Source of the DNA: Apiotrichum sp. Y4204
Taxonomy: Eukaryota; Basidiomycota; Tremellomycetes; Trichosporonales; Trichosporonaceae
Reading direction: 5' to 3'
DNA length: 64,000 nt
Assembly (NCBI GenBank): GCA_025531455.1
Contig: JAMYHL010000029.1
Location: 718,313 to 782,312 of the forward strand
Below the pieces are notes generated by a model that had not been told where the DNA came from, did no database searches, and saw nothing but the letters and a program-made list of their open reading frames with translations. Made by a program: the position numbers and the translations under genes. Positions 1-64,000 of the stretch are shown here, one piece after another (the stretch's first letter is position 1; every line of letters starts with the position of its first letter).

Positions 1-916
1 GAGAGTCGTTTGAAGGAGCTCAAGTCGCTGATCCTGACTTCGGCCACGGTCGATTCTGGAGCGCTTGCCGACTCGCTCATTGGGCGCCCGTTAAGCCCGA
101 GCAAACTCGAGCATCTGTATGTTGATATGGACAAGACGGAGGCGACACTCCGAGAGGAGCTCCACGAGGAACAACGCCAGCGGCAGGTGCTCGAGCAGCA
201 GGTCGCAGACCTCCAGGCCGAGCTCGCCGTCCGTCCAATCGACCGCGACGAGCAATGCGCATATCTTCAGAGCGAAGTCAACCAACTGCGCATGATCTCT
301 GGTGAGTCCTTGAGATGGTTTCAATCTGACAGCAGACGATTACGAGCGGCATCTCCGCGAGCCGTCCCGCAAGGTCCGCGAAGACGTGGAACGCGAATTC
401 AAGGACGAGATGCAGAAGCTCAAGGACCAGATAGAGAGCAAGCGCATCTGGGCCGAGAGCCTGCACAACCAACTGCACAAGTCAAACCAGGAGAACAAGA
501 TTCTTAAACAGCGCGCCGACGTCGCCGAGGAGCGTCTGCGCGCAGTGTTTGAGTGGATCATGACCAACCTCGATGATGGAGAACTGGCGAACGGCGCCAT
601 GAACAAGCCACCTGCGAACGGCAACGGCGTCGTAAATGGCTCCCCGGCGCTCGCGAACAGCTCGGCATCCAATAGTTCGAACCGCAGCAATCAGAGCGCG
701 GCGAGCGACTTTGGCCCGCTCCCCCGCCCGCAGGGCGTGATACCCTCCATCAACACGTTCAACGCATCGCGCATGCGGCGCGGCGGTGCGGGAGAGCTAG
801 AATCGCAGTTCCAGACATGGTACGCAGACAGCATCGGACACCGTGGTGGCGTACGTCTCGATGAGGAGATGCCAGCGCTCGCGAGCGTCGAGGACGAGGA
901 CGAGGACGTGTTTTAG
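1..916 (+). CDS. Coiled-coil protein, C-terminal part (5' end outside window)
   Basis: The reading frame is open through the left edge, so the start codon lies outside. One 34-nt intron (302-335, GTGAGT...CAG) joins two exons and gives 293 residues here. The first ~170 residues are rich in E, Q, R, K and L with heptad-like spacing, consistent with a long coiled coil. A serine/asparagine-rich linker follows, and the protein ends in an acidic EDEDEDVF tail. I do not recognise the family. A cytoskeletal or trafficking coiled-coil protein would fit, but nothing visible fixes the function. The intron is supported by exact phase restoration and continued coiled-coil character across the junction. 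Confidence 0.75.
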
Positions 917-1113
917 TTGTAGTCTCCTGCCGAGCGGAGAGAAACTGCTCACTGCGACTTCCGCGCCTGGTTGCGTGTGTGCCGAGGATTGCCTGTCCCG
1001 CTGTGTCGAGGATTGCCATGTCCCGCTGTGCTATAATATTGTATACACTGCATACATGTATCAAACTGTGATACGCCCTACTATCGCACAAATACTCTAC
1101 GGGGGTTGTTTGC

Positions 1114-2533
1114 TCACTTTTTCTGCGACAGCTCGACGGCAATCTTGAACGCGCCGAGCATGGCCGTGAGCTGCATCTTTTCCGAACCGCCGAGCGAGAG
1201 GCGGTGCTCAGTCGACGCGAGGTGGTCGAGCAGGTAAATGCGCGACTGGCGGGGGAGCTCGACCGTCTCGAGAAAGTCGTACGCGCCCGCAATGAGGTCC
1301 TGCAGCGCAAGGCCCTTTTCCGTCTTGAGCGCCGTGATGCCTGCCGTCAGTGATGTGTGCGAGTGGATGGTGCAGCTCAGACCGATTACATTCAAGCTGC
1401 AGTGTACCCGGCAGGACTCACGCGCAAACGCCGTGCCAAACTCGTCGCTCATCATGCTCTCCACGACCGCCTGGATGTCGCGCGGGTGCGGCGTCCCGGT
1501 ACACGTGTACACTGCCGTCTCGTCAATGACATCGTACGCGGCATGGCACGCCTGCAGGACATTGAGCGCGCGGCGCATGTCACCCTTGCTCAGCTTGAGC
1601 AGCGCTGCGCGGCCGTCCGTCGTGAGTGTGACACTGAGATAAGCATGAAACTTTGCGTGGGATATCATGGATACCACTCACCCCTCCTTCTCCACCACCT
1701 CGTCGACCTTGCGGCGCACCTCTTCCTCGGGCAGCGGGGAGAAACGGAAGCGCGTGCAGCGCGACTGGATCGCGGGCGTAATCTTGTTGACATAGTTGCA
1801 CAGAATCGCAAATCGCACATTCTTCGTGTGCTGCTCAATCACTGCGGCGTGAGCTCAAGTCACGTTGACAGCTCACCTCGCCGGAGGGCGCCCTGCGCCG
1901 CCTGGGTCATCATGTCCGCCTCGTCGAGAATAATGAGCTTGAAGCCCTTCCTGCCCCCCATCAGCATACTGAGTTCGGCCACGACTCACGAGAAGAGCAC
2001 CTTTGTCATCGCAAAGCTCTTGATCTGCTCGCGGACGACATCAATGCCGCGGTCGTCGGACGCGTTCAGCTCGAGAATGTGCTTCCGGTACGCGGGGCCG
2101 TACAGCCTGCGCGCGAGCGCGAGGATCGTAGACGTCTTTCCGGTTCCTGCGGTAAGCATCAGTCTGGACACGTAGCTCGCGAAATGAAGAATCCAGCTTC
2201 CCTCGGCCGCAACTCACCAGGCGGACCGTACAACAACAAATGGGGCAGGCGCCCCGCCTCGATAAACTGGTTCACTACCGTCAGTACTGCATACGCTCTC
2301 GACGTACGAGTCGCCGTAATGTCCTGGTGGCTCACGACCTCGTCGAGCGTCTCGGGGCGATACTTTTCGACCCACGGCAGGCCCGATTTGTCGTCCCGCG
2401 CCGGCGTAGCGCTCGCAGCCTTCTCTTTCCCTTTGGCCTTGGCGCCGGCCATGAGCGCAGCCATCGCGTTTGCCGCCGGTGCCGGTCCCGAGGCCGGGGC
2501 TGGTGTGGGGTCGACGTCCATTGCTGTTGGCAT
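1114..2533 (-). CDS. RFC3: Replication factor C subunit 3 (clamp loader; human RFC5 type)
   Basis: Subunit of the pentameric clamp loader that opens PCNA and places it on primed DNA in the nucleus. Seven exons (2308-2533, 2218-2274, 1990-2146, 1877-1950, 1682-1841, 1422-1633, 1114-1340) give 370 residues. Visible motifs in order are the RFC entry motif LPWVEKYRP, Walker [21 protein letters not shown], Walker B IILDEAD, the SRC arginine-finger motif in QSRCTRFRF, and [18 protein letters not shown] and the C-terminal collar match yeast Rfc3/human RFC5 better than other subunits. The ~40-residue N-terminal extension (A, P and K rich) is not typical. The ATG at 2533 was chosen because upstream in-frame sequence looks like leader. 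One intron is only 33 nt (2275-2307). Confidence 0.95.
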
Positions 2534-4048
2534 GATGGAAGTGTATTGGGGGAAGGAGGTTGTATGGACTGCTCTGGTGTCCGATTTCATAAACTGGACT
2601 GCTCTCTGATCTTGGTGGCGGGACGCTGGACGCGTCTGGCTTCGTCAGGTTGACGCGTCTCGCACGCCTTTTGACCCACGATGAAGGTGTGCGAAAAGCT
2701 AGGAGCCTAATGAAGTAAGCTACGGTGCGCGGCTGCGCTATTTCCGTAAATCCGTGCTCTAGGTTCAACAACAACAACAACAACAATACGACGCCCCATG
2801 ATGACAACACCACACCAACAGCGACAACAACGAGTATCCCCAGCATTGTCAGCATCCAGAGACTCACTCCATGAGCGGCACGTACGACACAATAAACGCC
2901 TTAATAATTCTGCTATTCTGACACCGACGCCGATGGGATTAGGGAGAGTATGGACATCTTGCAAAACTCTTGAATCCTGCTGTCCTGTCCCAGCACTTGC
3001 TGCTCACTCGACCTCGCATAAACGCAAGACTGGTCCAATGGTCGTGGCGCGTGACAGACCGCAAGCCCTCAACTCTGCAGTATTCAGGTGCATCAGAAAG
3101 CAGAAACAAGGAATTTCCTGCGACGACGCTTCGTATTTTTTTCTCTCACCGCGTGGGGTGAGGACACAATAGGTTCTACAGGGCCGCGCTACAAGTGAGG
3201 TCCGCGTTCCAGCTCGGATTTTGCATTACTATAGGTGTTCTTCTGCAAATTATCTATACCTATTCGTCCATTTCATTCTGCCAGCTGCGGTCTCTCCATT
3301 CTGGTGTTTTTTTCTGCATTCCTCACTTTGTTTATATCTTCATTTTGAGAAATAGAGTAGAGCTCGTACAAGACCGAGACTGATAAGTTTAGGGGCCCCT
3401 AGCGCGATACCGGCATTCATTCGGTGAGAAAGGATTGGCGATGGTGCCCGTCTGTCTGTGAATATGGAAATGGCCGTGTTGCCGTTCTGTATAGATGCGT
3501 CTGGGTCCCAAATTTGTCGGGATTCCTGGATCAAAGTGTTGCTTTTCCAGTGAGACCTGGCGCTCTGAATATCCCAACCATGCCGAGGGTGAGGTCCAAT
3601 GGGGCCGACACAGTGACTGACGTACAGAACATACTCGGCACCAACGCACAACTGCATCAATGCCGCGACCACCGTTGCTCGTACACCTAGACACAAAACA
3701 AAGGGATGGGGCCACACACAGGTGTAGCCGGGCAGATTGTGAGAAGTTGATTGACAGTCATAAAGATGCCGAAGCGTACATTGGGCCCGGCCTAGCCCAG
3801 CGTCTTGCCAGAATTGCCTGCTTCGAGGGTGGCTTGAGGCCGGATAGATTGTCGAGGATTTGGATGTCTCCCCTGCCCACCCACAGTCAGCAACAAGCTA
3901 CACCTGCATAACATCTACATGGCAAGGGTGCGTCTCCACTCTGGGGCCCGGGACATCTCTTGTCCCGACCGATCGTGTTCCTCTTCTGTTGTACATCATC
4001 TCCAAGCGGCAAGCTCTACTCTACTCTGTATCTGCTAATCAATTCCGC
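2534..4048. other. Intergenic, no supported gene
   Basis: This is the shared upstream side of RFC3 plus the region beyond the 3' end of the TMEM135-like gene. It contains a (CAA)n run near 2766-2787 and T-rich stretches around 3130-3340. The open frames are short and show no family features or convincing splice structure. Confidence 0.5.
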
Positions 4049-6305
4049 TCACACGGGCCCAACGAGCTGGTACAGTAGTCCGCGGACCATGCCCGAGAGG
4101 CTCTTGGGCTGGTGCTTGTACGCGTCCATGATCATGGCCATGGCTGCTGCGCCGAGCATGGTTTCGCCAAACGGCACGATGGGGACCCACGCGCGGCGGC
4201 GGCCGATGGACCACGCCGACTCGAGCGCGCGTGGCAGGCAGTACATTGCCAGCTCGGCGCGGCGCTTCTTCTCCTCGGCGAAGAGCGAGAGGCACGTCAT
4301 AAAGCCGATAAACCAAAAGTTCTCCTTGCGGCGCAGCAGACTGTAGAGCCACTTTGGCAGTGGAATGTTGTCCATTATCTTTGTGCGCGAGCAGAAGAGG
4401 GCTGTAATCAGTACGGCACCATGGGTTCGTGTACTCACCCTGGTAGATGACGATGAAGAAGGCGAGGAAGGAGCAGCTGCGGGTGATGCCGATTGCGGCC
4501 TTGAGGAGCATACGGAGGGGCGTCTTCATGACCTGGTGGCGGCGGAACACGAGCATCGGGATGAGGTGCAGTGCGCCGTATACGGGGAGCATGAAGCGGA
4601 AGCGGGTGAAGAAGCGGCCAGTAGCGCACTCGACACAGCTGTCGCTCCACGGGTGGAGGATTGCGCACGGGATGTGGTTGTTTGGGCTGACGCCGCCCTC
4701 AATGTTTGCGAGCAGCTGCTTGAGGCTCGCCGTGTTGCGCTCCGTGATGCCCTTTGACGCGAGTGCCCGCTGAACTGGATTCGGGGAGATGTAGTTGTTG
4801 CGCACGGCGGTGCGGTTCGCCTCGACAGCGAAGAGGGGCACTCCAGACGCGCCCTGGATCCAGTTGCGGTAGTCGCGGGGGATGGTATCTGGTGCAAGAA
4901 GGAAGGCAAACATGATCTGCCCGCAGCAGAGACCAAAGAGGAGGACATCGCCGTGCGGGATGTTGATGCCCAGCGCGGGCGCATACTGATTGTAGCAGCC
5001 TTGCAGGCCACGGACAAAGAGCCTGGGCAATCAGTACGATTCTGTTCCATTTACCGTTGGTGACTCACTGCTGGGCGACGCTGGTCCTGCGGCTCGCCGA
5101 CTCGAGAAGTAGACCCAGACTTCCAACAGCTCCAGCCACAGCGGCATGCCATCTGTGCTCGCCCTCGTCACCCTCGCGCTCTGGCGGACCAAAAGTGGCG
5201 CGGGAGAACAACCCCGCTTTGATCCTGCGGCGGATGTACGAGAACGGGGGTGCGAGGCGGAGGAGATGGAGGGTGAGGGTGTTGAGAAAGGTAAATGTGC
5301 CAATCATGGCGCCGAAGCGGAGCGACTCCTCGCCAATCATGGCCTGGCGGATATGCCGCCAGCGCAGACGCTTTTTCCTAAGCGAGCGGAAGATGAGCAG
5401 CAGGACATTGACGCCGGAGCGGACAGAGAACGCGACGAAGAATGATCCTGTGAGGTGTGAGCTTTTCATCCAAACAGGCTGGACGCACGCAGTCCCCGCT
5501 TCAGCGCTAGGATGATGGCGCGCTCCGCATCCGGGGGATACAGGCGCTTCTCGTCCTTGTCGCGCCAGACAAGCTCGCGCCCCGCCGCGCGCACATTCAA
5601 TAACAGCTGTTCGCGGCGTTGCTGGTCATACTGCAGCGCCATTAGGTGATCGAGCGACGCGAGCGAGATGGTACGCCGGATACGGTCGGCCCTGGGCATT
5701 AGTCTCGAAACTCGGGGACGGACCCGGGGGGTCGCTCTTGTGCTGCGCGCTGCGCGCACTCACGTCTCGGAAAGGTTGGGCGTCGCGGGCTCTGTCACAT
5801 AGTAGCTGCGTGAGCGCCGGGGCTTGCCGGGATAGATGACTTCTTCCTTGTTGACATCGCGCATGGACACTTTTCCGGTCGCATCGCGCATGGACGGTTT
5901 TCCACTGGCGCCACCCGCGGCGGTGAAGCGGAGCTGCTTCTCTGTGATGCGTATGTTTGCTTTGGAGCCGACGACGACGCCGGAGATGGACCGCCGGAGG
6001 ACCGAGGGGGGCAGGGGCGAGCCGATGGCGGCCTCCTCGTCGGACGAGTGGTTTGAGTTTGAGTGCGAGTGCGAGTGCGAGTGCGAGTGGTGGTCGCTCG
6101 ACTCGCCCTCGGACAAGGGCTCGACGGGCGTCGACATGTCGCGGAGTGGAGGGCGGGGGCTGTCTGCCGGAGTGGTAGCGGGAGTGGACTGGCGCGAGGC
6201 GGGCTCGGAGGGGAGGATGTGGGGGACGAGCTGGGCGCCGGCGAGGACGTCGGGGGCGATGCGTTCCGCGACGGTGTTGATGTCTGCGTCGAGCGCGTCG
6301 AGCAT
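4049..6305 (-). CDS. TMEM135-like multi-pass membrane protein
   Basis: Five exons (5764-6305, 5489-5691, 5069-5447, 4439-5022, 4049-4401) give 686 residues. The first ~180 residues are low-complexity and include a (His-Ser)n run coded by the (GAGTGC)n repeat at 6060-6092. Several hydrophobic helices follow (for example FLNTLTLHLL and GALHLIPMLVF), and a cysteine-containing HPWSDSC segment resembles the C-rich motif of the TMEM135 family. TMEM135 proteins are reported at mitochondria and peroxisomes with a role in mitochondrial dynamics. Family membership is inferred from that motif and the helix pattern. The start at 6305 follows a pyrimidine-rich leader. The upstream frame stays open, so a longer N-terminus is possible. 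Confidence 0.75.
6060..6092 (+). repeat. (GAGTGC)n microsatellite inside coding sequence
   Basis: A 6-bp unit is repeated about five times. Read on the minus strand it codes for alternating His-Ser in the disordered N-terminal part of the TMEM135-like protein. Such repeats often vary in copy number between strains. Confidence 0.85.
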
Positions 6306-8650
6306 GTAGCGGGGTAGTAGGGGTGTTGTTAGTGGCAAGGAGGGGATGTGGTACAGCAACGGAAGAGATGGGGGTAGAGAGATGTTGAGAAAGAGAGAGA
6401 AGTGAGGGTAGATGCTTTCTGTTCCGATAGAGTGCTGTAGGTGCACTATCACTGACTGATTGCATGCACATGCATGCGCGTCATCAACCTGGTTGTACAC
6501 TGCTGTACACACTGTATGTAGCTCCTCTTTCCCCACCAACAATCCATCGGACGCCATCATCTGCGCGCTTCTCCGCCCCTGGTGGGGGGGGGCACTGGGG
6601 GCCCTCTGCCGATCTGCCGATCCCTGGGATTCCCCCCTCCCGGCTATCTACCACGCCGAAATCATACACTGGCGAAAAAGTCTTGGGGCAGAAGGGAACG
6701 GAAGCAAAAGTTGGATCTCACACCGTGCACCATGCACCACGTCGGACGGAGAAGCCCTTCTCGGACCGAAACAATGGGCATGACACGCGACCAACCCGAG
6801 ACGACCCGCACACCATGGAACACAGCGAACGGCATCCCGAGCAGAACCAAGCTGTACTATTACTGCAGGAGAGATGACAAAACGAGTCAATCTCGACCAG
6901 TTCAGCGCGATACACAGCGGCCGTGCACCGAATCCACAGATCCACAGAGCTGCCCCGCAAAGTCGGGATACAGCTGAGACAGTTTGTCTGACAGTCGTGC
7001 GTCATCGTGTGCATGTGCAAACAGCCAGGTACCACCCAGACCACCAAGACACTAATTAAGGCATGCCACCGGTTCTGCGTTCCGTGGAACATCCTCGGGT
7101 CGGCGGTGCTACTGTTTTTAGCTCCACAGCAAATAGCGCGCGACGCGGCCTCTTATCAGCGAGCGCGCTGAGGAGGTGAGAGATGGCAGGCGGAAAGTGG
7201 GAGGTGGGAAGTGGCAAATGGCGTGCTCGCGTTGCGCGACTTGGTGCCAGGATATCTCATTCGTCCTCTGCTCGAGGTAGTTTCTGGAACGTCCATGGAG
7301 GGAGCGCGAGGGCGAGGGGAATGCTGCATGGCGCGGAACGGAGTGGAATGGAATATGGATGGATCGAGGAGTCGATGGGACCGGACTTGACGTGCCAATC
7401 GATCTGTGATTATTAGATCATATGGCCAACTGGATCATGATGATGAGATATGGGATATGAGACATGAGATGAAAGCTGGGATGCGATGCAGACGGCTGCT
7501 CACATGAGTGCGCGCGAGCGCGGGCCGCGTTCTGGCATTCTGGGGGACATTCCTGCGTGGACTATGGGGCATGGGGCGTGGAGCTCGATGTGGTTCTGAG
7601 AAGCGGCTGAGAAGAGAGGCGAGCTCGCGAGCTCGCGAGAATGGTCCGGCGCGCGGCGATTGGGTTCAAGGCGCCAGCGCGCCAACGAATGATGAGCGTC
7701 GAGATGATGAGATACTAGATTGCTGAACACGCTCAGACACTATGAAAGATTAGAGATCAGATAGATAGTAGATAGCTCGCAGCTTGGCAGGTATTCAGAC
7801 AATGCAGACAACCCCCCACAACCGATGTTCCAGATGATCAAAGATGATCCGCCGTCTCCAAACCGTTGCATCACGAGCAGACAACAGACAACAGATCAAG
7901 AGATCATTAGATGCACATGACACAAGCTGCGACTCCAGTTCCCCAATCCCCAAAGCTCACCACGCGGCTACGGCATCCCGACACGGAGAACAGCATGACA
8001 ATCTCTCGACGCGGACTACACTTCCGCCTCGGGGGCCAGTTGCCCGTTGGAGTCTGGAGCTTGTAGCCCTCCAGGCCTCAGCGGCATGACCGGACAACGT
8101 CATGTTGTGACGGCACACTCCAACTCGGAGGACACTACCAGCTGCGGGGCTAATCATGGTGCAGCCAGCACAGTGCATAGCTGCCCTACAAGCTCAAGCT
8201 ATCTCCCGCCAGTGACAGCCTACGCCTAGGCTATCGCCTGTCGCTTCGGGCCGCGGGGCGCGGGGTGTCCTGGTATGTATACCTGCAATACCTGGCCTGG
8301 TATGTGCCTGATGTCGCCGCCTGTTGCCTGGAGCTGATAGTCGCACAGTTGGAGCGCGGCGACGGCAGTGCGGGAACGTCATGCAGCGCTACGAGTGTGC
8401 CAGTGTGCCCCCCCGAGATCCCGAGAAATGAGAATACATGGCCCATTGCAAGATAAAGTCTTGTTTCCGTTTCGTCCTCTTCCGTACGGCTCATATACCG
8501 GCGGTATCCCAAACGAGCAACTCGCGACTCGAGCGACCTTGAACCCAAGCACAAGCACCAGTAACAACAACCAATTTCACCACACTCTACCTCCAATCTC
8601 GACCCACTACTCGCTCCTCGCTCGCTCACGCCCATATCTCTTGGACCTGG
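6306..8650. other. Intergenic between divergent genes
   Basis: This 2.3-kb region lies between the TMEM135-like gene (minus) and the cyclophilin gene (plus) and must hold both promoters. I see purine-rich GATGAGAT-type sequence near 7430-7480, an 18-bp palindrome at about 7622-7643 built from GAGCTCGC units, and CA/AC-rich leader-like sequence at 8550-8640. No open frame here looks like a gene. Confidence 0.5.
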
Positions 8651-9834
8651 ATGCCACCCCGCATGTTCGGCAAGTTCAGGCAGTCGCTCAAGAAGGCGTT
8701 CATCCCGCCCAACGAGAACGCGGCGCTGAATGCGCCCGAGGGCGTCGAGCGGCCCACCGTGTTTCTCGATATCACAATGGGCGAGCAGGGGATAGGAAGG
8801 ATCGAGCTTGGTGAGTTTGGAGTGTCACACGAGCTGGAGACGGGTATCTGTCCGGATGGAGCGGCACGGAGCACCGAGCACCGAGCACCTGGTGGATGCA
8901 CGGTGGCAACGGATACGCCGCCGCCCACGCAGCAGTGGAGCAGTGACGACGACGGAGACGGAGACGACGTTGACACGCCCCCGCAGAATTGTTCACCGAC
9001 ATTTGTCCAAAGTATGTCATCACCTGGTCGGCACGCAGGCGACCTTCGCTACTGGGGGACACTCACCCGCAGGACCTGCAAGAACTTTGTCGAGCTGTGC
9101 ACGTCCAAGGACACAGAGTACTCGTACCGCGGCGCATTGTTCCACCGGTGCGTAGCCCCTTTCGAGGTTGCGGCGCTTGCGGAGCTGACGGCAGAGTGTG
9201 AGTCTCGAGTCGGGGAGGGAGGGGTGGAGCAGCGGCAGAGTCAAGGTCAAGCATGGTCTCTAACGGTCGGCGGTCGGAGACCATTTCCGTAGCCGCCGGA
9301 CAACCACACTGACGCTCTGTATCTGACGCCAGGATTCCCGACTTTATGATCCAGGGCGGGGACATTATCCACGGCGACGGCCGCGGCCTGTGGAGCATTT
9401 ACGGTGGACCGTTCGAGGACGAGAATTTCAAGGTCAAGCACAAGGTCCCTGGTCTGCTGAGCATGGTGAGAAACAGAGAAACAGTATCTTGTAAATTGTG
9501 TTTGTTGGTTAACTCTAGGCCAACTCTGGACCCAACACGAACGGATGCCAGTTCTTCATTACCACCGCCCCGGCCGACTTTCTCGACAACAAGCACGTCG
9601 CGTTCGGGCGCGTGACAAAGGGCATGCCTGTGGTGCGGCGTATCGAGTCGACGCCGACGGGCAGCAACGACCGGTGAGTGTCCAGGTGGTGTGGTCCAAG
9701 CTACAAGAGAGACGAGAGAGGAACGCGGGGCACCCGCACCTCGCCTCTGCTTCCCGGCGTGCTGGATCTGATGCTCGTACTGAAGCCACAGACCGCAGAC
9801 GCGCGTGACTATTGCAAACTGCGGCCTCGTCTAG
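8651..9834 (+). CDS. Cyclophilin H-type peptidyl-prolyl cis-trans isomerase
   Basis: Six exons (8651-8810, 8987-9011, 9073-9147, 9333-9465, 9519-9673, 9792-9834) give 196 residues. The cyclophilin core is clear: FMIQGGD, GPFADENF-like [27 protein letters not shown] and HVAFGRV. Catalytic Arg (FHR), Gln and Phe (QFF) and the substrate-pocket residues are present. The spacing and the SIYGGPF insert match PPIH (cyclophilin H), which binds the U4/U6.U5 tri-snRNP. Ligand-pocket Trp is not conserved, which is usual in that subfamily. An extra ~30-residue basic N-terminus precedes the domain. The introns are unusually long for this window (176 and 185 nt), and one exon is only 25 nt. Confidence 0.93.
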
Positions 9835-10329
9835 GCGCCACTCGCTGTCGTAGTCGTCGTCATGCGCACCCATATATCCATTCTGTCTAGTTGTCCGTCC
9901 TCGCTAGCCCTAATTCCACATTGCTTGACTATAATGCATAGCCTCAGGGTTGTGTACTGTTATCCACGCTCTACAGACGATTAAAAGGAAGAAATAAGAG
10001 GTCCCAAAACGCAAAATAGGCCGGGAGGGGTGGTAGGTTGGTCAGGTGCCACGAGTGGCAAGTGTACAGCGTGCCTCACCATGTGTGGCTGGCGTCGCGT
10101 TACACAACAGCGGCACGGGTATCGTGCGCAGTATAATAAGTATACTCTGCGGTCTGCAGGCACAGTAGTGGTGACAGTGACAGTCAAGGTCCATGATAGT
10201 GGCGGTGGTGGCGGTGGCGTGGCGGGGTCTCCAGTCCACCAGAGCGGACAGGACATTCCCCCCTCGCTCTCAGCGCAACGGACAGACCCCATTCACCAGC
10301 CAGCCGTGCGAGGCACACTCGCCTGCCAT
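9835..10329. other. Convergent intergenic region
   Basis: Space between the 3' ends of the cyclophilin and CLIP-170-type genes. It includes a GGTGGCGGTGG-type stretch near 10200 and is probably 3' untranslated sequence for both. I see no gene. Confidence 0.5.
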
Positions 10330-13300
10330 TCAGAAGACGTCGTCGGCCATCGGGCATTCGGCCGTGTTGTGCGCGTCGCTCTCGCAGTCGTTGCACCACT
10401 TCTTCTTGGACGGCGACTTGGGTGCAGCCGTCGGCGCATCGGGCTGGGCGTCGAGCGTCGTCCCGGCAAACACAGGGCACGCGTCGAGGTCGTGCGGGCC
10501 CTCGCACAGCTCGCATCGGAGATCAGACCCGACAGTCCCGTTGGACACGAGCGAGTCGGTGCGTGAGTGGAGTGACGCGGGTTTGGAGCCACCAGCCGCT
10601 TGCACCTTGGCGCGCAGGCTGTCGCGCTCCCGCTCAAGCTCCTGCAGCCGCGACTCGAGCTCGTCCTCGTGATAAATCTTGGACTCTATCAGCGTCTCGA
10701 GCTCGGACACCTCGCGTTCGTACTGTCTGTCAGCTGGAAACGCAACCCATGTGAGCTCACCTCCTTCAGTGCCTCGGCCTGCTGGGCAAGTTTGGTGCGC
10801 ATGCGCGCTGTCTCCTGAGCGTCGGGTGCACTTGCGCCGTCGCTCTCGTTGATCTCCTGCAAGAGCTTGTTCTCCTCCTTGAGCATCGCAATCTCATCCA
10901 TGAGGTCGGCGTTGCGTGCCTGGAGCTGCGCCACCTCGCCAGTCATCTCGGTGACAATGTGGTGGTAGCCCAGGATCGACTTCTCTGCCTCATGAATCGA
11001 GCCGTTGCTCCGGCGCGAGACCGACAGGCTGCGCTGAAGGCCTGGACCACCCTCAAAGCCGTCGGCCGACAGCGACGGCGAGCTGCGGGGAGCGGCTTCC
11101 TTGGCACGGAGCTGAAGTCAGATTGATGTTGACAGAATATAACTCACAGTGGTAATCTCCTCCTGGAGGGAAGCCACCTTGGTGCCGAGCTCGGCGTTCT
11201 TGGTCTCCAGCTCGGTCACCTTGGTCTCAAGGGCGGCGCGGCTGCTCTCAGTCTCGGCATTCTTCGCCTCGGTGTCTTTGAGCTTGCTCTGGAGTTCCGC
11301 AATGGTTGTCTCGCTGGCGTTGTTGTTGGCGAGCTTGGCAGCAGAGGCCCCAGCGGCCTCGGCGCGCATCGTCTCAATCTCGGCACGTGCAGCCTCCAAC
11401 GCCGTCTGGTTCTCATTGATGGCGTCCTCGAGATCCGTAATGCGACCGCGGTTGGCTTCCAGCTCTTCCTCGCGCTCCTTGATCTCGGAGCGTGCCGCTG
11501 CGAGTTCGTCCTGCACGGTCTTCTTCGCTTCGCCCGCCTTGTCGTACTTGGCTTGCCATGCCTCGGCCTCCGTCTCGGCCTGGCTGCGCGCCTCGTCCAG
11601 CTGCTCCTCGAGGTTCGAGATGCGGCTCTGCAGATGCTTAACCTGCTCAGTGAGGGTCTCATTGTCGATCTCCGCGGCGGTCAGAGCCCGCGGCTTGCCG
11701 TTGCCGTTTGCCATCGAGTTGTCAGCCTCCTTGGCCGCCTTGAGCTCGTCGTTTGCCTTGGAGAGCTTCTCCTCGAGTTCGCGTATCTGGCACTCAAAGG
11801 TGAACTGCTTGCTCTCGTTGAGCTCGATGATTTGCTGATGTCAGCTCAAGCCCCAAATATACACTTACGTTGCCAGCGAGGGTCAGCTCATCAACCAGGC
11901 GCTTGAGCTCCGAGATCTCCAGCTCGGCGGCCTCGGCCCGCTCCTCGACAACGCGCACCTCGGCACGCTTGGCCTCCATGCCGGCTTCCAGCTCGCCCGC
12001 GGCCCGCTCGGCGGCGAGTTCCATCTCCGACTTGAGCTTGGCGGCCTCCGCCGTCTTTGCGACTAACTCCTCCTCGAGCTTCTTGCCGTTCGCCTGTAGC
12101 TCCTCCACCTTAGCGCGGATCTCGCCTGCGCTGCCGTCCGAGGTAAGGAGCTGTGTCTGCAGATCGGCGACCTCCTTCTTCCCCAGCTCCACTTGGCGTT
12201 GGAGCTCCTCCACTTGCGCCAGCGAGTTGTTTTCCCGCTCCCCCTGGGCCTGCTCGGCAAGCGCGACCTGCTCCTCAAGCTCCGCATTCCGGCGCTTGAG
12301 GTCGAAAATCTCCGCCTCGAGTACAGCCGTTGATGCAGAGTTCGTCTCTGAGCTGGCGCTGGCTATGGATTGCCTCGGCTGAGGACTGGGCGGAGGCGGC
12401 ATCATGTCGGTCGTGCGGCGCCCAGCCTTTGGCGTTGTCAGCGCATTGCCCAGGCTGGGACGTCCAACGCGCGAGGCAGTCAGTGGGGGTCGTGCTTTAG
12501 GAGTAGTAGCCGTGCTCGCAGTCAACGACTTGGATGCAGGCTTAGGTGTCGTCGTCGGTGTGCCAGTAGGTGTCGGACCCCGCTCGTTGAGCTGCTTTGC
12601 AGTCATGTTCAGATACTTGCTCGCTCTTGATCCAGCGGTGATCTTGGCCTCTGTGCGAGCGGCATTCGTCGCGGTGCTGTTGCCGAGAAGCGTGCGCCGG
12701 CCAGCTTCGCCGTCGTCGTCCTTGGGCCGCGCCTGCACGGAGCGCGTCCCGAAACTGGGCGTTGTCGCGCCCCTCCTGACGCGATCCGCGGCAGGGGTGA
12801 CACGTCCCGAGGCCGAGTAGGATGAGGCCTGGGATCGATGCGAGGCCACAGACGCCGGACGAGACGGGCCAGCGTGATTCGAAGTGGCGGGACCGAGCTT
12901 TTCGGCGAGCGTGAATATTCCACAGTTTGGTGCACACTTGAAGTACTCTCGTCTGCGATGTCAGATTAAACGTTAAACGTTTAAGAGGCGCTATCTAACT
13001 CACCCATCAACAGTGCCGTCATTCCTTCCCCTCCCCTTAAAAGCACCCTCGAGCTCGACGCCTGCCCATGTGCCGTCGCGAATGTGGGTCGTACCCAGGT
13101 AGCGGAGGATACCCTCATAGCCATGGGACGGGAGACGCACGCGGTCGCCGACCGCAGGCACCCATTTCTCTCCTGCCCTAGATTCCGGACGGAGATACGG
13201 GGTGGAGACGCCAGACGAGGCGGTGGATGTCGTCCGGCGCCCTGCTGGCGTGGTGGTGGAGGCGACGAGGGATGCGCGAGGTTGCGCGAGCGAGGGACGC

Positions 13301-13668
13301 GACGTTGGGCGTGACGTGGGGGTGACGGCAGACGAAGACGGAGTCTTGGGCCGATACGCGCCGGGCGTGCGTGGAGCCTGTATGCCGCCGGCACTGGACG
13401 GTGCAGACAGATACGGCGAGCTCTGACCGGGCGAGAGCGTGTCCGAGTCGAAACGGCTGAGGCTCGACGGCGGGCGATTCCGCAATACGTCCTGCAGCGC
13501 TTGGTCCATCTCGGGATCCCGCTCTGTTTTGACGGCGGGCGACGCACCTGGACCGAGCGATGCGCGCGGACGGCGCAGTCCCGACGACGGCGTGGGGATG
13601 CCCGTGCCGCCACCAGGAGAGCCTGTAAGCGGCCGCCCCGGTGTCGTCAGCATCGGGAGACGCGACAT
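10330..13668 (-). CDS. CLIP-170-type microtubule plus-end tracking protein
   Basis: Five exons (13004-13668, 11869-12952, 11148-11834, 10761-11111, 10330-10722) give 1059 residues. Residues 1-165 are Ser/Pro-rich. A CAP-Gly domain follows (GDRVRLPSHGYEGILRYLG, then WAGVELEG and the end of the domain split by an intron). A basic Ser/Thr linker leads into ~600 residues of coiled coil. The C-terminus has two CxxC-type zinc knuckles (CELCEGPHDLDAC and CNDCESDAHNTAEC) and a terminal DDVF. This order is that of CLIP-170 and yeast Bik1/Tip1, which bind growing microtubule ends. In CLIP-170 the tail knuckles bind dynactin p150 and regulate the CAP-Gly domain. The terminal acidic-acidic-x-F recalls the EEY/F-type motif. 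Confidence 0.92.
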
Positions 13669-15188
13669 GGCGGGGGGGTTAGAGACGGTGGTGGTAGTGT
13701 TTGTTGTGCTGCGAAAGAAGGGGAGAGAGAAAAAAGCGAGTGTCCGTGAGATCCCTATTTCTATGGGACAGACGCCTAGTGCGAGACGACCGCTGCAGTT
13801 TGTCGCTTGCTTGCTGTTGCGTTGAGTTTGTGGACTGTGCGTGCTGGAGGTGCTGTGTTTGGAAGGTGGGAGAGGTGGGTGGAATGATGATAGGTTGGTT
13901 GAACGTCAGTGTGGTGTGCGGCGGTGTGCACAGAGTCTAGAAGGAGAGACTATGTAGTGTGCCCTAGTGTTTTGCGGGACGCGCAAAAAGGACCAAAAAG
14001 AGCACAAGGGATCAAGGGGAGAGGAGCGCGGGTGGAAGTTGAGGACAAGGGGTGGCGCGTGTGGAGGGGAGGATGTGTTCCCTGGACCAAGGGGAGAACG
14101 GGTGCTTTGTTTTTCTGCTTTGTTGTCGTCACAGGTCGTTTGGTAATAAACAATGCAAAAGGAAGGAAAAGTGGAAAGAATGATGTGAGATGGTGAATGT
14201 GATGATGATGATACTGATGGTGATGAGGGTGACTGAGGTGGTGAGAGAGAGATGAAGAAGACGTGTTTGTGTGTTTGTGTGTTGTAGGATCTCGTTGTTG
14301 ACACTTTTCTGTTGACTGAATTGTGTTTTGTTATCATTCGTCACTCCTCGGCATCGTCGTCGACGGCTGGCTGGGCAGGCTGGGCTGGGGTGGCCGGGTG
14401 GGAAGAGGCAGGTCTCCAATCCTAATCTAAACCAAACATTATCTCCATTACTACACTCATCTGAGTATCACAACCCGAGTTTGTAGTACATTGATAATAA
14501 GCCTGCCGTCATGAATAGCAACGAGTTTTGATATTCTAATGCTAAATTCCTAATCCCTCTGATTAGTTCCATTTTGACTGCGTGGCCCCTTCTCTCCGCC
14601 CTCCCCCAAACTAATTATTGGCATGTTGAGTGATCGATCACCACCCGTAGTCGTGTCATCATTCTCGCTCCCTCTTTATTAGTCTCTGTGCTGCCCATTC
14701 TTGCAGTCGTCGTCACTGTCGCACCCGTCGAGGACCACCAGCAACAGCGGGCGATCAGATATCATAGGCATACACTTAGACAGCAAGAGTGAGTAAATAA
14801 GAGCACAAGACACTCACTCTTTCCTTTATACATCTTGCTTTGAATCCACATTCCCCGCTCCCCACCCCCCCTTGATTGCCCCTCGGGTACCTCATCAGCA
14901 AGAGCCAAAGAGGGTCGCGTCACACAACCACCATCCCCTTTCCTGGCTGGGTCGTTCCCCCATTTGCCACCACTGCTCTGCCTCGAGACCCCTCCACTAC
15001 CCATTACCATTCTTGTCCATTTTATCACGACCACTCCTCTCTCACCTCCCCTCTCTCTACCACATTCATTTGCTCATTCGATTGTGCAACGCACGCTGGC
15101 TGCTGCAGCATAGTCATATCCTCGCAGACCCGCTCTCTGCTTTCTCTCTCGGCGCTTACCCGCAGCACCCCTTTGCTGGGCACATGAA
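13669..15188. other. Bidirectional promoter region
   Basis: 1.5 kb separates two divergent genes. The CLIP-170 side (13680-14330) is strongly purine-rich on the plus strand, that is, a pyrimidine-rich leader on the coding strand, with a GATGATGATG run at 14190-14215. The VWA side (14870-15180) is pyrimidine-rich on the plus strand. The centre (14420-14760) is more AT-rich. No coding frame is supported. Confidence 0.55.
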
Positions 15189-17181
15189 ATGGAAGACGAC
15201 ATGTACGACGACGCAGCATCATTCTACTCGTACGGATCGTACGGTTCGTTCTACTCCCACTACCCTTCACGGTCACCGCCACCGACCCCGCCCCGACCTG
15301 AACCGGTCACGAGCTATGACATTCGCTATGTAGACGCCATGGGCGAGCACACCGGCAAGTGCATGTAGGTTTTCTGTCAACCACCTTTACCCCCGCCCTC
15401 ACTCACCCCACAGCGACCTCGTGTTCGTGCTCGACTGCACCGGCTCCATGCAACGGTACATCAACTCTGTCCGCGATCACATCTTTCACATCTGTGACAT
15501 GATCCGTGGCGAGGAGGGCCTGAGTGGGCCCGACGACCTGCGCGTTGCGGTATGTGCAATGCGACACACTGATCCGTGCGCGGCCAGCGCCCCTTGCTCA
15601 CACCTTCCAGATCGTCAACTACCGTGACCACAAGCCGCAGGACCAGACCTATGTCTATAAGTTTAACCCGTTCACCTCGAACATTGCCGAGGTGCAGGAG
15701 TACCTCAAGGGTCTGACTGGTAGGTTGGTGTGTGAGTGGTATGTGCTAATGTACAGCGGCCGGTGGCGGCGATGGGCCTGAGGCCGTGACTGCGGCCATG
15801 GCGGCATGCCTCACTGAGCTCGAGTGGCGCAGGGAAGCGGCACGCATGGTGGTGCTCATTGCAGACGCTCCTCCTCATGGTATGTGTGGCAGCTGGGCTC
15901 AAGCTGACAACAGGTATCGGCGAGAGTGGCGACCGTGAGTCGGCACATTGAGAATTGTGGACTAACCGCCCAGAGATCAGACAGGGTGACCCTGACGGTG
16001 AGCTTCCGAACGTGGCCATAGCTGACAACAGGTCACGACCCGCTCGTCATTGCGCGTACCATGGCGCAGAACGGCATCACCTTCGTGCGTCCCCCACCTT
16101 TGAGCCTCGCTGACCGCAGTTTATGGTAGCGTGCGAGGATACCCTCTCCAACTACTCTGTGAGTGGTCACGCTGGTGCTCTGCTGATCTCAGCGTGCCGT
16201 CGACTTCTTCACCGCGATCTGCAACATGACGTCGGGCGTAATGATGCCTCTGACGACTGCGGACCTGCTGGCGATGACCATTGTCGGCAGTGTCCTCGAG
16301 AATATGGACATGGAGCGTCTCATTTCTGGTATGTGGAGGCTGTAAGAGGTGTACAGTCACTCACCACGCAGAAATCGGGCGCGAGGTCGCTGAGCGCATT
16401 CGGCAAAAGGGCGAGTCGATGCAGAGCGTTGAGGAGGTTGCCCAGTGCGTGACATGACCCTTCACTTCTAACCCTCAGGGAACTCCACGAACGCCTGCTA
16501 CTCCGCAACGAGCAGACCAAACAGGTGCAGCTACCCGACGTGTATATCCAGAATGAGACGACGCAGAAGAACGTCTCGACGTGGATGAACGCGACATACA
16601 TTCACGAGGCTGCACCTCTTATTCTTCCTGTATGGTTACCTTACCGCTCAGCTCGGTGCGCCATTCCGTCCGGCACTGACGCACAGGTGCCCGGCCGCCG
16701 TCTGACAGACAAGTTCCGTCGCAACAACTACGCCCATGGGTTCAAGTACACACCTGGCGGGCGTCTGCCTCCGCGCCGCACGTCGGCCTCGCACGGAGCG
16801 GATGCGCCCAAGTCGCCGACGGCGGGCACAACTCCCCCCGCTGCAACAGGAACCTCGCCGACTTCGCCCTCGCGCCGTATCATTTCAGACTTCAAGCCAT
16901 TTGGCGCTACAGGGGACATCGGCTCCAGTGGCGGCCTCTCGGTCTTTGGCGCGCCGATGCTGCCTACCGGTCCCGGCGGTGGCATGTTTGGTGATGCCGG
17001 ACGCACGCCCGCGATGAACGCCGCAATGCGAGGCGGTGCGATGCGCGGAGGCGACGACGACGACGATGATGACGATGATGATGAGCCGGGTACAAAGCTC
17101 AAGCGCGAGGCCATTTCGCTCGACCAGGCGCGCCGCATTGCGACACAGTCGGTCTTCCGCGCTGGTCGCCTCCCGATCTGA
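15189..17181 (+). CDS. VwkA-like von Willebrand factor A domain protein (no kinase domain)
   Basis: Twelve exons with eleven short introns give 511 residues, and every junction preserves phase. Exons 5, 6 and 8 are only 21, 24 and 39 nt (15914-15934, 15974-15997, 16120-16158). After a Tyr/Ser/Pro-rich start, the VWA domain begins at DLVFVLDCTGSM, which contains the metal-site DxxxS pattern in the variant form DCTGS. IVNYRDH, GGGDGPEAV and VVLIADAPPHGIGESGD follow and closely resemble the VWA part of Dictyostelium VwkA and its fungal relatives. The alpha-kinase domain of VwkA is absent. The tail is Ser/Pro/Gly-rich with a run of about ten Asp (17056-17085). The function is unknown; a metal-dependent protein-binding role is inferred. 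Confidence 0.85.
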
Positions 17182-18793
17182 GTCCCCGGGTAGTAATGAT
17201 GGACTGAGCACGAGTCGCGCGAACGGCACGAGACTAGCAAAGTCATGACTGACGAGGTAGATTTGTTGGGAGGGGATGTGTCGGGATTCTAGACGGTTGG
17301 CAGTGGTTTCACCACGTCATGCGATATCACGGCCAGGTATTGTGACAAGCAGCAGCATTCATGCATTATCATGTGTAGGACCGGAAGTCGCCACGGCGAC
17401 CGCCTCGATCAATTGGCTGTTGGACACTGAAACCAGACACTAACCACAGCCCAGCCGAATCTGATGCGGCAGTGCGGCGACCGCCGCTCGAACGGATATC
17501 GGGGCGGACCTGGTCTCTGTGATCTCCATATCCGACGGCCGGGGACTGTACTTGTTTAGGAAGCGTACTCACAAGCTAAACTCAACTGAGAACGGGCATG
17601 CGAGATGATTCCATTTTTTGGAAGGTACAGTAACTCTAGCCGAGTGGAGAAGAGTCAAGGGAGAGCCAGTTGTGAAATGAGGATTGGAACGAGTCAGAAG
17701 GGGATGCCGCTCGAGCTCCTAGCAGTATAGCAGCCTAGCAGCCTAGCAACTGCTCATCAGACAAAGGTCCCAGACTATTCTGGACCCGGACGCTAATCTC
17801 GCCATGCGTTTGGTGTTTGAGATACCAGAGTCTCCCGCCGGCCCATCCAACCGGCGATGACATGGCGCATCGGGGACGGCGAGGCACAGTACATACGTTG
17901 AGGTGCGGAAATCCCTCATTCTCAATACATCACCCCACGGATTCCAGTGGGTACCCATGGGGCCTCCCGCGCCCAGATCCTCTTCTCCATACGCCATCGG
18001 AATCGTATTGCACAACAAGCAAGAACGACCACAATTACTGTACATCTCTCGAGGTGGGCAGCGTCGCGAGGCTCCGCTAGGCCCCGCTCGACGGTCCAGG
18101 CATGCCGATAGACGCAGCCGGTGCCTGCATATGACAAGATCTCAATGGGGCCGCGGAACAGAGAACCCCGCCGCCCGCCGCAACTAGCCCGCTGAACCCC
18201 GCATCCACAGCCGTGACCCGCTTTGGCCGACGCGATATCGGGATTGGAATATCACGTGCTTGCTACCCTTTATACGTTGTCGTTGCTCGCATTACCGTAC
18301 ATGGAATGCGCATGTGTCCACGACCATAACCGGCGGCTCGTCCGGATCGGTTAATCGGCTACTTATGGCACAACTGAAGATATACACGGCTTTCGGCAAT
18401 CTGATGTGATACATTGTCAACAACGGCGCTACATGCAACAGTCTCCACACACGTCATGTGAATGCTGTCAATTGTACAATCCCCCAACGCAGCAGTTCTC
18501 ACGTCAATCACGGCACTCTAGGTCCAGGTCCAGGTTGAGACAATGGCTGCGGGCTGCGTCGCATGCCGCGTCTCCATGCGGTCCGTTGCCGCTTGCGATG
18601 CTATTGATGCCCACCGTCTTGAGTCGTGATATCCGGAGAAGGGAAAGGGCGAGTAGCCGGGAGATAGGCGCAGGGGATGGGATACGGGTACGAGCTACGA
18701 GATATAAACCCCCAACAATCGAGATCAAGATCAAGATCGCAATCCGTATTCCAGACTACTCGCCTACTTTTGAATTACACTACTCTTCTCACA
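17182..18793. other. Intergenic, no supported gene
   Basis: 1.6 kb between two same-strand genes. It contains the VWA gene terminator region and the amidase promoter, where 18703-18709 (ATATAAA) is a plausible TATA box about 85-90 bp before the amidase ATG, followed by a (GATCAA)n stretch at 18718-18742. The open frames here look like chance. Confidence 0.5.
18703..18709 (+). promoter_or_regulatory. Candidate TATA box of the amidase gene
   Basis: ATATAAA lies about 85-90 bp upstream of the amidase start codon, a usual distance for a TATA-driven fungal gene. It is supported by sequence and position only. Confidence 0.45.
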
Positions 18794-20639
18794 ATGACCG
18801 CAAACTGGGAGCAAGCCGCCGCAAAGAAGCAGGCAGCGCGGGATGCGCTGATCCCCGCCGACGCGCGCCTCAAGTCCCCTCCGGGCGCGGACGTGCTCGA
18901 CGTGTCGGACGTGCCCCGCTCGTGCGGGCTGCTCTCGGACGAGGAGCTCGCGATCACCGAGGCGCCGAGCGTCGAGGGCCTGCTCAAGGACATCGCCAGC
19001 CGCAAGTACTCGTCTGAAAAGGTCGTGCGGGCGTTTTGCAAGCGTGCGGCCATTGCGCAGCAGCTCGTGAGTGGGAAGATAGGTTTGGGAGCTGATGGAA
19101 GACCAACTGCCTCACGGAGATCTTTTTCGACCGCGCGATCGCGCACGCAAAGGAGCTCGACGCCGAGTACGCCCGGACCGGCAAGCTCCGTGGCCCGCTC
19201 CACGGACGTGAGTCCAGTGTTTCTGTATATCCTGACTTTATGCAGTGCCCATCTCGCTCAAGGAGCAGGTGGGGGTCAAGGACGTCGAGTGCAGCTTTGG
19301 CTTTGTGGGGTTTATCGGGCGCATGGTGAAGCGCCACTCGTCGCTCGCGCAGATTCTCGTCGACCAGGGCGCCGTGCCGTACTGCATGACCAACATTGCG
19401 CAGCACCTCGGCTTTGGCGAGGCCGTCAACAATGTCTTTGGCGAGACAACCAACCCCTACAACGTGAGTAGAAGCAAAGTAGTCCCAAAGCTCACTCTCA
19501 GCGCAAGCTCACGTCTGGCGGGAGTTCAGGCGGGGAGGGCGCGCTCGTCGCTCTGCGCGGCTCGATCCTCGGCGTCGGCTCGGACATTGCCGGCTCGATC
19601 CGCATCCCTTCGGGCTTTAGCGGGGTGTACGGCCTGCGCCCGTCGTACTCGCGCGTGCCGTACGAGGGCACCGTCAACTCGCAGGAAGGACAGGAGTCGC
19701 TGCGCTCGGTGCTCGGGCCGCTGTCTGGGTCGATTGATGGGCTGCGAGTGTTTTTCAAGGCCGTCGTCGACGGCGAACCATGGCATCTTGACCCTGTCGC
19801 CCTTCGCATGGCCTGGAACCAGGAGCGGTACGACCTCAAGGAGCACGGCGGCGGTGGCAAGCTGGTGTTCGGGTTGCTGGTGGATGACAAAAATGTGCGC
19901 CCGCATCCGCCGTACAAGCGCGCGCTTGAGGCCGTGCGCAAAGCGGTCATTGCGTCCGGCCACGAGGTTATCGATTACGAGCCGTACAATGCTGCCGAGG
20001 GGTGGGGGCTGCTCGGCGAGACGTGGCTTGCGGACGGGCACAAGGATCTGTACGACACGCTTGCGCTGGGCGGCGAGCCGCGCGCCGGGCCCGAAAAGCA
20101 CCTCAAACAGACAAAGGAAGTCACGATTACAGAGTACTGGAAGATCCAGTTCCGCAAGCAAAAGTTCCTCAAGGCGCAGCATGACCACTGGCGCGCGACC
20201 GCCGACAAGACGGGTACGGGGCGCCCGATCGACGCGCTCCTCGCCCCCGTGAGCGCTACTTGTCCGCAGCTCCTCCAGGAGGAGCAGTACCTCGGCTACA
20301 CGGGCATGTGCAACCTCGCCGACCTCCCCGCCGCCGTCATCCCCGTCACCCGTGTGGACCCCGCGCAGGACCCAAAGGTGCCCCGCAGCGACTACTACAA
20401 TGCCACGGACAAGAAGCTCTGGGAAATGTGTACGTGTGATAAAGCAGGAAAGCAGGGTGCGGAAACTTACGCAAAGACGACCCGCAGGTGTACAACCGCG
20501 CGCCGATCGGTATCCAGATTATCGGGCAGAAGAACGAAGAGGAGGCAGTTCTCCGGTATGTGGACGCCAGAGCTGGCTTTGCTGACGCTGTAGTATGGCC
20601 GAGATTGTCGATGCCGCCGTCAAGGCCGCGCGCAAGTGA
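18794..20639 (+). CDS. Amidase (amidase-signature family, acetamidase-like)
   Basis: Six exons (18794-19066, 19102-19207, 19246-19463, 19502-20429, 20477-20555, 20594-20639) give 549 residues. Amidase-signature enzymes hydrolyse C-N bonds of amides with a Ser-cisSer-Lys triad. Here Lys lies in VPISLKEQ, cis-Ser in SGGSSGGEGALVALRGS, and the nucleophile Ser in GSDIAGSIRIP. Overall length and GLRPS and YNRAPIGIQIIG fit fungal general amidase/acetamidase proteins. The substrate cannot be told from sequence. Two introns end in AAG rather than CAG or TAG (19101, 20476), and both are needed to keep the frame. The next gene is convergent and probably unrelated in function. Confidence 0.92.
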
Positions 20640-20810
20640 GCTTGGAGAACAGAGTCTCGATGTCAGTAGAAATGAATCCAGACTGCAATGTGTTCAGAAG
20701 CTGGCACCACCTTTTTCAGTTTTCTTGCAATCGTGATGCGCGCCATTCACTGGCACCACCTCTGTATCACATATATCACTTCCATAATACCCCGACATAC
20801 ATAGCTCTGT

Positions 20811-21703
20811 CTATCCCTCAGCAGATTTGATCCCCGCATCATCCAGCGTCATCTCCGCCTCGTTGAACTGGCGATTGCGGGGCAGATCCATGACGGTCCG
20901 CCATGTCTCGGCCACCGCAATGTCCACCTCGCCGTCGCTCTCGAGCGCGAGCACGTGCCCGCCTGCGCGCCGCTCGTCGTCGATAAAGTGCATGTGCACG
21001 CCCGCGACCGCCACACCCTGCAGGAAAGCTGGGGAGCGGAAACCAATTACCGTGCCCTTCAGCGGGCCGAGGGTCTGGGTTACTTGCCGGGAGACGACGG
21101 ACTGGTGTGAGAAGAGAAAGCCTTTAAGAGTACCCACCTTGAGCCCCTCGCCGGGATAACATTGCCCCTCGGCGGTGCGCACCGTGATGGTCCTAAAGGT
21201 GCCTTCGATACGGAACGCAATGTGCGTGTTGCGCGCGTCGGGGCATAGCGAGGCGAGCACAGGCTGCACACCGTCCTTCTCCCTTATGCGTGTGCGCGTG
21301 TGCCGCTCTGCGGAGAAGCGCGTGATCATCGCGAACGGGGTGATGTCCTCTTCGGCCGGCGTGATTCCTGCGTGTAAGCTAAAGGAAACGTGGATTGATT
21401 ACGGTGACTACCTGCTACTACTGACCACCTATGACCTTCACTTCCCCTTACCACCCTTCCCCAATATCATCCCTCTTCGCACTCACCATCAACACCAGCA
21501 ACCTTGGCGGGATGCACGCTCCCGTCGTGGCGCATCTGGAAGATCTGCCCGTCGAGAATGATGAGCTCGCCCTCCATGCCGCGGAACGTGCCGAGGCCGT
21601 GGTCGCCGTGCGCGAGCAGCTGGCTGAGCGGTAGGCCGTCGGACGCGACGCCGTCCATGAGCGCCGAGACGACGGAGAACTGGTAGATCTCGTTGGCGGC
21701 CAT
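20811..21703 (-). CDS. Alpha-acetolactate decarboxylase
   Basis: Converts alpha-acetolactate to acetoin and CO2. Three exons (21487-21703, 21138-21367, 20811-21101) give 245 residues, close to the ~240-260 of bacterial enzymes. Matching features in order are YQFSVVSALMDG, LLAHGDHGLGTF, a GELIILDG core, ITPFAMITRF, TVIGFRSPAFLQG and VHMHFIDDERRAGGHVL. The last holds the two His of the HxH zinc site, and the third His follows in GGHVL. The second intron (21102-21137, 36 nt) is a multiple of three and has no stop. I treat it as an intron because removing it restores the family's length and spacing. The family is mainly bacterial, so horizontal origin is a fair inference. Confidence 0.9.
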
Positions 21704-22754
21704 CGTGGGAGTGAGGAGAGAGAGGGAAAAGGATCAAAGGATTGTCGATGAGGATCCGGCGTGGATCCTGATCGGCAGTGCTAACGGGCCAAGGGGACGT
21801 CTGGACCAGAGATCAGCGGATCGGCGGCCGTACAGTGTGAGAGTGGTGTAAACTGCGTCTGTATTCGATGTATTCCGTTCGAGCTTCGAGACCGCTCCAC
21901 AAGATAAATGGTAAGAAAAGCTAGGTCGACGAGGGTCAAGATATCGAGTAAGATATCGAGTAATGAGCAGAGTGGAATGAGAGACGTCGTCAACGACCTC
22001 GCAGCTCGTAGCTCGCAGCTCGCAACATTATGATCCTGCTCCCCGCTCATGATATCACAGGTCGCGGGACATCAAGGTGGAGGTCCCAATTGGGCACCAG
22101 CTCACCCGGGGCGATTGGCGGGTTGGACCCGCTGTCATTCACCCGACCGCTACTGATCTCTCTCGTCATTCCGTGTGCATGCTTGATGAGGGACATGGAT
22201 TTGGTCTTTGCAGAAAGAGGCAGCTTCCGGGATACTTTGACATCTGCGTTCCTCACTCTGTGCACTTTTCTGTTCTTGCCTCTTGTTAGTTCTTGGCCTC
22301 TGCTGCTTGTCCCCATCCTCGGGCCTCTTGACGCCTTGAGGAAGGTCGTCGTCATGTCGTCATCATCCCCGTACCCCCAACTGCCTAGCTGCCTAGCTGC
22401 CCCCACACGCCACGCGAGTTTACTCCCGTTCCTAATGTCTCCATTCCTAACCCATTCGCCCAATACAGATAAACGAATGATTTACAATCCAGCCTCTAAT
22501 GCCCTCCCACCGCCCTTGTTTTGCCTTTAGGGATTGTCTCGAAACGCGTCTCTGGTCCTCGGTTTGCCACCCAATTCCATCCATCAACACCCCATCCATT
22601 CCTTTCTTCCATCCTTTCACTCTCTTTGTTTTGACACCTCTCATCATCCCATTGTCCCACTGTCCAACCCACCTCTCAGCGTCACCTGTACCTACACCCC
22701 CTACAGCCCCGCGCGCACCTCTCACTGTCCGACCAGACGCCGCCCAACACTGGC
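21704..22754. other. Intergenic between divergent genes
   Basis: 1.05 kb holding the promoters of the acetolactate decarboxylase (minus) and UBLCP1-like (plus) genes. There is a short direct repeat GATATCGAGTAA at 21940-21964, GCTCGCAGCTCG-type repeats near 22005-22025, and a pyrimidine-rich leader before 22755. I see no gene. Confidence 0.5.
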
Positions 22755-24699
22755 ATGGTGATGTCCCAGCCGTCCGTCCCTGACGCGACGGTGCCCCAGT
22801 CCCCGCCATCAAAGGCAGCCGAAGCCGAGGCAGCCTCGCCGCCTCCCTCGGTCCCAGCTCCCTCCGAGAATGTAGTCGCGCTAGCACCAGACATTTGCGG
22901 GGAGAGCGGGAAAGATACCAGCGAAGAGGCGCATACTCCTTCCGCCGACGATGATGTGCTCATGGACGAAACCCCGCTCGAGGCCATGGCGCCAATCCCC
23001 GAGGTCCCCGAAGAATGGCTCAACCTTTCGTTCAAATGGAGCGGGAAGACGTATGAGATGCGCGTGAATACGAGTGACTTGTGGGTATTGTCTGCACATG
23101 GACGCTGGGGCAGCTGTGTGGAAGTTCACTGGCCTGTTGTTGCGTGTGTACCTCTGCACTGCCTTCCTTCACGATGGACCAGGTCCACCAGCGTTACCCA
23201 CGAGTTCCCCTTCTCCTATCAGCTATGCTCTGTGATCCCCCAGCTGACATCAGGATCTACGACTTCCGCTCAGCCATCGAGACCCTCACCTCTGTCCCCG
23301 CGTCTGCGCAGAAGATTCTCGGGCTAGGACGCACCCAGCTGCGCGCAGACTCTGACGGAAACCGCATCTCTACCCTTAACATCAAAGACGGGGCAAAGTT
23401 TACCGTCGTCGGCACCCCGGAGCATCTTCGTTTCAAGGAGCCAGATATCACAACCACGGAGGAATGGGACCTCTCCTACCCATTGAGCAGCCGGAGAACT
23501 GGGAGCTTCATCCCGCCAGCGCTGGATCCCCGCAACCTCCGCTGTGTGCAGCACATTATCAAGACGCTCCCGATTGAAGTACGCTATTGTGGACTACAGA
23601 AGCTCACCACAGGTCATGAACCCGCCACGTCCTGGGAAGCGTCTCTTGGTCCTTGACCTGGATTACAGTACGTCGGCATTGCGTGATTGATCTCACCTGC
23701 GCAGCTATTGCCGACACTCGTCCCCTCCTTGATGGTGCCCTGCCGCCCCTGGAGTGCGCCCGTCCGGGGCTGCACGAATTTCTTGACCGGTAAGAGGCAA
23801 CAGGTGACGTGATCTAATACCAGCGTTTACGAGCACTACGATATTGCCGTGTGGAGCCAGACGCGCTGGACATGGTTGGAAACCAAGCTGGTCGAGCTGG
23901 GGGTGCTGGGGGCAGATGCCGCGTACAAGGTCAGTTAACAATTTAGTCAATCAACTAACGTCAGATATGTTTTGTCGCGGACCGCACTTCCATGTTTCCC
24001 ATCTTCAATGTGCGCAATGGGCAGATGATCAAGCACGAGTGCGTTGCTTTGTGTGACTGTGAGACTGATCCCAGGGTCAAACCACTTGCGTACTGCTGGG
24101 CCACCTTCCCCCACTGGTCGGCAAGGAATGTGCGTTGAGCAGTGGATGACAGGCGCATGAGCACTAACCTTCAGTCTATCCACATTGATGACCTTGGACG
24201 CAATTTTGGTGAGTACAGAGGAAATGCTTCTCATGTTCGGCATGCTGATGGATTGCAGCACTCAATCCAGGAGAGGGGCTGAAGGTATGCTTTCTTTATA
24301 AACCCTTTTGGGTCACTTCTCACAACAGATCCGAGCCTTCAAGGGTGCTGGCACCGAGGTTGGCATGCGTGACCGCGAATTGGACCGACTCGGACACTAC
24401 GTGAGTTGCACAGTGTGTTCGTAATTGACAAACAGCTCTGTGATATTGCGAGGGAAGAAGATTTTACAGTGATAGACCACAACGTGAGTGGGTCAAAGCC
24501 GATTCTCACGTGGACCTCGTCTGCTGACCGTCCACAGCTGTGGAAGAAACGCGCCAAGAAGGCCGAGGCGAAGGCGGCGGCATTAGCTGCCCCAGCCGGC
24601 GCCGGGGAAGGATCCGGGAATGGGGGTCCGGCAGCGGGGACGGAAGGCGGGGCTGGGGCTACCCCCGACGGTGCCGGACCGAACAGCGGGGACCCCTGA
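22755..24699 (+). CDS. Ubiquitin-like domain CTD phosphatase (UBLCP1-like)
   Basis: Twelve exons give 455 residues, with all junctions in phase. In animals UBLCP1 dephosphorylates nuclear 26S proteasome and inhibits its assembly and activity. After ~90 Pro/Ala-rich acidic residues comes a ubiquitin-like domain (LSFKWSGKTYEMRV to FTVVGTPEHL). A HAD phosphatase domain follows, with nucleophile motif LLVLDLDYTIADTR (DxDxT), YEHYDIAVWSQT, a Lys in KPLAYCWATF, and the late acidic pair in IHIDDLGRNFALNPGEGLKIRAF. These match UBLCP1 closely. The C-terminal ~45 residues (A, G and P) are low-complexity. ATG 22761 is an alternative start two codons later. The first intron (23081-23253) is the longest. 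Confidence 0.93.
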
Positions 24700-27600
24700 G
24701 CGGTCGTGAGTAGTGAGAGATACGACGTTCAGAAGAGACATGACCACGACGTGCACGTTCCATATGGTGAGAGTGGATGGAGCGGGTCCGTAAGAATGTA
24801 GAGCTATTGTAGTCGTTGTCGCATTGGGTTAGCCATTATACCTACGAGGCATGGAGGCGAGTGGGAGACATGAGATGGGAACGAAGTTGTGCTGGATGCC
24901 ACTATTTACAACATTTGCACGGGAATGAGGAGTGTGAGAAAGAGCAGGGTGACGAGGGTATGCAGTGGGTTAGAGCGGTGCAGTGGGTGAGTTAAAGCTG
25001 TACTGTACAATCGCGACGCATCCCTCCAGAATTGGCTGGCTGCTGGCTGGTTGCCCGTCTAGCAGAGATGGCTGGCACGAGCATGTGGGACAGATCTGGC
25101 GATGGTTTCGGGACGCGCCTGATTTATATTCTTTCTTTTCACTAGCACAGGGCAAAAGCAGCGCGCAGCGCAGACGCTCAGGAGCGCACGCGGGGGGACA
25201 GAAGGCATCAAAACGGAAATAGGCTACAAGGTATAGTGGTGCCTGATCCCCGGTCCATGCCACGATCGCGCTGCCAGGATAGGAATACAGCATACAGCAG
25301 TTGCAGGCTCACGATCAACAATTTCACGATTTCACGATTCACGGTTCATGGTTTCTGGCGTAATTACAGGACAGGGTGTCGGAGGCGGGACCGATGTCTG
25401 TCAGATGGTCGCGATATGCATGTGCGGCTGGTAGGAGGTATGTCGCCACCCGGACATCTGACGCCAAAAATGTACGTGAAAGGGGCGGCGCCAAGGCGCG
25501 GGTACCGGGTACTGTAGGTGATCACGAGCTCACGAGCTCATGTTGCGGACCATGAGGTCATGATCATGCATCCATGAATCCATGAATCCATGAATCCATG
25601 AATCGTTGCGCTGCGCGCTGCGAAGTGGTCATGCGCCGCTGACTGCAGCGCCAAGGTCCCACGACATATGATCCCACGGGCTACAAGGCCAGGATCGCCA
25701 GGATCACGTTGGCAGTGTGCGACATGCGACATGACTAACGGTGTGGGAACTCTGCTCGCGCTTCATTTTGCGCTTTCGCTTCCCGGGCCTCCTGGGCTCC
25801 TGGCGCGCTGGCGGACAATTGCACGGCATGAACCAGAAGATCTCAAGAGCTCAAGACCTATTCATGGAATGGCGCCACGCCGCGCGACGCCGACGAATTC
25901 CTGTGCACAGCCACGCCGTCCGTTGCGCCAATGTGAGCCATGAGCGACATGCATAGGGATGGAGATACAGTCTGTGGCCCTGTGGTATTCTGGGACGCTG
26001 GAACCGAGGCCGACGGCAAGGACGGCACACCGAGCATGTACTGCTTGTGCTTTTAGCCTCGCGCTTCGACTTTTGCTTTGGCGCAATGGTGTACGGCAGC
26101 CCAGCAGGAAAGGTATGCCGGTATTATGGCAGATGACAGCAGCGCGCCGGAATGCGGGGATGTGGACGGTGGAACACGCCGTGGATTGCAGGTGTGAATT
26201 GCTGCGCTCCGCGCGCAGCAGTCATGCGAGCCATGCTTGAGCTTCCGAGAAGAGTGGTTTGTGCATCTGCGCACAGCGCAAGCTCTGCTAACTCTGCAAG
26301 CGCGTGCATTGTCTTGCCATGAAGTGAGCTGGGGGCGGGCGACGCCTCGCCGCGCCTCGCGACGCCTCAAAGGGTCCTCGACAGGGCCAGGAGTACAGGA
26401 GGGCAGGAGGGCGGACTAGGGGGTGCGGGGTGCGGGGGTTGCGCAGGTACAGTACAAATGCGCAAGTGTGTCAGATGCCCATAGGTACTACAGTACTACC
26501 TACTCTATTCAGAGTTTATGGCCAAAAGTGCGCGCTTCCGGGCCAACCGGGGCGGGGAACCGGACTAGATGCTGTTTCCGCGCGGCGTGGGAGTGGGAAC
26601 CCAATACTGCTGTTGTGCTGTTACACTGTTCTCCTGCCTGCCAGCCCCCTTGCCGCCCTCGATCCTCTGAAGCTCGGAAGCTCGGAAGGATGCTTGCCCT
26701 TGCAGCCACGCGCATGCCTCGTACTCGTTGATACTCTCCGGTCGTGAGGATCGTCAACCGAGCTATGCGAGCATGGGTACTCGGCACTCGCACTTCGCAC
26801 TTGCCGTGGGATTCGCGCCAGCCATGTCAGGAACAACGTGTGCGCTTGTTGACACGGGGCGCAGGCCACCAACCTACTGGCCCTACCGGATCACTGCATC
26901 ACTGGACAAGCCCTTCAATGCTGCCGCCACCGATGTGGCCAGCAGGATTACCAGCCTGCAGCACTGCAGTGCGCTGCAATGCCGAGTTTCCGAGCATGAC
27001 GACAGTTACAGACCTGCTTTCTACTGCGCGCTTCGTGTAACAGAGAATAGATTGATCTCTCCGTGTGTGGGATTGTCGGGAATACCGGTGATCACATCGC
27101 CAGCAGATCAATCTCCTCGGGCGCAGCGCAGATCCCAGATCAGCTGGTCTCTTACCAAAACCACGCCAGAACCAGCAAGTTCTCCCAAAGGACGCGCGGA
27201 TCCCACACACAGACACTGATCCGCCAGACTAGTTCTCATCGTCGTCACCCATCGACTCCCTGTCCCCGTCTCTCCCATCTTCCTCTCTCTCTCTCTCTCC
27301 CTCGTCCCTTCTCTTCTCTTCTCTTCCTTCCCTCCCTTCATCTCATCCCATTCTCCGTCTTCGCCGTCACCACCACCTCGTCTCCCCCTCCCTCCTCTCC
27401 AAAGCAGGTCCCATCTGCGTCCCAGCTCGAGAACCCTTCCCCTCCCTCCGCAGGACAGGCCAGGACGTTCCCAACGATCAGATCTCCCAGGTCGAAAGGG
27501 GCAAGGGGCACGCACCGATTGCCTTGTCCTGGATCCCTCTAATCGACCGAACACAAACGCCCGAGCACTCGATCATCTCTCCCCCCGTCTCCCTAGCTTC

Positions 27601-28209
27601 CCTCTCGTCACTCGCGCGCGCCCCGCTCCCAAACACTGGACACCGACAGAACCTCTACCCTCTGCACGACCCCCTCGAGGTGTTTAGCCTGTCTTGTATC
27701 TTCTGGCCTCTTGTTCTTGCCCCGCTCGCAGCACACGGGCCACCACCACCCGCAAAGACTGGGCGCTGACCCTTCGCGGCCATCCTGGCCCAGGCAACCT
27801 TCCCCTCCTACAGTGATTCTGAGCTCCCACTCCGCTTCATCTCTCTTTTTTACGACTGGACATTTGCACGGCTCTCGTCTCGACTGTCAAACTCCGAGCA
27901 AGCAGGCGCTTTCCTCTGACGAGCACCACGATTGCCGCAGTCACCAGGCCACCAGAGTCGAATTCCTCACCCCGCTCACCTGCAGCCTTCGCTCGCACCT
28001 CACTGCTCGCCGTCGGGGACGCTGCTCGCTCCATTACTCATCCCTAGATCCTAGAGAGGTGACGGTCCAGACGCAGGACATTGACGGTCAGAGCGCGGAC
28101 CGCAGGTTTTCGCCAAGGTCCTCCTAGTCTCATCTTCGACTCGAACAGCACTCTCGTTTAGCTCTTGTCTTCCTCGGCGCTACTCGTCGTAGCATCTGGT
28201 GCGGATACC
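24700..28209. other. Large intergenic region, no supported gene
   Basis: 3.5 kb without a coding frame I can support. It contains tandem ATGAATCC units at 25566-25604, clustered short duplications of CTGCA/GCAGT-type sequence near 26950-26980, and a long pyrimidine-rich tract at 27240-27420 followed by C/T-rich leader sequence up to 28209. The right third is probably promoter and leader of the DUF4203-type gene. The rest could hold non-coding transcripts or decayed sequence. Confidence 0.5.
25566..25604. repeat. Short tandem repeat, ATGAATCC unit
   Basis: An 8-bp unit (ATCCATGA in rotation) is repeated four to five times with little variation. It lies in non-coding sequence. Confidence 0.85.
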
Positions 28210-31200
28210 ATGCGGCTCGCAACCTTTGGTCGCCTTCTCCTCGGCGCCGTGCTCGCAGGCGCCGTCCTCGGTCAGGACAATAACGGCAACAACGGCGAAG
28301 GTAACACCAACAACGGCAATGGCAACAACAATAATGGTAACGGCAACAACAACAACAACGGCAACGGCCAGCAGCCTTCGCCCACTGGCGGCAACAACAA
28401 TGCCCAGACCACTGGCGGTGTCTCGCCCTCACCGACACCGACCTCGCCGAGACAGAACAACACCCCGTCCGGGTCGTTCACCACCATCACCAGTGTTATC
28501 GCCAACCCCAACGGGCAGGGCTCGACCACCATGGTGTTCACCCTAACTGTACCAGCAGGTGGCAAATCGAACTCACCTGCGTCCTCACCCACCGCTGCGC
28601 CAAACAATACCTCGTCCAACGTCAACGGGACCATGACCGGCAACGGCACCGACTCGACCAACACAACCACACAGGCATGGAACGACACGCTCGGCTACCT
28701 GCCGTTCACTCCCCATCTTGATGCCGCTTATGGATTGGGCGGCGGCCTCCTCATCCTCACCGGCATCCCGGTCGCTACCTTGGGCGGCAAAAACCGCTGG
28801 TCCGCATTGGCCATCATTTCGGGCTACAGCGTTGGTCTCTTTAGTCTCATCATGATCCTCTCATTTGGGTAAGTTGCGGGATTGTTGTGAGCAGCTTCCA
28901 GCGATTAAACCTCCGAACGGCGATTCGGACGGGTCGACTAGGACCCCCGCTTCCCAGCGCGCTCAGACCGCTCGGCTCTCTATTACACAATGCGTCCTTG
29001 GCACTCGCTGACACCACAGTGTGACCCCTGCTCTTCAACCCCCATCGCCGCAACCGCCATCAGCAGCAATGCGGGGTCTGTATCTCCTGGCTGTCGGTAT
29101 CTCCTTCCTCATCGGCTCCGGCCTGGGAATATTCTTCTACACGTTCGCAAAGTACTGGGTCGGTGCCGCCGGCGGCTTCAGCTTTGGATGGTTCCTCATT
29201 GCGCTGCGCAAGGGCGGCTTGGTAAACAGCGTCGGACCTCGCTGGGCCATAATCGGTGGTCTCACGGTCGCCGCCACCCTCGCAGCACTCACGCCCCAGT
29301 TGCACGAGTATGTGCTGTTGATCGCCAGTGCCTGGGTCGGTGCGACTGCCTTTACCCTCGGCGTGGACTGCTTCACTCGCGCGGGATTGAAGGAGGTGAG
29401 TGGAAAAGAGGCGCTTTGTGGTGATGAGCCTGCGTCAGCGCAGTACGATGTCCTGCCGCTAACCCCAGTTTTACATGTACAACCTCGGATACAGCGGTGC
29501 CTTTCCTTCCCTCAATGGTGGCAAGTTCCCTTTGACTCAGAACATGCAGGTCGAGCTCGGCGTCATAGCTGCTGCTGCCTTGGTGGGTTCACAACGGAAA
29601 CCTAAGAATAACCTCTGACGATCAGATCGCCGGTGCTATACAGTTCAAGCTCGTCAACACGCTCCAGAAGCGCAGAAAGTCCCTTGCTGCCAAGGAAGCG
29701 GCGCGTCTTGAGGCTGCTGAAATTGATCGCGCTGCGGAGCACTTTAAGAATGTCGATAGTGAGCTCGCCGAGTGGGAAGGCAAGTACGGCATTTCGGACA
29801 GTGCAAGCAACACCATCACTCCCACCCTGGAGAAGACCAGCATGCCGACATTACGCCTTGCGACACCCAACAGCGGTGTCGGGAAGAGTTCAATGGACTC
29901 TGGGTCACATCCTGATGTTCCCCGTCCGCGCGCATTATCCGCTGCTCTTGCCGATGGTGCTCCCCGACGCAGATCTCTTCTCGAGGAGCGTTTATCTCTC
30001 ATCGAGCTCAAGGACAAGGATGGAGAGAAGGGCAAGCTTGACACGCCTCCTATGCCAACTACGCCCCTCGATCCCGAGCTTGAGCAAAAACTCCAGCTCT
30101 TGGCTGAGGTTCGCCGCGCTCGTCAGAGCATTCGCTCGTCCATGGATTACCTTCGTCATTCCACCTCTACTCCTCTCCTCGAGGACCAAGCTGAAAGCCC
30201 AGTGGACAGCCGCCGGAACTCGACTGCCAGCAGCAGGATGCTGGACCGTGGCCGTTACGACTCTGGCGCCAGTTCTTTAGTCTTGAGCACAGGTCCCCGT
30301 CGCACCGGCTCGTCCAGCAGCGTCCCCCTTCTTGACGAGGAGAAGGTCAACCGCCGCAACTCACTTGGTCCTCGCACCCTGTCCGAGGCTGACCCGCTTC
30401 CGGAGATGAAAGCCCGCCCCGTGAGCGACCAGCCGGTGCCTGTGAGCGAGTGGGACCAGTATCTGCAAAGCCGCAACATTATCTCGGCGCCTGGTCCTTC
30501 ATCGCCACCCGCTAAACCTGTTCCGCCTCCAGTGGAACGCTTTTCGGTTGTGTCGGACCGTGTAGGCCGTGCGATTAACCAGCGCGGCGACACGCGGGCA
30601 CCTGTGACATCTCAGCCAGCTTACAGCCCCGGCCACGAATACGGAGCAAACCTTGCACACTCTCTCACTGCCCAGGAGCTTGCAGCGGCGGCTGCCTTTG
30701 CGGCTTCCGGACGTGACCGTCGCCCCTCTGGCCCCATTGCTACCCGTCGTACCTCGAAGGCCATGACTACTGAGGAACTTGCCGAGCGCCATCGCGAAAA
30801 GCTTCTCAAGATGCAGCAGGGTGTGACCGGCCCGATGCAGGAGGAGCAAGCGTTGGCTCAGGCGAAGGAGGCCTGGGAGGCCCGCAAGCGTGCTGAACGC
30901 GAGGAGCAACGCCGGCGCCGCGAATCTCGGGAGCGTCGCGGCGACATCACCAGCGGCCCGTCTCTTATTCCTCCCGCCGCAAAGGAGGCAACAGCTGCCC
31001 GCCCCGAGGACCGCAAGACTCGCACTGACGAATGGCGCCGCAGCGTGCCACTCGCGCCGAAGGTCAGCCCTTCCTCTCCTGTCAAGGCCCCCGCTGCTCC
31101 TCTCCCAAAGGCTGGCACCACTCGCTCTGGCAACTCTGGAAACTCTGGAGGGCCGGCTACCACCACCTCTGGCGCGCGTCCTACCACTCCGCCACCTGGC

Positions 31201-31344
31201 CGTCGCCCCTCGTCACCTACTCCCGGCCGCCGAACCTCGGGCGCTCCTGCAATGGGTGCCAGCCCCGTCCGCCCCTCTGCCGGCGGCGCTGCAGCCCGCC
31301 CCTCGGCCGCACGCCGTGCGAGCCGACAGACATTCACTGCCTAG
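28210..31344 (+). CDS. DUF4203/TM7SF3-like seven-helix membrane protein with long cytosolic tail
   Basis: Four exons (28210-28868, 29020-29395, 29469-29582, 29626-31344) give 955 residues. A clear signal peptide (MRLATFGRLLLGAVLAGAVLG) is followed by ~150 residues rich in Asn, Gly, Thr and Ser, with NNGN repeats and many N-glycosylation sites. Six to seven hydrophobic helices then run from GGGLLILTGIPVATLGG to GVIAAAALIAGAIQF, the pattern of DUF4203 proteins. The remaining ~550 residues are Ser/Arg/Pro-rich and disordered, with a charged helix (EEQALAQAKEAWEARKRAE). Topology, with the N-terminus outside and a long tail inside, suggests a cell-surface sensor or scaffold, but that is inference. 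The extracellular Asn-rich part and the Pro-rich tail are likely to vary between strains. Confidence 0.8.
28275..28375 (+). repeat. Asn/Gly-coding low-complexity repeat
   Basis: AAYGGY and AAC runs code for an N- and G-rich ectodomain segment of the membrane protein just after its signal peptide. Confidence 0.85.
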
Positions 31345-31752
31345 ACACCGGCGCGTCTCTAGCAGTACCTCTAGCAAGAACATTCTCAAGCACACTAACG
31401 TAAACCTCATCCGGACAATGGCTCGAACTTTCATTCACACTCGCATTCACCCACGACATCATTGATTCCCCATTCCCACCTCTGCCGACTCGGATCCCGT
31501 CTCTCGCCCCCCATCAACCGCCCTCACGCTGTAGCCACAATGGCACGTCAACGACCTATATTACAAGGAGCTCTCCTGACACATGACCTGCGCCCAGCGC
31601 ATAATAGTAGATTGTAGTCTCATGCAGAGTGATACTGTGAAGTACAGAGTGAACTGTAAAGGCAGGAAGGGAAATGGGAAACGACTGTCTACATAATATT
31701 GTTCAAAGAGTCCGCGTGATCGTCGTGTCGTTCGTTATCTCTATGTGTGTGT
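31345..31752. other. Convergent 3' region
   Basis: About 400 bp between two converging genes. It is consistent with their 3' untranslated ends. Nothing else is seen. Confidence 0.5.
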
Positions 31753-32496
31753 TCAGGCAATGACGCACATGCCATGCCGGGCGTTGGCGGCGGTGTTGGC
31801 GGCAGTGGCGCTCGGCCGGAGAAGCTCGGTGCTGTGCGGGGGCGAAGACTCGGGTGTCGGCGTCGGCGCCATGAGACTATGCCGCGGCGTCGCAATATCT
31901 ACCTCGTCCGCCTCCGGTGACCGCCGCGCCGGCGTCCACTGGGGAGGTATATCTTCGCAGCTGTACATCGAGCTCGGGATGGAAGTGGAGCTTAGTCGGC
32001 GGGATATGTCCCCCTCTTCCCCCTCGAGCGCTGCCTCGCCATCACGAGCACCCTCCCCTTCTCTATCAGTAGCACTCCCCTCCCCCTCGGCTTCTACCTC
32101 TCGGCGGAGGAGCACCACCTCTTCTTCCCCGGCCTCGGCGGTGTATTCGGGTAGAGTGTGTATACTTCTTCCGCTCTCGCTGCGGCGCACGCGGGGCAGG
32201 GAGACGAGGGACACTTCCCGCGGCGGCGACGGATCCACCCTGCGGCGGCGGAAGGGCCAGTACCCGCGGCGCCCGGACTACCATCAGAACAAGCCCAAGT
32301 AGGTACGCACGTAGACACCGAGGATGACGAGGAGAACGAGCACCATGAACAGAGGGAGGTACGGCCCGGCCTTTGTGATTCCCGATTGGTCGGTCGGCGT
32401 CGGAGTCGGCGTCGGCGTCGGCGTTGCGGCGGGCCACGTCAATGTCGGTATATTTGCATCATCGGCGCGCCGGGCGTACGCCGCCAGAGGTGGCAT
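31753..32496 (-). CDS. Small single-pass membrane protein with LPEY motif (array gene 1)
   Basis: Two exons (32311-32496 and 31753-32277) separated by a 33-nt intron give 236 residues. Exon 1 codes for a short ectodomain with a (Thr-Pro)n run and one helix (LPLFMVLVLLVILGVY). Exon 2 starts with a basic patch (RRGYWPFRRRR) and carries an acidic tail with LPEYTAEAGEEEVVL. That block aligns without gaps to the genes at 45000 and 39452. The intron is phase 0 and falls exactly after the helix. An in-frame TGA just before ATG 32496, with no acceptor between them, fixes the start. An upstream frame (about 32505-32660) looks faintly coding and could mark a frameshifted longer ectodomain. The function is unknown; a ubiquitin-ligase adaptor role is inferred from the PY-type motif. 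Confidence 0.65.
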
Positions 32497-33531
32497 GGCC
32501 CCAGGTCACAACAGAAGTGGGTGGCGAAACTGCAGGCACGCCAAAGACCGGGGACGGTGTGCCGCTGATTTTGACCGCGAGTGACGGACAGAGAGTTGGA
32601 GGTGCTGAAGACGGAGTTGTGGATCCAAGATGGATTGATAGCCGAGTACAGTTAGATATGTAGGTGCTCACTGGTGATGGCGGCCGCGGAGGGCAGTCAT
32701 TGTCGTTTGACCATTGACCACCACAAGCTCGTCCATATGCCCCGGGAGGCCGGGAGTTGGGTCCGAGCGCACGCCCGCGCAATGCGATGCTTCTTCCCTC
32801 CCCCTGGATTTCTCACTGCCACACGCACCGCTACCAAAGAGCACAGATCACAGATCAGGGGATCGCGGACGCGTAGATGAACAGACAGACGGGCATTGTC
32901 AACTCTCAGAGTGCACTGCAGCACTGCGGCATTGCGGTACTGCTCAACTGTGCTGCAACGCGTACTTGCACCGGTCGACGGACAAGTCTCTCGGTGACAG
33001 GCACCGCCTCATCTGCCCCGTCTGGCCACGCACACTGGCCACTGGCGGCTGGCGACTGCCGCGGCTCTTGCTCATGTAGAGGAATGCAGCAGCGCTGTCG
33101 TGGTATCTGTGCATGCATACCCCGTGGATGAGACAGCCAGCGAAAGAGGAAAGACGCGCGCAGGCAAAGCGCGATGGCCACGAGCAACGCACGAGTTGCG
33201 TACGCCGAAAGCGGGGTCCACTGCTGGTATTCCAGATGTCCGTATTATCGAATCGTTGTTATCGAATGACCAGCCATCGTGCCATTTATAGCCTTTTGAG
33301 CATGTCTCACATAGATATCTGCTGAGAGTACGGCATCGGAGATCGGAGACTTTAGTTAGACAGGCGTTGCATGTTGTGTTTCTGATAAGATATAAGATAA
33401 CACATCGCACAGCTCATCCTTCAACCGATCCAACCATCCGTCCCACAACATTTCAACAATTCTATCCCATTATTATTATCTTCTCGATCGCGTCTCGATC
33501 CCGAATTGATTCATTAAAGCTCCTAAGACTC
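32497..33531. other. Intergenic, no supported gene
   Basis: 1.0 kb upstream of array gene 1 and downstream of array gene 2, both minus strand. It contains ACTGCAG/GCACTGC clusters near 32910-32940. No convincing gene. Confidence 0.5.
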
Positions 33532-34250
33532 CTAGAGCTCGTCCTTGCTCTCGAGCTCATGCTCGACCACGGCGACGGGGTTAGGTTTGATGGGGACGAA
33601 CGCCTCGAACGGGAGTGCATCGCTCTTCGCCTCGGCGAGCGCGCGCTCAAGGAAGCCCGACTGGGAGAGGGGCCCGGCGGGGTTGTAGTTTGGAACCGAC
33701 ATCGGCGGCGGCTGGGCGGGGACGCGGGGCGCCACCGGCCACGCGGTCCATTCACTCCACGCAGGCCAGATCCGCCACGTGGGGTAGGGGTAGCTCGCCG
33801 CGCTCGTCGCGGGCGCCATCAGACTGCAGTAGCTGTCAGCCGCTCCCGACGCTTACGGACTGGGCAAGCTCACTGGTATCCGTGGACAGGGCAGAAGATG
33901 GCGGCGGGGTGGGCGTCGCAGAGTGAGAGTATGTCGGAGATGGGGCTGGGGATAATGGCGAGTGAGGGGAGGAGGGAGACGGCGGTGGAGACTGACGCTA
34001 CGGCTGCGACGGGTGCGACTCCGGCTGCGGCGCCGCACGCTGCGCAGCGGTCAGTGAACCACCACAGCGCGGCATAGATGAGGCTGCATAGGACACAGAT
34101 GATTGCCGCGGTTGCAGCAGCGAGGTTAGTGTCCGAGAGAGAAACGACAGGGTAGCCCGTGAAAAGGGTGCCCCCCGAGATCCATGCAGCGGCTACGACC
34201 GCGACGGCGGTGACGGTCGCGAGAGCGATGGGTACGGTGATGCTCGACAT
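33532..34250 (-). CDS. Small multi-pass membrane protein (array gene 2)
   Basis: Two exons (33874-34250, 33532-33832) with a 41-nt intron give 225 residues. Three hydrophobic segments (VPIALATVTAVAVVAAAWISGG, AAATAAIICVLCSLIYAALWW, and one around PVAAVASVSTAVSLLPSLAI) precede a Trp/Pro-rich tail (PTWRIWPAWSEWTAWPVAP) containing VPNYNPAG. It differs from its neighbours in having several helices and a phase-2 intron, so it may not belong to the same family. No family recognised. An alternative acceptor 9 nt downstream keeps the frame. Confidence 0.55.
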
Positions 34251-35905
34251 TGTGAGGGTGTTGATGAAGCAAGGAGTTGAGGAAATCGAAGAGAATGGGG
34301 GGATGGGAGATGAGGCAGTGTCGCGACTAACCCACCCAGAGTCCGCGAACGCGGCCCTGCTAACCTTAATTTTGCCACCGACCACGGACGCTAGCTGGGA
34401 AGAACGGTTCCGGTTTGTATCGAGCACAATCCATAATGGCAGTAAAGTTGCAATCGGTGTGAGCGAAGTGCCGTGCTTCCGCTGATACTGTAGCCGGCTG
34501 CTAATCGCCAAGCGCGCCGATACAGTAGGCGCACAGGGCGCACAATGACAACGCGCGGTCATCAGCAACCCGCCGGTTGCTGCGCCGCTGCTCTCTCCGC
34601 TCTCCGGAACATGGGCACGCAGGACCTTCTAATCGAACATAATCGGCCACAGATCACCGCTCCAGGACGCTGCACTGTACTGTACCACGACTGTGGCCAG
34701 CGCCCTCCTCATCTCTGTACCAGGCACGGCAAGTTGCTCGAGCGGATTTGATAAACCCCCGGGATGTGCAAATCCGGTCACGAGACAACTCGACACCTCG
34801 CGGATAGTCGAGTGGCACCTCGGGTGCTGCGAGAAACCGACGGCGCTCCAAGGTCGAGGAAGTAACTGGGCAAGGTAGGCTGTAGAGGAATGGCAGGCTT
34901 TCCACCAGTGATGGATGGGAGGTACAACAGTAACGGAGGTAAACTGAAGGTCCGGGCCAGATTCCAAGGCAGCCGAAAATGCCCCGGCTCGGAACGAGTA
35001 AGGAACAAGGAGGAGAATGAAGCTTGCCAAGAAGAAAAGAGGATCATGGAGAGATATCGAGGAACCAGTACGAAGACTGGGAAATGTGAGGCGGGGCGGC
35101 AGTGAGGGAGGACAAGAAGTTCGGAGTGAGACGATGGGTGTGGAAAGGGATTGGAAATGCAGAGAGGAGGAAGAGACAAAGACAAAAGAGAGAATGGGTC
35201 GGCAGAAACATGAGGATGTCAGGTTTCTAGGCGTGATCGGCTCACGAAAGCCGCTTTGGACGTAAGCCGTCTTGCGCGTCGGTGATATCGCGTTTCGATC
35301 GGTCTGCTGTTCCCACAATCCTTCGCCTACGGCTTCCCGCAGTGATTGGAAAGGATCGATTTGACAATGCTCGGGGCCCCGTTTTCCTCCGGAGGACAAC
35401 GTCAGGCAGTCCGGGTGCATTGTCGTCGAGTGCCGCCAAGCTTGTGTACACTCAGTACATCATCTGCACGTGCAGATATTTACCTACCTCTTGAGACGTT
35501 TATTAACCGGTAACCAAGGTCTTCCAGAGACGGGAACAACACCCCGAGCGCGAAGAAGGGTGCTGCGCATGCCACTAGGCCCCACTCTTTCGTTGATCAC
35601 CTCCAGCACGATAGGTACAGTATCTGCAGCCGTGCCCCGCGGCAGCTCCACGGTATCCCGCACATCCGCCTGTGCTACGCGCCCGATCGCATGCATGCCA
35701 AGAATGCTCTACTGGGATCTTAACAACAGTTCATACATTGTCAGGTGGCAAAATTCGTACAGTAGAGATCCTTCATTGATCGTTGATAGAGTACATTTCG
35801 GGATACAATATCTGTTTACACTGACGACCTCGTTATTGACTCTCTCCTGATATATATATGCTTCTCACCACCTGTGGCGACGGCGCCGGAAAGCTGCCCA
35901 CACCT
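34251..35905. other. Intergenic, no supported gene
   Basis: 1.65 kb. A long minus-strand open frame (34629-35420) is present, but it is low-complexity and lacks an organised protein pattern, so I do not call it. The end (35850-35900) is the upstream region of the tRNA gene, with a TATATATA element. Confidence 0.5.
35851..35859 (+). promoter_or_regulatory. TATA-like element upstream of tRNA-Ile
   Basis: An alternating TATATATA tract lies about 47-55 bp before the tRNA 5' end. Upstream TATA elements aid TFIIIB placement at some fungal tRNA genes, so a role is plausible. Confidence 0.4.
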
Positions 35906-35996
35906 GGTCGCTTAGCTCAGTTGGTTAGAGCATCGTACTAATACGCAGACGCGTGTCGGTATGCGGGGGTCGGCAGTTCGAGCCTGTCAGTGATCA
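35906..35996 (+). tRNA. tRNA-Ile (anticodon AAT) with 17-nt intron
   Basis: The cloverleaf folds fully. The acceptor stem is GGTCGCT with AGTGATC (two wobble pairs), the D arm is GCTC/GAGC with loop AGTTGGTTA, and the anticodon stem is TCGTA with TGCGG, closing the loop CTAATA-A. The T arm is GGCAG-TTCGAGC-CTGTC with discriminator A. The anticodon AAT is at 35940-35942. A 17-nt intron (35944-35960) lies at the canonical 37/38 position. The A and B boxes are intact. The mature tRNA is 74 nt before CCA addition. A T5 run at 36025-36029 is the likely Pol III terminator. Confidence 0.93.
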
Positions 35997-36024
35997 GTCG
36001 CGGTCCTAGGATCGCGAGAGCACC

Positions 36025-36029
36025 TTTTT
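36025..36029 (+). terminator. Pol III terminator (T5) of tRNA-Ile
   Basis: The first run of five T on the plus strand after the tRNA lies 29 bp beyond its 3' end. Confidence 0.65.
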
Positions 36030-36155
36030 CCAAGGTGCGGAGAGAGGGGTGGATTCAGAGAGGAGACCGGGATTGGCGGCGTCGCGCGGCGTATGTTATA
36101 GAGGTGTTGGCAGCGTCAAAGTAGGCACTGGATGCAGATTGTCGTCGGTGGAGTC

Positions 36156-36371
36156 TTAAGATTGTCGTGATTCGTCGCTGCCGATCCCGGGCCAGGGGTT
36201 GACCTCGTAGTAGTATATGGTGTCCATTGACGGCGTCTCCTTCATAGGACAACGGCCGGACCAGAGATGGGCGCGGCCGCACCAGCGTTCACTGTGCGGG
36301 GCGGGTGCGGGGCGCTCGGGGCGCGGCCGGACGGGTCGGCACGCGGCGAGGGAGACGAGGGTGCTCAGCAT
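36156..36371 (-). CDS. Small orphan protein, 71 residues (array region)
   Basis: A single-exon frame of 71 residues starts 100 bp downstream of a strong TATA box (minus-strand TATAAAAG, 36471-36478), and the sequence between looks like a pyrimidine-rich leader. The protein is Arg/Pro-rich at first and ends with MDTIYYYEVNPWPG and an acidic/Ser tail. There is no helix or known domain. The promoter context is the main support. An unrecognised intron could change the protein. Confidence 0.4.
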   Translation of the reverse strand: MLSTLVSLAACRPVRPRPERPAPAPHSERWCGRAHLWSGRCPMKETPSMDTIYYYEVNPWPGIGSDESRQS

Positions 36372-37089
36372 GTAGACTGCAGTGTGAGGGGTCTGTGCGT
36401 CCGGTGAAGAGAATGTCGGTGGGGAAGAAGGGGGACGGATGCCGAGGGGATGAAGTGGGTCTGGCCGCGCCTTTTATACCACGGCCAAAGGGCAGGTGGA
36501 GGTTACGAGGAGTACATGATTTGGCGAGGCGTGTGGTGTTGCCACCGCGGTGCCCCGCCATGCCGCAAAATAAGCATACTAAGAGTGTCTTGGCCTCTGT
36601 GCCCAATACCCTGACATCGGTTGTGTCATCGAGTCATGATTGATTCTCGTATCGTTGCGAATACTCGGTGGTCTGCATAGCTGGCTGCAGCGTGCAACAA
36701 CGCAGACTGACAGCCGTCTGGAACAGATGTAAGTGCGGCGTAGGTGCGTCGGTGGCAGCTGCCACGCTCCCTGGTTCCCGAATCTATGGGCAGTATTTGG
36801 TTCCACGTTCGACATCGGCGTGGACACGGAGCACACCGATATCTAACAATTACACATTGCACCCAACTCGAGAACATTCCACCCGCAAATTGCCCACAGT
36901 GAAATACTTATGTATGTTAACCAAGGAAAAGTTTGCATCATTATACACATATAGCATCTCTAGGTGGACATATGGATACAACACGGATGGCCGAGACGGG
37001 GACGACAGGCCGCAACGGCAATGGAAGACCGCAAATCGGAGATGCCTTTGAAGAAAGGCCGAAGGGCTGGGCGTGGCCGACGGCTATGT
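36372..37089. other. Intergenic, promoter of the 36156-36371 gene
   Basis: About 720 bp containing the TATA box above and the 3' side of the next minus-strand gene. No other gene seen. Confidence 0.5.
36471..36478 (-). promoter_or_regulatory. TATA box of the small gene at 36156-36371
   Basis: TATAAAAG on the minus strand, about 100 bp before the ATG. Confidence 0.55.
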
Positions 37090-37488
37090 TTAACGCGGGA
37101 TGGACGAATACGAGGGAACTCTCGGGAGCGGGGCGACGCGGGGGACGCCGCGGGGTGCGACGCGGGCGTACGGCGGTGGCGGAATGCTCGGTGGACAGGT
37201 AGACGGCCTGCTCGGAATCGAAGGGTTGGGGCCGTGAGGGTTTACGATGATGAGAGCTTGTGGGAGCGCGGGCTGCATGGGGGGTGCGTGTGTGCAGTTC
37301 GATCGGCCACATTCGACGTCTGGCTCGCGGCGGTGGTTGGCGCTGAAGCGTCGCAGGAAACGCCATGTGGATTCGATGGAAAGCCAGATCGCGCCAGACT
37401 TGATGATAATCTGGTAGATTGTCATGATGGCGAGGGTGATTGCTGGCATGAAGATGAAGCAGAAGATGAGCAGCTTGAGCCAGTCCAT
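37090..37488 (-). CDS. Small single-pass membrane protein with PPPPY motif (array gene 3)
   Basis: A single-exon frame of 132 residues. The N-terminal helix starts almost at residue 5 (LLIFCFIFMPAITLAIMTIY), giving little or no ectodomain. An amphipathic, basic stretch (WRFLRRFSANHRR) follows, then a Cys pair, then a Pro-rich tail with PPPPYARV and a final VPSYSSIPR. PPxY is the classic ligand of WW domains such as those of Nedd4/Rsp5. Unlike its neighbours it shows no intron after the helix. A minus-strand TATAAG (37688-37693) lies about 200 bp upstream of the ATG. No family recognised. Confidence 0.6.
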   Translation of the reverse strand: MDWLKLLIFCFIFMPAITLAIMTIYQIIIKSGAIWLSIESTWRFLRRFSANHRREPDVECGRSNCTHAPPMQPALPQALIIVNPHGPNPSIPSRPSTCPPSIPPPPYARVAPRGVPRVAPLPRVPSYSSIPR

Positions 37489-39451
37489 TGCGAGTAAGTG
37501 GGTGGTGTGTGGGGATGAGAGGTGCGGCGAGGGGACAGTACAACGTGCCGAATGCCGCAAGGCGGGCCGGTGCGTGGGATATGAGTAGCAAGTGAGTGGT
37601 AGACTGCAGCTGCACTACAATATGGTGATCCGTGAGTACTCGGTAGTGAGCAGGGGTCTGAGTTGGGGGTCGCGAGTGGCGACAGATCTTATACTGTTCC
37701 TTAATGCACAACCAAGCGCGCGTTCAGCGAAGACATCAAGGTGGCGAGCGCGAAGCGCAGACAAAGAGTTGTGGTACACTGCACAAAGCAGTAGCCGCCA
37801 TGACGCTAGAGGATTTTTGCTGTTTTCCCTCTTGCATTTGCTCCGATGGGCACGGCGAAAAGCGATGCGAGCAGAGGACTGCAATGTCAACAAACGAAAT
37901 GTCGCGGTTAGAAGATAACAGCGCGTGAATCGATGCAGCCAATAGCGCGCGATGCTCGATACGACACTGTGCTCGTGGGTCGCGTGACTACTCGACTGTG
38001 GCCAGTAGATGATGGCGATGAGCTCCGGCCGCAACAACGATTTGGTTATCGCTTCGGCGTTGGCCGTGGGCTAGTGTGGAGCGACGCACGTTTGTGAAGA
38101 TAAGATGTCAGAGGGACCATCCACTGTTCATGGAACAATACGCCTCCTTTGCCGGTGACGCACAGGTACAGGATCCGCAGCAGGGGGATCAGCAGAGGGC
38201 CACAGCGCAGGAACGCGCCTGGGCGTAGGTAGATCTGCAGGTGTTCCAAACCAGGAATAGTCAAGGCAGAACACGAGAGGAAGCACTACCAGCCCACAGG
38301 AGCCAAGACAGTGTCGGTCCTTCAGGCACGCGAGGCACGCGGGGCGCCACCCAGCTACATATAACCTGTCTTTCACTCGGAGCCGAGACCTTCTTGCCGA
38401 CGCTGCCGAAGCCTTAGATACTGTACACACGCCGCCACCCACTCTCGCCGTCGCCGTCACCGTCGGAGGCTTATCTCTCTATTTTGAACCCTCACATGAC
38501 AGATCCAACCAATGGGATGCCGCGATGTAGGCCCGTGACGCGCGGAAAGGAGCCGCAGACAAATCCTCGGAAGTGCGGGTTTGTCTATCAAGAGCCTTGG
38601 ATACGAGTTTGGCACCGCACCGCCGGAGGTCGCCGGGGTCAGCTGGCAATCACGGTTAAGGCGCGGCTATCTGCCGTCAGCTCCCCTGCTGTCTGTGAGG
38701 TCTGATCCCCTGCTGTCTGAGAGTGAGGTCAGTGGCGGATGTGCCGTTTTCGTGCCTGTACAGCTGTACAGGATGCGAGGTGGGACCTGTGGCCTGTGGA
38801 GCGGTGGAACTGGAGCATCCTCTGAATAACTCGAGAATGAGCAGCCGTGTTCGGGAGCGTCCGATGGAGCAACAGAGGACCGTCAGGTGTGAGTGGGGAG
38901 GCGAGGAATTGAGGGGTGTTCAACGGGGATAAGCCATGAGACTGGTGGCGAAAGGAGCTGCGTGAGGAGAAGGAATTGCGGGACCCAAGGTACCTCGGCA
39001 TGCTATCCAGTCGAGGGCTCTCGCCACCCATGTTCTGACAAGTGCCAAGTGGCGATTGCAACCGAATAGGGACTCGATCAAATCCAGATCATCAGAATCC
39101 ACAAAGTGGCGATCCATGCAACCTTGCAGCAAAACGCACTGGTTCACAATCTGCATTGACAACACGATTGTACAGTACACTATGTTACACCGGAATATGG
39201 TACAAGATACACAAAGACTTCTGACTTCTGATTTCCATTGCATTGCGAGTCGTACAGTACATTCGGTGGGTCGTCGGATTACGTCGAATTAGGGCCGTTC
39301 AGGATGGAGAATACGATTCGTGACGAGTCATAGCGGATCTGAGGATCGAATATCGATTGAGGGTTGTTTGCGGACGGGGGTTCGCGGCAAACAAGTCAAA
39401 GTAGTAGACTTCGCAGCAAGTCGAGAGTAGTTGTCACTGACTCTAACTCGA
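37489..39451. other. Intergenic, no supported gene
   Basis: 2.0 kb. It contains the promoter of array gene 3 (minus TATAAG at 37688-37693) and a perfect 18-bp palindrome at 38755-38772. Open frames are scattered and unconvincing. Confidence 0.5.
38755..38772. repeat. Perfect 18-bp palindrome
   Basis: CCTGTACAGCTGTACAGG equals its own reverse complement. It sits in non-coding sequence and could be a dimer-binding site or a chance feature. Confidence 0.9.
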
Positions 39452-39781
39452 CTACAGCTGGAACGAGGACTTGACGGAGCGCGGCGAAAGGTCGTACGGC
39501 TCATAGGCGGGAGGAGGAGCCGACGAGTCGTTGATCTGGAGCTTGGCAAGCTCGATCGCAAGCTTGACTGTCTTGGGGTCCGCGGACGAGGGGAGGGTGA
39601 CCTCATGCTCGTTGGGCGTGGTGGTGTAGAGGGGAAGAGTGGCCTGACGAGGGCGGCGTAGCTTGCGGCGCTCGCTGCGCACCTTCTTGGTGCTGGAGGT
39701 GGAGAAGATCTGACAATTAGGACGGGGCTGACTTGGCCGAGAGTCCCTCCTACTTACGAGGTTCCAGATGTTGCCCTTCAT
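39452..39781 (-). CDS. Small basic protein with LPLY and PPPAY motifs (array gene 4)
   Basis: Exons 39758-39781 and 39452-39709 give 93 residues. The 48-nt intron has consensus ends (GTAAGT, CTAAT branch, CAG) but is a multiple of three with no stop, so a read-through form would be 16 residues longer. There is no clear helix. The N-terminus is strongly basic (KKVRSERRKLRRPRQ), followed by LPLYTTTPNEHEVTL and then APPPAYEPYDLSP. Both motif blocks recur in order in the gene at 45000-45414, so the two are paralogues. A minus-strand TATATAAG lies at 39957-39965. The function is unknown; WW-domain binding is inferred. Confidence 0.65.
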   Translation of the reverse strand: MKGNIWNLVSRRDSRPSQPRPNCQIFSTSSTKKVRSERRKLRRPRQATLPLYTTTPNEHEVTLPSSADPKTVKLAIELAKLQINDSSAPPPAYEPYDLSPRSVKSSFQL

Positions 39782-39956
39782 GGTGTGCAAGAGTGGTTAC
39801 GCTGGGGGTGGTTGTGGTGTTAGGCTGTGGTGGTGCTTCTCTGTGAGTACGGTGCAGAGATAGCTTGGAGATGGCAATAGATGGTGTCTCGATATCAAGA
39901 GCAGTAGTAGCAGTGGAGCTGGCTGATGGATGTCGACAAGTTCCATCTGGTGTCTC

Positions 39957-39965
39957 CTTATATAT
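39957..39965 (-). promoter_or_regulatory. TATA box of array gene 4
   Basis: ATATATAAG on the minus strand, about 180 bp before the ATG at 39781. Confidence 0.5.
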
Positions 39966-41255
39966 CATGAAGGGTTGCACATGTTGTACTATTGATACAG
40001 GCTGTACGCAGCCGACTCGAGCAGCGAGCACCGGGTAAATGGTGGTGGACATGAGGACTGAGGACCCGAGTCGAGCGGTGATGTTGTGCCTGTTTTCTGG
40101 GCACTCCACCTGTGATCCTGATGTCCTGCAGTGCCAAGGAAAATATCCAGGGCAGGAACCAAGAACACAGCTGAACGCTGAACGATGCGCCATGATCTGC
40201 AGGCACCAGGAACGGGGCACCTGCCCGTCGGCTCGGTCGGCTCCTCCTACTCTTGTTTCCCGGCTCCGAGGAGGGCTGTGGAGGTCTGTCACCCATTCAA
40301 ACACTCACTCACATGCACATGTGCGACATGGATTGTACCGACGGAGTCCTACGCCATCGCGAGGTTTCTGTGCCTGTCTGACGTTTCGGAGAGACCCGGA
40401 GAAAGGGCATTCGAGCGCAAACAGCACAACCAGCCAATCCGCGTACCCGTGCCAAATCGCGCATCAGCTGCTCATCACCACCACCACTGTTCCGCAATCC
40501 ACGCCTCGAGGCCTCAAGTGGGCTCGCGTGCCGCATACCGCTGCAGAAGTAAATACGTAAATCGCTCAGCAGTGCAACATGCCGCCGGAGTCTGGTGACG
40601 GGAGTATATGGATCTGTGAGCTCCGCCCGGTATCCAGCGCGGTCTCCAAGCTCGAAACTGTAAGCTCGTTGAGCTCGCTGCTCCGCATGCTCCAAGTGCC
40701 AAGCGTCACGTGCCCTCGGCATTGATGTCAGAGATAAGCAACTCCGTGTGCATCGGGCCGTAAATGGTGGCCTGTAATTGGTCAGTCCAGATACACACCA
40801 CCTGATGCGCACCGGTTATCTGCGACCGGCGGCAGCTGCATACTACCCCGCATTACCGCAGGATGGTACACTTCTTGGCAGTACCTAGAGTGACGTTTAC
40901 TGTCGTCGCTGGAACGCAGATGTCTCGGTCATCGTCGGCATGGCGGGTGCAAACTCGCGTGGAGTAGGTGCCTAACTGAACGTGATCCGCGACGTTGCCG
41001 ACCACGTTGGGTTGCTCTCAAAATAGGCTGAAATGGTTTTCGCGCAAGAAAGAGTTCTCGCGGCGGTTTGACCCAGCACAACTCGTACAGCACATGGCCT
41101 CCACCAGCGACACCGCCCAGCTACCGACGCACCCGAGCATGCTGCCACCACGCACGACGAGCTCATCGGGTTTAACGGTGCGCAAGAAGGGTAGCGTTCA
41201 GAGGACGGTGCCTGATGTCGCGGAACGTTGCCGGCTCCGAGGGTTGACTCGCACA

Positions 41256-41333
41256 CGGGTACTGCACATCGGGACTGCACATCGGGACTGCACGTTGAGA
41301 CTGCACGTCGAGACTGCACATTGAGACTGCACA
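41256..41333. repeat. Tandem repeat, 13-14-bp unit with GACTGCAC core
   Basis: Five to six imperfect copies of a unit of the form GGGACTGCACATC. The ACTGCAC core recurs in the tandem repeat just before the TATA box at 52574. It lies about 600 bp upstream of the monooxygenase start. Confidence 0.8.
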
Positions 41334-41948
41334 GTTAAACGAGCTGCGAGCTGCAACATGACGAACAGCAAGGCCATTCACAACTGGTCCGGTCACCGGG
41401 CACAGCAAGTAACCATCACGAGGTGAAGATGGAGGCTGGCGATATGTCAATACTGCTCCAGCGGTGCGCCGTAGAGGCATGAAGGCATGGAAGCAGGGAA
41501 TTGATACTTCAAGCCATCCAATTTAACAGCGTGAAAGATACTGTCTACTCCCTCCTATCCGCGCCGCTCAGCGCAATCCGTTCACACACAGCATACGTTA
41601 TCACGGTCGCGACGAGCACGTCGGGGTAGCAACGGCGACCGCGAGGGCGGCAGTGGTCGTGGCGCACAGCTTGGAGGACGAGAGGCAGTTGCCGCCTGAT
41701 GCTGTTGCCCCCCAGGCCACAGTTGGAACACAATTGATCTTCGGGGCCCCACCCCAGGCGCGTCGACATCCGGCCGAACGCGGCTCGTCGAGTTCCGAGT
41801 AGTTGTAGAACAAGGCGTTCCGATATCCATCAGCCACCACATAACGAGTGTATGCTGCGCCGTTGACACTTGGTCTGACTCACCAAGACTCACCACTCAC
41901 GCATACTGACCGCATTTACATCCCCCCTTCTATCCCTCGTCCCCCATC

Positions 41949-44258
41949 ATGACGGCCTCCGATGCCCCCGCCTCTCGCTTTGCCCCCAGCACACCACTCC
42001 CGACGGGGTCCGCCGGCTTTTCCCCTCCAGAGAAAGTGGACGTACCAGCCGTCGGCGCGCGCTTTGTGACTGCGCTAGAGGCCGCGTTTGCGGTGAACAG
42101 TGCCGCAGGCAAGGCCCCGGACGTGTCTCGCTTCGCAGAACTCTTCGCGCCGGCCGCCTTCTGGCGCGACCACCTCGCGTTCTCCAGGGGATACCGCACA
42201 TTCCAGGACGAGACGATCAGCCTGGCGGCCCAGGTGCGTGCACTGCACGCTTTCGCTGACGACAGGACCTGCTCGGCCCGGCATGCGTCCTTTCCGTGCG
42301 GCTTACGGAGCCCCCGCCCGCGCTCGAGCAGCCGTACCCGGACCTCGCGTGGGTGCGGGTTCACGCGGAGTTCAGCACCGCGCTGGGCAAGGGGACCGCG
42401 GTCGCAAGGCTCGTATACGTTGAGGCGCAGGCGGAGTGGAAGGTGTGGACGCTGTTCACGACGCTCGAGAGCCTGCACGATCGTCCGCGCCGCGATGGCG
42501 TGAACAGGCCGTTTGGGAGACACAACGATCCCGAGCCGTATGACGTGCGCCGAAAGAGAGAGATGGAGTTTGAGGATGGCGACCCGGACGTGCTCGTCAG
42601 TAAGTCGCCGTGTCCACCGTGGCAACCAGAGTGGAGTAAGCGCTCACCGCAGTCGGCGCGGGACACAACGGGTTGGCGACAGCGGCGATGCTGCGCGCAT
42701 TCGGGCTCAACCCCCTCGTAGTCGACCGCGCAGAACGTATCGGCGACAGCTGGCGCAAACGCTATGCGTAAGTCGTCCAGTTGGACACCTCTCCTCCACT
42801 TTTCTTTCAGCTCACCCCAGCTCCCTCGCGCTGCAGGATCCCGTGTGGAGCAACCACCTGCCGATGATGCCGTTCCCGAGCAACTGGCCCGTGTTCATGC
42901 CGGCTGGCAAGCTTGCAAACTGGCTCGAGGCGTATGCCGAGGCAATGGAGCTTAACGTGTGGCTGCGCAGCACGGTGGATCCCGCCCAGACGCGCTGGGA
43001 CGCGGATCACCAGCGGTGGGAGCTTAGAGTGCTGCGCAGTGTCAATGGGGAGGTGCGTGCGCGCGACATTGCCGTGTCTCACGTCGTACTCGCAACGGGC
43101 CTCGTGGGGCCACCGCGGCTCCCCCCGCCGTTTCCGGGCCAGGAGGCTTTTGGCGGCACGATCGTCCATTCGTCGGAGCACCCCGGGGGTGGCGCTTGGA
43201 AGGGCAAGCGTGCGCTGGTTGTGGGAGCGTGCACGTCTGCACTGGATGTGAGTATCGAGTCGCATTCCCGTTGGGGCTGACGCAGATCGCGGCCGACCTC
43301 GTCCACCATGGCGCCGAGACGACGCTGCTCCAGCGCAGTCCGACGTATGTCATGTCGCTGCGCCACGGCCTGCCAGTGTTGAGTGAGTGCATGCCGCCGA
43401 GTTGGCCAACTGGCGATGTTGAGCCAACTGAGCTCGCTCCGCCTCGCTGACCGCAGCCGCGGGCGTGTGGACCGAGGAGGGCAACAGGATGTACACGATC
43501 GAGCAGGCGGACCGTATTGCCGAGTCTCTTCCGCCACACGTCTGGCGCGAGTTCCAAAAGCGTACAACGGCGCAGCTCGCCGAAGCGGACAAAGACATGC
43601 TCGCGGGTCTCGAGCGTGCAGGCTTCCGCACTTGGCTCGGTATCGACGGTACGGGCTTTGCAACACGTGAGTGTGGCCGTTGCGGCCGTGGCACTCGCCC
43701 TCGCAGCGGATCAAGTAGACACATGGAATCAGCTCGAGTATCTGGTATCTGTAAAGTCTGACGACACGTATATTGCTGACAGTGCTGACAGCAGTGGCAC
43801 AAGAGCGCGCCGGCGGTACCTACTTTGCGTCGCCCGGCGGTGGCGCCGATCTGATCATCAAAGGCCGCATATCGGTCCAGTCGGGCGAGATTGCGCGCTT
43901 CTCACGCACCGGCGTAGAGTTCACATCTGGCGCCGCGGCGTCCTTTGACCTGATCATCTTTGCGACCGGGTTCGAGAACTGTGCGGCCGCAAAGGAAGCG
44001 ACACTCGGAGCGGAGGCGCGGCGCCTGGGCCGCGTGTGGGGCCTGGACGGCGAGGGCGAGGTGCGCGGCGTTGGGGGGCCCGCGGGCCCGAACGTGTTCG
44101 TGGCAGCCACGCACCTCCTCTTTGCGCGTTCGCTGAGCCGCAACATTGCGCTGCAGATCGCCGCGGAGCGCGACGGGATCTGGGCGCCGGCATGTGAGTC
44201 CGCGTGTGGGGAGACGCTGACGGCAGACGAAAAGCACCGCGTGGAACTCAACCCCTAG
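41949..44258 (+). CDS. Flavin-dependent monooxygenase with SnoaL-like N-terminal domain
   Basis: Seven exons (41949-42233, 42266-42599, 42653-42767, 42821-43247, 43286-43382, 43457-43666, 43795-44258) give 643 residues. Introns 1 and 4 are 32 and 38 nt. The first ~215 residues resemble a SnoaL/NTF2-type cone domain (FWRDHLAFSRGYRTF...VRVHAEF). Next comes the FAD site LVIGAGHNGLATAAMLRAFG, then DPVWSNHLPMMPFPSNWPVF, a second nucleotide site with an altered glycine pattern (ALVVGACTSALDIAADL), and FDLIIFATGF. This layout is common in fungal FMO/YUCCA-like monooxygenases that oxygenate small organic substrates. The substrate is unknown. The second motif reads GACTSA instead of GxGxSA, so NADPH binding may be weakened. 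Confidence 0.88.
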
Positions 44259-44997
44259 ACGTCTAGACGTTGTATATGCAGACATAGAGTGGCGCCAAAA
44301 TCCGCCAGACGACACGCGCGGCCGTTGCGCGGGAGGTGTGCACCTGTTGCGTGCGTTTCAGGACAGTACGGACAGTGCCGGGTGCTGTGACAGCCAGTCC
44401 AGGTGGTGAGGGTGTGGCGATGACGGCGGGCACTGGTGCGCGGGGCCCCGCAGACAACATGAAACGGTGTGGCAGTGGTGGAGAGTCGTTGTGCCGTTGC
44501 GTGAGGCAGTGCGGCGGTTGCCTCAAGTTTGAGAGAAATGGCCTCTGGGCCAGATTCGAAGCTCTTGGAGCTTGGAATCCATTTCATCCCTTTGATCTTG
44601 TTCCAGGAGCTACGTGTAGTTGAGCGGTATGGGGAAGGTACTGTGCTGTTCCTGCTGGGCCCAGACCCGACATGTCCGATGCTCTGACGCATTGTCCGCT
44701 GCGGGTGCGCCTTGGTGTGCGATCCGATGCAGCGAGATCTTAGATTTGAAGGAAGAGAAACAAAGCAAAATGGCTACACTGTGCATCGAGCATGTGCTAA
44801 AAGGAGGGGGATGATGTACAGTGCGGAGAAGGATGTCTTTTGCTATGGCTACAGTTTGTTTCAGTGAGGGGATGTGAGTGTTCGTCAAAATATGGCCGGG
44901 GCCGTCAATACAGTAAGGCATGCGCGGCAGGGCCAGCACGGTGAGAGGTCATCAGGTGGTCTGGGACCTGGGTCAATGTTGATCCGGATCGGATCCC
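44259..44997. other. Convergent intergenic region
   Basis: 740 bp between converging genes, probably their 3' ends. No gene seen. Confidence 0.5.
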
Positions 44998-45414
44998 TTA
45001 TAACACCCGGCTCTTCTTGCCTAACGGATGGACGGGACAGCTGACGGCCGCCTGGCAAGTGGCGCACCCGTCCTCCTTTGTGGGCGAGTGGAGAAACTCG
45101 ATGCGCTCCGCGATGGCCGAGTAGATCGGTGTAGCCCCTTGGGGGGAGTAGAGCGTGTCGTACGCGGGCGGACCGGCGGGAGACCGGGCGCGGCGCGCCG
45201 CGGCTCCCGCGTCGGCCAGGAGGTTCATGCATGCCGGGTCGAGTGACTTTGAGCCTAGCGCGACCTCGTCCGCTGCCGCCGTGGCAGTGTACAGGGGCAG
45301 GGGGCGGAGGTGCCGGTGCTTGCGCTTTGGGCGTGTCTTGTCTTTTAGGACGGGCTGGGGTTAGGACAATAGGGCGGAGGGACGTACCGAGGGGAAAGTG
45401 GCCATCATGGACAT
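44998..45414 (-). CDS. Small basic protein with LPLY and PPAY motifs (array gene 5)
   Basis: Exons 45388-45414 and 44998-45354 give 127 residues. The 33-nt phase-0 intron (45355-45387) is required because reading through meets a stop, and it has a CTAAC branch site. There is no helix. A basic start (KDKTRPKRKHRHLR) precedes LPLYTATAAADEVAL and later GPPAYDTLYSP. Both blocks align in order with array gene 4 at 39452-39781, whose first exon is also only eight or nine codons. The extra C-terminus holds a Cys/His cluster (DGCATCQAAVSCPVHP). Alternative starts lie at 45408 and 45405. The function is unknown; WW-domain binding is inferred. Confidence 0.65.
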
Positions 45415-47914
45415 GACGGGCGGTAAGATGACAAACGGTAGGATGTCAAAAGACAGAGGGAGGTGATGAAGTGGCCGTGGGACGTGATGGTCGTCAAAGT
45501 GGCAGCGAGGTGGTGGCGGAAAGGAAAGGAAATGCTGGAACAAAAAAAGGGCGAGCCAGCGCCAGCGAAGAAAGAAACAGCCAAGCGACCAAACGGCGAG
45601 AAGTGTAAAGATGTATGATGAAGAAACGTGTCGAGGGGAGAAGAATGAATCGTTTGTGCCGTGTGCCATATGTATGCGTTCCGACAGTACGCGAGAAACA
45701 CGAGATCAAGGTCGTGCTGCCATGGTGCCTCGACTCTGCGCAATGTACTGTACTCCATACTCGGTATCCCACCTCACAACGCACCGGTATCCCCGCCTCC
45801 GTTTCCTTGTGTGCGCTTCAGTGACCGCCGCCGTTGCTACGAGGTGGGAGGTAGAGCGCTGCTGTGGCATAGATGCGGCGGCCACCCCTTTCCGGGTGCA
45901 TCGCCGTGCTCTCCGAAGTTCGGGGGCCCAGAAAAGTCCTCGCCGTGCCTGTCCGGTGACAGGTGTCTACTGCAGTACTGCAAGCTGCAGGCCAAGCCTG
46001 GTGGTATGCTGGCGACGTTACCACCACATTGCGAGCAAGTGCAAGCAGTGCGCAGTGCCGTAGTATCTGGAGCAGACCCTGGCCTCTTGCCTTCCTGGGA
46101 GCGGGGAAACAGGAAAAGCAGACCCCAAGTTCCAGAAGAGCACAGCCGACGAGTACCAACATGCCAGGTTTGTACTTGCTGGGGCGCGCTGTGCCGTACG
46201 CAATGCCGAAATGCTGTCCGGTACAACCTGAGTGCCTGACCCCCTCGGCCCCAGACCTGTTTTCCTGGCACTGTGCTGCCCCTCCGGTACATCCTACATA
46301 CTGCGCTGCTTTGTTGTTTTACCTTCCACGCTCTGGCTCCAGTTCTCTCCCAAACGCAAGGGGCCAAACCGATGTGGTCGCAGAGAGCACCGCCGCCTCC
46401 CTGTGTCGTGTCCCAGTGACCGCGGTGATGTAACTGCCGCAGCGCAGTTCACCGGTCTCCCAGATCCAGAATGTGTCACATGCCGCAAACGGTATACATG
46501 ACCTTGTGAATCTCGCGGCCTCGCGGTATGCGGTGCCTGCCTCGCGCGTGGAGTAATCTTCACGCCATGTGCCGCACCTCTGGTAGCCTTATCGAGCATC
46601 TCCGACGATGATCGCTGAACAGCGTCACAACGTCCATTGTGACCCGCAACTAGCCTCTGTGCACAGTCGTCTTACTCGACGAAACGCAGGATGTGTTGCC
46701 CAAACGATCCCGGACAACCTCGCAGGGGCATGGAAACTCAAGAATGTCTCCAGCCCCTCCCAAACGCTCAGCAGCCGAGTGTCCCTTACAGTGTTACCAC
46801 TAAATTGCATCGCACTCCGACGTCGGCGTCGTTCTGCGCGACAGTCGTTCGGGGCTTAACCTAGTATCGGTGCATGGCTTTGGACTAGGTAAACACCAAA
46901 GCAAGTTGGAAACTGGGAATCTATGGGCGGCGACTTTGGCATTCGGCACACAGCTCCAGGGACATCCCAGAAACTCAAAGGAGCAGTGTACATCCTTGGA
47001 ACGCACGCCGATACGCGTCCAGGAATTCTCCACTGTCACTGTCACTGTCACTGGCCGTACTGGCCGCAGCTCGAAGACCCTGCTCCTCCATGGAACCATG
47101 TATCCAAACCCACCGCTTCAGGGGAAGGACTTTTGGAACAGAACCCAATCTGGATCCCAGACCGGCACGGTATCCCAAAACCTTGGTACACTCAAAGTCT
47201 CGCGTGCCACTCCCCCTTCCGCGTGCTCGACGCCACCAGTCACGAAGGCGTTCCAGGGCCTAGGGCGTCAGATGCGCGCCGGTCGTGCCGGCGGTATCCA
47301 TGGCCCATGGCCCATGGATCCATCGACACACGCCCGACACCAGATCTATGATTTCTACGACATCGGTGACGAACCGGGGGCGGAGCAGCCCCACTGTACA
47401 ACGGAGCTATAGTGCACCTGGCGCCAGGACATTGCTCGGTCACCACAGAGGAACGCTGCTCCCTAGTTCCCTAGGAAGTGGATCGTATCGTCCGAGTGAT
47501 CACCAACTTGTCGACGCTGCTGGGCGCTGCTCGCGAGACTGTTCCCAGCGCACGGGGTGCGTGTGGAGCGCGGCAATCGCGGCTCACAGTCTCACCGCGC
47601 ACGGTCCCCCTCAGAACCAGATCCCATGATCGGACGATCGCAGATTACCGATCAGAGTTGGTCGCCATGGTAGCATCCGGAACTGGAGTCGCAAATGCCG
47701 GCAGCGCGCTCCACAGGCCACAGGCCACTTGCTTCTGTCGTTATCCCCAGCAGTGCCTTGGGCCTTGGGATCTTGGAGACGCGCCACGTTCCCTCTTGTT
47801 TGTGTTGTCGCCACTACTACTATTAAGCACAGATACATATGTACAAGGAGTAAACACATTATGAGGGGTCCGCGCCTCGCGCAGATACAGTATGTACAGA
47901 TTGGGCGCCGCCCT
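45415..47914. other. Intergenic, no supported gene
   Basis: 2.5 kb. Short duplications of CTGCAGTACTGCA type occur near 45968-45990, and a (CTGTCA)3-4 run lies at 47031-47051. Long open frames around 45960-46440 and 46870-47410 have no recognisable domain and irregular composition, so they are not called. Confidence 0.5.
47031..47051. repeat. (CTGTCA)n microsatellite
   Basis: Three to four copies of a 6-bp unit in non-coding sequence. Confidence 0.8.
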
Positions 47915-48992
47915 CTAGCTCGCGCCGCTGGCCGAGACGGATCTAATGTTGTAGCCCCACACGATGCCCTTGCTTTCCGGGCTGGGGGAGGTGCTCCGCA
48001 CGGGTGCGCTGACATGGCGGTGGCGGCCGGATTTGCGGAGACCATCGGCGCGCAGCTTCCATGCGAGGGCCATCTCGCCACCGAGGCAGCCGGGCAGGTT
48101 GCAGTTGCACGGGACGACGGCGTCATACGCGCGGTCGAGCTCTCCGCCGGGGCAGAAGGGGTCGGCGCAAGCACAGCGCCTGTCGGCAAGACCGTGCGGG
48201 AGCGTGGAGCGGATGAGGAGTGTGGGGGGTTTGGATGGCCGGCGCTTTGTGCGTTTTAAGCTCTGACCGTCGTCTTCTGCGGCCGACTCATACTCTGAAT
48301 CCGAGTCGCCATCTTCGGATGGCTGATAGACTGAACCTTCAGAGGCAAGACTAGGTTTGGAGGAACCGGTCGAGGCGGTCAGGGATGGGAGACTTGGCTG
48401 GTGTTCGAGAACTGGGGCTGGGAAGGACGCTGGCGAGGGGAACACGCCACTCGAGCACTGGGCCGGGGATATTTGCGAAGGTGAGCGCGGTGGGGGACGG
48501 AGTGGGGTGGTGAACTGTGGTGTCTCGGATGAATTCAAGTCGACAAGCTTGTCGTCGGATGGGAAGACAAATGAGAGGCAGTTTCCGCTGCATTTGCACT
48601 TTTTCTTCTTCATGCGCAGCTCGTGCAGGTCGCCGATCATGGCCTCGAGTTCTGGGTCCTCGCCGTCCGTTTCGGGCAAGTACTCTGGGAGTGTCGAGGC
48701 CGTGCCGACCGACGAGTGCAGGCTCTTGGTGCTGTTCGATGCATCGGAGATGTTGGAGCCGTCAGAGCTGCCGCTGACGGTGCGGCGATGGGGAGATTCT
48801 GGGCGAGATGGGAGGGAAGGCTGGCCGTCGCACCCGGCTAGCGGTAGGGGACTGGCGACGCGCCGGAGAACACTGCTCCAAGGAGGCTGAGGTGAGTCAG
48901 CGTCCACAAGGCCTCATTGTTCCGAGTCGCGAGTCGATCGCGTCGATGTGTTCGCCGTGCATCGCGCAATCGTGTCACGAGTCACGTACCAT
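47915..48992 (-). CDS. Cys-rich protein with LPEY motif; ATG-only first exon (array gene 6)
   Basis: The long exon (47915-48886) has no ATG near its start and begins directly after a good acceptor (CTGACTCACCTCAG). The only fitting start is a CACCATG immediately followed by GTACGT (ATG 48990-48992), which makes exon 1 a single codon and the protein 324 residues. The N-terminal third is Ser-rich with STLPEYLPETDGED. A Lys/Cys knot follows (KKKKCKCSGNC), then a Ser/Pro stretch, an acidic patch, and a C-terminal set of Cys (CACADPFCPGG, CNCNLPGC) that looks metal-binding. It may be a nuclear or cytosolic regulator. No family recognised. A TATA-like TATAAAAG (minus, about 49497) would imply a 500-nt leader with an upstream reading frame. 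Confidence 0.6.
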
Positions 48993-51900
48993 GGTGGGGG
49001 ATGCGTCGTTGATGACTGAGATGTTGGACTTTTCTTAAAGCGCGTGTGTATCAATTGGGCAAGTGCGAAAAGAGGAAGAGGAAGTCTTGTTCAAGCTACA
49101 GTCCATGGTGGTTGACCCGTAAGGAGATGGCAGGTTGTAGGCTGTGCGCGGCAGTGACGATGAGAGGCGGTCTATTCACAGGTTAAGACGGTGGGTGAGG
49201 GACATGACCAGCACGGGCAGGCGGCGATGAAAGTAACAGAGGTGTTGGATAGAGTCGGCAAGGTGGCGAGAAACGAGGTGAAAGAGAGTTTGCTCGTTGT
49301 GGCCGTTGTGGACAAAAGTACGGCCCGCGCGACCTGGCGACCAGCGTGTAGAGGACAGCAGCAACACCTAATATGGTAGAGACCGTCACAGGCACACGTT
49401 CCAGAACGGGAAACAGGTACGCTGCGCAGAGGGAAAAGGAAGATCCCAGGGAGACGGCGGGGAACAACGATTTCCGAACAAGGGTCAGTGGTTACTTTTA
49501 TACGTTTTGTCGGTGGTGCCCTTGATCTGTTGAGAAGATGGAGAGGAAAAGAGGGCGATGCGGTGCGTAGCAACGAGCAGACTTTTTGTAGATGAGATGA
49601 GGAATGGCAAGTGGTTGCAGGGTACTTTCTCTTCGAATTCCAGTCCCCCGCAACGGGCACCACGACACCGGCGACACCCCCCAGTCCTCTTTTCTGTACA
49701 TAGTACAAGCTTGCTCTGACGAGGTACGGCAGCGAACGGCTGGCAATGGTTACTCCCGAAATGGCAAGATCCCGGGCACAGTTTGAGTTGGTCGAGGTTG
49801 GGACAGAACACTGAAATCCCAGCATCGCCTAGAAACCCTCGGGGCGCACGAGCACACAGATTACGGTGCATGCACAAGAGACCAGGCAAGTAATTATGCA
49901 GGGTCAAAAGGGGCCAGGACATTGGCCACTGCGGGAGAGCAGAGGAGGGAAGAAGGGGCAAGATGGCGTTCGGAAAGGGTCTTTCTCTCCCGTAACCCCA
50001 GCTTCTAACCATGCCGTTATCAGCGTTTCTGGCCTCCGACTCCACATTATCCGCTCACGGCCCGAGGCCCAGGAGCGCAGAGCATGATCCCTCGGCGTCC
50101 GGCGTTCCCACCTCGCAGATCACAGAGACCAGAGGTGGCCGGAAGAGAACGTCCGTGCATGCGACCGTGCATGCGACCACTGCACAGTGTGTGTCCCCTC
50201 GTCCTTGGCCTCAAGCCCTCATGTCGCGACAGCAAGAGTAACGGCCTAACGGTGTAACGATCGCGCAATGTTCCTGCGCCCAGTGTCACTGGAGACATTG
50301 AACGGTGCTTCTAGTGCCCGACTAATCTGCACTAACGCTCTAGCACTTCCGCGGTATCTGGGTGTGCGACGCCATCCCAAAAACCTGATGCCAGCATGCC
50401 GCATGCAAGCAGCCGTTGCGCTGTAGCAGGCCGAAACGCCCTCCCTCGCGGCCCCTTTCCAACCTCGGAAAGAAACGCTGGGTCACCAAAGCCCCTTGGG
50501 GTCCCTTGGATACTCTCCTCGGCCTCCCGCCTGAATCATCAAATATATCCTCGACGCAGCATGATCCTGTACGCTCCTTCACGCTCCTGCATCGTCGTAC
50601 ATCCATCCTCGTACTCGTGCGAGTGCATCCCCAAATTGCGGTTTGAGGCAAGTAGGCTGGCAGAGGATCTCACAGCTCACAGCGCGCACTGCATTCCCAC
50701 CCCGGATCGCCCCTCCCCTCCAGGAATCGGCAGAAGGCTGGTAATGAGGGACTGTGCAACTCTGCATGCCACATCGCCTCATCCATGCATCTCCCAATCC
50801 CCCGCCAAATCAACCCAGCACAAGGCACTGTTCCTCTGCCTCTCTGCCTCTGCTCCGTCCCTGGTGCCGTTGCCTTGTTCGTTTCTGGGTCGCCGGATCT
50901 GGCCCCCGGTCCCTGTGCTTGCTCATACATATCCCAAACGCATAAACGCAGGTTTCGCAGTGTGAATGGTCGCGGCACCCACCTCGGTGACCTCGGTTAC
51001 TGTATCCTGAAACAATTTCCTGGGCAGTGAATTGGCGGACTGGGAGGACGCAAGGGTGCCGAGACAAGGTCGCGGGAGTGAACCTTCCATGGCCCAGCAG
51101 TGGCCAGTGGCGGAAGTGCGTGTTTCCCGCATAAAATTCGGCGGGGGGTTCGGGGGGTTGCGGGGATGCCAGGTTCAGGAGCGCGAGATGGCTGTACTTT
51201 GTGATCCCATCGATCGCGAGACATCGAGGCAGGACGCAAGCAGTCGGGACATGAGGCCTTCTACACAGGCGCACTCCGGGATGATAAAACACTTTGCGCA
51301 GACGACCTGCATACCCCCCATACCCTCCAAGCTCCCAGTCCCTCGCGGCTGCAATCAGACAAGTGCGCCCAAGAAATGACGATTGTCGGAGCGCGGGAGG
51401 CCCAAACGCCAGGGACTGCTCCTTCGTGAGGGCTGGTCGCATTCCAGCCTTCTCGTTCTTCTTCTCGTAAACGTCCCCAATTAGGCTCCATACGCACAAT
51501 GTTCGATATTCTGCAACATGAACCCGGGCTGTACCGCGTTCGAGATGGGCGTAGGCTGGAGAGCTGGAGAGCTGGCGAACTGCCGCACTGCAGAACATTC
51601 AACATCTCCCAGAGGGCCCAGGGAGTCGGGTACGCATAGCAGTCGACGCCCCCAGGTCTAAAGCAAACTCACTTTAATCACGTGATCTTTGTTTTGATAA
51701 GCTATCTTCAAAAACTACCTGACTACAGGTGTAAATCAAATGCGCGAGTCGCGCGTGGTTTGTGGTTTGTATTTTATATTTCCGGAATTCCGGACGTACC
51801 GGCCTGCCGTGCCTGCCGATCTTGCCGACTTGGTGCACCGCTTGTCGCCATCGCCGCGCATCGAGGCACCACCAAACAACGGCAGACCAGTGCAGTGTCG

Positions 51901-52516
51901 ATGCACAATCAACATGATCAACATACAAGGCTCAGCAATCACAACGACTGCTATGCGCTGACGGAGGCGCGCCCACTACCTCGAGCCTCCAAGCAGCAGA
52001 GTCATGCACGATCATGCAGTCAACGGCCAATGTCACATGCCATGGCCATCAGCAATGTCGTGTGGTAAGCATCTTCCACACCGTCGCACACCAGTACACC
52101 GTTGTGTCATTTATGCGTGGTCGGGCGACGGGTGAGGCCATGGAGCACGCACATGCGACATATGATGCATGATGCACAGCCCATTCCCCGTCGATCTCGC
52201 GATTCTCGGAGTGCCGGCACTGTGATCACGCGGAGACGGCTGACTTGCTGACGACGCGCGCGACGCGCCCACAACGGCGGTGCCTGCATCGGTGCATCCA
52301 TGATCGTGGAGACATGCAGCACCGCATTTCGAGTGCTTACCCCTCGGACGCGGTGCGCGACAAGCTATGCCTGAATCCGCCTGAAGCTTCCGAGCTCCCG
52401 AGAGATTGCGAGAGATAAGCTTGGCCGACACAGCTATCCGTTTCGGTACCTTTTATTAATGCTCCGCCCTCCGTTTCATCTGTCCGTGCACGCACAGCGA
52501 ACACGCTGCACGCACT

Positions 52517-52558
52517 GCACATGCTGCACATACTGCACATACTGCACATACTGCACAG
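52517..52558 (+). repeat. Tandem CTGCACATA repeat just upstream of a TATA box
   Basis: Four near-identical copies of a 9-bp unit end about 16 bp before the TATA box of array gene 7. The position suggests a cluster of binding sites for one factor. Confidence 0.85.
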
Positions 52559-52573
52559 GTGTGAGGGGACAGG

Positions 52574-52580
52574 TATATAG
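52574..52580 (+). promoter_or_regulatory. TATA box of array gene 7
   Basis: TATATAG, 121 bp before the ATG at 52695. Confidence 0.65.
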
Positions 52581-52694
52581 CTTGACACTCTTGATGGCAT
52601 CTGCTCAATCCCCAACTCGACTCATCTGACACCAACTAGACCAACAGTCACCAACTAGACCAACTGTCACCATCTAACACTTTTATCCACCACC

Positions 52695-53361
52695 ATGGCG
52701 CAGATCCAACCCCCGTCCATATTCGCCCAGCTTCCCTACCCCACCATTAGGAGCTCCGCATCCACTGGGCGGTCGTGGCCTGGTCCATCGCCCTCGGATG
52801 ACGGGCCTCCCAAGGAGTGGATCATTGGCGTCGCGATCGGCTGCAGTGTCTTCGCTCTCGGTATCATTATCTCTGTCATTGCTTGTGTGAGTAGCCTGGC
52901 GGCTTTGGGAAGATGCCGGACAACGTGTCCCTTCTCCAATGCCTTGAAATAGCTATAATGTACTGACTCCCCAGGTTGTTACACGGAGACGCCGCCAGCA
53001 GAGGCGCGACCGCATGAACGCAACCATGGCCTCTGCCATGGCAGCTGGCGCGCGCCCAATGGGACAGCCGTCAATGTACGTGGCCCCCACCACGTACGCT
53101 CCCCGCACGACGGTGACGGCTCCAGGCGCAACGGCGACCGCTACCGCAGTGGCGGAGCCGCCCCCGGCGTACAATCCTGGCGCCGAGCCCCCGACCACGC
53201 ACTTGGGCGGGTACAGCAGCCACCTCAACGACGACCCGTACAGCAGCACCCGCGACCTCCTCAACCACTCGGCGGCATCTACTTCCACTTCTGTCGATGC
53301 GAGCGGCAATGAGTCTCAGAAGCTGTTCGTCACGAATAGCGGCGCCGACACAAAGTCATAA
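52695..53361 (+). CDS. Single-pass membrane protein with PPPAY motif (array gene 7)
   Basis: Exons 52695-52886 and 52975-53361 give 192 residues. Exon 1 codes for a ~44-residue Ser/Pro ectodomain ending in DDGPPKEW and a helix (IIGVAIGCSVFALGIIISVIAC). The phase-0 intron starts right there. Exon 2 begins with a basic stop-transfer patch (VVTRRRRQQRRDR) and carries AEPPPAYNPGAEPP, then Ser/Thr-rich sequence. There is no signal peptide, so the helix would act as the anchor with the N-terminus outside (inference from the positive-inside rule). The ectodomain/helix boundary GPPKEWIIGVAIG resembles GPPQTWVIVVAVM in the next gene. No known family; the PPxY suggests recruitment of a WW-domain ubiquitin ligase. 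Confidence 0.75.
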
Positions 53362-54287
53362 GCCCCCACCGGGACGTCTTGCCTGTCAACGCGTCAACTC
53401 GCGAGGCCCTGTACTTTACAGCATATCCCCTAGCGTTCCAGTGGTGTGGAGTACGGGATTTGGCCGGGATCCCTAGATTCTCTCAGCACCGCGCGCGATG
53501 GAGGTAGGGGCCGCCGAGTGAGAGCCCTCGGTACCTCACCCACCTGTCGCCAACTTTGTTTGCTTTTAGTTCGCCAGGCGACGACAGCTTATCGACATCA
53601 GGCCAGCCTAATTTTAGCCAGCGTCATAGGTATGCTGGAACATCATAGCATACACACTCCTATAGATCCACTGTAGCGCAAGTCATGTGAAAGCCGCCAT
53701 GTGGTGGCCCGTAACCATACAATGGGCAGGTGTGGAGTGAAAATAACCTCGCAAGAGCCAGAGTTAGTTGCCCTGGTCGGTCGCTCGGTGTGCACGTTTG
53801 TAGCCTAAATCGACCAGGTCCTCGTGTGACCGCGAACCTGTGTTACAGATTGATTTTATAAAGGTGTGCCCCGCTCCCCAGGTGTTCAGGCGTTTCTCCC
53901 CCGCCTGCCCTCGTCAGGTCCCGGATGCCCCACTCCCCCTTCCCCTCTAAGCTCTTGACTCTGTTTAGCATGCAATATAAGCTTTTGTTGCCGCTCGACA
54001 TATGGGCTGCGAGCACAGCAACAGCGTACCAGCTCTCCAGGCCTCGTGGGCACTGTGCCTGTCCAGCTTGTCTAACCTGTCTTGGCAGCCGCCACAACTG
54101 TACCTGTTTGATCTGCTACAGAGCGACTGGCTGGTGATTCACTCAGTGAGCAGCAGGCGGTCGACGCCAAGGGGCGAGGGACGTATATAGAACTGGCAAT
54201 GGACAGGTCAAAACTGGGTTGGGACCCACACTTTTGCGAACGTACACACTCACATACTTACGCGGCACCACCACTCGCCACTCCACC
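53362..54287. other. Intergenic
   Basis: 0.9 kb between array genes 7 and 8, with the TATA box of gene 8 at its right end. No gene seen. Confidence 0.5.
54184..54190 (+). promoter_or_regulatory. TATA box of array gene 8
   Basis: TATATAG, about 104 bp before the ATG at 54288. Confidence 0.65.
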
Positions 54288-54863
54288 ATGACCTCCATCG
54301 CACATTCGGCACCAACAAGGCTGTATCCGACCAGCACATTCAGGTCGCTCCCGTCCATCGACCCGAACTGGGGGCCGAGCCGCCCCGGCAACGACCGGGG
54401 TGGGCCCCCCCAGACGTGGGTCATCGTCGTCGCTGTCATGGGCGGGCTGTTTGGCATCGGCCTTATTGTCATTCTGTTGAGCTATGTAAGTTGAGAGTGA
54501 GAGTGAAAGGAATGGGGAGATGGGAGAGATGTCCGGGCTCCCTGGGCCGTGTCCCAGGCGACGTTTTGCAGTATCAATCTTGCTGACATGCAGTGCGGAA
54601 AGGACCAGCGGCGGAGGGAATACAGGAGCTACAACTACGAGCAGTACGGCTTCCCGACGACGGGAGCCGCGCCGCCGCCATACTCGCGCTTTGACGAGGA
54701 GGCTGGCGTCCTCCGCCCGCCGGTCTCGCACCCCCGCCACCACCAGATACACAGCGCCGCGCACAACATGCACATGCACAACCACCATCTCGCGACGCAC
54801 CATTCTGCGCACCACACCGCACACCATACCGCCATGTCACATTCGGGCGCCGGAGGGTGTTGA
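54288..54863 (+). CDS. Single-pass membrane protein with PPPY motif and His-rich tail (array gene 8)
   Basis: Exons 54288-54485 and 54594-54863 give 155 residues. Exon 1 holds a ~45-residue ectodomain ending in DRGGPPQTW and a helix (VIVVAVMGGLFGIGLIVILLSY). A phase-0 intron follows at once. Exon 2 begins CGKDQRRREYR, has GAAPPPYSRFDEEAG, and ends in a tail with about 15 His in 36 residues (HHQIHSAAHNMHMHNHH and onward). The architecture is the same as array gene 7 and the GPPxxW junction is shared, so a tandem duplication is likely. The His-rich tail suggests metal-ion binding. Transporter or metal-response adaptors would fit, but no function is established. Confidence 0.75.
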
Positions 54864-56495
54864 GCTGCGTGTAGGAGAGGCATTGACTGTATCCATATCT
54901 TGTACCATGTCACTTATCTCGGGCTCTCTGTTCTTGGCGCCGCATTTGAGGACGCGACGGAGACAATGGACAATGGATGTGGGAAATGGCCGATTCAGGG
55001 ATCGGCGGGGCATGCGCCATCCGGATTGATTGTGATCACCGCAATGATCCATCCACACTAGACGGAACTAGCTGATCGCAGCGGCTAATGAAAGCAGGTG
55101 CAATGGGATGGAAGAGCACAACGGGGCTGATAGGATGTAACGAGCTCGCCAAGTTGTCACAAGCAGCCCATCCCAGATGCACGGCGCATCAAACGGACTC
55201 AATCCCCCATCCCCAGCTCCGCAAATTCCTATTGGTGGAGGCTTCGTTTCCGACGCCGTCCGCCCAGTGAGAGGGGCTGCGGCCGAACTGCCAACACGGC
55301 CAACTCGGTGAGCGCCGGCATCTCCCCGGCCCCACCAACGGCCCCACCAACCTTCTTTCTCGTGAGGTCCATGTGCGTAACCCTGTCAGAACTCACCTAT
55401 GCCTGCGTGGTGTGTGGTGTGTGTTGCTAGTCGCGTTTTGCGTGATGCGCGATACCGCTGTCCGTCGATCCAACCCCCACGCGCACCGGGCCCGCGTCAA
55501 GACGCGAATGCTGGGTGTGAGGTCGCGTAGATGGATGGATCACGTCACTGGCGTACGCGCGTACGCGCCACATACCGCTGATCGTGCTGATCCGATCCTC
55601 TTCCAAGACCTTGACAGTGGCTTCGCGCTGATCTGTGTGGATTCTGGATCCTCATATTGCAGATTGTGTCATTCCGCAGCACCATTCCCCAGCCAGAATC
55701 CGCAGGCATCCAGCAGGGTTTCACTTCTGTTCAGCGGACTTTCGGACCCCGTCGACACAACACCACCGCGACCATTGAAGGATGGTCTCTCGGTTGGCAC
55801 TGCCGGCGACGTATTCAACGTCATGTTGTCCTAGTGGGCGACTGATAACCACTGGGCTTCGCGGCTCGACTGGAAGAACAGACGTTTCACATTGCCTCAA
55901 ACAAACCGTGCGCTGGAAACAGGAGGCACTGCTTCTGCTGCTTTGTCGTTGTCTTCCGACCATGCGTGCTGTCCCCGGTTGTACGGGTTCAGATATTGCT
56001 CTCCCGGAATGTCATCTGGACTTTAGCAAATGTCGCACTTATCGATAAATGAGAAGCTCCCTGTGCGCAGATGCTCCACCTGAAACTTGGATCCGAACAG
56101 GAATCAGTCATTACACCGCCGAACGGAAGCTGCCATTACAGACCGATTGCAATCGAGCCATTCGAATCGTGAGCCTCTGGCAGAAGACTGAAGGCGCCTC
56201 AATCATCCAGCTACAGTACATGTGCCGTAATGAATTGCAGCGGCCCGCCGTGTGGCTGCATCATCTGACCGGGAATCGAAGTAAGGTTGTTAAGGTTTGC
56301 GTTCGCAAGCGCTGTGTGGCTGCAGTGCGAGCATCGCCATTATTGTTGCGGTTGCGGGAGTTGCAGAGGTCATGTAGATGTAGCTGTAGCTGCAACTACA
56401 CATCTCTGTATTGACGCGTGTGCGTGAGTCGATGATACCTGGATATATAGCCAAGGTGCGAGTTGGACCGGAGACAGATAGAAGCGCCAACAGCC
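54864..56495. other. Intergenic
   Basis: 1.6 kb. It contains a 16-bp perfect palindrome GCGTACGCGCGTACGC near 55554-55569 and the TATA box of array gene 9 at 56444-56450. The plus-strand frames at 55373-56048 are unconvincing. Confidence 0.5.
56444..56450 (+). promoter_or_regulatory. TATA box of array gene 9
   Basis: TATATAG, 46-52 bp before the ATG at 56496, so the leader must be very short. Confidence 0.55.
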
Positions 56496-57078
56496 ATGTC
56501 AGTCCTCTTCACCTTTAAAGTCACCCACACCTATGTTATACCCACCACCGGCACCACAACACAGACGTACTCGTACTGGTCCTACCTTCCCACAGCTACA
56601 GCAACTTCCAGATACCAGGAAGACTCTAAGGCCTGGCAGAAATCAACCGAAAAGATCGCGGGCGGGATTGTCGGGGGCCTTGCATTCCTGGTCCTCCTCC
56701 TCGGTGTGGTATACTACGTGAGTCCGCAGCGTCAATGTCCGCTGACACTGAGGTTAATAGGAAGAGCCGGCCGCCCAACACCGCCTCGCTGCCCCTCCAT
56801 GCCAACCAGAACCGGAACCCGCGCCGGCCGAGGGACATTGACGTAGTCATGCGTGCCGCGGACCGTCTACCATTCCGGGCGTTATCGCTGTAAATCACGC
56901 TGAGGGGAGCAATCCTTACGATTATGGCGGGAATGCAGTCGCGTCGAGTAGTCGGGCTGGGCCGTCAAGTGTCGCTGGGCCGTCTAGTGCCGTCGCTGGG
57001 CCGTCGAACTACGCCGGCGCGTCGAATGTAGCTGCGCCATCGAATCGCGCCGACGAAGACATCCCTACGATTTACTGA
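56496..57078 (+). CDS. Single-pass membrane protein, tail with reading-frame break (array gene 9)
   Basis: Exon 1 (56496-56717) is clear: a Thr/Tyr-rich ectodomain (VTHTYVIPTTGTTTQTYSYWSY) and a helix (IAGGIVGGLAFLVLLLGVVYY), followed by a phase-0 GTGAGT. The tail is uncertain. With an AAG acceptor, exon 2 starts at 56765, reads SRPPNTASLPLHANQNRNPR and stops at 56893. A second coding-like stretch with SSVAGPSS repeats, ending DEDIPTIY at 57076-57078, lies in another frame. Joining them needs either a second intron (56842-56903, GTAGTC...GAG, both ends weak) or a frameshift. The alternative acceptor TAG at 56760 gives a tail that stops after 26 residues. The gene may be decaying, or assembly may have an indel. 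I give the outer span. Confidence 0.5.
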
Positions 57079-57181
57079 TTTCATCAAGGCCGTTATAGTG
57101 AAGGTCTGCTAATAGTACCGTCCGTAGACGCTTAGCCGACTAGATGTATGTACAGTATATTCAAAGAATAAACTAGAAGTG

Positions 57182-57526
57182 CTATGTCACGGCCTCAATG
57201 GTTCGTTCATAAAGCTCAGATCGCTCGGTTGACGAGCTGATAGTGAGGTGTTTTGCAGAGACGTTACGACGTTGCCTCATGACGACTGTGACACCGCCCC
57301 CCACGTAAGCTGGTAGTTTCTGCGGCTTCTTCTCGGCTCTTCTCAACAGTGTTTGTATCCGAGTAGCCAGTCTGCAAGGAAATGTGGTCCCGAGTCTGGA
57401 ACCTGTGGATGTGAGCCATAAAGGCACGATCTGGGAGGTTCTTGGCTGGAGCAGTGTCGCAATACTCGCCACAGTCGGCTCGCGAGGATACCCAGCAGGC
57501 AGCGCCGTATCAAATCCTGTGCACAT
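57182..57526 (-). CDS. Possible array protein with LPAY motif (array gene 10)
   Basis: A minus-strand frame of up to 114 residues converges on array gene 9. Its C-terminal half is basic (LLRRAEKKPQK) followed by LPAYVGGGVTVVMRQRR and a Ser/Glu tail, like the start of cytosolic tails in neighbouring genes with LPAY. The first half looks less like coding sequence, and the true start or a first exon with a helix may lie elsewhere; no TATA box is obvious. It is reported because of the motif and its position. Confidence 0.35.
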   Translation of the reverse strand: MCTGFDTALPAGYPREPTVASIATLLQPRTSQIVPLWLTSTGSRLGTTFPCRLATRIQTLLRRAEKKPQKLPAYVGGGVTVVMRQRRNVSAKHLTISSSTERSELYERTIEAVT

Positions 57527-58016
57527 GGATCGGGGCTATCTGGGATCTGGCAAAATGGTGCTCATGCCATGACTTCCGAACTATTTGGACGGCTGCCAAA
57601 GTGTACCCTTCATTCGGTTGCTGATTTAAAGTTTGAAGCTGTCCTGCTGTCTCCGTGTTTCATCAGCGCCCTGCCCAGCATGACCGCATCTCCGGATCTC
57701 TTGATCCTCAGGATCGAACGCTAAAAGTGTCCGAAGCCCGACGCGTTCGGAGTGGATGTGCGCACAGCATGGATCGCCTGACGTGATGCTGTGAAGTGAG
57801 AGTGATCTGCGAGCGGTAAAGTATGGTTAATGCCTGACGCGTTGGCGGGGGGTTGAGTGAAGTGGTGGATGGTATAAGATGAGACGGTTCTTCATCACTT
57901 CCAGAACACAATCCTTCCGATAGACATCTAGAACCACATCGACCTGGACACGCATACACACACACGCTTCACGCATAGACACTCAACACCAGACACTCCC
58001 AACACACATCATCAAC
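57527..58016. other. Intergenic, promoter of array gene 11
   Basis: About 490 bp with TATAAG at 57873-57878 and a CA-rich leader (ACACACAC-type, 57945-58015). No gene seen. Confidence 0.5.
57873..57878 (+). promoter_or_regulatory. TATA box of array gene 11
   Basis: TATAAG, about 140 bp before the ATG at 58017, with a CA-rich leader between. Confidence 0.5.
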
Positions 58017-58371
58017 ATGGCATCCCAAACCGTCATCATCATCATTCTCTCGGTGGTCATCTTCGTGATGGGCATCTGTAACATCACCTACTTTGTAAGT
58101 TGCCCGCCGACTATACATGCTTCGTAGGCTCACATCCCAGCTCTTCAAGCGCTTCCCCATGAGCACCGCCGCTGCCCCGCCCACGCTTCGGGCCCCCGTC
58201 CTCCCCGCCCCGGCAACGGCCCCATCTTCTGTCCCCGCCACAAGCTCCGCATCGGTGGCCCCAGTCACCCCCACGCCTGCAATTGCCCCTAAGCATGATG
58301 GCCTGCCGGCGTACGACGTCGAAGAGGCGAGCATTGGCCTGAACCCGCCGACTGGTGACCGCAAGGCATGA
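58017..58371 (+). CDS. Short single-pass membrane protein with LPAY motif (array gene 11)
   Basis: Exons 58017-58094 and 58141-58371 give 102 residues. Exon 1 is almost only a helix (VIIIILSVVIFVMGICNITYF), with the N-terminus just four residues long. The phase-0, 46-nt intron directly follows. Exon 2 begins LFKRFPM, then an Ala/Pro/Thr-rich linker and KHDGLPAYDVEEASIGLNPP near the C-terminus. This block aligns with RLPAYSGVDEATIGVTPPPP of the gene at 59773, so the two are paralogues. No ectodomain is left for ligand binding, so a membrane-anchored peptide presenting the LPxY motif is the simplest reading (inference). Confidence 0.75.
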
Positions 58372-58703
58372 TGCCACAACACCCGTGATCTGCGATACCT
58401 CGGGGAGAGACAGTGTGATACCCACGACTAGAGCACTAGATAGATACCCACAATCATATTTACCATTGACACGCGTCAAATCCTCGACTTAGTGGACGGT
58501 TCGTGGCTTGGGCGGAGTCACAGTAGATGCCGAGTATTGTTTTTAGCATATGCACGTATTGTAGACCGTGTCTCGGCCTCGTGCCTTTTCGTACGCGATC
58601 TAGGGCTGTGCCGTTACTCTGCTTCGGCAGTTGGAGCTCCACTGACAAGGCTTAAACCTCGCCGAGATTACCCCCGTGCAGTCTCTTGGCCGTTTGCGGG
58701 ATT

Positions 58704-58710
58704 TATAAAA
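58704..58710 (+). promoter_or_regulatory. TATA box of array gene 12
   Basis: TATAAAA, 94-100 bp before the ATG at 58804. Confidence 0.65.
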
Positions 58711-58759
58711 AGACAGGGGCAGTGTCTTGGATGATGTTGTATACCCCCCATCCCCCACG

Positions 58760-58790
58760 ACCGACGACCGACAACCGACGACCGACGACA
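58760..58790 (+). repeat. Tandem CGACCGA-type repeat in leader
   Basis: Four to five imperfect copies of a 6-7-bp GACCGAC unit between the TATA box and ATG of array gene 12. Confidence 0.75.
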
Positions 58791-58803
58791 GTCACCATAC
58801 ACG

Positions 58804-59198
58804 ATGAGCCCAATCCCGCCATCCACACCGCACATCTTGTCCAAAAAATCACACGCCCCGGGCAACCCACACTCCCCAGACCGCCCAGACTTGCCCGACA
58901 CCAACCCACCCGTCATCACGTGGGGTCCGCTCTTCCTGTATATCTCCCTCATCTGTATTTTCGTGTACGCGAAACATGTGAGTACTTGTAGAGAACGATT
59001 CTGTCGCGAATACCCGTGACCCCTAGGATGTAATACTAACAGTCCCAGAAATACGACGTCCGCAGAAAAAGCGACCGTCTCGCTGCGAGCCAACATCTGA
59101 GCTACGAGAGCGTCGATCAGCGGACGGCCGGGCGGAAACCGACGCCGCACTCGCCAGAGTCTGGGCCAGCTGATGCCAGTCGCCACCCTGGGCACTAG
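58804..59198 (+). CDS. Single-pass membrane protein with LSYESVD motif (array gene 12)
   Basis: Exons 58804-58977 and 59049-59198 give 107 residues. Exon 1 codes for a ~38-residue Pro/Ser/His-rich ectodomain and a helix (WGPLFLYISLICIFVYAKH). The intron is phase 0 and directly after the helix. Exon 2 begins KYDVRRKSDR and contains HLSYESVDQRTAG, a degenerate match to the LPAY...VDEATIG block of genes 11 and 13. The PY proline is replaced by Ser, so WW-domain binding may be lost. It lies head-to-tail with genes 11 and 13, 430-570 bp apart, which supports tandem duplication. Confidence 0.7.
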
Positions 59199-59772
59199 AT
59201 GTGGCGGTAGTGCCCATCAGCTGTGTACGATACGATAGCGGGGTAATGATGATGTGTCCTGTACTGATTATGCATAGACCTCTCAAGCCGGTCGAGGATA
59301 TGGCGTCATGGCTGCTGTTGCCGTGTGAAGGCCAGTGGGAGTGGGATGGTGCAGAGGCGGTGAGCACAGGGGAGGAGGTGGTTCTCTCGAGCCGGGATTA
59401 CGCTTCTTCCTGAGCGTTGACGTTTCGGGGCATCTCCTGTTGGGCTCCACACTGACTGACCGTCTCCACATTGACTGTCTCGGAGATCGGAGACTTTAGG
59501 CCATACATATCTGCTGTGCAGATTCCGAGATAAGCTCTGTGGCCGACGCCGATCCAAACAGGTGGCACAGCATGATCCATCTGATCGGCCGAATGTGCCA
59601 CCTTTCGGCTGTCGTTATTGCAGTACAACGCCTTTGCTGGATGCCGTGTCGTGGGCACACAGGAGTGCTTGGACGATATATGATCGTGAGTAATGCCTCC
59701 TTCTTATACAGCTCAGCAACACATTCGACACCCGTCACCCACAGAAACACCAACCTACCATTTTCCTCCATC
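59199..59772. other. Intergenic, promoter of array gene 13
   Basis: About 570 bp with two possible TATA elements (TATAT at 59677-59681 and TATACA at 59705-59710). No gene seen. Confidence 0.5.
59705..59710 (+). promoter_or_regulatory. Candidate TATA box of array gene 13
   Basis: TATACA lies 63 bp before the ATG. A second candidate, TATAT at 59677, lies 92-96 bp before it. Confidence 0.4.
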
Positions 59773-60229
59773 ATGCTCTGGCTCATTATTCTCTGCGTTG
59801 CAATGGCAGTTTTCTTCGTTACCGCCATGTTTGCCTACTATGTGAGTAGCATCGGGTTCAGAAAGTGGCTAGCTTTACCGACCCACATGCAATCTTTCCT
59901 CCAGCAAATCTCTCCGATACTGATAACGTCAGGGACACAAACGATTCAGTCGACCCCGTCCCCGCTATATTGGCGAGAAGGGTATCCGCCCGATCTCACC
60001 GGAACGTCTGCCAGCCTACTCGGGTGTCGACGAGGCCACTATCGGCGTGACCCCACCGCCGCCGGTCCACTCGTGGCATCATACCCACGATACCCACAGC
60101 TCATTACACGGCACCCACGACACACACGGCCATTACGTGGCTGGGTGCTCCAGCGACACTGGTGGCGGCTTCTCGGGCGGAGATGCCGGTGGTAGCTGCG
60201 GGGGAGGCGCTGGAGGCTCGTCCAGTTGA
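59773..60229 (+). CDS. Short single-pass membrane protein with LPAY motif and His/Gly-rich tail (array gene 13)
   Basis: Exons 59773-59841 and 59933-60229 give 121 residues. Exon 1 is a bare helix (MLWLIILCVAMAVFFVTAMF) with no ectodomain. The intron is phase 0 and directly follows the helix. Exon 2 starts GHKRFSRPRPR, then RLPAYSGVDEATIGVTPPPP, then a His-rich stretch with HTHDTHSSLHGTHDTHGHY, and ends Gly/Ser-rich with two Cys. It is the paralogue of array gene 11 and also shares a His-rich tail with array gene 8. A membrane-tethered LPxY peptide with possible metal-binding tail is inferred; no family known. Confidence 0.75.
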
Positions 60230-60383
60230 TCGTCAGACAAATTAGTCTTTCCTGTACAGTATGCACTTTCACTTCACCACAAAACTAATCCATCAGGAGC
60301 GCCCAGCGCGACAAGCTACAAACCCAAAACACTTGCAAGCTGCAGAGACTTCTTCTTAATCACTCTGCTGCCACACTCGCAGC

Positions 60384-60623
60384 TCAAGCGTTTGAGCCGT
60401 CGGCGTCGCGAATGTCGTGCTGCACGAGAATTTCGTAGCGCTTCCTGTGCTGGTTCTCGGGCTGGTAGCCGAAGGTGGTCATGTTGACGGTGCCGACAAA
60501 GTCGCGGTCCGTGCCGATGGCGAGGGTGGAACCCTTGTCGCCGTTGGCGGCGGTGGGGAGGGCGGCCGCGAAGCCGAAGCAGCCGGGGGTGGCGAGCACG
60601 GCGAGGATCTTGGTAAAGAGCAT
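60384..60623 (-). CDS. Small secreted protein, 79 residues
   Basis: A single exon with a good signal peptide (MLFTKILAVLATPGCFGFAAALP) and likely cleavage after AALP or nearby. The mature ~55 residues are hydrophilic, with TDRDFVGTVNMTTFGYQPENQ and a C-terminal HDIRDADGSNA, one N-glycosylation site (NMT) and no Cys pair. The leader upstream on the minus strand is C/T-rich, typical for the window. It converges on array gene 13. No family recognised; small secreted proteins of this kind in yeasts are often lineage-specific. Confidence 0.65.
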   Translation of the reverse strand: MLFTKILAVLATPGCFGFAAALPTAANGDKGSTLAIGTDRDFVGTVNMTTFGYQPENQHRKRYEILVQHDIRDADGSNA

Positions 60624-61478
60624 ACTGGGCAGCAGCTTGCAGGGGTGAGAGGTGTGTAGAGGGGGCTGTGTGGATTGAGGAGGGGAGAGTGGTGGTGAAA
60701 GAGGAGCTGTGGATGGCGGGAGAAGGGTTTTTTTTTGTACCATGTCGGCGCCTCCTGACAGACATGGCAGCGCAACCTTTCCGGCTAGCCAGTGCTGTCA
60801 GATACCTATCTGGAATGCGGGATGCTAGATGTTGATTGCTGGATGCGAGATGCTGTGTATATGGCTGGGCGGTGGTGCTTCAAGTTAGAGTGGGTGCGAG
60901 GCGCGCTGCTGGCGGTGTGGCATTGCCGCAGTGAGTGCAAAGCCACGACGCGTCCCCAGTTTTCCATCCTCGACGCATCGTTTTCTACCCCGAGAACGTG
61001 ACACACTCTCCGTGCACGCGTCGGCTCTGCCTGTGTGATTGCGAATTGAGGATGTTATTGTTCTTCAAGACACAACGTCCACCCGGGGGCACCCCACCTC
61101 GCTCCGGTCTCACATCCCAGATCACGCAACGTCGCTAATTGTTCGTCGATTTCGTCAGTGAGTGCGAGAATAATCAACTCAGATCGGCAAGCTTAGGGGG
61201 GAATTAATGTCTCGCAAACATCCCACATGTCTCATCTCACATCATCGCGCACAAAGTGCGGCCAAGATGTTCTGCAGGTTGTTGATGACAGCCTACTGTA
61301 CGGTGTCAGTCCCGCTGTTATCAGCTTTGGCATTTCCCTGGAGACGGCAGCGGTTCTGTTATCATATCACTGGTCTTACCAGGGTTCCCCCACGGAAATC
61401 CAAGCACTTGCGGATATACCAGCGGCAGCAACAACAGGTTATCGTACATACATCGAGAGCCCTGGTATCGATCACCTC
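60624..61478. other. Intergenic, no supported gene
   Basis: About 850 bp between two same-strand (minus) genes. It contains T8 at 60728-60735 and an imperfect GATGCTAGATGTTGATTGCTGGATGCGAGATGC repeat-like stretch near 60820-60853 (described by its GGATGC/AGATGC units). No gene seen. Confidence 0.5.
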
Positions 61479-62714
61479 TCAGAAGCCATGCAGGGGTGGC
61501 GAGCCTTGGAGCGACTCGACGAAGCTCTGTGTGGGTCCAAAGTCGCCGAGAGCAGCGTCCATGGACCACCACTCGGCGTCCTGGGCGTCCTCGTTAATGT
61601 CTGGCAGTGCGAGGGCCGGGACGGCCTCAAGTGCGGGCGTACGCGCGCGCCACTCTTCGAGCGTCGTGAAGGTAATCTTCTCCGCCAGCTGCAGCTCACG
61701 CGGGCACCAATCGTACTCGCGGATATGGGCGAACATGCGTGTGCGCACTTCCTCAATCAGTGCAGCACCCTGGAGAGACGAATCGAGTCCGAGGTATCCT
61801 GGCGGAAAGCGCTCGACGCCCACAAACTCAATCGTCGCCTTGTCCTGCAGGCGATACAGGACGGCATTGATACCCGGGAGGAATGAGGCGAGGAAGCCGA
61901 GCGGCTGAATGGTGCCGTCGTTTACTGGCCGGACCGGACATCCCTCGACAGGCGCGACGCTCTGCGCCGTGAGCACGATGACGACCTGGGGCACTCCGAA
62001 TAAGATTGCCGGGGCTGCCATGCCGAGATACGGATGGGACGGGTCATACGAGATGTGCAGGACATAGCGTGTGCAGTCCTCCGGTGCTCTGACATGGGCA
62101 TACGGAACGTGGCCTGTGCGGTGGCAGATGGAGGACGTGATGTTGAGGTAGTCGACGACGGTCGCGGCCTTGATCCAAGTGGGCAGCGGGAGTCGGCGAC
62201 GGAGCACCTCGACATTGAGGAGAAGCTCCGGGAGCTGGTCCACAGCCGGATGGTCGCGGAACGGATAGTAGTCAACCACGCGTACATGGTCCAGCTGGCG
62301 ATACCTGCTCGCAAGTCTTGCACCTAGGTAGTCACGTGTGCCAAGACTTGCCCCAAAGTCTTCGTCAGTTGCCTCTGCGCGCGGGATGACATCGTCCTCG
62401 GCCCAGTCTGCAGGCCATGGGAGAAACGGCAGCCTGCGGAAGAGTGGAAATTCGGGCTCGCGCATCTCGACAACCTGCTCGTGCGGGACTGAACTCTCCG
62501 GGCGTGGGTTCTCTAATGTCGATTGTTGAGACACTCTCGACGTCGTGGGCACCATGACGGACGAGATGGCGACATGCTGGAAAATCAGGCGGTCGACCTT
62601 GTCCCGGAACTCGCGCGCCGTTGCGCGAAACGCAATCTTGACGGACAAATCTGCATAGGCGACGACCAAGTCGGCGATGTGCGGGAACGAGTTGTGGTCA
62701 AGCGGATTGAGCAT
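61479..62714 (-). CDS. F-box-like protein of a Trichosporonales-type family
   Basis: A single exon of 411 residues. The N-terminus (NSFPHIADLVVAYADLSVKIAFRATAREFRDKVDRLIFQHV) has the length and hydrophobic spacing of an F-box-like helix bundle. The middle has beta-rich repeats typical of this family (VRVVDYYPF and VVDYLNIT motifs). The C-terminus ends in KITFTTLEEWRART, which resembles a conserved block in expanded F-box-like families of trichosporonoid yeasts (recalled, not searched). F-box proteins recruit substrates to SCF ubiquitin ligases, so this gene and the PY array would both touch ubiquitin pathways, but that is only suggestive. The absence of introns contrasts with its neighbours. 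Confidence 0.65.
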   Translation of the reverse strand: MLNPLDHNSFPHIADLVVAYADLSVKIAFRATAREFRDKVDRLIFQHVAISSVMVPTTSRVSQQSTLENPRPESSVPHEQVVEMREPEFPLFRRLPFLPWPADWAEDDVIPRAEATDEDFGASLGTRDYLGARLASRYRQLDHVRVVDYYPFRDHPAVDQLPELLLNVEVLRRRLPLPTWIKAATVVDYLNITSSICHRTGHVPYAHVRAPEDCTRYVLHISYDPSHPYLGMAAPAILFGVPQVVIVLTAQSVAPVEGCPVRPVNDGTIQPLGFLASFLPGINAVLYRLQDKATIEFVGVERFPPGYLGLDSSLQGAALIEEVRTRMFAHIREYDWCPRELQLAEKITFTTLEEWRARTPALEAVPALALPDINEDAQDAEWWSMDAALGDFGPTQSFVESLQGSPPLHGF

Positions 62715-63275
62715 GGGAATGAAGGGATAACTGGGATGGGGACATGAGCAGAGACAAAGCTGTCGAGTGGGTTGTTTTGTGAGTTGTTGGAATGCGCTTG
62801 ATCAAGCGCTGATTAAAAGCTGATCCTCCAGGGCGCTCTGATCCCCGAAATTCTGGTGCCCCACGGGGTTCATCCTGACGTCAGGCGCTCGTGCGGGTCC
62901 GGAACGGAACAGGAATGCAAGGATGCATGCACGATCGCACGATGCAACATGCAGGACATGCAGGACGTTTCACGACCTTTGATCGTATGTTGAAAGGGTC
63001 AAGAGCTGCAACGTGGGTCGAGCAAGAGAGTCAAGTATACAAGTAACAGTAGCTGTTGCAGCTGTTGCAGGCTGCTTTGCCCGACAAGAAACAAACAACG
63101 AGTGAAGATTCATGATAATATAGATTCGTTGATACGTTCATAGTATAGACGTTTCTCAATTACTATATAAGAAGTGTTCATTTAGCACTGCAATGTCCAT
63201 GAGCAAGGAACAGTGCCCAGATTGAATTGTCCATGAGTCTTCCGATGCACGCGTAGCGCCTTGTGGCGTCGCGGC
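62715..63275. other. Intergenic, no supported gene
   Basis: 560 bp upstream of the F-box-like gene and downstream of the lectin gene. Short GCATGCA and GCAGGACAT duplications occur near 62920-62960. No gene seen. Confidence 0.5.
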
Positions 63276-64000
63276 TTACTCGCGGAAGATGCGGCTGCGG
63301 CGCGCGTTCGAGACGGTAGACCAGACCTGGTTGTTGTTGCCGGTCGCCTGTGGGGTTGTCAGCGAGGTGGTGTAGAGAAGAGACTCACGCATTGCCAGAT
63401 CTGCACCTGGTTGCCGTTGGTCTTCGAGCCGTTGGGAAGGTCGAGGCAGAAGCCTGCTGTCAGTAAACGAAGGTGATGGATGGCCGGCTAAGATTCCCGT
63501 AAGGGCGCACCTTGGTTCTGGAGTCAGCTCTGTCATGCATAAGTACTCACGGTAAGAGCGACGCGGTCGTCGCCGGTCCAGTACCAGTTCTGCTGAGGAA
63601 CGTTGTCGTAGCCTGCTTGTCAGTGTCGGAGGTGCAAGGGTAGCTTACACTGCCAGATCTTCATGCCGACACCGTTGGCGGGGTCTGTTGTTAGTAGGAG
63701 TTTAAGGAAGCGCCACATCACATGAGATTGAACAATCAAGATGGACGGCATCCGTCACCTGATCGACATCCCATTCACAATGTACTTACTAAGGCCGGCG
63801 TCAAGGCAGAAGTTGGTGCCAGCGACCTGGACGTGTCCAGCGCCCTTCTTGAGGACCCACTTCTGGGCACCCGTGCCGTTGCAGTCGTAGCTGTTGTCAG
63901 TGCGATCCCCAGGGAGAACTTTGAAAAGCTCACATCTGAACGGGGGTGCCGTTGGCAAAGTTGGCGCCGCGGACGTCGAGGCACTTGGTGGCGTCACCGT
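63276..64000 (-). CDS. Ricin-B-fold (beta-trefoil) lectin-domain protein, C-terminal part
   Basis: The gene continues past the right edge. At least six exons are visible. Repeated CLDV/CLDA/CLDL and QxW-type motifs (AQKWVL, MKIWQC, QQNWYW, VQIWQC, NQVWST) define a ricin-type beta-trefoil carbohydrate-binding domain, here without any visible catalytic domain. One internal exon is only 7 nt (AACCAAG), needed to keep the frame between RVALT and GFCLDL. The protein ends RRSRIFRE at 63279. Fungal proteins of this type are commonly secreted and bind glycans. The missing N-terminus prevents a firm assignment. Confidence 0.8.

Follow-up and report, generated by a model that had tools for sequence, protein, structure and literature searches.

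What do a dozen or so small genes, crowded together and mostly carrying PPxY or LPxY (PY) motifs, do for the cell? In the 64,000-nucleotide stretch of DNA analyzed here (the window), 13 small genes could be modeled between 31.7 and 60.2 kb (Table 1), much as an earlier note on this DNA had described when it counted about a dozen small proteins. About half of these roughly thirteen genes appear to encode short transmembrane (TM) proteins with tails that ubiquitin ligases of the Rsp5 family could grip, and some of them may be adaptors by which surface proteins are selected for destruction. The best explanation overall, to which we give a probability of about 0.5, is that the small, fast-evolving PY genes encode proteins that dock on Rsp5.

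Table 1. Gene models of the cluster (positions in the window; TM segments predicted from hydropathy; dN/dS, for whole models, and the last column compare the window with its sister copy)
Gene	Span	Strand	Exons	Intron phase	Length (aa)	Predicted features	dN/dS	Sister copy
g31.8	31753..32496	-	32309-32496, 31753-32239		224	TM protein, single hydrophobic segment; tail motif LPEYTAEAGEEE	0.32	LPEY (31.8 kb) retained
g33.5	33532..34250	-	33874-34250, 33532-33823	2	222	three hydrophobic segments; VPNYNPAG, no [LP]PxY	0.35	VPNY retained; 9-bp in-frame indel
g36.2	36156..36371	-			71	no TM, no PY motif	0.11	stop position differs
g37.1	37090..37488	-			132	N-terminal TM; PPPPYARV tail	0.25 (16 changes)	PPPPY out of frame
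g39.5	39452..39781	-	39758-39781, 39452-39709	0	93	soluble, basic; LPLYT and PPPAYEPY	0.10	LPLY and PPAY cores retained (PPAY as PPTY)
g45.0	44998..45405	-	45388-45405, 44998-45354	0	124	soluble, basic; LPLYT and GPPAYDTLY	0.08	LPLY and PPAY both retained
g48.0	47915..48992	-	48990-48992, 47915-48886		324	no TM; LPEYLPETDGED	0.12	LPEY (48.7 kb) retained
g52.7	52695..53361	+	52695-52886, 52975-53361	0	192	short N-terminus, TM, intron, RRRRQQRR, PPPAYNPG	0.14	PPAY (53.2 kb) retained
g54.3	54288..54863	+	54288-54485, 54594-54863	0	155	short N-terminus, TM, intron, PPPYSRFDEEAG, His-rich end	0.26	PPPY (54.7 kb) retained
g56.5	56496..57076	+				TM protein, no [LP]PxY; acceptor picked by phase, model doubtful		tail differs in frame
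g58.0	58017..58371	+	58017-58094, 58141-58371	0	102	N-terminal TM, intron, GLPAYDVEEASIGLNPP	0.41 (15 changes)	LPAY (58.3 kb) retained
g58.8	58804..59198	+	58804-58977, 59049-59198	0	107	TM, no PxY	0.42	end differs in frame
g59.8	59773..60229	+	59773-59841, 59933-60229	0	121	N-terminal TM, intron, LPAYSGVDEATIGVTPPPP, His/Gly-rich end		LPAY (60.0 kb) is LPPY

Are these models real genes? The genome of which the window is part (48.9 Mb) appears doubled, and a sister copy of the window, 88–92% identical, lies on contig C166 in the other subgenome; we tested the models against it. Across the nine models without frame differences between window and sister, pooled dN/dS is 0.22, calculated on whole models, and the pooled set is under purifying selection. 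In this comparison the bulk of the small PY genes behave like conserved coding sequence; for g58.0 by itself, selection cannot be claimed because its value of 0.41 is based on 15 changes. The exon join of g31.8 is uncertain because it requires a GC donor, and in g58.8 the place where a motif might be is occupied by HLSYESVDQ. The codon scan was permissive, listing dozens of frames that include antisense and probably noncoding ones. By hydropathy, which we used for TM calls and from which topology is predicted, 9 of the 13 models have a hydrophobic segment that fits membrane anchoring; the earlier description of the proteins as membrane-anchored suits these nine.

Could the concentration of motifs be an accident? 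In a region where genes are small and evolve fast, orphan genes might have duplicated locally in two unrelated events that adjoin by chance, the remaining motifs being chance occurrences in Pro-rich tails and the members having no common function. Composition alone gives a 4–14% chance of [LP]PxY per protein, and no exact word of 7–9 bases within 500 bp upstream of the 13 starts was common to the genes above the level of random stretches. Moreover, one of the twelve PY motifs named in the earlier note, the LPAY at 57.2 kb, lies outside any supported gene (we rejected a minus-strand gene there, since indels break its frame in the sister, which also lacks the motif), leaving 11 in models that could be built. 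Those 11 motifs nevertheless fall in 9 of the 13 models, whereas shuffling each protein leads one to expect 1.25 (P ~2.5e-7, paralogues treated as independent); a tenth model has VPNY. That PY genes cluster here is borne out, and that most genes carry PPxY or LPxY holds for nine; the four without [LP]PxY count against an adaptor reading. The density of motifs (11 in 2045 aa) likewise exceeds that in the longest frames of 13 comparison loci of our own choosing (5 in 6648 aa; P ~7e-7, paralogues again treated as independent), and outside the cluster, 11 long frames of the window hold two [LP]PxY.

Even when the two groups of related genes described below are each counted once, 5 of 9 lineages carry the motif (P ~0.0015), and 4 of 8 do so when the 37.1-kb gene is also dropped (P ~0.007); like the other enrichment P values, these are uncorrected for the earlier reader's pick of the window. 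The sister retains 10 of the 11 modeled motifs in frame, the exception being the PPPPY at 37.2 kb, whose frame is open in the window and is lost in the sister through a 2-bp difference upstream. The flanks, too, speak against accident, having yielded few [LP]PxY and these in longer frames: under a codon-score filter that recovered 8 of the 11 cluster motifs (plus an extra one at 41.9 kb, absent from the sister), the left flank (window 1–31 kb) gave two, one in a 331-aa and one in a 295-aa frame, and C166:105001-130000 (25 kb, with overlap at the right end of the window) yielded three, of which a single 448-aa frame, belonging to the gene at 61.8 kb of the window, holds two and a 197-aa frame the third. 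With the same filter, no additional small PY gene was prominent when a rightward extension was sought in the sister contig. On balance, we regard chance adjacency as unlikely.

Do the genes form one family? Profile comparison, which covered 8 of the 13 models, placed 4 of 28 pairs at E<1e-3 (probabilities 94.5, 86.2, 66.3, and 44.1%). These pairs sort six of the genes into two groups, one with four TM proteins, the other a soluble pair. Within the former, g54.3 is linked both to g52.7 (E 7.4e-8, probability 94.5%) and to g59.8, which in turn has its tail in common with g58.0 (E 2.3e-4, probability 44%); the latter joins g39.5 and g45.0 (E 5.5e-5, probability 66%). The same two groups stand out in shuffled local alignments of all 78 pairs of the 13 models, among the best 16 of 78 examined, where we discounted the scores of g37.1 against g59.8 (z 3.9) and g58.0 (z 3.6) as alignments of Pro-rich stretches. 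This pattern suggests that the cluster is not one uniform array, and some of its genes are probably local duplicates. The single diversified array of the earlier note survives as similarity within the two groups; links between them are not significant. Such a split into two separate groups also suits chance adjacency, as does the match of g54.3 to a PY-tailed TM protein from outside the cluster, which is no weaker than the match to its neighbor: in the genome search, L025/L026 matches g54.3 better than g52.7 does, which we count against an adaptor cluster.

Is there a partner for these motifs? The genome's own Rsp5 has three WW domains and a HECT domain, with yeast RSP5 as its best PDB match, so the Rsp5-type ligase that had been presumed for this species is present. 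Of the 16 WW matches in the genome, two Rsp5 copies account for three apiece; the other ten lie elsewhere and form five pairs of equal score within the pair. The ten would allow the PY motifs to bind another cellular WW protein instead of Rsp5; the six top matches are, however, those of the two Rsp5 copies, and yeast membrane PY tails bind Rsp5 in two reports (PMC9105457, PMC2171029), which makes binding to another protein very improbable.

How do the putative proteins compare with known adaptors? Short TM proteins with PPxY, LPxY, or VPxY tails are an established adaptor design. Rcr1 and Rcr2 of S. cerevisiae are TM Rsp5 adaptors with PPSY and VPEY that act on surface proteins and are likened in overall structure to Drosophila Commissureless (Comm) (PMC9105457, PMC5578492). 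Comm itself, a Nedd4 substrate adaptor, is a short TM protein in which LPxY is followed by acidic residues (quoted as GLPSYDEAL), and the same paper places CYYR1 alongside Comm and Rcr among short TM proteins (PMC5578492). Sna3, of a conserved family, has two TM segments and a C-terminal PPAY that binds Rsp5 WW domains (PMC2171029); one review names a small number of non-arrestin yeast PY adaptors, namely Bsd2, Tre1-2, Rcr1-2, Ear1, Ssh4, Hua1, Sna3, and Rup1 (PMC9105457).

The TM members of the cluster resemble Rcr1/Rcr2 in joining a TM segment to a PY tail, and g52.7, g54.3, g58.0, and g59.8 have the RCR-like layout of one TM helix and a C-terminal PY by predicted topology. The RCR domain (PF12273) is nevertheless unmatched, at E<=1 in 10 models (for g31.8, the exon-2 frame only) and at E<=0.1 in the other three (for g56.5, the first exon only). 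Its genome-wide best score falls short of the cut-off (21.4 against 27.8 bits) and belongs to loci outside the cluster, and its best place, L046, offers no convincing RCR gene among its frames. The yeast Rcr1/Rcr2 pair is not known to sit in a local dozen-gene cluster. The Bsd2/NDFIP domain (PF10176), whose owners are membrane PY adaptors of Rsp5/Nedd4 like the proposed members, differs from what the cluster encodes; its two genome-wide matches at E<=1 (C109 and C46) lie outside the cluster and both carry PPSYQTAL. The Pfam domains of Sna/Pmp3, Ear1/Ssh4 (SPRY), and Tre1/2 (protease-associated) were likewise absent from the matches of the 13 models (g31.8 and g56.5 partial), HMMER filters removing most matches above E 0.1 in these searches. 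Sna3 is also a small membrane protein with a PY motif, but it has two TM segments where the cluster's TM members mostly have one, and its sequence is different. The GLPAYDVEEA of g58.0 recalls the quoted Comm motif; kinship to Comm, PRRG4, CYYR1, and Shisa-type short TM proteins, all from animals, comes down to this motif and a weak, sub-cut-off match of g52.7 to the Pfam CYYR1 family (E 0.012, 16.5 bits, cut-off 31). The likeness to known adaptors drawn in the earlier note thus extends to the small TM/PY-tail layout and not to Pfam families. That note omits the nearest analogues, Rcr1/Rcr2 and Commissureless. Judging by titles and abstract openings, none of the literature matches listed describes such a cluster, which is no proof of absence.

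How might Rsp5-docking proteins of this kind work? From sequence we infer that the genes are expressed, that their products have the predicted topology, bind WW domains, and choose cargo, and that they may divide the labor. The small, fast-evolving genes would yield short proteins whose PPxY, LPxY, or VPxY motif is offered to the WW domains of the species' own Rsp5. In the TM members (52.7, 54.3, 58.0, and 59.8 kb, probably also 31.8 and 37.1 kb), a short first part would precede one TM helix, and the mostly basic residues behind the helix would, under the positive-inside rule, hold the C-terminal tail in the cytosol. The PY tail would then dock Rsp5 at the membrane, leaving the TM or N-terminal part to select a nearby membrane protein, which would be ubiquitinated and sorted to the vacuole; each protein of the soluble pair, having two PY motifs, could bridge to Rsp5 or compete for it. 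Several members most likely recruit Rsp5 through their PY tails, as Rcr1/2, Sna3, Bsd2, and Commissureless do.

The motifs could instead mark the members as Rsp5 substrates—short-lived surface or endosomal proteins, such as sensors or cell-wall-linked proteins, whose own delivery to the vacuole is controlled. Larger TM frames elsewhere in the genome end in PPxY tails (L025, APPPSYDPTSD; L041, LPPAYGDIYG), so such tails are not peculiar to the cluster; the first exon of g56.5 is weakly Mid2-like (Pfam Mid2 E 0.0095, below cut-off); and in yeast, Rsp5 ubiquitylates Sna3 too (PMC2171029). Yet Sna3 and Rcr1 are called adaptors as well in another account (PMC9105457), and the soluble g39.5 and g45.0 would require no sorting of themselves. 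We consider a substrate role possible but somewhat improbable.

Rsp5/Nedd4 adaptors determine which surface proteins a cell removes, and a locus with diverse, quickly changing small PY proteins would be a simple system for adaptor origin and cargo gain, with tail peptides short enough for direct WW-domain testing. A more specific form of the Rsp5-docking explanation, which we advance as doubtful, is that the locus is a local, fast-turning Rsp5 adaptor set, membrane and soluble, derived by local duplication, in which membrane parts change and PY tails are held. The changing parts would then serve cargo choice and the held tails ligase docking, and, if true, one genomic region would retune surface-protein degradation. 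The best example is g59.8: its N-terminal half is largely dissimilar between window and sister, yet the PY tail is retained, the sister reading LPPYSSVDEATIGLTPPPP.

Are the small genes at 31.7–60.2 kb of the window genuine? Thirteen were modelled manually, using frames, splice sites and alignment with the sister subgenome (the region's second copy in the same genome), and each is named by its position in kb. A codon scan, which also lists antisense frames, found synonymous excess in the frames of most models (g37.1 and the PY exon of g58.0 were not listed). Approximate counting on the spliced models against the sister gave the dN/dS values in the table, pooled at 0.22 for the nine models without frame differences, i.e., outside g37.1, g56.5, g58.8 and g59.8. 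In g37.1, g56.5 and g58.8 the frame of the tail differs between subgenomes, and g36.2 has its stop at another place in the sister. The ratios indicate that most of the models are genuine genes, with relaxed constraint in some. The genome also has a Bsd2/NDFIP homologue that carries PPSYQTAL; its two copies, in 444-aa frames, are identical but for one residue. Cluster proteins diverge more from their sister counterparts, by between about 2% (in g39.5) and roughly one third (in the aligned tail of g59.8), so part of the cluster at least evolves fast.

The window is the final 64 kb of contig C105 (718313–782312 of 782312), in an assembly of 48.9 Mb and 182 contigs, and the sister copy lies on the minus strand of contig C166. 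Pairs with nearly the same score were found for three of the HECT genes, for the Bsd2 homologue and at all eight WW places. Because many of the genes sought are paired, as is the region, we read the genome as hybrid or doubled in some other way. Hybrids are known in Trichosporonales.

Gene models, sister identity and neighbouring features in the window
Feature	Position	Strand	dN/dS	Observation
g31.8			0.32	
g33.5			0.35	
g36.2			0.11	
g37.1			0.25	
g39.5			0.10	
g45.0			0.08	
g48.0			0.12	
g52.7		+	0.14	
g54.3		+	0.26	
g56.5			0.41	
g58.0		+	0.41	
g58.8		+	0.42	
g59.8		+	0.51	
Sister alignment	17.1–59.3 kb			identity 88–92%
Sister alignment	60.0–61.1 kb			identity 74–76%
Sister alignment	61.4–64.0 kb			identity 88%
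Identity drop	59312–61388			about 88% to about 75%
Extra sister sequence	between points matching 61120 and 61388			some 3.4 kb extra in sister
18-base word	33338–33355; 59482–59499			identical, 26 kb apart, near both cluster ends; expected number 0.03 when up to three mismatches are allowed
Left neighbour	28.2–31.3 kb	+		TM7S3/TM198 domain, E 6.5e-25; long last frame strongly conserved, without Pfam match
tRNA	35905–35997			bacterial-mode prediction gives Ser (act); by eye, may be intron-bearing with a different anticodon
Multi-exon gene	41.9–44.3 kb	+		within the cluster; by its motif resembles a flavin monooxygenase; no Pfam match in the one frame scanned
Short frame	60.40–60.63 kb	−		beside g59.8, in a poorly conserved stretch; by eye reads like a small secreted protein, with signal-like start

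How unusual is the density of PY motifs? Nine of the 13 models carry [LP]PxY (11 motifs in all), against 1.25 genes expected from shuffles of each protein (P about 2.5e-7); for PPxY alone the figures are five and 0.79 (P about 6e-4). A VPNY makes g33.5 a tenth gene with a PY-type motif, counted as relevant because VPEY is described as an Rsp5-binding motif in yeast Rcr1/2 (PMC5578492). By comparison, 11 long frames elsewhere in the window hold two motifs. The longest frames of 13 other chosen loci hold five in 6648 aa, a non-random set in which three fall in the HECT-gene frames L001–L003 (two of these sister copies) and two in loci brought in by a TM-PY query. For the baker's yeast proteome, the reported frequencies are about 4% of proteins for PPxY and 7% for LPxY (PMC1557994). 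Ten of the 11 motifs are in frame in the sister, two of them changing only the free x position. Such retention shows persistence rather than special constraint, because in so close a sister many triplets would be expected to persist anyway. In g59.8, the best case, the sister has a largely different N-terminal half but retains LP[A/P]YS-VDEATIG-TPPPPVHSWHHTH.

Profile comparison of eight models (28 pairs; six models entered as alignments of two rows and the other two as single sequences) gave four pairs at E < 1e-3: g52.7–g54.3 (E 7e-8, probability 94.5%), g54.3–g59.8 (5e-6, 86%), g39.5–g45.0 (5.5e-5, 66%) and g58.0–g59.8 (2.3e-4, 44%). Shuffled alignment of all 78 pairs placed the same four on top, with z of 12.6, 11.4, 7.8 and 5.9, scores that a TM or His-rich composition can push up. 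Searching the genome with g54.3 gave g52.7 (E 0.002), the sister copy of g52.7 (9e-4) and, with a better score than either, the larger TM frame L025/L026 outside the cluster (E 2.1e-4, 30% identity); the reverse search reached g54.3 only at E 0.12. Five plus-strand TM genes (g52.7, g54.3, g58.0, g58.8 and g59.8) each have a phase-0 intron where the TM helix ends, a pattern that g56.5 matches only with a chosen acceptor. Profile pairs, searches and intron position together point to a TM group of probably four, possibly six, genes and one soluble pair. Local duplication probably built the cluster in part. With kin groups taken once, [LP]PxY is present in five of nine lineages (P about 0.0015). 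A cluster whose members have no common function seems unlikely to us. The earlier note had proposed an array of about a dozen diversified adaptors: the PY-rich cluster of small genes is real, as judged from sequence, but that picture was too uniform, given two kin groups.

What might these proteins do? Sna3 (tail motif PPAY), Rcr1/2, Bsd2 and Comm are described as membrane PY proteins that bring Rsp5/Nedd4 to membranes. By analogy, the TM members would follow the same working plan, the tail motif recruiting Rsp5 to the membrane under the predicted topology. The TM members matched none of the adaptor family profiles, g52.7 matched CYYR1 below the cut-off, and RCR gave no match above its cut-off genome-wide. 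That the cluster is an adaptor locus is plausible, and we put the probability that several members recruit Rsp5 in a PY-dependent way at about 0.5; that they serve Rsp5 solely as substrates we hold somewhat unlikely. The partner gene is present: a 721-aa frame encodes a HECT domain and three WW domains, and its closest PDB match is yeast RSP5. Binding of the motifs to another WW partner instead would be very improbable. Setting aside sister copies and cluster neighbours, genome searches with g45.0, g52.7 and g59.8 returned nothing under E 0.01 (best 0.06, 0.017 and 0.56). Outside the cluster, g54.3 matched L025 (368 aa) and g52.7 matched L041 (714 aa); each of these longer frames has a TM segment and carries a PPxY tail, and a PY-tailed, single-TM design is therefore not confined to the cluster.
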